Source: an uncultured Prevotellaceae bacterium (GTDB lineage Bacteria; Bacteroidota; Bacteroidia; Bacteroidales; Bacteroidaceae). Taken from it: a stretch of DNA of 37,403 bases. Of the stretch, positions 1 to 37,403 are shown in pieces. A model generated the notes under the pieces. It saw only the letters and a list, made by a program, of their open reading frames with translations. It ran no database searches and was not told the DNA's origin. Made by a program: the position numbers and the translations under genes. The stretch lies in the NCBI GenBank assembly GCA_900316985.1, contig ONFE01000033.1, positions 1-37,403 on the forward strand, in the 5' to 3' direction. The stretch's first letter is position 1. Every line of letters starts with the position of its first letter.

Positions 1-67
1 ATCTTTGCTTGTACTAAAGTCAATTATTTTCCGTTACTTTGCAGAAAGACAACCGATAAAACCATTG

Positions 68-1699
68 ATGATGAAAGAAAAACTGAAGAATATCTTGCGG
101 CTATTGCTGCGCAGTCCTCGGGAATTTCCTGTGGAGGCTTTCATGGGACTGGCCTTCTTTGCCATTGCCGCCTGGAATACGGGATATGCCCAATGGGATG
201 AAGCGCTGCACCAAATGGTCAGCGGGGTTAATGCAGACATCCTTTTGCTGTTTGTGCCGCTGTTGGTGCTGACCTTCTGGCTGCACAAGGTGAACCGCTG
301 GGCTTACGTGGTCTCGGGATTCCTTTTCCTGCCGCTGATGGCGCTCAACCTGAAGCCTTTCCTCATGACCTATGGTTTCGGCTTCACCTATGTGCTAGCG
401 GCCATCCTGTTGCTGGTGGGCGTCAAGCGCATGGACAACCGCAGTTTTGCCGCCCATGCCCTGCACGTGGTGACGCAACTGTTCTTCGGACTTGTCATCG
501 CAGGCATCATCACGGCGGCCCTTCTGGCTATCTTCGCTTCCTTCTTCTACATCTTCGGCATCAAAGAACCCGAGAATTTCTACGTTTACATGTGGGAATT
601 CGTGTGGTTCTTCATTGCCCCACAGGTGTGCTGCACGCTGATTACCCAGGGTGAAGACGAAGTGAACGAACCTGCCCAAGTGCTGCAGCTTATCCTGAAC
701 TTCATCCTGTCGCCGGCCATCATCATCTATACCATCATCCTCTATGCCTATTTTATCAGAATAGTCCTAGAATGGGACTTGCCCAAGGGCGGCGTGGCCT
801 GGCTGGTAATGGGCTTTGTGACGGTAGCGATGGCGGGCCGACTGATGCAGTATGTGCTCAAGCAGCACTATTACGACTGGTTCTACCGCAACTTCACGTG
901 GATTGCCATTCCGCCGCTCATCCTCTACTGGATAGGCTCTATTTATCGCATCCGCCTCTACAGCTTTACCGAAAGCCGCTTCTACCTGATGATTGCAGGT
1001 GTGCTGATGACGCTTTTCGTGCTGATGTTGCTCTGGAAGCGCTCACGCCGTTTCCAGCTGATGGCCCTCATCTTTGGCGCTGCCATCATCCTGTTTACCT
1101 ATATCCCAGGCATCTCTGCCAAGAGCATCGGACTAAATTGTCAGAAATCACGCCTGCATCAGATGATCAGCCAACTGAAACTGACCGATCCGAAGACGGG
1201 CAAGTTCGTAAAAGAACTGAACTTGGAGGAGATCAGGAAAGACAGCGTGCTTAGCGCCCAGTTTATTGAAACGTGCAGTTTGATCTCCTACGTGAGAAAC
1301 GACGTCGGGCGTGATGCCTTCGAGCAGCAATACGGCGAATGGAGTTGGTTCGAAAGCCAGTTCGCCGGGAACCACGATAAAGAGGATGTAGAAGAGACCA
1401 CCTACATTCTAACAAGTCCGATTTATCTGGGCGAGTTTAACATGATGGTTCCCACCGAGGACTATAGACTCAGAGAAGACGAGGGAGTCGTAAAAGTGAT
1501 GAGGAAAGACAGTACCGTTTTGACTTATCCCATCGGAGAGCGGCTGCGGAAGAACCCAAAGATACTTGATAATCCCGACAGCCTGTTCGTATGTAAGAAC
1601 GATTCTCTGATGCTAGTCTTAGCGTCTGTATCCGTTGAAAAAGATCGGGTTACAACGATTAATACATACGAATTTCAATTGTTTAGAAAACGGAAATAA
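68..1699 (+). CDS. DUF4153 family multi-pass membrane protein
   Basis: The reading frame is open from base 5, but the two adjacent ATGs at 68 and 71 give the N-terminus expected for the family (MKEKLKNILRLLLRSPREFP); the upstream bases include a promoter-like TTACTTTGC at 34-42. The first two thirds is strongly hydrophobic, with roughly ten membrane segments broken by short loops. The last 180 residues or so are polar (ELNLEEIRKDSV, then a beta-rich tail) and are probably extracytoplasmic. DUF4153 proteins are common in Bacteroidetes and have no established biochemical role. The gene ends at a strong hairpin shared with the convergent downstream gene. The family call is by recognition of the N-terminal signature and hydropathy; function unknown. 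Confidence 0.75.
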   Translation: MMKEKLKNILRLLLRSPREFPVEAFMGLAFFAIAAWNTGYAQWDEALHQMVSGVNADILLLFVPLLVLTFWLHKVNRWAYVVSGFLFLPLMALNLKPFLMTYGFGFTYVLAAILLLVGVKRMDNRSFAAHALHVVTQLFFGLVIAGIITAALLAIFASFFYIFGIKEPENFYVYMWEFVWFFIAPQVCCTLITQGEDEVNEPAQVLQLILNFILSPAIIIYTIILYAYFIRIVLEWDLPKGGVAWLVMGFVTVAMAGRLMQYVLKQHYYDWFYRNFTWIAIPPLILYWIGSIYRIRLYSFTESRFYLMIAGVLMTLFVLMLLWKRSRRFQLMALIFGAAIILFTYIPGISAKSIGLNCQKSRLHQMISQLKLTDPKTGKFVKELNLEEIRKDSVLSAQFIETCSLISYVRNDVGRDAFEQQYGEWSWFESQFAGNHDKEDVEETTYILTSPIYLGEFNMMVPTEDYRLREDEGVVKVMRKDSTVLTYPIGERLRKNPKILDNPDSLFVCKNDSLMLVLASVSVEKDRVTTINTYEFQLFRKRK

Positions 1700-1707
1700 G
1701 CACACAT

Positions 1708-1744
1708 AAAAAACCGCTCCCCAACTATAGGGAAGCGGTTTTTT
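1708..1744. terminator. Bidirectional intrinsic terminator
   Basis: Arms AAAAAACCGCTCCC and GGAAGCGGTTTTTT pair with one mismatch around a short loop. The A-run on one side and T-run on the other give a U-tract in both directions, so it can end both the DUF4153 transcript and the convergent secreted-protein transcript. Confidence 0.9.
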
Positions 1745-1767
1745 CGTATCTAATCGTTAGCAATAGA

Positions 1768-2817
1768 TTACTTGATGAACTTCTTACCGTTCTTCACAAC
1801 GATGCCGCGGAATCCGTTGCCAACCTGTTGTCCAGCAAGGTTAAAGGTCTTTTCGCTGATGGCTGCCTTGTCAGCTGCGATGTCGCTGATGCCATTGGTT
1901 CCGCCTATGAACTGGAATCCATAGCAACCGAGCTGGCTCTTAGGATTGAAGGCATAATAAGTCTTGCCTGCTTCCACGTTGAAGGTGATGTAGCCAAGAG
2001 CGGGACGGTTCTCTGTCACACCATTGGTGTGCTGCATGATGTAGTCCTCGGGCATGGTTCCTTCGTTAATGTATTTTTCCGAACCGGGCACTACTACCTT
2101 CTCGCCATATTCATTCTCAACTTCTTCCTTAAAGTAGGCGAAGTTAGTGTTCTGGTAGTAGAATTTCACGGCGATGTCGGTATTAGGCAGAATCTGCTTG
2201 GTTTCTGCATCTACAACATATACGGGGTGATTACCCTTGTTTACATAGACGCCGAGTGTGAGACTGCCAGCTGCCTTAGGCTCAATCTTGATGAAAGCAC
2301 CCTTCACAGGCATGTCCTTGCCTGCGGTCCAGTAAATGTCGCTGGTGTCACCAATCTTGAAAGCTTCTTGACCTTGATCATTTATAATATAGTAATCCCA
2401 ATACACGAAGGTGGGGTTGCCCTTAGGCATCAGGCACGATTCGAATTTGGGGTTACAATTTTCGGTGGTCAGGGCCTCGTTGTTGCCTTCACCACCTCTT
2501 ATGCTCCAGTATTCCAAGGTCTTTCCGTCTTCAACGTCCATCTTCGAAAGATTGTTAGGCGTAGAGACAATGGTCAGCGTCACATTGTCGGTTGAACCGG
2601 TAATGGTCTCGCTAGTGAGTGTTCCGGGCACGCTGGTATCAGGACCTTCGACATTACCTGCGGCATACACTCCTTCTGAGGTTGTTGACTGCACAGCACC
2701 TGCAACGGCGGGCTTGTCGCCCGAACGGTCAACGGCTGTTGCTGCGCTCCAGATTTCCTGAGCATTAACACTTGTGGCTGCGAGTGCCACTGCAATCAGA
2801 GTAAAAAATTTTTTCAT
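1768..2817 (-). CDS. Secreted protein of unknown function with Prevotella-type C-terminal tail
   Basis: 349 residues. A clear signal peptide (MKKFFTLIAVALAATSVNA, cut before QE) starts the protein. The mature part is rich in Thr, Asn, Gly and aromatics and looks like one or two beta-sandwich domains, with a segment (FNVEAGKTYYAF near residue 285) typical of secreted Bacteroidales adhesive or glycan-binding modules. The end, TFNLAGQQVGNGFRGIVVKN followed by GKKFIK, has the short 'NLxGQxV..GIxVxxGKK' tail found on many secreted Prevotella proteins and resembling type IX secretion C-terminal signals. No catalytic motif is visible. It is a single-gene unit with its own promoter and a shared terminator. 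Confidence 0.8.
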   Translation of the reverse strand: MKKFFTLIAVALAATSVNAQEIWSAATAVDRSGDKPAVAGAVQSTTSEGVYAAGNVEGPDTSVPGTLTSETITGSTDNVTLTIVSTPNNLSKMDVEDGKTLEYWSIRGGEGNNEALTTENCNPKFESCLMPKGNPTFVYWDYYIINDQGQEAFKIGDTSDIYWTAGKDMPVKGAFIKIEPKAAGSLTLGVYVNKGNHPVYVVDAETKQILPNTDIAVKFYYQNTNFAYFKEEVENEYGEKVVVPGSEKYINEGTMPEDYIMQHTNGVTENRPALGYITFNVEAGKTYYAFNPKSQLGCYGFQFIGGTNGISDIAADKAAISEKTFNLAGQQVGNGFRGIVVKNGKKFIK

Positions 2818-2867
2818 ACGCTTTAATTTTATTGGTTTTTGATTCGTTTATCAATATTTAGTCCTTT

Positions 2868-2883
2868 ACGGACTGTAGTCCGT
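2868..2883 (-). promoter_or_regulatory. Hairpin at the predicted 5' end of the secreted-protein mRNA
   Basis: The strand of the gene reads ACGGACTACAGTCCGT, a near-perfect palindrome that starts within a few bases of where transcription from the adjacent -7 box should begin. A competing smaller stem (GTCC..GGAC) uses the same right half. Such a 5'-terminal stem could protect the mRNA; this is inference. Confidence 0.45.
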
Positions 2884-2885
2884 CG

Positions 2886-2893
2886 CAAAATTA
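2886..2893 (-). promoter_or_regulatory. Promoter -7 box (TAATTTTG) for the secreted-protein gene
   Basis: On the minus strand TAATTTTGC matches the Bacteroidetes TAnnTTTG box, 68 bp upstream of the start codon. A clean -33 TTTG is not present at the usual distance, so the match rests on the -7 box alone. Confidence 0.55.
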
Positions 2894-2925
2894 ACGTTTA
2901 AAGCATAAATATGTAACTATCAGTT

Positions 2926-3007
2926 TCTTAAATTATTCTTTTTTAACAATTTTAACAACGTTGGGCTCTTAAATTATTCTTTTTTAACAATTTTAACAAC
3001 GTTGGGC
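2926..3007. repeat. Exact 41-bp tandem duplication
   Basis: Bases 2926-2966 and 2967-3007 are identical (begin TCTTAAATTATTC, end CAACGTTGGGC). Each unit holds an inner doublet TTTTAACAA and a CAACGTTG palindrome. It lies just upstream of the promoter of the secreted protein and about 440 bp before the GH2 gene. Either recent slippage or a doubled regulator site would explain it. Confidence 0.95.
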
Positions 3008-3047
3008 GTTGAATAATGCGCAATGTCATCCTAAAAAATAAACAATA

Positions 3048-3182
3048 AAGCGCTTATTTATCCGTTTTTTGCCAAAAATAGGGGGGAAGATAGAGGGAAG
3101 ATAGAGGGTTAAAAGCCCTTACCCCCTACCGATAAGCGCTTGAATTATAAGATGTTACCTCAAAGATAGAGGGGATAGAGGG
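3048..3182. repeat. Structured G-rich repeat element (GATAGAGGG x4)
   Basis: Outer arms AGCGCTTAT (3049-3057) and ATAAGCGCT (3132-3140) pair. Inside them TAGGGGG pairs with CCCCCTA, and AGGG with CCCT. The nonamer GATAGAGGG occurs as two close pairs, at 3089 and 3100, then at 3165 and 3174. The layout (repeat pair, complementary C-rich stem, GATAA, repeat pair) parallels the AAGGGTGTC elements at 23991 and 27428, with different sequence. Function unknown. Confidence 0.7.
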
Positions 3183-3222
3183 TTTAAATCGTTTTTTCGC
3201 GTATGGAGATATCATCTGGCCG

Positions 3223-3247
3223 GGTACAAAGTAATTTAGTTTGTACC
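3223..3247. promoter_or_regulatory. Operator candidate 1: GGTACAAA-N9-TTTGTACC
   Basis: A perfect 8-bp inverted repeat with a 9-bp A/T-rich centre, about 200 bp upstream of the GH2 start. The same sequence, with a weaker left arm, returns 66 bp later. Symmetry plus repetition upstream of a catabolic operon suggests a dimeric regulator site; the regulator is not identified. Confidence 0.5.
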
Positions 3248-3290
3248 TCAAAACACCATCAGATGCAGGGCTTCCAATGAGAGATTGAAG

Positions 3291-3313
3291 AACAAAGTAA
3301 ATTAGTTTGTACC
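3291..3313. promoter_or_regulatory. Operator candidate 2: AACAAA-N9-TTTGTACC
   Basis: Second copy of the preceding palindrome; 18 of its core bases (ACAAAGTAAATTAGTTTG) match copy 1 with one change. A lone left half-site GGTACAAA follows at 3391-3398, 46 bp before the GH2 start codon. I could not place a convincing TAnnTTTG promoter for the operon in 3314-3443. Confidence 0.45.
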
Positions 3314-3443
3314 CCACTCCATGATGAATCGCCACACATCCTTCACAAGCATAAAAACCGACGGATGGTGAATATTAAAAGAAAAACGAGGGTACAAATA
3401 CGCGCGAGCGCGGTCATAATATAGTAAATCATCAACTCACAAT

Positions 3444-6296
3444 ATGAAAAGAATCATACTTAGCGGACTGCTTTTGGCTGCCATGACCACAACGGTAATG
3501 GCCAATGACACGGAAACACACCGCCAATACCTGAGCGGCAGGGGCTGTGACGATATGGTGCAATGGGATTTCCAGTGTACCGACGGGCGCAACAGCGGCA
3601 AATGGACAAAGATCGGTGTGCCTTCTTGTTGGGAACTGCAAGGTTTTGGCACTTACCAATATGGCATGCGCTTCTACGGCAAGGCCACGCCCGAGGGCAT
3701 TGCCGATGAGAAGGGACTCTATAAATATGAGTTCACGTTGCCGAAGGAATGGGAAGGCCGGCAGATTCTGCTCACCTTTGAGGCTGTTTTCACCGATGCC
3801 CGGGTGACCATCAATGGCCGAAAGGCTGGCTCCGGACTGCATCAGGGTGGCTTCACGCCGTTCCAGTTTGACGTGAGCGATCGCATTTTCTTTGGCAATA
3901 AGAAGAACCGCCTGGAGGTGGAAGTTTCCAAGGAGAGCAGTTCGCCGCAGGTGAATTTGGCTGAGCGCCGCGCCGACTATTGGAACTTCGGCGGCATCTG
4001 GCGTCCCGTTTATATTGTAGCCAAGCCTGTGCAGAACATCCGGCGCGTAGCCATCGATGCCCGTGCCGATGGGCAGTTCAAGGCGGATGTATTCCTAAGC
4101 AGAGCTACTCAAGGTTCAGTAAGCGTCGATATAATCGACGCCTACGGGAAAAAGGCTGGACAGAGCCAGGCCACGGCCATTCAGGGCGATTATGCTTCCG
4201 TGGAATTTGCGGCCAAGAATCCGAAGCTTTGGACGGCCGAAACGCCCAACCGCTATACCGCCGTGTTCACGCTGAAAGACCGGAATGGGAAGGTGCTTCA
4301 TGTGGAACGCCAGAAGTTCGGCTTCCGCACTATCGAGTACCGCCATTCGTTCAAGGGCGAGAAGCTGCCTTATCCCCATGTTCAGGGATGTGAAGACGAT
4401 GGTGTCTTCATCAACGGACAGAAGGTAATTTTCAAGGGAGCCAACCGCCATTCGTTCCGTCCGGAAACGGGCCGCACGCTCTCGAAGGCGAAGAATATCG
4501 AGGATGTGCTGCTCATCAAGTCGATGAATATGAATGCTGTTCGCCTGAGCCACTATCCCGCCGACCCCGAATTCCTGGATGCCTGCGACTCGTTGGGACT
4601 TTATGTGGAATGCGAACTGCCCGGATGGCACTGGGCGCATGAGACCGTTAACGGTTCGAAACTTGTGGAGGAGATGGTGACACGCGATGTGAACCACCCG
4701 TCGATTATCTTCTGGAGCAACGGCAACGAGGGCGGCTTTAACTACGAACTGGAACCTTATTTCGGGAAGTTCGACCCGCAGAAGCGCGTGGTGCTCTATC
4801 CTTGGGCCAACCGCAACGGTTTCGAAACCAAGCATTACCGCTCGTGGGGCGAGACGGCCGAATATATGCGGCAGAAGGAAATCTTCATGCCAACGGAGTT
4901 CCTGCATGGTCTTTACGACGGCGGTCATGGTGCCGGACTGAAGGATTATTGGCGGCTGATGATGTCGAATCCCCGTTGTGCCGGCGGTTTTCTGTGGGAC
5001 CTGATGGACCAAGGTGTGGTACGTACGGACCAAAACAACCTCGTGGACTGCATGGGTAATTTCGGAAGTGACGGCATCGTGGGGCCTCACATGGAGAAGG
5101 AAGGCTCGTTCTATACCATCCGCGAGGTGTGGAGTCCGGTGCAGGTGAAGTATTGGGACTCAGGAAAGCCCACCATTCAGAACTGCTACGATTTCACCAA
5201 CTTGAAGGACTGTCAGTTCAGTTATAAGTTTTTGCAGATGCCCGCCTATGGCGAGAAGAATGTGAAGGTGCTGAAGGAAGGTAAACTTCCATCGCCCGAC
5301 GTGGCCCCCGGACAGACCTTCAGGTTTGATCTGCCCAAGACGGATGCCGACGTGATACAGTTGACAGCCATTGACCCGAAGGGACAGGAAATCTTCACGT
5401 GGAACTATAAATATATGATGAAGGCCGGTATCCTGAACAAAAACCGTCTTAACGAGAATACGCAGAAGTACACGTGTACAGAGGATGCTGACCAGCTAAT
5501 GGTAAAAAACGGCAACCGCCAGTTTGCCTTCAGCAAGAAGACAGGACTGCTGATGAACGTTACCGTTGGCGGAAAGAAACTGTCGTTCGGCAACGGCCCG
5601 CGCTTTGTGGCTGCCAAGCGCTCAGACCGTTCGCAAGACGGTTTCTATAACCATGATGACAAGGAGGCCTTCCAAAAGAAGACCGACTATACCGAGTATG
5701 CCGACCAGGGAGTTTTCGACGGTTTCACCGTTAGCGACAGCACCTTGGTGGCTAACTACCGTCACGGTTCTATCCAGACGGTTACCTGGCGATTCCTCAG
5801 CGACGGCGGAGCGTACATGAATGTAGATTACTATTTTAACGGAGTGGTTGACCTGTTGGGCGTCTGTTTCGACTATCCTGAGCAGATGATGAAGTCGAAA
5901 CTATGGGTAGGAAAAGGCCCCTATCGCGTCTGGCAGAACCGCATGGAAGGTCCGCAGTATGGTCTGTGGAGCAACGACTACAACGATCCCATCCCCGGCG
6001 AGTCTTGGGAATATCCCGAGTTCAAGGGCTATTTCTCAAATGTCTCCTGGATGAAATTCACCACGCAAGAAGGTCAGTTCGGACTGGAACTCATGAACGA
6101 CAAGGTGGGCGTCTATACCCCCCGAGACGGTCGTGATCATATCCTCTATACCCTGCCCGAGACCGGAATAGGCATCTTTAAGGCCATCCCCGCCGTGCGC
6201 AACAAGGTGAACACCACCGACCTGAACGGTCCCTCGGCCCAGCCCTACTGGAGTAAGGGTAAAGGTAGTATCAGAACCATCCTGCACTTTGAGTAA
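3444..6296 (+). CDS. GH2 family beta-galactosidase, secreted
   Basis: 950 residues with a signal peptide (cut after VMA, residue 20). Order: N-terminal sugar-binding jelly roll (about 30-195, including GFGTYQYGMRFYG), immunoglobulin-like domain, TIM barrel from about 300, then C-terminal beta domains as in LacZ. The acid/base glutamate is E429 in WSNGNEGG. The nucleophile is E485 in PTEFLHG..GGHGAGLKDYW, the counterpart of the EYAHAMGN..GGLKDYW motif of GH2 beta-galactosidases. It should release beta-linked galactose in the periplasm or at the cell surface. It is the first gene of a six-gene run; a palindromic repeat, not a normal spacer, separates it from the next gene. Other GH2 activities such as beta-glucuronidase cannot be excluded. 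Confidence 0.88.
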   Translation: MKRIILSGLLLAAMTTTVMANDTETHRQYLSGRGCDDMVQWDFQCTDGRNSGKWTKIGVPSCWELQGFGTYQYGMRFYGKATPEGIADEKGLYKYEFTLPKEWEGRQILLTFEAVFTDARVTINGRKAGSGLHQGGFTPFQFDVSDRIFFGNKKNRLEVEVSKESSSPQVNLAERRADYWNFGGIWRPVYIVAKPVQNIRRVAIDARADGQFKADVFLSRATQGSVSVDIIDAYGKKAGQSQATAIQGDYASVEFAAKNPKLWTAETPNRYTAVFTLKDRNGKVLHVERQKFGFRTIEYRHSFKGEKLPYPHVQGCEDDGVFINGQKVIFKGANRHSFRPETGRTLSKAKNIEDVLLIKSMNMNAVRLSHYPADPEFLDACDSLGLYVECELPGWHWAHETVNGSKLVEEMVTRDVNHPSIIFWSNGNEGGFNYELEPYFGKFDPQKRVVLYPWANRNGFETKHYRSWGETAEYMRQKEIFMPTEFLHGLYDGGHGAGLKDYWRLMMSNPRCAGGFLWDLMDQGVVRTDQNNLVDCMGNFGSDGIVGPHMEKEGSFYTIREVWSPVQVKYWDSGKPTIQNCYDFTNLKDCQFSYKFLQMPAYGEKNVKVLKEGKLPSPDVAPGQTFRFDLPKTDADVIQLTAIDPKGQEIFTWNYKYMMKAGILNKNRLNENTQKYTCTEDADQLMVKNGNRQFAFSKKTGLLMNVTVGGKKLSFGNGPRFVAAKRSDRSQDGFYNHDDKEAFQKKTDYTEYADQGVFDGFTVSDSTLVANYRHGSIQTVTWRFLSDGGAYMNVDYYFNGVVDLLGVCFDYPEQMMKSKLWVGKGPYRVWQNRMEGPQYGLWSNDYNDPIPGESWEYPEFKGYFSNVSWMKFTTQEGQFGLELMNDKVGVYTPRDGRDHILYTLPETGIGIFKAIPAVRNKVNTTDLNGPSAQPYWSKGKGSIRTILHFE

Positions 6297-6301
6297 CCAT
6301 T

Positions 6302-6338
6302 CCCCCTCCTTAGAAAGGAGGGGCCAGGGGTGGTTGAT
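6302..6338 (+). repeat. Palindromic element, copy A (left of the DUF559 gene)
   Basis: CCCCTCCTT-AGA-AAGGAGGGG forms a 9-bp stem with a 3-nt loop at 6303-6323, followed by the tail CCAGGGGTGGTTGAT. It begins six bases after the GH2 stop codon. The same palindrome plus tail recurs in opposite orientation at 6822-6860, on the other side of the DUF559 gene. It may also weaken read-through from the GH2 gene, though it has no T-tract. Confidence 0.9.
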
Positions 6339-6385
6339 AAATCAAGGTAATAGTGGTGGTAGCTAAATCAAATTAAAACTGCATC

Positions 6386-6793
6386 ATGCTGCACAAAGAA
6401 AAAGTAAACAATCTCACAGATGTAAAGGACCTGCGTCAGGGGCTGAGAACAACAGCCACTCCTGCGGAAATCGCCCTTTGGCAATTTTTAAAGAAAAGTC
6501 AAGTGGGAGGATTAAAGTTCAGAAGGCAGCATAGTGTAGGAGAATTTGTTCTTGACTTCTATTGTCCAGAAATCAAACTCGGTATAGAGTTGGATGGTGA
6601 AGTTCACAATACCCCTATGGCCTACGAACGTGATATGATAAGAACCCAATTTCTGAACCAGAATGGTATATCCGTTCTTAGATACCATAATGATGTGGTT
6701 TTTAATAATGCTCAGGGTATTATCGACAGCATTCTGCACTTTGCAGAGAAAAAAGAAATATTAAAGGGATACCATATTGACGAATTGTTATGA
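6386..6793 (+). CDS. DUF559 / Vsr-like endonuclease-domain protein
   Basis: 135 residues. It has the family signature: an N-terminal LR..TTATPAEIALWQFLKK helix, then KFRRQHSVGEFVLDFYC and KLGIELDGEVH. D57 and E68-x-D70 with H74 fit the active-site pattern of the PD-(D/E)XK/Vsr-like nuclease fold. The protein is full length, cytoplasmic and out of place within a glycan-degradation operon. Its stop codon overlaps the next ATG (ATGA, 6790-6793). Two inverted copies of the palindromic element bracket it (6302-6338 and 6822-6860), suggesting it arrived as a cassette with them. Nuclease activity is predicted from the fold only; the biological role of DUF559 proteins is not established. Confidence 0.85.
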   Translation: MLHKEKVNNLTDVKDLRQGLRTTATPAEIALWQFLKKSQVGGLKFRRQHSVGEFVLDFYCPEIKLGIELDGEVHNTPMAYERDMIRTQFLNQNGISVLRYHNDVVFNNAQGIIDSILHFAEKKEILKGYHIDELL

Positions 6794-9700
6794 GTAAGGC
6801 AACTACCTCTATATCGATCTTATCAACCACCCCCTGCCCCTCCTTTCTAAGGAGGGGAGGAAAAATGATATTAATGCTGCTTTTGTGCTTTGTTTCGATG
6901 GGTGTGAAAGCAGATACCAACACTCAGGCCCCCTGGACTTTCTGGTACTGGATGTACGGTGCCGTCTCAAAGGACGGTATTAAGGCCGACTTGAAATGCA
7001 TGAAAGACATCGGACTGGGAGGCTGTTACCTGATGCCTATCCGCGGAACCAACGATAAAGGAGCTCCTCAAAATCCTCCCCAAGGGGGAAAATGGGCCGA
7101 AGCACTGTCGCCCCATTTTTGGGAGATGGTAGATTATGCTTTCCAGCAGGCAGACTCTTTGGGCCTGCAGATGGGAATTCATATCTGCGACGGTTTTGCC
7201 TTGGCCGGTGGCCCATGGATTTCACCCGAGGAATCGATGCAGAAAGTAGTTTATTCAGATACCATCGTGGAGGGACAACTCGCACAACTGATCAACCGAC
7301 AAGGCGGTCTGAAACTTCCACGTCCACAAGGCTATGAAGGGTATTACGAGGATATTGCCACCTTTGCTATCCCACTGAAGCGCGATAATCCCCAACTCTT
7401 CCTTGATCAGTTTGACTTACAGCGCGACTTGGAGAAAGTGCCGCTCCTCAAATTGTCACCCACGATGACCCGCAATGACAAGGGTATCTATACGGCTTCC
7501 GAACCAGCCTGGATTCAGTTTGACTTCGGTACATCCCGTCTGTTTAGCAATATCGAGATTGCTGCCAACGGTACCAATATGCAGGCGCAGCGCATGGCTA
7601 TTGAAGCCAGCGATGACGGCACCAACTTCCGGTTGGTGAAACAACTGGTTCCTCCCCGTCAGGGATGGCAGAACTACGACTATAACACCACCTTTGCTTT
7701 TACTCCCACGAAAGCCCGTTACTGGCGTCTGTCATGGACACCTGAAGGTACAGAACCCGGCAGTGAAGACTTGGATGCTGCCAAGTGGCGTCCCCGTTTA
7801 GGACTGAAAAATGCTATTTTCCATAGTCAGCCACGCATCGACAACTGGGAGGGGAAGGCAGGCTACGTTTGGCGAATTGCCCCGGAAGCCGACACCAACG
7901 AATTGCCGGATAATATTTGTTGGAAACAACAGGATATCATTCCGTTAGCCCTTGAGGGAGACAGTGTGGCAAGCTATGCCCTTCTGTCTACAGAAACCCC
8001 GTCCACCACATACCGTATCGTGCGTATCGGCCATACTTCTACAGGCTATACCAACGCCACGGCAGGAGGTGCCAAGGGACTGGAGTGCGACAAGTTCTCC
8101 CGTGAGGCCGTCAGCAAACAAGTTGACTCATGGTTTGGATTGTTTAAACAGCGTCCCCATGCCGACGTGGTGAAATATCTGCACGTTGACTCATGGGAGT
8201 GCGGTTCGCAGAACTGGAGCCGCAACTTTGCCCAGGAGTTTGAAGCCCGCCGTGGCTACAATCTGATTCCTTGGCTGCCCGTCATGATTGGTATCCCCAT
8301 CGAATCTGCTGCCAAAAGCGATGAAGTACTGCGCGACATCCGACGTACCATCAACGAACTCGTTCATGAAGTGTTCTTCGCAACCGTTGCTCAGAAGGCC
8401 CGTGACTATGGAGTGTCACTCAGTAGCGAAAGTATGGCTCCGACAATGGTCAGTGACGGTATGGAACATTACAAATATGTGGACGTGCCCATGGGCGAAT
8501 ACTGGTTGAACTCACCTACGCATGACAAGCCCAACGATATGCTTGATGCCATCAGCGGTGCCCATATTTATGGCAAACAATTGGTACAGGCAGAGGGATT
8601 CACCGAAGTTCGCGGTGTCTGGGATGAGACTCCCGCCAGTATCAAGCCCCTGCTCGACCGCAATTTTGCACTGGGCATGAACCGCTTGTTTTTCCATGTC
8701 TTTACCCATAACCCTTGGACGGATCGCCGACCGGGCATGACACTCGATGGAATCGGCCTTTTCTTCCAGCGCGACCAGACGTGGATGCCCGAAGCAAAGG
8801 GTATGGTTGACTACATTACCCGTTGCCAGGAATTTCTGCAGAAAGGTATTCCAGTGGCCGATATTGCTGTTTTCACGGGTGAGGAGATACCATCCAGAGC
8901 CGTCCTCCCCGAACGGTTAGTTCCTATACTCCCTGGTCTTTTTGGTAAGGAACGGGTGGAATCAGAAGCAAAAAGACTCCAAAACAAGGGGAATCCCATG
9001 GAAGAGAGTCCGGTGGGTGTTCATCATTCAGCAGGAATTGTGGATACCCGCGACTGGGTGAACGCATTGCGAGGTTATCAATACGATTCCATGAACCGTG
9101 ATGTCTTGTTGAATCTGGCAACAGCCACTGATGACGGACATATCCAACTGCCAAATGGTATGCGCTATCGGGTACTGGTTCTCCCAATGAATCCGCCAAA
9201 AAAAGAGTATTCCAAAGAGGTCAGCGAAAAGATAGAGGCTTTCCGAAAAGCTGGTGTCCTGGTGATTGACAAGCCCTACGAAGGGCATGATTTCTCATCC
9301 TTCGGACTGCCGCGTGACGTGGAAGTACCTAAGGATATCGCCTATACACACCGCTACGATAACGGGCAGGATATCTATTTCTTGGCTAACCAGTCGGAAA
9401 AGAAACGCTCCTTCCGTTTCTCCATGCGCCAGAAGGCCAGCACCCTCTTTCTTTTCGACCCCCTAAATGGTCGCTATGATGCCGTATTCTGTGACCAGAA
9501 AGACGGACGCGACGGGACCGATATCACGCTTCCACCCTATGGTTCACTGATTGTCATCCGTTCGGAAAACTTCAAAGAAAGCATTGAGCTTAAGCCCCAA
9601 GAACCGGAATACAATGCCCCAAGACATAATATTGAGACTTCCTGGCGCATCCATTTCCATAACAACGACATTAGAATGTCCTCTGATCAGTTGTTCGACT

Positions 9701-10089
9701 GGACGGCATCACCGCGAAAAGAAATCAAATACTACTCCGGCAGTGCCACCTACGAGGCTGGTTTTGAATTGAAAGTTCATGCCGACCGCCGCATATGGCT
9801 CGAATTGAAAGGTGTACATGATATTGCCCACATCTATATCGACGGTAAAGACTGCGGCATCGTCTGGACGGCTCCCTACCGTCTGGAGATTACCGAGGCC
9901 CTGAAAAAGAAGAAAGACCACCAGATCAAAATTGTGGTCACCAATACATGGGCCAATGCGCTGCTGGGCAGCGATAAGGGCGAGGCTCCCTTCAATGGGA
10001 TTTGGACCAACGCCAAATACCGTAGGAAGGGCGAAAAACTATTACCTGCCGGACTGTTAGGTCCATTGACAATCATTGAGGACTATTAA
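6790..10089 (+). CDS. GH106 alpha-L-rhamnosidase, secreted
   Basis: Up to 1099 residues. The GH106 signature PWTFWYWMYGAVSKDGIKAD leads the barrel domain (IGLGGCYLMPIRG), followed by a discoidin-like stretch (about 235-320) and a C-terminal GH2-like sugar-binding fold (IYIDGKDCGIVWTAPYRLEI). It should remove terminal alpha-L-rhamnose from plant glycans. Start choice is open. ATG 6790 overlaps the DUF559 stop and makes residues 11-25 translate the palindromic repeat (SFLRRGGK), giving the positive n-region of the signal peptide. ATG 6865 (residue 26, MILMLLLCFVSMGVKA) would drop it and has an AGGAGGGGAGG purine run, also from the repeat, just upstream. A second repeat copy is in frame at residues 91-102. 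Confidence 0.88.
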   Translation: MSKATTSISILSTTPCPSFLRRGGKMILMLLLCFVSMGVKADTNTQAPWTFWYWMYGAVSKDGIKADLKCMKDIGLGGCYLMPIRGTNDKGAPQNPPQGGKWAEALSPHFWEMVDYAFQQADSLGLQMGIHICDGFALAGGPWISPEESMQKVVYSDTIVEGQLAQLINRQGGLKLPRPQGYEGYYEDIATFAIPLKRDNPQLFLDQFDLQRDLEKVPLLKLSPTMTRNDKGIYTASEPAWIQFDFGTSRLFSNIEIAANGTNMQAQRMAIEASDDGTNFRLVKQLVPPRQGWQNYDYNTTFAFTPTKARYWRLSWTPEGTEPGSEDLDAAKWRPRLGLKNAIFHSQPRIDNWEGKAGYVWRIAPEADTNELPDNICWKQQDIIPLALEGDSVASYALLSTETPSTTYRIVRIGHTSTGYTNATAGGAKGLECDKFSREAVSKQVDSWFGLFKQRPHADVVKYLHVDSWECGSQNWSRNFAQEFEARRGYNLIPWLPVMIGIPIESAAKSDEVLRDIRRTINELVHEVFFATVAQKARDYGVSLSSESMAPTMVSDGMEHYKYVDVPMGEYWLNSPTHDKPNDMLDAISGAHIYGKQLVQAEGFTEVRGVWDETPASIKPLLDRNFALGMNRLFFHVFTHNPWTDRRPGMTLDGIGLFFQRDQTWMPEAKGMVDYITRCQEFLQKGIPVADIAVFTGEEIPSRAVLPERLVPILPGLFGKERVESEAKRLQNKGNPMEESPVGVHHSAGIVDTRDWVNALRGYQYDSMNRDVLLNLATATDDGHIQLPNGMRYRVLVLPMNPPKKEYSKEVSEKIEAFRKAGVLVIDKPYEGHDFSSFGLPRDVEVPKDIAYTHRYDNGQDIYFLANQSEKKRSFRFSMRQKASTLFLFDPLNGRYDAVFCDQKDGRDGTDITLPPYGSLIVIRSENFKESIELKPQEPEYNAPRHNIETSWRIHFHNNDIRMSSDQLFDWTASPRKEIKYYSGSATYEAGFELKVHADRRIWLELKGVHDIAHIYIDGKDCGIVWTAPYRLEITEALKKKKDHQIKIVVTNTWANALLGSDKGEAPFNGIWTNAKYRRKGEKLLPAGLLGPLTIIEDY
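6822..6860 (-). repeat. Palindromic element, copy B (inverted, right of the DUF559 gene)
   Basis: Reverse complement of copy A: the tail ATCAACCACCCCCTG is followed by CCCCTCCTT-TCT-AAGGAGGGG. Tails point toward the DUF559 gene and palindromes point outward. The copy lies inside the first reading frame of the GH106 gene and ends five bases before the alternative start at 6865. Confidence 0.9.
7063..7095 (+). repeat. In-frame palindromic element, copy C (GH106)
   Basis: GCTCCTCAAAATCCTCCCC-AAGGGGGAAAATGG translates as APQNPPQGGKW. It is the same subtype and register as the copy in the GH78 gene (EAPLESPLGGKV), although the two proteins are unrelated here. Its position between conserved GH106 motifs points to an insertion. 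Confidence 0.65.
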
Positions 10090-10120
10090 TGAGAATAGAT
10101 CATAAAGAGAACAATCAGAT

Positions 10121-11560
10121 ATGAAAAGAATCTTTTGCTTAATCTGTGTAATTTGCGGTTTCATCGCCATCCGCGCTACGGTAAGACTACCCCAATTCAT
10201 CAGTGACGGCATGGTGTTGCAACAGCAAACCGAATGCAAACTGTGGGGCTGGACCAATGCTGGAAAGAAAGGTGTCATCGTCGTTACCTCATGGGACGAC
10301 AAGGAATATCTGTCCGAAGTCGACAAAAATGGGCGTTTTGAACTGAAGGTGAAGACTCCCAAAGCCGGAGGACCTTACTACATCGGTTTCAGCGACGGCG
10401 AGGAATTACTGACGATCGACAACATCCTGATCGGTGAGGTATGGCTCTGCAGCGGTCAGTCGAACATGGAAATGCAGATGAAAGGTTTCAAGGGACAACC
10501 CGTGGCAGGAACCACCCGTGAACTGCTGCACTGCAATGACCCTGAATTACGACTCTTCACCGTAAAGCGCAATCCGAAAGCCAATTATCAGGAAGATGTC
10601 ACAGGAACATGGTTTGAAGCCGATGCGGCCTCCGTACGGGATTTCTCTGCTACGGCCTATTATTTTGGCAAGGCCTTGCGCAACACATTGGGTGTACCGG
10701 TCGGTCTGATTGTGACCTCCTATGGCGGTTCTGCCTGCGAGGCCTGGATGGCTAAGGAATGGTTGGAAGAAGACAGCATCAAGGCTGAATGGCCGAAACA
10801 TTATCCCGATGTAAAGTTTCCCATCACCGATGAAATGGTGGAAAAACTGCATCAGCGCTGTCCGTCGGCCCTCTATAACGGCCAGTTGAAGCCATTGATC
10901 GGCTATGCCCTGCGCGGTGCCATTTGGTATCAGGGCGAAGACAATGTGCCGCGCTACAGCTATTATGCCAAACTCCTGAAACGGATGGTAGATGGTTGGC
11001 GTGCCGACTGGCAACAAGGCGACTTCCCGTTCTACTTCTGTCAGATTGCCCCTTACGACTACAGCCTCATCCAGTGGGAAGGAAGCCAGTACCTGCGCGA
11101 ACAGCAGTTGGAGGCAGAAAAGATTATCCCTAACTGCCGAATGGCCTGTCTGATGGATGCCGGTTTGGAATATGGTATCCATCCACGGAAGAAACAGGAG
11201 GCCGGAGAGCGTCTCGGTGTGTTGGCATTAGCAAATACCTATGGTATAAAAGGATTGCCCGATTTGGCCACTTTTGCCAATGTAGAATTCCAAAATGATA
11301 CCGCCGTAGTGTCTTTCGACCGCTCGAAGGAATGGGTCTATTTTGAAAACGGCAAGCCTACTCAAGACCTTTACGAAATCGCCGGTGAAGATCGGGTGTT
11401 CCATAAAGCCGATGCATGGATTTCGCGCAACCGCCTGTACATGAAGAGCGAAAAGGTGAAGAAACCCGTGGCCGTGCGCTATGCCTGGAAAGACTGGGCA
11501 CAGGGTGACTTGATGCACGACGGACTGCCTGTCAGTTCTTTTAGAAGCGACTCATGGTAA
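10121..11560 (+). CDS. SASA-type SGNH carbohydrate acetylesterase, secreted
   Basis: 479 residues. The signal peptide is MKRIFCLICVICGFIAIRA. A beta-sandwich of about 80 residues precedes the SGNH domain. The nucleophile is S114 in WLCSGQSNMEM; the block with WYQGEDN follows, and the catalytic His is H354 in GIHPRKK. These motifs are those of the sialate O-acetylesterase-like family (Pfam SASA; several members are CE20 acetylesterases acting on plant glycans). It probably removes acetyl groups that block the rhamnosidases and galactosidase of the same operon. It starts 31 bp after the GH106 stop and overlaps the next gene by 7 bp. The acetyl substrate is inferred from context. Confidence 0.87.
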   Translation: MKRIFCLICVICGFIAIRATVRLPQFISDGMVLQQQTECKLWGWTNAGKKGVIVVTSWDDKEYLSEVDKNGRFELKVKTPKAGGPYYIGFSDGEELLTIDNILIGEVWLCSGQSNMEMQMKGFKGQPVAGTTRELLHCNDPELRLFTVKRNPKANYQEDVTGTWFEADAASVRDFSATAYYFGKALRNTLGVPVGLIVTSYGGSACEAWMAKEWLEEDSIKAEWPKHYPDVKFPITDEMVEKLHQRCPSALYNGQLKPLIGYALRGAIWYQGEDNVPRYSYYAKLLKRMVDGWRADWQQGDFPFYFCQIAPYDYSLIQWEGSQYLREQQLEAEKIIPNCRMACLMDAGLEYGIHPRKKQEAGERLGVLALANTYGIKGLPDLATFANVEFQNDTAVVSFDRSKEWVYFENGKPTQDLYEIAGEDRVFHKADAWISRNRLYMKSEKVKKPVAVRYAWKDWAQGDLMHDGLPVSSFRSDSW

Positions 11561-13740
11561 GAATCAAACATATAGCTATTCTAGGATTCCTAGTTATTCT
11601 AGAATTCCTAGTTCCTTCAGCAGCAAGTGCCGCTGATTATAAGCCCAAGGATTATGTTTGGACCACGCAGAGCCGGAACTCGTCGGAGTCGATGCCCTGC
11701 GGCGGTCACGATATCGGTATGAACGTCTGGGTGGAAGACGGCGATGTGCTGTTCTATGTGTCGCAGAGCGGATGGTTCGATGAGAACAACACCCTGCTGA
11801 AAGCGGGGCGCTGGCGTATCCATTTCGATGACCAGCCGGCCGTAGGAACCTTTGAACAGCGCCTCTGCCTCGACGACGGGGCTATCTATATCACATTAGG
11901 CGACATGAAAATCCGCCTTTGGGCAGATGTCGCGGACCCCGTGGTGTTCTGCGACATTTCTTCAAAAAAGAAAGTAAAGACCACCCTCTCGTATGAAAGT
12001 TGGCGCTATAAAGACCGAAATATCACAAAAGCCGAATGCCAACAAACCAGTTATAAGTGGACTTTACCCGATGGAACCGTTACTTTTGCCGATTCCATCG
12101 AGGTTTTAAACAACAACCTACACTTTTATCATCAGAACCGAAACGAGACAGTTTTCGACTATACTGTGAAACGGGAATTCCTGGAAGAAGTAAAAGACCA
12201 GCTATATAACCCCATCGGCGGACTCCGAATGGAGGGTACTATGAAAATTAACGGATTATTATATAAAGGTACGCACGATGGAGAATATGCCGGAACCGAT
12301 TACCGCGCCTGGGATTTCTGTGGGGAGACAAAGAAGGGAGTTTTTTCCATTTGCCTTGGCAAAGCCACTTGTTCGGCCAGTATTTCCAAGAAACGCTCGG
12401 CCCAGTGGTGGCACCAATACTGGCAGCGGTCGTGGATTCAGACCGATAATCAGGAAGCGGCAGAGATGGTGCGCAACTATGAATTGTTCCGCTATATGCT
12501 CGGCTGCAATGCCCACGGACAATGGCCGACGAAGTTTAATGGCGGACTTTTTACCTTCGACCCGTTGCATGTGGCCTCTCCCCCCGCCCTCCCCAATAGG
12601 GAGGGAGCCACAGAGGAAATATATACCCCCGACTACCGCAAATGGGGCGGTGGTACCATGACTGCGCAGAACCAGCGTCTGGTGTATTGGCCGATGCTGA
12701 AAAGCGGCGATGCTGACTTGTTGAAACCACAATTAGATACCTATCTGCGGATGCTGCCCACAGCCAAACTATGGGCACAGCACTTCTGGGGACACGGCGG
12801 CGCCTGTTTCCCGGAGCAGATTGAAAACTCTGGACTGCCGAATCCTGCTGAATACGGAAAACCAAAACCGGGACAGGACCGCGGTGTAGGCCGTAATGCA
12901 TGGCTGGAATACGAGTGGGACACCGCGCTGGAATTCTGCATGATGGCCTTGCAGGCCCGGGAGTATGCCCCCGAAACCAGTTGGGATAAATATGAACCAC
13001 TCATCGCTGAATGTCTGAAATTCTTCGATGAACACTACCAGTATGAAGCCAATAAGCGCGGCGCCAAGACCTTCGATGCCAACGGCAGACTGGTTATCTA
13101 TCCGGGATCGGGTTGCGAGACTTATAAGATGGCCTATAATCCTTCATGCACCATTGCTGCCCTGAAGGCTGTTCTAGAGAAATGGGGTAAGGATTCGGCG
13201 ATGCTTTCCCGAATTCCCGAGATTCCCACAAGGGTAATTGGCGGAGACACTTGTGTTGCTCCGGCCATCGTATGGGAGAGAATCCAGAATGTGGAGACGC
13301 CCCAACTTTATCCCGTCTTCCCCTGGCGCATCTTTGGACTAGGGCTCCCAGGACTGCAAACGGCCGTTAACACCTATACAAAAGACCCACATGCTTTGGA
13401 GATGCGCTCATCGAAAGGCTGGAAACAGGACAATATCTGGGCAGCCTGTTTGGGACTCACCGATGAGGCCCGCCGGCTGAATCTGGAGAAATTAGGGAGC
13501 GGTCCCTATCGGTTTCCTGCTTTCTGGGACCCGGGTTTCGATTGGGCACCCGACCACAACCGCGGCGGAGCAGGAATGATTGGTGTGCAGGAGATGCTCT
13601 TGCAGGAAACACCCAAAGGCGAACTACTGCTCTTCCCCGCCTGGCCGAAGGAATGGAATGCCAAGTTCCGCTTACATGCCACGGGTGGCCGCATAGTTGA
13701 AGCGAAAATCAATAACGGAAAAATCAGTTTGACGAAATGA
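11554..13740 (+). CDS. DUF5703-type glycosidase-like protein, secreted
   Basis: 728 residues. After a hydrophobic leader (cut near AASA, residue 27) comes the DUF5703 signature SESMPCGGHDIGMNVWV, then FYVSQSGWFDENNTLLKAG, in an N-terminal beta-supersandwich. The second half (from about residue 300) is helical with WP and aromatic motifs, like the (alpha/alpha)6 barrels of six-hairpin glycosidases. I recognise the family but not an assigned activity; its place between an acetylesterase and a rhamnosidase suggests a plant-cell-wall glycan substrate. Residues 342-352 (SPPALPNREGA) are an in-frame palindromic repeat, and the signal-peptide core is an 18-bp tandem repeat. It overlaps neighbours by 7 bp (upstream) and 4 bp (downstream). 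Confidence 0.8.
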   Translation: MVRIKHIAILGFLVILEFLVPSAASAADYKPKDYVWTTQSRNSSESMPCGGHDIGMNVWVEDGDVLFYVSQSGWFDENNTLLKAGRWRIHFDDQPAVGTFEQRLCLDDGAIYITLGDMKIRLWADVADPVVFCDISSKKKVKTTLSYESWRYKDRNITKAECQQTSYKWTLPDGTVTFADSIEVLNNNLHFYHQNRNETVFDYTVKREFLEEVKDQLYNPIGGLRMEGTMKINGLLYKGTHDGEYAGTDYRAWDFCGETKKGVFSICLGKATCSASISKKRSAQWWHQYWQRSWIQTDNQEAAEMVRNYELFRYMLGCNAHGQWPTKFNGGLFTFDPLHVASPPALPNREGATEEIYTPDYRKWGGGTMTAQNQRLVYWPMLKSGDADLLKPQLDTYLRMLPTAKLWAQHFWGHGGACFPEQIENSGLPNPAEYGKPKPGQDRGVGRNAWLEYEWDTALEFCMMALQAREYAPETSWDKYEPLIAECLKFFDEHYQYEANKRGAKTFDANGRLVIYPGSGCETYKMAYNPSCTIAALKAVLEKWGKDSAMLSRIPEIPTRVIGGDTCVAPAIVWERIQNVETPQLYPVFPWRIFGLGLPGLQTAVNTYTKDPHALEMRSSKGWKQDNIWAACLGLTDEARRLNLEKLGSGPYRFPAFWDPGFDWAPDHNRGGAGMIGVQEMLLQETPKGELLLFPAWPKEWNAKFRLHATGGRIVEAKINNGKISLTK
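11577..11612. repeat. 18-bp tandem repeat forming a signal-peptide core
   Basis: TATTCTAGGATTCCTAGT and TATTCTAGAATTCCTAGT lie head to tail and differ at one base. Each contains a CTAG..CTAG palindrome. In frame they encode ILGFLV and ILEFLV, the hydrophobic core of the DUF5703 protein's signal peptide. Related CTAGGATTCTT sequence forms the hairpin at 34819-34852. Confidence 0.85.
12577..12609 (+). repeat. In-frame palindromic element, copy E (DUF5703)
   Basis: TCTCCCCCCGCCCTCCCC-AATA-GGGAGGGAGCC translates as SPPALPNREGA. It has the same orientation and register as the copy in the tRNA-dihydrouridine synthase (SPTLPKGEGV). Confidence 0.85.
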
Positions 13741-16178
13741 AACAGCGTAATTATTTAATGGAACACAAAGACACAAAGACACAAAGTTTCTTTGCTAAGG
13801 CGCTTCATGCATTGTGTCTATGTGCCTTTGTGTTTCATTTCAGCAGCCTGTCCGCACAGATAGAAAATGCCCGATGGATTGGGGCAATTTCGAAACAGAA
13901 GGCTAAGATTCCCACAGGCCGATGGAGCAATGCTGTGTTCAAAAAAGACTCTTTCATACAGAAATGGCAGGACGTGGATACGCTCTCTGCCCGATCCATC
14001 ATCGTGAAAAAGGATTTCAAGGCCAAAGGGAAGATTGCCAAGGCTGTGGTGGATGTTTGCGGACTGGGCCACTACGAACTGACGATTAACGGACAGAAAG
14101 TTGGTGACAGTGAGTTTGCCCCGCTTTGGAGCGAATACGACAAGACCGTATATTATAATAGGTATGACGTGACGGAATTGCTGCGGAAAGGAAAAAATCG
14201 CTTGGAGACACTGCTGGGCAACGGCATGTTCAACGTACAGCGCGGTTCACGCTACAGCAAACTGCAGCAGAGTTTCGGTCCGCCACAACTGCTGCTGCGA
14301 CTGGTCATTACCTACCAGAACGGTAAGCAGCAGGTTATCGAAAGCGATGGTTCTTGGCAATGGCGCCTGTCACCTGTTACATTCAACAGTATTTATGGAG
14401 GGGAGAGCTATGAAGCCCCCCTCGAATCCCCCCTTGGGGGGAAGGTCTGGCAGCCCGTGGTTTTTACCGAAGGACCGAAAGGAACATTACGATTGCAGAC
14501 GGCTCCGCCCGTAAAAATCATGGAACGCTACGATGTGAAGTCATGGAATTACATTTTTCCCGATTCCATCGAGGCTGCATCGAAGGCTACAAAACGTGCC
14601 ATCCAACGGGGAGCTTTCGTCTGTGACATGGGCCAAAACCTGGCAGGATTCCCCGAAATCACCGTCAGCGGCAAACCGGGGCAGAAGATTACACTCTTAG
14701 TTTCGGAGAAACTCACTCCACAAGGAGCTTGTGATCAGCGCCAAACAGGCCGTCAACACTATTACGAATACACGATAGGTAACCACCATCACCCAACACC
14801 CATCACCTATCACCCAAGATTTTCCTATTACGGTTTCCGCTACATCCAGGTGGAAGGGGCTGTCTTTGAAGGTGAGCCAAACCCTTATGGACTACCTGTG
14901 CTCCACAAACTTCAGAGTTGTTTCGTATACAACTCGGCTCCGGAAGTCTCGACTTTTGAATGCAGTAATGAACTTTTCACCCAAACCCACCGTCTCATCG
15001 AGCGCGCAGAGCGCTCGAACATGCAGGCCGTATTCACCGATTGCCCCCATCGTGAGAAACTGGGCTGGCTGGAACAAGACCACCTGAACGGTCCTTCCCT
15101 ATTATATAACTACGACCTGCGCACCTTTGTTCCGAAGATTATCCAGGACATCGTAGACACCCAGAAGCCTGACGGGATGGTGCCTACCACCGCACCGCAG
15201 TATGTCTCCTTCGGCAATCTTTTCGATGATTCCCCCGAATGGGGAAGCACACTCATCATCCTGCCGTTTATGTATTACGACCAATACGGTGACAGTACGC
15301 TGATTGTGAACAACTATGACCCCATGCGACGCTATGCAGACTATTTGACTACACGTGCCGAAGATGGAATCGTGAGTCACGGTCTTGGCGACTGGTACGA
15401 CCAGCGTGGTTCGGAACCTGGCGGTTTTTCCAAGAACACCCCCATCCCATTGGTGGCTACTGCCCATTATCTGATGGATTTGCGCTATGTGGCCCAGGCC
15501 GCGCGCATGAAAGGTCTTCAAAAAGATGCTGAAAAATACGATGAAATGGCCGCTTTTGTGACCCGAAGGTTCAATGAAGTGTTCTATCATGCTGACTCTT
15601 GCTATTACGGCACAGGCAGTCAGTGTAGCGATGCCTTGCCTCTGTTTCTCGGTATCTGCCCTGACAAAGATGCTGTTTTGCGCCATCTCATCGAGGATAT
15701 CAAGAACCACGGCACCCGCCTGACCACTGGCGACGTGGGCAACCGCTATCTTTTCCAGGTATTGGCGGAGAACGGGCAGAACGAACTGCTTTTCCAAATG
15801 CTCAACCACGATGAAGCCCCAGGCTACGGTTATCAACTGAAGGCTGGCGCAACGACACTCACCGAACAGTGGATGCCCGAGAACGGTTCTTCACAAAACC
15901 ATTTTATGATGGGGCAAGCCGATGAATGGCTGTTCAAGACCATCGCCGGTATCCGTCAACAGAAAGGCACCCACGGTATGCGCCATCTGTTGATTGCCCC
16001 CCAATTAGTGGGCGATATCCAATGGGTGAAAGCCTCCACAATGGCTGCTGGCGGCATTGTCAAGGTGGATGCCACCCGCGAACGCATCACCGTTGATGTT
16101 CCTGAGGGTTGTGATGCCGAGCTCGTGAAAATGAACGGAGAGAGAAAAACCGTTGGGAGCGGCAAACATACTTTTTAG
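13737..16178 (+). CDS. GH78 alpha-L-rhamnosidase, secreted
   Basis: 813 residues. N-terminal rhamnosidase beta domains (IENARWIG, then VDVCGLGHYELTINGQKVGD) precede the (alpha/alpha)6 catalytic barrel. The GH78 acid motif TDCPHREKLGWLEQD covers D435, E440 and D448. The second catalytic glutamate is E710 in LTEQWMPENGSSQNH. It should cleave terminal alpha-L-rhamnosides, complementing GH106. The start overlaps the preceding stop (ATGA); an ATG at 13758 (residue 8) is also possible. The signal peptide is built from a dispersed ACACAAAG inverted repeat. Two further repeats lie in frame: the palindromic type at residues 226-237 and a CACCCA-type run at 349-360. It ends the operon. Confidence 0.9.
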   Translation: MKQRNYLMEHKDTKTQSFFAKALHALCLCAFVFHFSSLSAQIENARWIGAISKQKAKIPTGRWSNAVFKKDSFIQKWQDVDTLSARSIIVKKDFKAKGKIAKAVVDVCGLGHYELTINGQKVGDSEFAPLWSEYDKTVYYNRYDVTELLRKGKNRLETLLGNGMFNVQRGSRYSKLQQSFGPPQLLLRLVITYQNGKQQVIESDGSWQWRLSPVTFNSIYGGESYEAPLESPLGGKVWQPVVFTEGPKGTLRLQTAPPVKIMERYDVKSWNYIFPDSIEAASKATKRAIQRGAFVCDMGQNLAGFPEITVSGKPGQKITLLVSEKLTPQGACDQRQTGRQHYYEYTIGNHHHPTPITYHPRFSYYGFRYIQVEGAVFEGEPNPYGLPVLHKLQSCFVYNSAPEVSTFECSNELFTQTHRLIERAERSNMQAVFTDCPHREKLGWLEQDHLNGPSLLYNYDLRTFVPKIIQDIVDTQKPDGMVPTTAPQYVSFGNLFDDSPEWGSTLIILPFMYYDQYGDSTLIVNNYDPMRRYADYLTTRAEDGIVSHGLGDWYDQRGSEPGGFSKNTPIPLVATAHYLMDLRYVAQAARMKGLQKDAEKYDEMAAFVTRRFNEVFYHADSCYYGTGSQCSDALPLFLGICPDKDAVLRHLIEDIKNHGTRLTTGDVGNRYLFQVLAENGQNELLFQMLNHDEAPGYGYQLKAGATTLTEQWMPENGSSQNHFMMGQADEWLFKTIAGIRQQKGTHGMRHLLIAPQLVGDIQWVKASTMAAGGIVKVDATRERITVDVPEGCDAELVKMNGERKTVGSGKHTF
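13761..13836. repeat. ACACAAAG inverted repeat encoding the GH78 signal peptide
   Basis: GAACACAAAGACACAAAG (with a third ACACAAAG unit) at 13761-13786 is repeated in inverse at 13811-13836 (TTGTGTCTATGTGCCTTTGT). Between and across the arms the frame reads EHKDTKTQSFF..ALHALCLCAFVF, a charged n-region and hydrophobic core. I recognise the HKDTKTQ/LCVFVF translation as frequent at Bacteroidetes ORF starts. Confidence 0.8.
14415..14444 (+). repeat. In-frame palindromic element, copy D (GH78)
   Basis: The core CCCCCC-TT-GGGGGG at 14428-14441 is preceded by GCCCCCCTCGAAT. It translates as APLESPLGGK, aligned in register with the copy in GH106 (APQNPPQGGK). Confidence 0.75.
14782..14816. repeat. 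CACCCA-type simple repeat inside GH78
   Basis: ACCACCATCACCCAACACCC continues as ATCACCTATCACCCA, translated NHHHPTPITYHP (residues 349-360). Matching runs occur between genes at 33651-33675 and, reversed, at the 3' end of the tRNA-dihydrouridine synthase gene (35886-35921). Confidence 0.75.
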
Positions 16179-16228
16179 CTTAATAATTGATAACATATTG
16201 CTTTTCAGCATAAAAAAGAGCTCTTCTT

Positions 16229-16260
16229 TTTGTTCTGTTCTCAAATTTTTCGTATTTTTG
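16229..16260 (+). promoter_or_regulatory. Promoter: TTTG-N20-TATTTTTG
   Basis: TTTG at 16229-16232 and TATTTTTG at 16253-16260 match the Bacteroidetes housekeeping promoter with ideal spacing, 22 bp before the SpoIIE start. It makes the signalling module a separate transcription unit from the glycosidase operon. Confidence 0.8.
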
Positions 16261-16282
16261 CACAGAATCCTTAGGCTAACTT

Positions 16283-18328
16283 ATGAATAACGAAATGGAT
16301 AAAGAACCGTTGAACCATGCCATTTCTCCTTGGCATTCCATTGGCGTCAGGCTAAGTCTGTCGGTTTTAGGCGTGGCCATCGGTGTGTTAGTCGTAGGTT
16401 TACTGGTGTATATCTATTTTCAGGAAGATCAGGTGAAGGAGAAAACGATGATGCTTGCCGAAATGCAACTTACTGAACAAATCTGCGAAGCCGAAAAACT
16501 GATGGTCGGAGATACAACGCTGACAGATAAGGAAAAGGAAGATTCCGTGATGCGCATCATCCAGAGCATCAAGCCCTATAAGCACTCTTACTGTATCCTG
16601 CTAGACTCCGCCGGTCACTATTTGCTGCATCCAGACCCTCAACTGGCACTCTATGGCAAAGACTCGACCACATTAGACCAAAAACAGACGATCTTTCAAA
16701 GAGCTGTGACCACCAGGGATCCAGATCTTGACTCCTTAGGACGGAAAATGTTGAACGGGGGGAAAGGCATGATGGAAATCCTAAAAGATAAAGACTATTC
16801 GATGGCTATCTACCGTCCGTTGCAGTCAAAAAACTGGTATGTGGCCCTAGTCTGTTCGCGCCTTGACGTCTTCGCCTCGCTCATGCCTATAATATGGCTG
16901 GATGGAATAACCTTCCTGATAGGAATTCTGTTGATATTCTTTCTGTGCGTCATCGCTATCCGGCATATCACCCGGCCGCTGGAAAAACTGACAGAATCGA
17001 CCAGCGAAATCGCAAGGGGCAATCTTCACGTGGAAGTTCCTGAACTGAAAGTGGAAGATGAAATGTGGCAACTGCGCCAGTCGTTTGTTCACATGCAGCA
17101 GTCGCTCCGCGAGCACATTGCCGAACTCACCATAACAACAGCCAACAACGAACGCATCAAGAACGAACTGAGCATTGCCAACAGTATCCAACACAGCATG
17201 ATGCCAAAGACACATCAGCCTTTGCCCGACCGCTCCGACATCGACATTCACGCCTCTCTGCTGCCAGCCAAGGAGGTGGGCGGTGACCTTTATGACTATT
17301 ACCTCTATCACGATAAACTCTGTTTCATCGTAGGCGACGTATCCGGCAAAGGTATACCTGCTGCACTCTACATGGCCATGGCAATGAGAGTCTTCCGCAT
17401 TGCCTGCCGACATCACATCAATTCTGCCCATGAAATAGCAGAGGCCATGGGACGTACGATGGCTGAAAACAACGAATCTAACATGTTTATCACGGCTTTC
17501 ATCGGTGTGCTCGACCTAAAGACCAACAAACTGGGATACTGCAATGCTGGACATAACCAGCCTCTGTTGGTTCTCCCCGACGGACATTGCAGTTTACTAC
17601 AGTCTGAAAGCAACATCCCCTTGGGTATCCTGGAACGTTTTGACTACGAAGGCGACAGTATGGACTTTCCTGTCGGAACCAAGCTATTGGTCTACACCGA
17701 CGGCCTCACCGAAGCCGAGGACCAACAGAAGAATCAGTTTGGCGAGGATCATCTCATCAGCATCATGCAGGAGTTAAGCAGCCTTTCTTCCCGCGAAATC
17801 GTGAATACGCTTAACGAAAAGGTGAAGGATTTTGCCAACGGTGCACAGCAAAGTGATGACCTGACCATCCTCTGCATCAGTAAGCAGGCCCCTAAACGCA
17901 CCATTCTCCTCACCAATACCATGAGCGAAGTTACCAAACTGAGGTCATTCATGGAAGGTGCCGCCAAGGAGTTTGACATTCCCGAAGACATTCAACTGAG
18001 CCTGAACCTCGCTGTTGAGGAGGCTGTGGTGAACGTCATCAACTACGCCTATCCCGAAGGGACCCAGGGTAACATTGAACTGAGTGTTACCTACGATCCA
18101 AATCCCGAATCACCAGACGCCTCAAAGGATATTAACTTTACCTTGACAGACCAAGGCATACCTTTCGACCCCACGTCTCAGGCTGAAGCTGACACTACTT
18201 CCGATTTGGAAAACAGGCAAATCGGCGGTCTGGGTATTCATCTCACCCAGAGCCTCATGGACCGTACGGAATATCGGCGTGACGGGAACAACAACATATT
18301 GATTATGACAAAAACAATAAACTTATAG
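16283..18328 (+). CDS. SpoIIE/RsbU-type PP2C phosphatase fused to an RsbW-like kinase domain
   Basis: 681 residues. TM1 (about 20-45), an extracytoplasmic Cache-like sensor of about 165 residues, and TM2 (about 210-232) lead into a HAMP domain (RHITRPLEKL), a short coiled coil and the PP2C/SpoIIE domain. The metal-binding motifs are present: GGDLYDYY, VGDVSGKGIPAALYMA, YTDGLTEA and QQSDDLTIL. The C-terminal 140 residues are an HATPase of anti-sigma kinase type (LAVEEAVVNVINYAY, DQGIPFDP, GGLGIHL). So the protein carries a sensor plus both opposing enzymes of a partner switch: phosphatase and kinase for a STAS antagonist. The STAS protein is encoded two genes downstream. No sigma factor or other output is encoded nearby. 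Confidence 0.9.
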   Translation: MNNEMDKEPLNHAISPWHSIGVRLSLSVLGVAIGVLVVGLLVYIYFQEDQVKEKTMMLAEMQLTEQICEAEKLMVGDTTLTDKEKEDSVMRIIQSIKPYKHSYCILLDSAGHYLLHPDPQLALYGKDSTTLDQKQTIFQRAVTTRDPDLDSLGRKMLNGGKGMMEILKDKDYSMAIYRPLQSKNWYVALVCSRLDVFASLMPIIWLDGITFLIGILLIFFLCVIAIRHITRPLEKLTESTSEIARGNLHVEVPELKVEDEMWQLRQSFVHMQQSLREHIAELTITTANNERIKNELSIANSIQHSMMPKTHQPLPDRSDIDIHASLLPAKEVGGDLYDYYLYHDKLCFIVGDVSGKGIPAALYMAMAMRVFRIACRHHINSAHEIAEAMGRTMAENNESNMFITAFIGVLDLKTNKLGYCNAGHNQPLLVLPDGHCSLLQSESNIPLGILERFDYEGDSMDFPVGTKLLVYTDGLTEAEDQQKNQFGEDHLISIMQELSSLSSREIVNTLNEKVKDFANGAQQSDDLTILCISKQAPKRTILLTNTMSEVTKLRSFMEGAAKEFDIPEDIQLSLNLAVEEAVVNVINYAYPEGTQGNIELSVTYDPNPESPDASKDINFTLTDQGIPFDPTSQAEADTTSDLENRQIGGLGIHLTQSLMDRTEYRRDGNNNILIMTKTINL

Positions 18329-18331
18329 CTT

Positions 18332-20131
18332 ATGGAAGGAATTCTTTTTTTAGGGCTCAGTCTCTACGCATGGATTACGATAGTGACCGTATTGGGGATG
18401 TTTGCCGTACTTATCTTCACAAAGATACCGGCAGAATCGGCTTTTCTCGGAGCCATTGCCATCCTGTTGGTAACAGGCGTGCTCGACACAAAAGAGGCGC
18501 TTTCAGGCTTCAGCAGCACTTCGGTAGTGGTCATCGGTGCTTTATTTATCGTGATTGCCGGACTTGTTCATACGGGTGTACTGCAATGGATTACCAAACA
18601 TCTGCTGGGCACACCAGGCTCCTATCCAAAGGCCATTGTCCGCCTGATGGTTCCTGTTGCCGTGCTTTCCTCATTTCTGAACAACACCACCGTGGTGGCG
18701 CTTTTCGTCAATGTGGTGAAGATGTGGGGAAAGAAACTCAACATCACACCGTCAAAACTACTCATCCCATTAAGTTACGCCTCGGGCATGGGCGGTATCT
18801 GCACCTTGATTGGAACCCCGCCGAACATGATTATCTCGGGAATGTATGCCGAACAGACCGGAAAAGCCATGAACGTGCTCACACCGCTGGTACCCGGACT
18901 CTTCTGCATGTGTGTGGGCATTCTTGCGATGATTGCCATGCGGCGTTGGCTGCCAGACCGGAAATCACCGGAAGAAGGATTCGAATCCACCGGCGACTAC
19001 ACCGTAGAACTGCTTGTACCCACAGATTGTCAGCATGTCGGTGAAACCATCGAAGAAGCCGGACTCAATGAAGTCAAGGGCGGTCAGCTCATTGAAATCG
19101 TCCGTTTCGATAAGGAGGTCATTTCTCCCGTTCCTGCCGATGAGTTCATCCTCGGTGGTGACCGCCTCATCTATTCCGGACAAATCAACGACATCATTGA
19201 ATTGAGAAAGAGCCATGGCCTGGTCAACGCCGACCACCACGTGTTCAATATCGATGAAATGGACAAAAATCGAACCTTGAAGACTGCTTCAATAGGATTT
19301 GGGAGCAAAGCCATCGGCAAACTCTGGAGCGAAACTGGATACGAGATGAGCGACAAACTTACACTCGTTGCCGTCAGCCGTCGCGGTGAACGTATCGAGC
19401 AGAGCCCTCGCGAAATCAGATTGCAGGCTGGTGATACCGTCTTGGTGGAATGTCCGCCTCAGATGAACAACCTGAGCAGTGACGTCAAGAAACAACTGCA
19501 GTTCTTTGAGTCTACCGACCTGCCCAACATCGGAAAGAAGACACTCGTATCGTCATTCATCATGATTGCCATGATAGCCCTGTCTTCATTAGGCGTGATG
19601 ACATTGTTGCAAGCAGCCTTCCTCGCAGCCCTCGTCATGGTGCTCTGCCAGTGCTGCTCGGTTGACCAGGCCATGAAATCCATCAACTGGAACATCCTGA
19701 TGGTGTTTGCCGGTTCAGTGGTCTTGGGAGCAGCCATCGAGAAAACGGGACTGGCACAAATGATGGCCAACGGCATCCTGAATGTCTGTGGCAACAATCC
19801 CATTGTCATCATGGCAGCTATCTGTCTGGTGGGTACGTTTATCACCGAATTCATCTCAAATACCGCCACTGGAGCTATGTTCTATCCCATAGTCTACAAT
19901 GCGGCCATCAGTATGGGTTACGATCCATTCCCCTTCTGCGTGGCACTGATGATTTCTGTCAGTTCCAGTTTTGCCACACCTATCGGCTCACCTACCCACA
20001 TGCTCGTTTACGGTCCTGGCGGCTATCGTTTCACCGACTTTGCCAAGATAGGTATCCCGATGAATCTCTTCATCTGGATTGCCAACCTAATGGCAGTAAA
20101 CCTCATTTGGCCACTCACCCCACTGAATTAA
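18332..20131 (+). CDS. SLC13/DASS-family permease with two RCK_C domains
   Basis: 599 residues. Two membrane halves carry the paired family motifs: FLNNTTVVALF with IGTPPNMIISG in the first, and FISNTATGAMF with ATPIGSPTHML in the second. Between them (about 215-390) are two TrkA-C/RCK_C regulatory domains (DYTVELLVPTD.., then ASIGFGSKAIGKLW..). Such proteins are Na+-coupled carboxylate or sulfate transporters; the substrate cannot be read here. The ATG lies three bases after the SpoIIE stop, so the two are translationally linked, and the STAS gene follows 28 bp later. The transporter therefore sits inside a partner-switch operon. Confidence 0.88.
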   Translation: MEGILFLGLSLYAWITIVTVLGMFAVLIFTKIPAESAFLGAIAILLVTGVLDTKEALSGFSSTSVVVIGALFIVIAGLVHTGVLQWITKHLLGTPGSYPKAIVRLMVPVAVLSSFLNNTTVVALFVNVVKMWGKKLNITPSKLLIPLSYASGMGGICTLIGTPPNMIISGMYAEQTGKAMNVLTPLVPGLFCMCVGILAMIAMRRWLPDRKSPEEGFESTGDYTVELLVPTDCQHVGETIEEAGLNEVKGGQLIEIVRFDKEVISPVPADEFILGGDRLIYSGQINDIIELRKSHGLVNADHHVFNIDEMDKNRTLKTASIGFGSKAIGKLWSETGYEMSDKLTLVAVSRRGERIEQSPREIRLQAGDTVLVECPPQMNNLSSDVKKQLQFFESTDLPNIGKKTLVSSFIMIAMIALSSLGVMTLLQAAFLAALVMVLCQCCSVDQAMKSINWNILMVFAGSVVLGAAIEKTGLAQMMANGILNVCGNNPIVIMAAICLVGTFITEFISNTATGAMFYPIVYNAAISMGYDPFPFCVALMISVSSSFATPIGSPTHMLVYGPGGYRFTDFAKIGIPMNLFIWIANLMAVNLIWPLTPLN

Positions 20132-20159
20132 TGAAGTATAAATCCAAATTACAAAAGAT

Positions 20160-20462
20160 ATGAACTTAGAAATCCAAGAAAAAGACGGTATCCTGACCGG
20201 TATTCTCTCAGGCTATATCGACACCGCTACCGCAGCACAGGTTGGCGAGGAAATGAAGCCTTTATTGGAACAAACCAACCGTGACATCGAAATTGACTGT
20301 TCTCAGTTGGAATACATCAGTAGTTCCGGATTGCGTTTGTTGCTCACACTGCGCAAACAGGTGGCAGCCGATGGCGGATCATTGATCATCAGAAACATCA
20401 ATGACGAAATTCGGAAGGTCTTTACGTTGACCGGATTCTTTAAGCTGTTCGATATCCGCTAA
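20160..20462 (+). CDS. STAS-domain anti-sigma-factor antagonist
   Basis: 100 residues, a single STAS domain. The phosphorylation loop reads LEYISSSGLRLLL; S55 (S54 and S56 flank it) is the counterpart of the SpoIIAA/RsbV phosphoserine, with the usual preceding Asp replaced by Ser. It is the expected substrate of the phosphatase and kinase domains of the SpoIIE-type protein upstream. Its stop codon overlaps the stop of the convergent wbqC gene (20459-20462). Confidence 0.9.
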   Translation: MNLEIQEKDGILTGILSGYIDTATAAQVGEEMKPLLEQTNRDIEIDCSQLEYISSSGLRLLLTLRKQVAADGGSLIIRNINDEIRKVFTLTGFFKLFDIR

Positions 20463-21100
20463 AGATAGAACACGGCTTCGTTACCCATATTGAAAAGAAG
20501 GTCAAGAATGGAAAGGTTTGGCAGAAAGCCGAACCTTTCTTTATATACCTGGTAGTAGGGTTTAGGACTGAAGTCACTGTCCTCCTGAGGATGCTTGGGG
20601 TGGATGACGGTGCGGAAATCAAGAGCCCCTCCCCTGCCCTCCCCAAAGGGGAGGGAGTTCTGATAGGATGACGTCAATTCAATATGAGGATGGATGTCGA
20701 GTAGTTCGCACATCTTCTCAGTAATGGCCATATTGAAATCAAGGAGAAACTCCCAACGGTCTTCAAAAAACGGACGGATATCGTCTTCGTAAAATTCGAA
20801 GAAAGGACTCTCACCATAGGCACTCTGCAACGCGTTCCAATGCTCCGTGCGCCATTTGCCGTGGTTGCTGATGCGGACATCCTTGATGGGTGTCTTGCTC
20901 AGGGCGAGCCCCTCCCCTACAGGGGCCTCCACAGGTACCGTCAGCGCCTGCACCCCTTGAGTGGTAGCAATGACGCAACGATTTCGGTAAGTCTGTTTCA
21001 GGAAATGTTCATGCTGTTCCATCAGCACACCGTCAAAGCGATTCAGCTTCTGATACCATTGCACGGGTCCGAAATATGTCGTAGCAAGAATAGCCTTCAT
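20459..21100 (-). CDS. wbqC: WbqC family protein
   Basis: 213 residues. The family start (ILATTYFGPVQWYQKL) and core (DVRISNHGKWRTEHWNAL, SPFFEFYEDDIRPFF) are intact, as is the C-terminal LFNMGNEA. WbqC proteins are found with polysaccharide and glycan-modification genes; their reaction is not established. The protein carries two in-frame palindromic repeats: residues 58-67 (EAPVGEGLAL) and 148-159 (NSLPFGEGRGGA), both in otherwise variable stretches. It is the last gene of the minus-strand dapB-lepB-lepB-like-wbqC run and shares four bases with the convergent STAS gene at their stop codons. Confidence 0.88.
   Translation of the reverse strand: MKAILATTYFGPVQWYQKLNRFDGVLMEQHEHFLKQTYRNRCVIATTQGVQALTVPVEAPVGEGLALSKTPIKDVRISNHGKWRTEHWNALQSAYGESPFFEFYEDDIRPFFEDRWEFLLDFNMAITEKMCELLDIHPHIELTSSYQNSLPFGEGRGGALDFRTVIHPKHPQEDSDFSPKPYYQVYKERFGFLPNLSILDLLFNMGNEAVFYL
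20624..20661 (-). repeat. In-frame palindromic element, copy F (wbqC)
   Basis: CCCCTCCCCTGCCCTCCCC-AAA-GGGGAGGGAGTT on the plus strand. Read on the wbqC strand it gives NSLPFGEGRGGA, the opposite orientation to the copies in DUF5703 and the tRNA-dihydrouridine synthase. Confidence 0.85.
20904..20929 (-). repeat. In-frame palindromic element, copy G (wbqC)
   Basis: Plus strand GCGAGCCCCTCCCC-TACA-GGGGCCTC; on the gene strand it reads EAPVGEGLAL. It is a shorter variant with a CCCCT-gta-AGGGG stem. Confidence 0.75.
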
Positions 21101-21103
21101 ATT

Positions 21104-21140
21104 TTAACGATAACGTTAACGATAACCTTAACCTTTAACC
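21104..21140. repeat. Telomere-like hexamer run (TTAACG/ATAACG)
   Basis: TTAACG-ATAACG-TTAACG-ATAACC-TTAACC-TTTAACC in the leader of wbqC. The same degenerate hexamer (CGnTAA / TTAnCG) occurs at 24013-24027, 27245-27273 and 27529-27556, where it joins the larger repeat elements. Confidence 0.8.
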
Positions 21141-21156
21141 TATCAACTCTTAACTC

Positions 21157-21555
21157 TCAATGAACCGGCCACAGCCGATAGGCAGTTCCGATGATATCGC
21201 CCTGATGAATCAGTGTCTCCTGTTTTCCGACAGAAATCATATAGTAACGGTGGTGATTACTGCCGCAAAGCGGACAACGGGTAGGCAAGAGATATTCCTT
21301 TCCTTTGATGTTAACCGTATCGCCGGGTACGGCCAATACTTTTCCGATGAAAGCGTCTTGAGCGCCAAACACGACGTATTCCCCTTTGTCATAGGTACAC
21401 CCCAAACGGTTCACTATCATACGGTCACCTTTCCGCACTTCGGGGTGAAGGTCGGAGGTAGTAACTTGATAGATAGTGAATGCCCAGGCACGTACAGCCA
21501 GCATCACGAGTAACATAACTGTCAGCGCCAAGATAAACTTCAGCGCATTCTTCAT
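21157..21555 (-). CDS. Signal peptidase I-like protein, probably catalytically inactive
   Basis: 132 residues: one membrane anchor (about 5-26) and a minimal S26 peptidase fold (KGDRMIVNRLG, then VLAVPGDTVNIKGKEYL). Aligned to the adjacent full-length LepB, the catalytic Ser position (S-L-E-K) falls on D35 in TSDLHPEV, and the catalytic Lys of YVKRCVGLPG falls on G71 in FIGKVLAVPG. A one-residue shift would bring in S34 and K72, so partial activity cannot be excluded. The usual C-terminal GDNR..SRYWG block is replaced by RCPLCGSNHH with a CxxC pair and a short tail. It follows lepB across a repeat-filled 79-bp gap and probably forms part of the same transcript. Confidence 0.8.
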   Translation of the reverse strand: MKNALKFILALTVMLLVMLAVRAWAFTIYQVTTSDLHPEVRKGDRMIVNRLGCTYDKGEYVVFGAQDAFIGKVLAVPGDTVNIKGKEYLLPTRCPLCGSNHHRYYMISVGKQETLIHQGDIIGTAYRLWPVH

Positions 21556-21564
21556 ATTAAATAA

Positions 21565-21632
21565 CCCCCACCAAACCTCCCCTAGGGGAGGCTATCTGTT
21601 TCCCCCTCCCTTCGGGAGGGCAGGGGTGGGCC
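21565..21632. repeat. Two palindromic elements between the lepB genes (copies H1, H2)
   Basis: H1 is CCCCACCAAACCTCCCC-TA-GGGGAGG; H2 is CCCCCTCCC-TTC-GGGAGGGCAGGGGTGGG. They fill nearly the whole gap and stop three bases before the lepB stop codon. Their tails (GGGGTGGG and CCCCACC) face outward. Confidence 0.9.
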
Positions 21633-21634
21633 TT

Positions 21635-23074
21635 TTATTTTATATCATCCACCCACTTGAACAGCCGCTTCCAGCGAACGCCACCGAAGCCACCGCGATC
21701 GGGATCGCTGCTCCACCAGATGAAGATGGGCTTGCCCACCACATGGTCTTCGGGCACGAAGCCCCAGTAGCGGGAGTCGGCCGAGTTATGACGGTTATCA
21801 CCCATCATCCAGTAATAGTCCATCTTGAACGTATAACTGTCGGTTTCCTTGCCATTGATGAAGATCTTTCCGTCCTTCACCTGCAGGTCGTTATCCTCAT
21901 AGACACGGATGGGACGGTCATAGATGGCAATATTCTGCATAGAGAGTTTCACCGAGGCGCCCTTCTTCGGAATCCAGATAGGACCGTAGTTATCGCGCGT
22001 CCAACCCGTATTGGCATTCAGCGGATACACCTCTCCCGTAAACGAGTTGGTGTTCAGGCGGATACTTTCCACCAAGTCCTTGCGAGCCGAAAGGGCTTTC
22101 ACGGCAGCCTTCGTCAGCGGCATATAGCCGTTTTGGTTCAGGCTGGTCAGGTCTTCCATCGAAATGCCCAGTTCCTTGAGCAGTTCGTCGGGCAACTGTC
22201 CCTTCAGTTTCACGAAGTAGGTATATTGCACATTATCGGGTTCCTTGTTGGCCTTACCGTCCAGATAGATAATACGGTCCTTGATCTGGAGTGTCTGTCC
22301 CGGCAGTCCCACGCAACGCTTCACGTAGTTTTCCCTGCGGTCGGCAGGACGGGTATCCACGGCACCGTATTCCGGCTGGTTGTCACGGATATACTGACGG
22401 CCCACGTTATACAGCTGCTGATAGTAGTTCCACTGCTGCTGGGGATTGAGCGAATCCACCTGCGGTTTGTTCTCCACCAGTTGTTCTCCGAAGGAATAGC
22501 ACATCAGATAGTAGTCGGCTGCCTGATAACGCGAATTGGTGCAGATGGTATCACCGGCAGGATAGTTGAACACAACGATGTCATTGAGTTCCACCTTTCC
22601 CAGACCCTTCACGCGGCGATAGTCCCACTGGGGCCATTCGATATACGACTTACAGTCGAACAGCGGCAGGGTGTGCTGTGTGAGCGGCATCGTCAGCGGT
22701 GTCTGCGGAATGCGCGGGCCGTAACTCACCTTTGATACGAAAAGGTAGTCGCCCGTAAGCAACGACTTCTCCAGCGATGAAGAGGGAATTACATAGTTCT
22801 GGAAGAAGAACAGATTGATGAAATAGACGGCCACCAGCGCAAACACCAGTGCATCCACCCACGACATAACGAACTTCACCGGGCCTTCAGCGTCTTTCCA
22901 CCACTGCCACCTGATTTTCTTCGTGATATATACATCAAAGATGAAAGGCACCACAAGCAGTCCCCACCATGACTTCACCCAATACAGAAACGCCAGCCAG
23001 AGCACCAGGACCACGATAAACTTGGTCCATTGCACCACCGGGTTCAGTTTTTTCTTTTCCTTCATTTTATTCAT
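21635..23074 (-). CDS. lepB: Signal peptidase I
   Basis: 479 residues from the ATG at 23074; the frame extends three codons further to a TTG, which is less likely. A lysine-rich start precedes three hydrophobic segments. The catalytic Ser is S100 in VIPSSSLEKSLLTGDYL and the general-base Lys is K252 in NYVKRCVGLPGQTL. The C-terminal box MGDNRHNSADSRYWGFVPED is intact. A roughly 150-residue insertion between the two catalytic boxes is typical of Bacteroidetes LepB, which is longer than the 320-residue E. coli enzyme. It cleaves signal peptides on the outer face of the inner membrane. It lies between dapB and a degenerate paralogue. Confidence 0.93.
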   Translation of the reverse strand: MNKMKEKKKLNPVVQWTKFIVVLVLWLAFLYWVKSWWGLLVVPFIFDVYITKKIRWQWWKDAEGPVKFVMSWVDALVFALVAVYFINLFFFQNYVIPSSSLEKSLLTGDYLFVSKVSYGPRIPQTPLTMPLTQHTLPLFDCKSYIEWPQWDYRRVKGLGKVELNDIVVFNYPAGDTICTNSRYQAADYYLMCYSFGEQLVENKPQVDSLNPQQQWNYYQQLYNVGRQYIRDNQPEYGAVDTRPADRRENYVKRCVGLPGQTLQIKDRIIYLDGKANKEPDNVQYTYFVKLKGQLPDELLKELGISMEDLTSLNQNGYMPLTKAAVKALSARKDLVESIRLNTNSFTGEVYPLNANTGWTRDNYGPIWIPKKGASVKLSMQNIAIYDRPIRVYEDNDLQVKDGKIFINGKETDSYTFKMDYYWMMGDNRHNSADSRYWGFVPEDHVVGKPIFIWWSSDPDRGGFGGVRWKRLFKWVDDIK

Positions 23075-23148
23075 TAATTTCAATCACACAGATTTGACGC
23101 GACCGTTTTGCCACAAGTTGCATCCACTTCTTTCTTTTAACCTATGTT

Positions 23149-23874
23149 TTAGAATTTAAACATGTCTGAGATGGTGAGAAGTCCCTGATGCTCCTTCGTA
23201 TATTCAGCGGCCAGCACGGCACCCAGGGCAAAGCCCTTGCGCGAATGGGCATCGTGAGTAATGGTGATGCAGTCGGCCTCAGAATCATAGCGCACGGTAT
23301 GAATACCGGGCACCTCTCCACGGCGCAGCGAATCGATGCGGAGCGTTGCAGGATCGTAAGGCTTATTCTCCTCACCCTTTATCCAACTGGTCTTGCGATC
23401 CAGATTCTCCAGGATACCCTCGGCCAGCGTGATGGCCGTGCCGCTGGGCGCATCGATCTTATGGATATGGTGAGTCTCCTCCATGTGCGCATCATACTGG
23501 GGAAAACCGTTCATAATCTTTGCCAGATAACGGTTTACAGCCGAGAACACAGCCACGCCTACGGAGAAGTTGGATGCCCAGAACAGCGTGTTGCCCTCAG
23601 CAATCAGGCGCTCCACGTCTGCCTGATGTTCATCCTTCCAGCCCGTACTGCCAGAAACCACCTTCACGCCTTTGGCAAAACATTTCAGGAAGTTACCGTA
23701 GGCCACCTGCGGCGCCGTAAATTCAATGGCTACATCGGCCGAAGCGAAGGCCTCGCTCTCGAAGTCTTCCTGGTTGTCGATATCGATAATACTCACAATT
23801 TCGTGGCCACGCTCACGGGCAATCTGCTCTATCATCTTACCCATCTTACCGTAGCCAATCAGCGCTATTTTCAT
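23149..23874 (-). CDS. dapB: 4-hydroxy-tetrahydrodipicolinate reductase
   Basis: 241 residues, near the usual length. The N-terminal NAD(P) Rossmann motif is GYGKMGKMIE. VVSGSTGW and the catalytic EETHHIHKIDAPSGTA block (His-His-x-His and Lys) mark the substrate domain. It catalyses the NAD(P)H-dependent step to tetrahydrodipicolinate in lysine and diaminopimelate synthesis. It is first in the dapB-lepB-lepB-like-wbqC run, with its own promoter. The 72 bp before lepB hold nothing notable. Confidence 0.95.
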   Translation of the reverse strand: MKIALIGYGKMGKMIEQIARERGHEIVSIIDIDNQEDFESEAFASADVAIEFTAPQVAYGNFLKCFAKGVKVVSGSTGWKDEHQADVERLIAEGNTLFWASNFSVGVAVFSAVNRYLAKIMNGFPQYDAHMEETHHIHKIDAPSGTAITLAEGILENLDRKTSWIKGEENKPYDPATLRIDSLRRGEVPGIHTVRYDSEADCITITHDAHSRKGFALGAVLAAEYTKEHQGLLTISDMFKF

Positions 23875-23896
23875 AATTAATTCGAATTAAACGCTG

Positions 23897-23931
23897 CAAA
23901 GTTACTAAAAATTCAATTAAGTGAGAGCAAA
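23897..23931 (-). promoter_or_regulatory. Promoter for dapB: TTTG-N23-TAACTTTG
   Basis: On the minus strand TAACTTTGC (23897-23904) matches TAnnTTTG. A TTTG lies at 23928-23931, with spacing slightly longer than ideal. The -7 box ends 23 bp before the dapB start codon. Confidence 0.65.
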
Positions 23932-23990
23932 ATGAATATTTATTTTGAATAACGCGAGAATTTTAAGAGAAAAAATGAATGTTTTTTGTG

Positions 23991-24136
23991 AATTCTGTGT
24001 TCTAGTAAAATAGTTATCGTTATCGTTACAGTTGGTATGGAATTTTTAGCGTTTAAGGGTGCAAGGGTGTCAAAAACCCGATAAACAAAGGGCTTGCACC
24101 CTGTTTCAGAGGGTGTCAAGGGTGTCATAAGGGTGT
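23991..24136 (+). repeat. AAGGGTGTC element, copy 1
   Basis: Starts AATTCTGTGTTCTA, passes through a GTTATC hexamer run and GTTGGTATGGAATTTT, and ends in folded repeats: AAGGGTGCAAGGGTGTC, ACCCGATAAACAAAGGG, CTTGCACCCTGTTTCAGAGG and GTGTCAAGGGTGTCATAAGG. GGGTGCAAG pairs with CTTGCACCC. The same sequence lies in opposite orientation at 27428-27578. No open frame; it fills the gap between the dapB promoter and the terminator of the small-peptide gene. Confidence 0.92.
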
Positions 24137-24151
24137 AAGGGAAAAACTCAA

Positions 24152-24184
24152 AAAAAGCACCGCGCTTCTCAGCGTGGTGCTTCC
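24152..24184 (-). terminator. Intrinsic terminator of the BspA-like/small-peptide transcript
   Basis: On the minus strand AAGCACCACGC-TGAGAA-GCGCGGTGCTT forms an 11-bp stem (one G-U pair) followed by a run of seven Ts. It lies about 110 bp downstream of the small peptide's stop codon. Confidence 0.9.
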
Positions 24185-24293
24185 TCATTTAGATGTAACT
24201 TCCTAAATAACTAACTCAATAAATGATAAAAAACTATTCTCTGTTTTTTGCGATATAACTAATAACTAACTATCTAAAACATTCAAATCATTC

Positions 24294-24539
24294 TTATTCT
24301 TCATCATCTCCCCAGAGAGAACGAGGGGATATCGATTCCTCAAAGAAATCGCCGCCTTTGGCGGTAATGGCAGGTTCCCAGTCGTCACCTCCACCTTCAC
24401 CTATAGGCTTGTCACTTATGTTTTCATAATTATTACTTGTAATCTGACCACCTACACTGGGGGCTGTTCCTGCGCAAAGTGCGCTTTCGTCTTCTATATT
24501 GAGAACTACTGTTTGTGGTTCAATATATGCTTTTTTCAT
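24294..24539 (-). CDS. Small acidic peptide, unknown function
   Basis: 81 residues, starting MKKAYIEPQTVVLNIEDESA and ending SLWGDDEE, with about 17 acidic and 5 basic residues. There is no signal peptide or membrane segment. Short proteins with a 'MKKxYIxPxT' start and an acidic, W-containing end are common behind secreted-protein genes in Prevotella by my recognition, but I know no assigned function. It starts 22 bp after the stop of the BspA-like gene and shares its terminator, so the two are probably cotranscribed. An ALCAG..GG stretch near residues 20-31 recalls a processing site; this is speculative. Confidence 0.75.
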   Translation of the reverse strand: MKKAYIEPQTVVLNIEDESALCAGTAPSVGGQITSNNYENISDKPIGEGGGDDWEPAITAKGGDFFEESISPRSLWGDDEE

Positions 24540-24561
24540 AACTCTGTTGCTCTCCTTTTCT

Positions 24562-26877
24562 TTAATTGAATACTACTTTTTTACCACCTACTACATAAAT
24601 ACCCTTCAGACCGTTGGTATCTTTCGAGTTCTCGCGAACCACCTGACCATTGAGGTTGTATATCTTATTATCGGTCTTGATAACAGGAATCTGGATGGTT
24701 GGGTTACCAATCTTTGTTACGACGATATCAGTCTTATTGAAATCGACATCAAGCACGTTGAACTCTTTTGCGCCGCTGGTAGCAGTTGGATCTGAAGAAA
24801 CCACCAATGCACAGTAAGGTGACCATGTGGCCTTACCTTTTGACTTAAAGAACTGTGGTGTGTTGATGCCATGGTCTGGGTCATATCCTAGATAGTAAGC
24901 TCCAACAGGGAGTGTAGGCGATGTGCCTAAATATACTTGATGACCGCCGATATCGCCAGGACCATAAATTTGTGCACCGGCAAAACTACCTACGAAATTG
25001 AAGTTGGCAGGCTGGATGTTGTCAGGGTTACTTCCTGGAATAGACAATGATTTTGTTACAGACTTCTGTTCAAGATTGTTGTTTGTAGCAGTGACAATGC
25101 TGTCCATAACATGAGCCAATGTTTCACCGCCAGCCAATAAGATGTCCCATTTTACTAAGAGGTCATTATCTGTATCGAAAGTAGCAATAACGTCTTTCGT
25201 AACATATTGCTCCTGTCCTTCAACAGTCTCTTTTATGAACTCCACTCCAGTTGCAGTTCGTCTAATTTCTTTTCTTTTAGAGAACTTTATCTTTGCAGGG
25301 TGAATCATGTAAGGAACGTTCTTTTGGAGAAGGTAGCCGTTTTTAACCTCAGCATCTTCGTCGAAATTCAGGATAATCATCTTCTCATTCTCGTCATATA
25401 CAGCACCAGAGAACTCCTTCAACTCTGCACCTACACCGTATGCATTCATAAACTGTGCCTCAGTCATGCTAATAGGCAGACAGATAGAATACCAGCGGCT
25501 TTCCTTGATGCGCTCGTCATAGAACACTTTCTGCTCCTTGAAGGTGTTGTTACCAATGAGGAATTGTCTCCAGCCTGCATATACGTCGGAATGCTCTTGT
25601 AATCCGTCAGGATTATTATTCCAAAAACTTGTATAACCATCATAGCCATCTTTTCCATTTTCCTTATTCGCTATGTCATCTGCATTCGGCCATGTTGTAC
25701 CCGTAGCAGGATCAACTCCTTGATAATGAAGGTAGAATGGAACGCGGTAGTTTTTGATTGCATCGTCTGTTCCAGGATAGTGAAGAATAGGTATAGAATA
25801 ACTTTGTCCTACAAATGGACAGTCACTGTAATCACTTGAATTATAAACATTAGTTGCTTGATAGTCGGCTGCACTATATGTAGGATTGTCTCCAGCAGTG
25901 TATCTGAAATTGAATGTCTGGTTCATTTCCATGATGCCTTGGGTTCTAACCTGGACATTGTCTGCATTCACATAAACATTATTCAGTCTGACACATCCTT
26001 GGAATGCTTGGGCATTTGGGCCAAGATATACTTTGTCGGGAATGGTTATCGTCCTTATACCAGATTCCTTGCAGCAGAGACTTCCGAAATGTTCCAGGCT
26101 CTCAGGCAATATAAGGTACTCAAGGCTATATGTTGCCGAAAAAGCTTTCTCTCCCAAAGAAGTGATGCTATTGTCCAAAACGACGTTTACCAATTCTGTG
26201 CAATGTTCAAAGATACTTGTTCCTGAACCTGTTGGTGATGACCATGCCTGATTCCAATCTGCTTGCATGTCATGAATATAATAGCCTTTACCCAAACTAA
26301 CAGTCTTAACTTTGGAATTCTTGAATGCATAAGCCATAATCTCATATGTACCCGTGCCCTCTCTGTCTGGGAAAATAACTGTCTCTAAGTACTGATTATT
26401 CACAAATGCACTTGCGGGAATTACCAAACCATTGGCCTTTGGGAAAACAAGAGTCCTGAGTTGACTCATTGCATTAAGATACTTGTCATTTCCACCAAAA
26501 GCGGCATTGTCGACAGCACTATTCTCAAGGTCTAAGTAAGAAAGGCTTGTGAAACTCTCTTTAAATGTTTTAAATTCGCCATTTCCTAATTTCTTGTCGC
26601 CAGCATCAGTAGTGACAATCAACTTTTTGACTTGGCCAGCCTTAACTTCATTACCGTTCTCGGTATAAAATACTTTGTCGGCAGTCCAGTCTGCTGCCGG
26701 TCCCAAATCTTTTCCTGGGTCGGTAACTGTCATAGTAAATGCCATATCCTCTCCGGGGATAGGCACGATGGTGAGTTCTGCCTTTGCTACCAAAGCAAAA
26801 GCGCACATAACTAACAAGACGGAAAGTCTTGCACATAGTTCTTTTACACTCATTGAGTAAAGATTAGATGTAATCAT
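24562..26877 (-). CDS. BspA-like leucine-rich-repeat surface protein
   Basis: 771 residues from the first ATG. The internal ATG at 26853 (MSVKELCARLSVLLVMCAFA) gives the better signal peptide, cut after VAKA. Residues of about 110-320 are LRR_5/BspA-type repeats (for example YLETVIFP, KVKTVSLGKG, LEYLILPESL, IRTITIP with 'AF..C/S' turns). A long Asn- and Tyr-rich beta region follows, ending in IYNLNGQVVREN..LKGIYVVGGKKVV, the Prevotella-type sorting-like tail. BspA-family proteins bind host or microbial partners at the surface; the ligand is unknown. A strong promoter precedes it, and a small acidic peptide is encoded 22 bp downstream. Confidence 0.85.
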   Translation of the reverse strand: MITSNLYSMSVKELCARLSVLLVMCAFALVAKAELTIVPIPGEDMAFTMTVTDPGKDLGPAADWTADKVFYTENGNEVKAGQVKKLIVTTDAGDKKLGNGEFKTFKESFTSLSYLDLENSAVDNAAFGGNDKYLNAMSQLRTLVFPKANGLVIPASAFVNNQYLETVIFPDREGTGTYEIMAYAFKNSKVKTVSLGKGYYIHDMQADWNQAWSSPTGSGTSIFEHCTELVNVVLDNSITSLGEKAFSATYSLEYLILPESLEHFGSLCCKESGIRTITIPDKVYLGPNAQAFQGCVRLNNVYVNADNVQVRTQGIMEMNQTFNFRYTAGDNPTYSAADYQATNVYNSSDYSDCPFVGQSYSIPILHYPGTDDAIKNYRVPFYLHYQGVDPATGTTWPNADDIANKENGKDGYDGYTSFWNNNPDGLQEHSDVYAGWRQFLIGNNTFKEQKVFYDERIKESRWYSICLPISMTEAQFMNAYGVGAELKEFSGAVYDENEKMIILNFDEDAEVKNGYLLQKNVPYMIHPAKIKFSKRKEIRRTATGVEFIKETVEGQEQYVTKDVIATFDTDNDLLVKWDILLAGGETLAHVMDSIVTATNNNLEQKSVTKSLSIPGSNPDNIQPANFNFVGSFAGAQIYGPGDIGGHQVYLGTSPTLPVGAYYLGYDPDHGINTPQFFKSKGKATWSPYCALVVSSDPTATSGAKEFNVLDVDFNKTDIVVTKIGNPTIQIPVIKTDNKIYNLNGQVVRENSKDTNGLKGIYVVGGKKVVFN

Positions 26878-26948
26878 GATAATTACCTTAAAAAAATAAT
26901 ACGAAGCTTGAGTTAATACGGTTCTGCCGCTTTGTCAGAAAAACGCTG

Positions 26949-26981
26949 CAAAGGTATAGCGTTTAAATATGAAGTTGCAAA
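26949..26981 (-). promoter_or_regulatory. Promoter of the BspA-like gene: TTTG-N21-TACCTTTG
   Basis: On the minus strand TTTG (26978-26981) and TACCTTTG (26949-26956) fit the Bacteroidetes consensus in sequence and spacing. The predicted leader is about 65-90 nt depending on the start codon. Confidence 0.85.
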
Positions 26982-27051
26982 CAAAATTGTCGCAAAATCT
27001 TTTATTTTACACAAAAGCGACCCCACTTTGTTACAATTCGATACCCTCGTA

Positions 27052-27110
27052 GCGCCGTTGGCGCGATTCAGGTTTCAAGATTAAAGATTAAAGATTAAAG
27101 TTCAAGTTTC
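27052..27110. repeat. GCGCC-GTT-GGCGC stem-loop and GATTAAA triplet repeat
   Basis: A perfect 5-bp stem (27052-27064) is followed by GATTAAA repeated three times and by TTCAAGTTTCAGG. TTTCAGG-type sequence also ends the far side of the inverted repeat (27685-27699, as CCTGAAAC). No coding potential. Confidence 0.6.
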
Positions 27111-27273
27111 AGGCTTCTGTGTATTTCGTGTTAATATAAAATAGGTATCGCTATTGTTTTTTCATGTCTTCTGTGAACGTACCTTAGTGAACATAAATAA
27201 TGTGTCACTGACCGAAGGGAAGTAATTCTGTGTTCTAATAAAATGGTTATCGTTAACGATAGCGTTAGCGTTG
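27106..27273 (+). repeat. Long inverted repeat, left arm (about 168 bp)
   Basis: The arm runs from GTTTCAGGCTTCTGTG to GCGTTAGCGTTG. Its centre (27147-27240, including CTTCTGTGAACGTACCTTAG and CACTGACCGAAGGGAAGTAA) is almost base-identical to the reverse complement of 27529-27692. The last 50 bp are also the start of an AAGGGTGTC element. Confidence 0.93.
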
Positions 27274-27384
27274 ATAAATTCTCTAGAGAATTATCGTCCA
27301 AACATCATCGGAAGGGATGCAAACTATCATCGGAAGGAAGAAATTCTCTAGAAAATTTCTTAACGCTAACCTGAAACTTGAATC
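27274..27384. repeat. Loop of the long inverted repeat: AATTCTCTAGAGAATT palindrome and ATCATCGGAAGG pair
   Basis: AATTCTCTAGAGAATT (27278-27293) is a perfect palindrome, and AAATTCTCTAGAAAATTTC follows at about 27341-27359. Between them ATCATCGGAAGG occurs twice. No open frame or promoter is visible. Confidence 0.7.
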
Positions 27385-27421
27385 CTCCCCCTCCCTAAAC
27401 AGGGAGGGTTGGAGTGGGTCT
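27385..27421 (+). repeat. Palindromic element, copy K (intergenic)
   Basis: CCCCCTCCC-TAAACA-GGGAGGGTTGGAGTGGGT: stem CCCTCCC with GGGAGGG and the typical GGAGTGGGT tail. It lies in the loop of the long inverted repeat. Confidence 0.85.
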
Positions 27422-27427
27422 ACTATG

Positions 27428-27578
27428 ACACCCTTATGTCACCCTTGACACCCTCTGAAACAGGGTGCAAGCCCTGTGTTTATCGGGGTTTTGACACCCT
27501 TGCACCCTTAAACATAAAATTTCTATACCAACGATAACGCTAACGTTAACGCTAACCTTTTTAATAGAACACAGAATT
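27428..27578 (-). repeat. AAGGGTGTC element, copy 2 (inverted)
   Basis: Reverse-complement copy of 23991-24136 with a few substitutions (e.g. CCCCGATAAACACAGGG for ACCCGATAAACAAAGGG) and a longer hexamer run. Its AATTCTGTG end lies within the right arm of the long inverted repeat. Confidence 0.92.
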
Positions 27579-27692
27579 ACTTCCCTTCGGTCAGTGACAC
27601 ATTATTTATGTTCACTAAGGTACGTTCACAGAAGACTTGAAAACAACAGCGATACCTATTATATTAACACGAAATTCACAGAAACCTGAAAC
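27529..27692 (-). repeat. Long inverted repeat, right arm (about 164 bp)
   Basis: Partner of 27106-27273. It runs from CAACGATAACGC to CCTGAAAC. Together the arms could form a stem of about 165 bp around a 255-bp centre. Confidence 0.93.
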
Positions 27693-27708
27693 CTGAAACT
27701 AGAAACAG

Positions 27709-27776
27709 AACTCCCTCCCTAAACAGAGGGCTGGGATGGGTCGCTTTCATTCAGGGAGGGTTGGGGTGGGTCCTTT
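27709..27776. repeat. Two palindromic elements at the 3' end of the regulator gene (copies L1, L2)
   Basis: L1 is AACTCCCTCCC-TAAACA-GAGGGCTGGGATGGGTC. L2 is CATTCAGGGAGGGTTGGGGTGGGTCC. L2 supplies the last codons of the regulator fragment (GPTPTLPE) and its stop, in the register used by other genic copies. Confidence 0.85.
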
Positions 27777-28286
27777 TATGTATTCACTGGGCGTAAGGCC
27801 GTACTCATTTTTAAAGTGCTGGGCGAAGCGCTTGGGGGAATTATAACCTACCTGATAGGCTATCTCGGCAACGGTGAGACCGCTCTCTTTCAGGAGTTGG
27901 CAGGCACGCTTCATGCGGATAAGGCGTATAAAATAAAGAGGTGTAACGCCTGCCAAGGCATTAATCTTCTTGAAAAGTTTGTTGCGCTGGATATGCAATT
28001 CGTCACTCAACACATCAACGGTGAAGTCAGGATTGCCGATATTCTCCTCAATAATACGCTTGGCATCCTTCAAAAGTTGCTCATCAAGCGATGAAATGGT
28101 GAGTTTTGAAGGCTCCATGTCAAAATTCTCCCGCAATAGGACGTGGCTTTCCTCCTGACGCTTCAGCACATGAATGATGCGCTGGCGGAGCACATCCATG
28201 TGGAAGGGTTTGGTGATATAATCGTCGGCACCCATGCGCAATCCCTCGAGTTCATCTTCTGCAAATGCCTTGGCTGTGAGCAGGAT
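27747..28286 (-). CDS. Hybrid two-component regulator, C-terminal fragment (REC end and AraC-type HTH)
   Basis: This frame carries the second half of the receiver domain (ILLTAKAFAEDELEGLRMGA, then DDYITKPF) and a complete AraC-type helix-turn-helix (LHIQRNKLFKKINALAGVTP .. VAEIAYQVGYNSPKRFAQHF). It is out of frame with the sensor kinase that precedes it and has no good start of its own; the first usable codon is a TTG near 28241. The natural end was probably after PSEYIK: the final GPTPTLPE is a palindromic repeat read in frame. Without restoring the frame it cannot be phosphorylated by the sensor, so the whole regulator is probably inactive, unless the frameshift is an assembly error. Confidence 0.85.
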   Translation of the reverse strand: MLLTAKAFAEDELEGLRMGADDYITKPFHMDVLRQRIIHVLKRQEESHVLLRENFDMEPSKLTISSLDEQLLKDAKRIIEENIGNPDFTVDVLSDELHIQRNKLFKKINALAGVTPLYFIRLIRMKRACQLLKESGLTVAEIAYQVGYNSPKRFAQHFKNEYGLTPSEYIKGPTPTLPE

Positions 28287-31200
28287 AGTTCCAGACCGTC
28301 CATTCCTTCCATCATCACGTCGGAGATAATGATGTCGGTCTGCTCCTGTTCCAGCAGCTGGAGGGCCTGCTGTCCGTCGGTGGCCTTCAGGATGTGGTAT
28401 TGCTTGCCCAAGACGGTACCCATATAGGAGAGCAAGTCGCTGTTGTCTTCCACAAGCAATAGCGTCGGGCTGTCTTCATCCAAGATAGCGGAATCCTTCA
28501 GATTGAAACTCTCGCTGTCTCCCTCCATCTCCATCCACACCTCGCCCTGCTGTTTGAGCGGCAACGTGATGGTGATGACCGTACCATGGGGCACATTGTC
28601 ACTCAGCTGAACCTTGCCTCCGAGCATATTCACATAGTCGCCTACGATGAAAAGGCCCAAGCCTGTACTGGCTATATGGCGGTTGAGTTTCTTGTCTTCC
28701 GACATATAAAACTTTTCAAAAACATGAGGCTTGTCAGCCTCTGAGATACCTGCTCCTGTATCCGACACAACCAATTTGGCACTCTCCTCCTCACGGCTGA
28801 TATCAATATGGATGCTACCACCGTCGGGAGTGAACTTAAAGGCGTTGCCGACAAGGTTGAAGAGAATGCGGCCCAGTTTCTCCATATCCAGATCCATCAT
28901 CAGTTGCGGCTCCGTGGTATTTACCGCAAAGTCGATATGGCGCTTGGCGGCTTCTAGCACAAAGGTCTGCGGAAGGTCTTTGACAAAGGCCACCAGATCG
29001 GTATGGGTGAGATGAAGACGCTCACCGTCTTCGCCTAACTTGTGGAAATCAAGTAGTCGGTTCACCATGTCGTAAAGACGGTTGGCATTTTTTGAGACAA
29101 TCTCCAAGACCCCATGGGTCTCCGGGTCCTTCACCGTATGGAGCAGTTCCTCCACGGGCGAAACCACCAGGGAGAGCGGTGTGCGCAGGTCGTGGCTCAC
29201 GTTGGTGAAGAACTGCGTCTTCATTTTCTGAATCTTACGCTCATGTTCGGCCTCCATGGCCAGCTCATAACGATGCATTCGCTCCCGGTTGCGAATTTTG
29301 AGATAGTGCCACAATTGCCATGCCAAAAGCAGGAACAGCAGGACATAGCCCAAGATGGCAGGCCATGAAGCCCACCAAGGACGGGCCACATCGATGGTAA
29401 GGAGGGTGTAGGTCTTGGTCTGTCCGCCATCGAACGACTGTTCGCGCACATATAGTTGATGACTGCCCGAGGGAATATTGTCAAGATTGACCGTACCGTC
29501 TTCCAAGGCTTGCCAAGGGCCATCATCAAGACGGTAACTGTAAACGGCAGAAACCTGTGGGACGAAATCGGCCGGTGCATACTCCAGACGCACATTGTTC
29601 TCATTGTAGGCCAGACGGAGTGTCTTCAGATAAGGCAGGTCGCATTCATAGAGCACACGTCCGTTGAGTTCGGCACCCGGCTGTGCATAGACACCGTTGA
29701 TACGCAGGGAGGTGGCAATGAGACGCGGCGAAAGGGTCTTCTCGCGGCTCATCTGTGCCAACAACTTCGTATCCACCACTTGATAACCGTCGGTGGAACC
29801 AGCCAGCAGACGATGGTCTGACAGCATCGTGATGGCTCTGTCATTGAAGATTCCCTCATTGGAACCCGTCATAGGATAATTGACTACCTCGAAACGGAGG
29901 CTGTCGCTACCCGTGGCCTTCACGCTGACGAAACCTTTATCGGTTGTAAACCACATGGTCTGCTCGTCAGTCGGAACCAGTCCGTAGATGAGATATTTGT
30001 CCATTTCATCGACAGAATAGGCCTTTTTATAATCCACATCATAGATACTTACCGCCGAATGCGGTCGGTAACTCACAGCCCAAACGCGATTATGGTTGTC
30101 GGCGGCAATGGCTTTGGTGCCGTAATTCAAGGAATGACTGCCGAATACGGAGATGGGGAAATGCTGCTCCTTCAGGGTTACCGTGTTGAAAAGGTAGAAG
30201 TTGTCGTTGGTGACATAATAGACGGTATTACCGTGGATAGCCGCATCCATCACCCATTTGGAGTCGGAAGGCAGGTCGAAGGTCTCGCCGGTAGCAGGAT
30301 TGAGGCGCTTGATACCATTTCCCAAGAGCACCACATAGAGCATGCCGTGTGCATCCTCGATAACCTCATAAGTGGAAATACCCTCGAAGAACTTGCGCCC
30401 GTCACTACAGTAGAGGGCATTGTTATAGACACCTGTCCACATTCGTCCGGCAGAATCGAAACTGATGGCCGTCACGGAAGAACCCGGAAAGAGATGCTTG
30501 CGGATGATGCCGGGGGCTGACAAAGCGTAAAGTCCGTTGTCTTCGGTTCCCATCCACCAAGTGCCGTCGGGAGCTTCCGCCATACAGAAGATGTCGTTCA
30601 CCGTGAATTGCGCGTCCTCGCTGATGAGTTGCTGCTTACGAAACCAATTGTCCGTCTGCTTATAGACCGACATACGGTGCTTATGGTAAGCCACCCATAC
30701 ATGGTCGGTGAGGCGGTCATAATAGATGGCATCCACATGGTTGCTGGCCAGACCATTGAGACCGGGGGCTGCTTTTAATGTGTGATAGGTATGCTGCGGA
30801 TCGAAACCGCCGTCGAAAGAGAATACGCCATTGGTGGTGGTGAAGACATTCATTTGGTTGCCTTTCGTGGGCGTGAGTCCTTTGATGGCGCTGTTAAGTT
30901 TGTCGAACATGCTCCATTGGCCGTTTTGTAGACAGCACACACGCTGGCGGTCGGCCACCCAGGTCTGTCCGTTCTCCGTCATCCGGAGGAATATCGACAG
31001 CGAATTAGGGTCAACTGGACAGGTGTTGAGGTATTTCAAAGCCAGCGTCTTCACATCTGCCTGATAAAGCGCATGCTCCGTCAGCACATTGGCCATACCT
31101 CCACCGAAAGCAATGGCAAGAACGGCTCCTGCCTTCGGGGGTATCTGTAGCTGTTTGGTGGTCTGCGCCTTGAAATCACGGACAAAGATCTTGTCTTTCT

Positions 31201-31621
31201 GGAAAATCCATACACGTCCTGTTTCGTCGATGCTAGCCGAAAAATAAGGGTCTACCAGAATGCCCTGCTCCCGCAGATAGTCCTCTGTGTTGATTATCAC
31301 ATGGTTAGTCTGGGGTGTATAGACAAGGTAGGCATTCGACTGCAGATGCAGCCATAGGCGATGGAGATTGTCTTCCTGAATGTTGGTGACAATGTTTTCG
31401 AGGGCCGGGGAGCGCTTATAGAACAACGGACTTTTAGAAGACAACTGGGCATAGGTGAAAAGTCCGTCGGATGTTCCTATCCATACGACGCCTTCCGTAT
31501 CCTTGTAAATTGAGTAAACATTATAGCCACGGGTACTGACATGCTCATAGTGATGCTGTTGCTGTGCTGACACAACAACTGAAAAAAGGACGAAACATAT
31601 AAGGATTCTAAAGCGAATCAT
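28163..31621 (-). CDS. Hybrid two-component system sensor kinase, truncated in its receiver domain
   Basis: About 1152 residues from the ATG at 31621; the frame extends five codons upstream to a TTG. Signal peptide (cut after VVSA), two reg_prop beta-propellers (YSIYKDTEGVVWIGTSDGLF and similar repeats), a Y_Y_Y domain, one membrane segment, then the kinase: H810 in NVSHDLRTPLSL, NLVGNAFKFTPDGG, DTGAGIS and GLGLFIV. The receiver domain begins normally (LLLVEDNSDLL) and has its phospho-acceptor D1101 in IISDVMMEGMDGLEL, but then changes frame near 28287 and ends in about 30 unrelated residues. Such regulators usually switch on a glycan-utilisation locus in response to a periplasmic sugar; here no SusC/SusD pair is adjacent. 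Confidence 0.9.
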   Translation of the reverse strand: MIRFRILICFVLFSVVVSAQQQHHYEHVSTRGYNVYSIYKDTEGVVWIGTSDGLFTYAQLSSKSPLFYKRSPALENIVTNIQEDNLHRLWLHLQSNAYLVYTPQTNHVIINTEDYLREQGILVDPYFSASIDETGRVWIFQKDKIFVRDFKAQTTKQLQIPPKAGAVLAIAFGGGMANVLTEHALYQADVKTLALKYLNTCPVDPNSLSIFLRMTENGQTWVADRQRVCCLQNGQWSMFDKLNSAIKGLTPTKGNQMNVFTTTNGVFSFDGGFDPQHTYHTLKAAPGLNGLASNHVDAIYYDRLTDHVWVAYHKHRMSVYKQTDNWFRKQQLISEDAQFTVNDIFCMAEAPDGTWWMGTEDNGLYALSAPGIIRKHLFPGSSVTAISFDSAGRMWTGVYNNALYCSDGRKFFEGISTYEVIEDAHGMLYVVLLGNGIKRLNPATGETFDLPSDSKWVMDAAIHGNTVYYVTNDNFYLFNTVTLKEQHFPISVFGSHSLNYGTKAIAADNHNRVWAVSYRPHSAVSIYDVDYKKAYSVDEMDKYLIYGLVPTDEQTMWFTTDKGFVSVKATGSDSLRFEVVNYPMTGSNEGIFNDRAITMLSDHRLLAGSTDGYQVVDTKLLAQMSREKTLSPRLIATSLRINGVYAQPGAELNGRVLYECDLPYLKTLRLAYNENNVRLEYAPADFVPQVSAVYSYRLDDGPWQALEDGTVNLDNIPSGSHQLYVREQSFDGGQTKTYTLLTIDVARPWWASWPAILGYVLLFLLLAWQLWHYLKIRNRERMHRYELAMEAEHERKIQKMKTQFFTNVSHDLRTPLSLVVSPVEELLHTVKDPETHGVLEIVSKNANRLYDMVNRLLDFHKLGEDGERLHLTHTDLVAFVKDLPQTFVLEAAKRHIDFAVNTTEPQLMMDLDMEKLGRILFNLVGNAFKFTPDGGSIHIDISREEESAKLVVSDTGAGISEADKPHVFEKFYMSEDKKLNRHIASTGLGLFIVGDYVNMLGGKVQLSDNVPHGTVITITLPLKQQGEVWMEMEGDSESFNLKDSAILDEDSPTLLLVEDNSDLLSYMGTVLGKQYHILKATDGQQALQLLEQEQTDIIISDVMMEGMDGLELSCSQPRHLQKMNSRDCAWVPTIISPNPSTWMCSASASFMC

Positions 31622-31667
31622 GGCTAGTTTCTTCAATCACTATCGAGTTAAAAAGTTTTCTCGGGCA

Positions 31668-31698
31668 CAAAAATAGAATATATTTTCCATAAAAACAA
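31668..31698 (-). promoter_or_regulatory. Promoter of the hybrid regulator: TTG-N20-TATTTTTG
   Basis: Minus strand TTG (31696-31698) and TATTTTTG (31668-31675), 46 bp before the ATG. The 90-bp space to the opposite -7 box makes this a divergent promoter region. Confidence 0.75.
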
Positions 31699-31761
31699 GC
31701 GTTAAAGGCTCTTTTTCTCACATAAATCCACCCTGAACTCTGATATTGAATTATTTTTTTG

Positions 31762-31769
31762 TACTTTTG
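31762..31769 (+). promoter_or_regulatory. -7 box TACTTTTG for the DUF2851 gene
   Basis: The box ends 24 bp before the ATG at 31794. This decides the start: the frame is open upstream to 31746, but that part would overlap the promoter. The -33 element is poor. Confidence 0.65.
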
Positions 31770-31793
31770 TGGCATCTTCAAACAGATGACTCC

Positions 31794-33089
31794 ATGGAAC
31801 TACTATTACACTATTGCTGGAAACACAAGTTGTTTCCACTCAAGGAACTACAGACGACCGACGGACAAGAAGTGGAAGTGATAGACCCCGGACTGCATAA
31901 CCGACATGCCGGGCCCGACTTCTTCAATGCCAAAGTGAAAATCAACGGCACGCTTTGGGTGGGTAACGTGGAGATTCACCAGCGTTCGGGCGACTGGTAT
32001 CTGCATGGACATGACCAAGACCCGGCTTACGATAACGTGGTGCTGCATGTGGCAGCTGTCATCGACCGAGACGTGAAGACGGCTGCGGGCAACTATCTGC
32101 CACAAATGCAACTCGACGTGCCGGCAACGGTTAAGGAGCATTATGAAGAACTGCTCCGTGAGGATCAGTATCCACCTTGTTACCGGATTATCCCCGAACT
32201 GACACGACTGACGGTGCATTCATGGATGAGTGCCCTGCAAACGGAACGACTGGAACAGAAGACGGAGGCCATCCGCGAACGGGTGAAACGCTGTGAAGGT
32301 TCTTGGGAGGCCGGCTATTTCGTCACGCTGGCCCGCAACTACGGCTTCGGCGTAAACGGTGAAGCCTTCGAACAATGGGCTTATCATATTCCATTAGGAA
32401 GTGTGGCCCATCATCGCGATGACCTTTTCCAGATAGAAGCCATCTTCATGGGACAGGCGGGACTGCTGGAAGTCAGTCAGATTCCGGAGCAATACCAGCG
32501 GGATGCCCTCAATGAAGGTTACTTCTCACGATTGCGCAATGAATACCTGTACTTGCAACATAAGTTCCACCTGGAACCGATGGACCCCACCATCTGGCGC
32601 TTTCTTCGCCTGCGCCCTCAGAACTTCCCTCATATCCGCCTCTCCCAACTAGCCCAACTCTATTATAACCGACAGGCAGGACTCAGTCAGTTGCTGGAAT
32701 GCAAAAGTATCGAAGAACTGGAAGAGGTGCTGAAGACAAACGTCACACCCTATTGGGAGACGCACTACACCTTCGGTTCTACCTCTTGCAAGACACAGAA
32801 GAACCTTTCGAAAGCGTCTTTGAATCTGCTGATGATCAATACAGCCATCCCAATGCTCTTTGCATACGGACGGCATCATTCCAAGGAGGAACTCTGCGAC
32901 AGGGCTTTCGACTTGCTGGAACGACTGAAGGCCGAGAACAACCATATTACGAGGATGTGGCAACAATGCGGCCTGCACATCGAGAGTGCCGGTGACAGCC
33001 AGGCACTCATCCAACTCAAGAAGGAATACTGCGACCGCAAGGATTGTCTGCGCTGCCGATTCGGATATGAATATTTAAAGAAAAAGTAA
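31794..33089 (+). CDS. DUF2851 family protein
   Basis: 431 residues from the ATG at 31794 (MELLLHYCWKHKLFPLKELQ). The family signature GLHNRHAGPDFFNAKVKING follows, then VGNVEIHQRSGDWYLHGHD and YDNVVLHV, an arrangement of Asp, Glu and His resembling PD-(D/E)XK nuclease-like folds. The C-terminus has two cysteine pairs (C..KDCLRCRFGYEYLK). The family is widespread in Bacteroidetes next to housekeeping genes and has no proven function. It is transcribed away from the hybrid regulator and followed by a separately promoted thioesterase. Confidence 0.85.
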   Translation: MELLLHYCWKHKLFPLKELQTTDGQEVEVIDPGLHNRHAGPDFFNAKVKINGTLWVGNVEIHQRSGDWYLHGHDQDPAYDNVVLHVAAVIDRDVKTAAGNYLPQMQLDVPATVKEHYEELLREDQYPPCYRIIPELTRLTVHSWMSALQTERLEQKTEAIRERVKRCEGSWEAGYFVTLARNYGFGVNGEAFEQWAYHIPLGSVAHHRDDLFQIEAIFMGQAGLLEVSQIPEQYQRDALNEGYFSRLRNEYLYLQHKFHLEPMDPTIWRFLRLRPQNFPHIRLSQLAQLYYNRQAGLSQLLECKSIEELEEVLKTNVTPYWETHYTFGSTSCKTQKNLSKASLNLLMINTAIPMLFAYGRHHSKEELCDRAFDLLERLKAENNHITRMWQQCGLHIESAGDSQALIQLKKEYCDRKDCLRCRFGYEYLKKK

Positions 33090-33139
33090 TAGGGTAAAAA
33101 AGAAAGGGCAAAAGACTTCGCCATTCCATAGTTTTTTTG

Positions 33140-33147
33140 TAGTTTTG
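33140..33147 (+). promoter_or_regulatory. -7 box TAGTTTTG for the thioesterase gene
   Basis: TAGTTTTGC matches TAnnTTTG 35 bp before the ATG at 33183. No TTTG stands at the usual -33 distance (TTCG at 33117-33120 is the nearest). Confidence 0.6.
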
Positions 33148-33182
33148 CGCTCTGATGAACAAACTAAGTCAACAATAATCAT

Positions 33183-33581
33183 ATGAGTAAGATCTTTGAA
33201 ACCCGCATGGAGGTACGCGACTATGAGTGCGATATCGAGGGAATCGTGAACAATGCCAACTACCTCCACTATATGGAGCACACACGCCATCTCTTCCTGA
33301 AAGCATGCGGACTGAGTTTTGCGGAGATGCACCGTAAGGGCGTCGATGCCGTGGTGCATCGCATCGATATCACCTATAAGATTCCCCTGCAATGCGATGA
33401 TGAATTCATCTCGCGTCTTCATATCGCCAAGGGGATGCTTCGCTATGTGTTTTATCAGGACATCCTGCGTGCCAGCGACATGAAGCTTTGCACTAGAGCC
33501 AAGGTGGAACTGGTTTGCCTCGTCAACGGAATACTCTCCGACAGCGAGGATTACGACCGTGCGTTTGCGGAGTGGCTATAG
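33183..33581 (+). CDS. Acyl-CoA thioesterase, 4HBT hot-dog fold
   Basis: 132 residues, standard for the YbgC/FadM-type 4-hydroxybenzoyl-CoA thioesterase group. The active-site segment is YECDIEGIVNNANYLHYMEH, with the catalytic Asp in ECD before GIVNNANY. TYKIPLQCDDEF and the terminal strands complete the hot-dog fold. The substrate is not readable. Followed by a palindromic repeat and a CACCCA-type run before dprA. Confidence 0.88.
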   Translation: MSKIFETRMEVRDYECDIEGIVNNANYLHYMEHTRHLFLKACGLSFAEMHRKGVDAVVHRIDITYKIPLQCDDEFISRLHIAKGMLRYVFYQDILRASDMKLCTRAKVELVCLVNGILSDSEDYDRAFAEWL

Positions 33582-33585
33582 GATA

Positions 33586-33615
33586 CCCACCCCTACCCTC
33601 CCTAAGGGAGGGAGT
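33586..33615 (-). repeat. Palindromic element, copy I (intergenic)
   Basis: ACCCACCCCTACCCTCCC-TAA-GGGAGGGAG, four bases after the thioesterase stop codon. Its orientation is that of the copy in the tRNA-dihydrouridine synthase gene. Confidence 0.85.
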
Positions 33616-33650
33616 AAAATGTGTCCTCGGGAGACAGGTATTCACCAATA

Positions 33651-33675
33651 TCTAACACCCAACACCTAACACCTA
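33651..33675. repeat. CACCTAACACCCAACACC-type run before dprA
   Basis: TCTAACACCCAACACCTAAC followed by ACCTA, a 7-8 bp unit repeated three times, ending seven bases before the dprA start. It is the same family as the runs in GH78 and at the end of the tRNA-dihydrouridine synthase gene. Confidence 0.75.
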
Positions 33676-33681
33676 TAGAAT

Positions 33682-34809
33682 ATGAACGAAAAGGAAATAC
33701 TCTACACTCTGGCGCTGACGCGCATCAACTACTTCAACCTGGCAGGAATCCGCCAACTCTATGAAGCGGCAGGATCCGCCACGGCCATTGTGGAGAACCT
33801 CAACAATATCCGCGACATCGTTCCTGATGTAGCTCCGAAAATGCTGGAAGGACTTCGCGACATCAACATCGTGATGCCACGTGCTGAAGCCGAACTACGC
33901 TATTGCCAACAGTACGACATACAAATACTGGCCCTCAATGACCCGCACTACCCTTCCCGACTCCGTGAATGCGACGATGCACCGATACTTTTATTCTATA
34001 AAGGAACGGCAGACCTCAACCAGCAACGGGTCATCAACATGGTGGGCACCCGTCATTGCACGGCCTATGGACAGGATCTGGTGCAGCGTTTCATGGAAGA
34101 ACTGAAGCAACTGAGTCCCCAAGTACTCATCATCAGCGGTCTGGCTTACGGCATTGACATCTGTGCCCATCGCAACGCCCTCCGGCAAGGCTATGAGACG
34201 GTAGGTGTGCTGGCCCACGGACTCGATGACCTTTATCCATCGCGCCATCGTGAAACAGCCAATCAAATGGTCTGTCAAGGTGGACTGCTGACAGAGCATT
34301 TCACGAATACCAATGCAGACAAGATTAACTTTGTACGCAGAAACCGTATTGTAGCAGGTATGTCGGATGCCTGTATCGTGGTGGAAAGTGCGGCTAAAGG
34401 CGGCAGTCTGATTACGGCCCGGCTCTCACGCGACTATAATCGGGATACCTTTGCCTTCCCAGGCTCTGTAGGTGCTCCCTATAGTGAAGGCTGCAACCAC
34501 CTCATCCGAGACAATCAGGCGGGCCTCATCACATCAGCCGAAGATTTCGTAAAGGCGATGGGCTGGCAGGACGACGCCACGCTGATAACTGCCCAGCAAC
34601 AAGGCATCGAACGCCAACTCTTCCCCCAACTCAATGAGACGGAGACACGCATTGTGGCTGCCTTGCAAAAGCAGAACGACCAGCAGATTAACCTCCTCAG
34701 CGTACGTACCGATCTCCCCATCTCGAAACTCACCTCCACCCTCTTTGAACTGGAGATGAAAGGGGTGGTTAAAACCCTCGCAGGAGGTATCTATCATTTA
34801 TTAAATTAA
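33682..34809 (+). CDS. dprA: DNA-processing protein A (transformation-associated)
   Basis: 375 residues, normal length. An N-terminal helical (SAM/HhH-like) part precedes the Rossmann-like DNA-binding core: ISGLAYGIDICAHRNAL, GVLAHGLDDLYPSRHRE, NFVRRNRIVAGMSDACIVVE and GGSLITARLSRDYNRDTFAF followed by PGSVG. A winged-helix domain (LPISKLTSTLFELEMKGVVK) ends it. DprA loads RecA onto incoming single-stranded DNA in natural transformation. dusB follows after 55 bp. Confidence 0.95.
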   Translation: MNEKEILYTLALTRINYFNLAGIRQLYEAAGSATAIVENLNNIRDIVPDVAPKMLEGLRDINIVMPRAEAELRYCQQYDIQILALNDPHYPSRLRECDDAPILLFYKGTADLNQQRVINMVGTRHCTAYGQDLVQRFMEELKQLSPQVLIISGLAYGIDICAHRNALRQGYETVGVLAHGLDDLYPSRHRETANQMVCQGGLLTEHFTNTNADKINFVRRNRIVAGMSDACIVVESAAKGGSLITARLSRDYNRDTFAFPGSVGAPYSEGCNHLIRDNQAGLITSAEDFVKAMGWQDDATLITAQQQGIERQLFPQLNETETRIVAALQKQNDQQINLLSVRTDLPISKLTSTLFELEMKGVVKTLAGGIYHLLN

Positions 34810-34818
34810 TGGCTAGAG

Positions 34819-34852
34819 ATCTAGATATTCTTGAAATACAAGAATCCTAGAT
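34819..34852. repeat. CTAG-type hairpin between dprA and the tRNA-dihydrouridine synthase
   Basis: ATCTAGATATTCTTG and CAAGAATCCTAGAT pair with one bulge around AAATA. The right arm (AGAATCCTAG) is the complement of the CTAGGATTCT motif repeated in the DUF5703 signal peptide. No T-tract follows, so it is not a clear terminator. Confidence 0.65.
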
Positions 34853-34864
34853 TATCAGGTAATC

Positions 34865-35902
34865 ATGAAAATAGGAAATATAGAATTTGAACCGCAACCG
34901 CTTTTCCTTGCTCCAATGGAGGATGTGACAGACATCGGCTTTCGGAAACTATGCAAACGCTTCGGAGCCTCGATGGTCTATACCGAATTTGTTTCGGCAG
35001 AAGCATTGGTGCGCTCGGTGAAATCTACCGTCAGCAAACTCACCATCGCTGATGAGGAAAGACCCGTAGGCATTCAGATTTACGGGCGTGATGTGCCGCA
35101 GATGGTGGAAGCCGCCCGTATTGTGGAAGCCGAAGCCCACCCCGACGTGATTGACTTGAACTTCGGTTGTCCAGTGAAGAAAGTGGCCGGCAAAGGGGCC
35201 GGGGCCGGTATGCTACAAAAACCTGAACTGCTTCTGGAGATTACCCGCGAAGTGGTGAAGGCCGTCAATACGCCCGTTACTGTGAAAACCCGTTTGGGAT
35301 GGAATCAGGAACAACTCATCATCACCACACTGGCCGAACAACTGCAGGACTGTGGCATTCAGGCGCTCACCATCCACGGGCGCACCCGCAGTCAGATGTA
35401 TACCGGACAGGCCGACTGGACGCTCATCGGGGAAGTGAAACGTAATCCCCGCATCCATATCCCGATTATCGGAAACGGCGACATCACCACACCCGAAGAA
35501 GCCCGGTTAGCCTTTGAGCGCTATGGTGTGGATGCCGTGATGATAGGCCGTGCTACCTTCGGACGACCTTGGATATTTAAGGAAATCAGGGAGGGCCTCT
35601 CCCCAACCCTCCCCAAAGGGGAGGGAGTTCTCACATTGGATGATAAAATTGATATCCTGAAAGAACAACTCCAAATCAATCTCGCACATATAAATAAGGA
35701 ACGCGGGGATGACGATCCGCGCAACGAATTGCGCGCCATTCTCCATACCCGCCGCCATCTGGCTGCCTCACCAATCTTCAAGGGAATCCCCAATTTCCGC
35801 CAGATGCGCATCCAGATGCTACGTGCCGAAACCATCAGCGAACTCAACGACCTTTTGGAACAATGCCGTGAACTGCTGAAGGATTCGGGTGTTGGGTGTT
35901 AG
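34865..35902 (+). CDS. dusB: tRNA-dihydrouridine synthase (DusB-like)
   Basis: 345 residues. TIM-barrel FMN enzyme: LAPMEDVTDIGFRKLCKRFG, then QIYGRDVPQM, DLNFGCPVKKVAGKGAGAGM with catalytic C102, TVKTRLGW, LTIHGRTRSQMYTGQADW, IIGNGDITTPEEA and VMIGRATFGRPW. The C-terminal helical domain has the HTRRHLAASPIFKGIPNFR stretch that contacts tRNA. It reduces uridine in the D-loop. Residues 244-255 (GLSPTLPKGEGV) are an in-frame palindromic repeat at the junction between barrel and helical domain, where related proteins have a loop of variable length. The C-terminal residues GVGC and the stop are encoded by a GGTGTTGG-type repeat, so the native end was probably different. Confidence 0.93.
   Translation: MKIGNIEFEPQPLFLAPMEDVTDIGFRKLCKRFGASMVYTEFVSAEALVRSVKSTVSKLTIADEERPVGIQIYGRDVPQMVEAARIVEAEAHPDVIDLNFGCPVKKVAGKGAGAGMLQKPELLLEITREVVKAVNTPVTVKTRLGWNQEQLIITTLAEQLQDCGIQALTIHGRTRSQMYTGQADWTLIGEVKRNPRIHIPIIGNGDITTPEEARLAFERYGVDAVMIGRATFGRPWIFKEIREGLSPTLPKGEGVLTLDDKIDILKEQLQINLAHINKERGDDDPRNELRAILHTRRHLAASPIFKGIPNFRQMRIQMLRAETISELNDLLEQCRELLKDSGVGC
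35594..35629 (+). repeat. In-frame palindromic element, copy J (dusB)
   Basis: GGCCTCTCCCCAACCCTCCCC-AAA-GGGGAGGGAGTT reads GLSPTLPKGEGV. Its 15-17 bp core is identical to copy F in wbqC, on the other strand relative to the gene. Confidence 0.9.
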
Positions 35903-35921
35903 GTGTTGGGTGATGGTGGTT
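35886..35921. repeat. GGTGTTGG-type run across the dusB stop codon
   Basis: CGGGTGTTGGGTGTTAGGTG, then TTGGGTGATGGTGG; the TAG stop of dusB lies inside it (GGTGTTAGG). It is the reverse-complement form of the CACCCA-type runs at 14782 and 33651. Confidence 0.8.
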
Positions 35922-35942
35922 AGAAGTTTCTTTTCGCTGAAT

Positions 35943-35990
35943 AAATGAGCCGGTTCGTTGAATGTTTTTCACGAGCCGGCTCATTTTGTC
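35943..35990 (+). terminator. Strong hairpin downstream of dusB, adjoining the lipoprotein promoter
   Basis: AAATGAGCCGGTTCGT (35943-35958) and ACGAGCCGGCTCATTT (35971-35986) form a 16-bp stem with one G-U pair and a 12-nt loop, then a short T-rich stretch. It should end the dusB transcript. Its right arm ends four bases before the next -7 box, so it covers the -33 region. Confidence 0.75.
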
Positions 35991-35998
35991 TACTTTTG
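35991..35998 (+). promoter_or_regulatory. -7 box TACTTTTG for the lipoprotein gene
   Basis: TACTTTTGC matches TAnnTTTG, 35 bp before the ATG at 36034. No good -33 TTTG is found; that region is the palindrome of the dusB terminator. Confidence 0.65.
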
Positions 35999-36033
35999 CA
36001 ACAGCAAATCAAAATATGAATGCATAAAACGTA

Positions 36034-37403
36034 ATGAATATGAGAAAAAACTTATTTTTAACGTTATCGATAGTGATAACACTGATGACAGCATGCTCTT
36101 CGGAGGATCCGCTGAGCGAGGATAACAACTATTCCAACATGATTGACGGTAGCAGCAGTGGCGGTTCTTCCAGCGGGAACTCGACCACCTCTTCGTATGC
36201 GGAGATGGCATCCTTCACGGTTGCCATCGATAAGACGACGGCAGAACCCGAGTCAACGGCTGCTGCACAATATCCCGAGGATAGTGATGCCCCCAGTGCC
36301 AACACCTTCGCCACAATCGTCAATATTGACATGTCGAATCCCAAAGACCCTGCCGTTGAAGGGGTAACCATTGCTATCGACGGCAACAATGTGACTGCCA
36401 GTCATGGCAACACGGAAGGCGTCTGCTATGTGGTGACTGGAAAGACGACCGATGGCTCACTTATTATTAATGGCAATACCAACTTTGAACTGAACCTCAA
36501 CGGGGCGGACATCACCAGTGCCTCGTCGACAGCCATCGACATCGAGAGTAAGGGCAATGCCTACCTCGTAGTGAACGGCACCAACAAAGTAAAAGACGGA
36601 ACCATGACCGACCACAAGGCGGCCATCTACAGCAAAGGAAAACTGTTCATTAGCGGCGACGGTGCTCTGGAGGTATATGGCACCTATAAGAACGGTATCC
36701 ACGGCAAGACCAACATCGTCATCGACAAGGGTGTGAATCTCTACGTCAACTCGACGGAGAATAACGGTATCAAGGCTGGCGACAATATGTATATCAATGG
36801 CGGTATCATCAATGTAGAAGTATCTGCCGACGGCGGAAAGGCCATCAATGGTGATTCCGATATCATCATCAATGGCGGACGCACGACCGTTATCGCTACA
36901 GGTAACGGCACATGGGAAACTGACGAGACACTCACCTACGGAGGCGATACCAAGGCAGCAGCGGGTATTGGCAGCGACACAAACTTCTACATGAACGGCG
37001 GCGAACTGTATGCCAAGGCTACAGGCAGTGGCGGCAAAGGCGTGAAAGCTGATCTGGAGGGTCATATCACGGGAGGTAAAATCCGTATCATCACCGAAGG
37101 TGGACTCTACTACAGCAACGGTACAACGGAAAGCCACAATTACACGGGCAATACCGACAATCTCCCTGCAGCCTACACCTCTTCACCGAAAGGTATGAAG
37201 ATAGGATACAAGGATGACACAGTCACGCCCAACGAGACTTATGGTGTGCTGAAGATTTCAGGCGGTGACATCATGATACGTACCAGCGGTAACAATGCAG
37301 AGGGTATGGAAAGTAAGGGAACGCTCGACATTACGGGTGGAACGGTATTGGTCTATGCCCACGACGATGCCATCAACTCTACAGGTGATCTGACCATCAG
37401 CGG
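36034..37403 (+). CDS. Carbohydrate-binding lipoprotein of the Cthe_2159 type (partial, runs off the window)
   Basis: 457 codons are visible and the frame is still open at the window end. The start MNMRKNLFLTLSIVITLMTA is followed by the lipobox cysteine C21 (the ATG at 36040 is an equally good start). An acidic stretch (SSEDPLSEDN) and a Ser/Gly/Asn-rich linker follow, as in surface-exposed Bacteroidetes lipoproteins. From about residue 100 it is made of short beta-helix rungs (GVTIAIDGNNVTAS, FELNLNGADITS, AAIYSKGKLFISGDGALEV, GGKAINGDSDIIINGGR, LKISGGDIMIRTSGNNAEG) typical of Pfam DUF4353/Cthe_2159. The type protein binds cellulose or polygalacturonate-like polymers; the ligand here is unknown. 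Confidence 0.88.
   Translation, partial: MNMRKNLFLTLSIVITLMTACSSEDPLSEDNNYSNMIDGSSSGGSSSGNSTTSSYAEMASFTVAIDKTTAEPESTAAAQYPEDSDAPSANTFATIVNIDMSNPKDPAVEGVTIAIDGNNVTASHGNTEGVCYVVTGKTTDGSLIINGNTNFELNLNGADITSASSTAIDIESKGNAYLVVNGTNKVKDGTMTDHKAAIYSKGKLFISGDGALEVYGTYKNGIHGKTNIVIDKGVNLYVNSTENNGIKAGDNMYINGGIINVEVSADGGKAINGDSDIIINGGRTTVIATGNGTWETDETLTYGGDTKAAAGIGSDTNFYMNGGELYAKATGSGGKGVKADLEGHITGGKIRIITEGGLYYSNGTTESHNYTGNTDNLPAAYTSSPKGMKIGYKDDTVTPNETYGVLKISGGDIMIRTSGNNAEGMESKGTLDITGGTVLVYAHDDAINSTGDLTIS

Follow-up and report, generated by a model that had tools for sequence, protein, structure and literature searches.

The repeat analysed here resembles the BoxC, PIT or intrastrand triplex motifs in its G/C-rich hairpin with a third block that mirrors the stem, and in its inverted pairs; differences in presence between strains as well as deletions were reported for these motifs (PMC4666352). 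They are known from E. coli, Neisseria and Cyanobacteria (PMC4666352), where DUF559 matches were also obtained in the present work, and the strand of the E. coli motif is reported to form a triplex in vitro (PMC4666352). The K-12 copies were described as always intergenic (PMC4666352), whereas copies here are also found in frame in genes, either within Pfam domains or between the domains of one protein (GcpE, DapF, GH78, a MetH-like protein and genes of the window). The BoxC authors (Holder et al. 2015) observed no remnants of transposases or integrases near the repeats (PMC4666352); unlike BoxC as published there, the repeats here flank a nuclease gene.

The REP/REPIN-RAYT systems, or REPtrons, share with this repeat head-head and tail-tail palindromic dimers, an enzyme gene between inverted copies and gene-less dimers (PMC3733652). 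On the contrary, the enzyme here is a PD-(D/E)XK-type nuclease and not an HUH tyrosine transposase, no match to the Y1 (HUH) family PF01797 was found in the source genome (99.77% complete) and, by eye, the copies have C-rich feet and no GTAG tail. In Rickettsia and Wolbachia, palindromic elements are inserted in frame in protein genes, as are palindromes here. Inteins and intron-borne homing endonucleases are comparable in their fold, their conserved hosts (tRNA synthetases, helicases), their sporadic spread and their recurrent sites; unlike them, the present element has its own inverted-repeat ends, and no splicing domain or known intron RNA was found. The phage mobE inserted in nrdA forms a gene in pieces and illustrates that an essential enzyme tolerates an unspliced nuclease insertion, but there the gene is split into two chains whereas the frame stays open around the DUF559 inserts.

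What is new is the partner of the repeat, namely a DUF559 nuclease gene located between matched inverted palindromes. The palindromes are best read, with a probability of roughly 0.75, as belonging to a mobile cassette that moves between and into genes, either as its ends or as derivatives without the nuclease. This is apparently a so far undescribed kind of mobile element with one small DNA-cutting enzyme. A literature search covering titles and abstract openings, with subscription journals mostly outside its coverage, returned no link between DUF559 and these repeats.

The repeat in the window and in its genome

In the window, which is the whole stretch of 37,403 nucleotides that was analysed, from an uncultured Prevotellaceae bacterium, a single cassette (6303-6857) with its feet facing inward occurs alongside about ten copies that lack the gene. 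The repeat unit is a C-rich foot (GACCCACCCC) followed by 2 nt and the hairpin CCCTCCC..GGGAGGG. A second subtype, AGCCCCCCTCNAATCCCCCC..GGGGGG, compares with the ends of the argG-argC DUF559 cassette of the same genome.

6303-6340, minus strand: left end of the DUF559 cassette, with the hairpin on its outer and the foot (GGGGTGG) on its inner side; arm score 32; classified TT
6386-6793, plus strand: gene for the DUF559 protein (135 aa; PF04480, E=4e-29), whose nuclease fold is Vsr-like / I-Bth0305I-like
6820-6857, plus strand: right end of the DUF559 cassette, overlapping the GH106 reading frame, as listed, at its 5' end
7061-7090, plus strand: copy in GH106, in frame (APQNPPQGGK), CCCCCC subtype, decayed; resembles the ends of cassette L032
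12572-12611, plus strand: copy in the DUF5703 gene, in frame (SPPALPNREGA)
14413-14442, plus strand: copy in GH78, in frame (APLESPLGGK), CCCCCC subtype, like the argG-argC cassette ends
20622-20661, plus strand: copy in WbqC, in frame (NSLPFGEGRGGA); the WbqC gene is on the minus strand
21566-21591, plus strand: intergenic copy that opens an inverted pair whose feet point outward
21602-21629, minus strand: intergenic copy, second half of the same pair
27385-27420, minus strand: intergenic copy
27713-27740, minus strand: degenerate copy
27752-27772, minus strand: half copy up to the 3' end of the regulator (GPTPTLPE)
33586-33615, plus strand: intergenic copy
35592-35631, plus strand: copy in the dihydrouridine synthase (Dus), in frame (LSPTLPKGEGV), where the host loop varies in length

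The two cassette ends form a 38-nt inverted repeat that is 95% complementary. The foot mirrors the stem: in the 55 of 61 HH arms that could be parsed, the mirror score was 0.911 versus 0.795 with permuted feet (maximum 0.835 of 500) and 0.665 after shuffling. The DUF559 gene between the copies at 6303 and 6820, which belongs to a family that proves to accompany this repeat generally, was absent from the preliminary description of this DNA, which had reported a family of palindromes between and inside genes. That family is real, since the strict pattern occurs at 38 places of the genome versus 0 for the reversed pattern (91 versus 0 with a looser pattern). The intergenic copies it had listed were recovered at about 6303, 21566 (together with its inverted partner at 21602), 27385, 27713 and 33586, and those in DUF5703, WbqC (20622-20661) and Dus do lie in frame within real genes. 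The GH78 and GH106 peptides are palindrome copies as proposed, but they belong to the second subtype, and the regulator tail holds half a copy rather than a full one. A second proposed WbqC copy, 'EAPVGEGLAL' near 20909, turned out to be an ordinary VxxPxGxxL loop that is present in some orthologues.

The proposal of a register fixed for each orientation did not extend beyond the window. Among the 30 of 38 strict copies examined in the genome, several registers were found, three of them in sense-strand copies: PPQPSxxREG in GcpE (L030) and in an RluA-like ORF of provisional start (L002), THPSPPYEGGS in DapF (L005), and PxxLPxxEG in Dus and DUF5703 of the window. Antisense copies shared one register, in GH78 (L011), a MetH-like protein (L018), a GyrB-like ORF of provisional start (L022) and WbqC of the window. 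The accompanying point that out-of-frame insertions must be filtered holds. In a comparison with 29 Dus and 29 WbqC orthologues the peptide was confined to the window, but no clean gap with an exact empty site could be read because these loops vary in length.

Matched ends around DUF559 genes

The AlphaFold model of the DUF559 protein (pLDDT 83.2) retrieved 3hrl (TMt 0.89) and 3r3p (TMt 0.78-0.79) in Foldseek, and a profile search also matched 3r3p (E=1.5e-6); the modelled fold is similar to that of the homing endonuclease I-Bth0305I. The fold and the conserved acidic and histidine residues agree with those of the EDxHD, or Vsr-like, homing endonucleases.

As in DNA transposons and insertion sequences, terminal inverted repeats were matched. 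At a matched-end score of at least 14, they surrounded DUF559 in Bacteroidota at 25/41 loci versus 7/1184 control positions (14 of 58 survey rows having been dropped as weak, fragmentary or at contig ends), at 46/78 versus 7/2087 in a second sample and at 15/30 versus 0/512 in a third, samples that may have genomes in common. The remaining 16/41, 32/78 and 15/30 loci fell under the threshold. At the level of genes, with some overlap of loci, matched ends were present at 36/99 DUF559 ORFs versus 4/248 other ORFs. The two ends of a cassette match each other, and they differ from one cassette to the next. Cassettes measure about 0.6 kb and are located at gene-gene junctions or in frame within conserved proteins. 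In the two genomes read, gene-less copies and DUF559 ends of the same genome had identical hairpins.

Automatic orientation of 73 cassettes gave 61 HH, 4 TT (the L108 call being marginal) and 8 unclear. The idea that the nuclease clade sets orientation was not upheld, as the window's clade of six comprises three TT, two HH (one with weak arms) and one without ends. Same-strand neighbours were observed at 87/99 loci, 39 of them trivially; the remaining 48/60 stand against an expectation of about 62%, the square of the 300/380 share of same-strand pairs, a modest surplus that is not used as support.

Outside Bacteroidota, matched DUF559 ends were found in Pseudanabaena, Deinococcus and Sphingomonas, and palindromes adjoined DUF559, by eye, in 8/8 loci read, including two E. 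coli ycjD loci. In E. coli, one palindrome pair is present in some genomes and absent in others, and the hrpB-mrcB pair is accompanied by unequal sequence on one side; the yhjG-yhjE locus (L252) was rejected as a simple insertion, its alleles being replaced. BoxC and ycjD of E. coli appear to be the same pairing of repeat and nuclease.

Within the genus, the median palindrome number was 29.5 in 16 genomes with DUF559 versus 0 in 17 without it (p=4e-5), with exceptions on both sides: G022, G027 and G032 lack DUF559 and hold 15-18 copies, while G030 and G031 possess it and hold one copy each. At the level of the order, the pattern was found in 4/8 genomes with DUF559 and 0/16 without it. The 608-bp cassette L091 (2905-3512) faces an empty site in G003 at 97-98% identity, where ends and gene are missing together. 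At this site, the only near-exact empty one, no target-site duplication was seen: G003 has 5 bp where G026 has 13 bp in addition to the cassette. From these sequences, the difference may also reflect loss in G003, because the L091 DUF559 has its nearest kin in G016, at the same junction. At the sufC-sufD junction, readable by motif in 26 of 30 loci, DUF559 is found in the source genome only and gene-less palindromes in two others.

An unlikely alternative is that the palindromes are moved by an enzyme unrelated to DUF559 (RAYT, IS) or by slippage during host replication, and that DUF559 is cargo caught between their ends. It would fit the excess of gene-less pairs and singles over cassettes and the three DUF559-free genomes with many copies. 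Against it stand the lack of a Y1 gene in the source genome, Y1 being the one transposase family searched, the enrichment of matched ends at DUF559 over other ORFs, a copy number that tracks DUF559 and the conservation of residues of active-site type.

DUF559 in frame inside host proteins

DUF559 lies in frame within a host protein at 39/99 loci, a share that varies by sample (5/36 in relatives and 34/63 in public contigs, the latter retrieved with an in-frame copy as the query). An apparent cluster of 39 common insertion sites, defined by flanking ORFs, was an artefact, because the ORFs upstream and downstream proved to be the same ORF, with DUF559 inside it, and its unmasking revealed these copies. 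The hosts, from Pfam matches of representatives, include LeuRS, IleRS, ValRS, RecG and others with no common function. Solved relatives of LeuRS, RecG and IleRS are continuous around the insert position. The catalytic-type residues E15, D43, E54 and H60 are intact in 39/39 in-frame copies. No intein or Hint family was detected in 17 in-frame proteins at E<=0.001 and in 10 at E<=1e-10, which held DUF559 and host domains only, and no group I or II intron RNA matched Rfam at the gathering threshold in the window and five cassette loci. These inserts are apparently unspliced, as judged from sequence, within indispensable proteins such as tRNA synthetases.

The intact residues would also suit domestication, in which DUF559 serves tRNA synthetases, RecG and other hosts as a functional accessory domain and is not a mobile insertion, an alternative slightly less probable than that of cargo. 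In the same way, RecG with DUF559 recurs in 13 loci, all below the matched-end threshold in the 78-locus sample. However, LeuRS carries DUF559 in only 2/56 genomes with a match, one of which is the query's own, at least two different sites are used in LeuRS in addition to sites in IleRS and ValRS, the hosts share no function, and linkers in LeuRS, IleRS and others read as translated palindromes or decayed forms. For RecG, domestication following insertion is likely; the AlphaFold model of RecG with DUF559 (pLDDT 57.5) was set aside.

Proposed spread of the cassette and its meaning

It is improbable, more so than domestication, that the palindromes belong to the host as RNA or DNA elements such as terminators, mRNA stabilisers or sites of nucleoid or replication structure, at which DUF559, a Vsr-like repair enzyme, gathers by chance or through their breakage. 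GC hairpins do lie close to the ends of genes, the BoxC/triplex motifs are a block to polymerase in vitro and a mark of unstable loci (PMC4666352), and VsrA of Caulobacter is a DUF559 protein tied to an SOS response (PMC12907096). Yet the ends are alike within and unlike between cassettes, copies lie in frame in coding regions whose hosts are uninterrupted in relatives, an empty site lacks both ends and gene, and earlier work cited in PMC4666352 attributed no promoter or terminator activity to the E. coli motif. Kinship with Rickettsia palindromic elements, proposed in the preliminary description for small palindromes in frame within ORFs, is highly improbable, since the CGTC terminus and the A/T pairs at the stem base of that class (PMC3733652) are absent here by eye, the architecture matches that of BoxC/intrastrand triplex motifs (PMC4666352), and a nuclease accompanies the repeat here whereas that class is reported to lack a dedicated transposase (PMC3733652).

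In the mobile cassette reading, the layout is [foot-hairpin]-DUF559 nuclease gene-[hairpin-foot] and DUF559 itself would drive the movement. The nuclease would recognise the fold-back ends (hairpin or triplex) or a target site and cut, and the element would be copied by break repair, as with a homing endonuclease. Gene-less ends would be carried in trans, single palindromes would be left by deletion between two hairpins, and in-gene palindromes would be nuclease-less derivatives. In-frame copies would owe their survival to ends that allow read-through and to tolerant landing places, and therefore an essential host would keep working with a nuclease domain attached, by neither protein nor RNA splicing. 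The broadest form of this reading is evenly balanced between holding and failing: DUF559 with BoxC-like ends would be a phylum-crossing mobile class that homes in frame into conserved genes, is never spliced and provides essential enzymes with a live nuclease domain on translated palindrome linkers, DUF559 (YcjD in E. coli) would be the long-missing BoxC/triplex mobility enzyme, and the palindromes within genes across many bacteria ('LPxGEG' peptides) would be its scars.

BoxC/triplex repeats, known since the 1990s, have so far been without an enzyme, and DUF559 is widespread but counts as a domain 'of unknown function'; a link between them, if true, would explain both. It would also account for P/G/E-rich 'LPxGEG' peptides in annotated proteins, and it would show how a selfish nuclease could, with no splicing, end up as one of the domains of an essential protein, a point relevant to how the insertion domains of tRNA synthetases and helicases arose.

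DUF559 cassettes and palindromes in the genome of the window

The genome to which the window belongs (3.73 Mb, completeness 99.77%, the window being its contig 60) carries a repeat in which two variable bases separate a C-rich foot (GACCCACCCC) from a hairpin CCCTCCC-loop-GGGAGGG. A strict pattern was found at 38 places genome-wide and a looser one at 91, versus 0 for either backward-read control. Sixteen of the 38 strict copies form eight inverted pairs, each spanning about 110-330 bp. One pair of palindromes in the window, a 38-nt inverted repeat, encloses a gene for a 135-aa DUF559 protein:

6303-6340, left palindrome
6386-6793, plus strand, DUF559 nuclease gene
6820-6857, right palindrome, inverted

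Three strong DUF559 genes are present in this genome, together with one marginal match within a 1784-aa frame, and all three strong ones (3/3) are flanked by matched inverted palindromes. These ends are alike within one cassette and unlike between cassettes, and the three cassettes lie at gene junctions:

sufC-sufD (locus L031), where the ends encode the C-terminus of sufC and the N-terminus of sufD
argG-argC
GH2-GH106

Intergenic palindromes, and in-frame ones in the DUF5703, WbqC and Dus genes, had also been described for the window, and copies were indeed located there, those in GH78 and GH106 representing a second subtype. The WbqC peptide EAPVGEGLAL is an ordinary loop instead. The copies seen in the preliminary description are real scars, but its comparison to Rickettsia palindromic elements does not hold. 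The fixed register that it proposed was too strict and fails outside the window: in the 30 of 38 strict copies looked at, sense-strand copies use three registers (the first in GcpE and the RluA-like protein, the second in DapF, the third in Dus and DUF5703) and four antisense copies have one register in common, the start of the ORF being unsettled for the RluA-like and the GyrB-like protein. A Dus orthologue of another genome (L187, G011) carries a different repeat-like peptide (SVGAPLVGAQAP) in the same loop, which suggests that this loop is a general landing place.

Other repeats were observed as well. A 118-nt inverted repeat (27159-27643, 94% complementary, 249 nt apart) is nested together with additional arms and repeats of TAACG type, and an 86-nt arm pair (24051-24136 and 27428-27513) is 97% complementary; both belong to another repeat family than the palindromes. 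A perfect tandem duplication of 41 bp lies at 2926-3007. A ACAAAGTAAATTAGTTTGTACC-type repeat is found at 3226-3316 of the window and, elsewhere in the genome, between two palindromes of locus L020 (about 1575-1662). Finally, L013 and L020 have a second repeat rich in GC, of GGGTGTCATAAGGGTGT type, immediately outside their inverted palindrome pairs.

Matched ends and mobility across genomes

The flanks of DUF559 loci (200-250 bp) were compared by their best local reverse-complement match, left versus right, and counted as matched at a score of at least 14, random positions within the same loci serving as control. In relatives, matched ends were observed at 25 of 41 loci versus 7 of 1184 control positions; this sample comprised 42 places from 44 of 58 rows, weak, fragmentary and contig-end rows being excluded and one place being dropped for a short flank. 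In the same way, public genome contigs gave 46 of 78 loci versus 7 of 2087 (80 loci minus one duplicate and one short), and a phylum-wide draw 15 of the 30 loci given versus 0 of 512, the three samples possibly overlapping in genomes. At the ORF level, matched ends surrounded 36/99 DUF559 ORFs and 4/248 other ORFs, with some overlap of loci. In other phyla, 8 of 32 tblastn matches from plasmid-collection records were read, and three had matched ends:

Pseudanabaena, score 57
Deinococcus, score 20
Sphingomonas, score 24, between sufB and sufC

At the other five loci (two E. coli ycjD, Sinorhizobium, Photobacterium, Azospirillum), palindromes adjoin the gene on one side, as judged by eye; the neighbours of ycjD in E. 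coli are sapF and fabI. The suf operon hosts DUF559 cassettes in both Sphingomonas (L251) and the genome of the window.

Mobility of the palindrome-DUF559 element is strongly supported. DUF559 is patchy: at E<=0.001 it occurs in 28 of 60 genomes, counting weak matches and the genome of the window, and at E<=1e-15 a phylum-wide search gave 126 of 296. Within the genus, the median number of palindromes was 29.5 in genomes with strong DUF559 (n=16) versus 0 in those without (n=17; p=4e-5), and p became 1.6e-5 when three weak-DUF559 genomes, otherwise set aside, were entered as negatives, both values being uncorrected for shared ancestry. There are exceptions on both sides, since some genomes without DUF559 have palindromes and some with it have almost none. 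The control pattern counted 0 in 60/60 genomes.

A near-exact empty site was found for a 608-bp cassette of G026, located at a junction assigned by eye from translations as etfA / acyl-CoA dehydrogenase and missing from G003 at 97-98% identity. This junction was readable in 24 of the 25 loci given: eight, including G003, hold only a few bases, and three (G026, G016 and G023) a DUF559 cassette. A palindrome pair without a gene lies there in G008 and one symmetrical palindrome in G029; the remaining loci have other sequence. Among the 31 places listed for G023, a GATT-loop hairpin forms both ends of one DUF559 cassette and 10 gene-less copies; none was present among the places listed for G008, G012, G016 and G028. 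Palindromes were also counted in E. coli, with 27 copies in H240 and 11 in KE47 (control 0). At hrpB-mrcB the pair is present or absent by strain, with some extra difference on one side, and in two strains a between-hairpin deletion left one fused hairpin. Deletions of the same kind are reported by Holder et al. (PMC4666352). Dying DUF559 copies, in which the match is split in two pieces in different frames, were observed at G028:C36:261891-262210, which retains its ends, G030:C109:13914-14230 and G012:C66:1306-1610.

Residence inside host proteins

DUF559 lies within one long open frame at 39 of the 99 loci with adequate flanks, namely 5 of 36 loci in relatives (from 42 places) and 34 of 63 in contigs (from 79 loci). 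Hosts were identified by Pfam scan of representatives, clustering and linker context:

RecG, 13 loci
LeuRS, 10 loci, at least 2 sites
IleRS, 4 loci
ValRS, 3 loci
DegT-type aminotransferases, 3 loci
ABC-F, AAA helicase, SpoIID-like protein, MazG, GH31 and a methylmalonyl-CoA mutase fusion, one locus each

In the phylum draw, at least 34 of the 150 listed DUF559 places fall within frames of at least 600 aa. Ten of these proteins were scanned; hosts included MetH, HsdM, HsdR and LeuRS, and one protein had no listed host domain. For HsdR, ordinary fusion of domains could account for the cases. One HsdR (L373, 175-3315) contains two in-frame nuclease domains, DUF559 and GIY-YIG.

Alignment to solved relatives showed that hosts are continuous across the insert in LeuRS (query 298/441 versus chain 236/242), RecG (421/574 versus 515/519) and IleRS (640/787 versus 533/541). 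In the same LeuRS, palindromes bound the insert and are translated as HLPLAPSKRGG and PSIGGDLGEV. A LeuRS match was obtained in 56 genomes, of which G054, the source of the query, and G037 are the only two whose LeuRS contains DUF559. Neither the 17 in-frame proteins scanned at E<=0.001 nor the 10 scanned at E<=1e-10 had an intein family listed, and no Rfam family was found in six sources, known intron RNA being included in the search. Residues E15, D43, E54 and H60 are conserved in 39/39 in-frame copies.

Matched palindromes were found at 0 of the 13 RecG loci, and these DUF559 copies look old. The loci (L110-L176, mostly Flavobacteriia) share a common DUF559 site and intact catalytic-type residues. 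RecG DUF559 is likely a domesticated copy.

The nuclease, its ends and a possible route of movement

By profile, DUF559 matched the structures 3hrl (E=3e-29) and, at E=1.5e-6, 3r3p, which is labelled 'mobile intron protein'. The window protein was modelled with AlphaFold (pLDDT 83.2), and the model matches 3hrl (TMt 0.89) and the catalytic domain of the homing endonuclease I-Bth0305I (0.78-0.79), its match to Vsr being weak (E=0.05). A Caulobacter DUF559 protein is described as Vsr-like and as causing an SOS response in methyltransferase-lacking cells (PMC12907096).

In the 55 of 61 head-head (feet outward) arms parsed, the foot mirrors the stem, with a score of 0.911. Permuting the feet between elements gave 0.795, with a maximum of 0.835 over 500 permutations, shuffling gave 0.665, and scoring as a direct repeat gave 0.772. 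Such a three-block arrangement is that of the intrastrand triplex motif. Among 73 cassettes, 61 have feet outward, 4 inward, including that of the window, and 8 are unclear. In the relatives' tree, the window's clade of six is mixed in orientation, with feet inward in three, feet outward in two and no ends in one.

Over 260 genomes contain the G/C-rich triplex motif, formerly BoxC, according to its authors, who associate it with instability, place it always between genes in K-12 and never found transposase or integrase remnants around it (PMC4666352). REP classes and RAYTs are treated in PMC3733652. In the titles and abstract openings of the papers listed by literature searches, no link of DUF559 to these palindromic repeats was found.

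Alongside the observed co-occurrence, matched ends, presence or absence, in-frame residence and kept catalytic-type residues, a mechanism may be proposed. The nuclease would recognise the folded ends or the target junction and then cut, and repair of the break would copy the cassette. Gene-less ends could be carried in trans, and slippage between hairpins would give scars. Selection would retain insertions at gene junctions and at tolerant spots in open frames. The association of DUF559 with palindromes and the in-frame residence are firm, we infer a role of the enzyme in movement, and the palindrome-ended nuclease element apparently represents an undescribed class.
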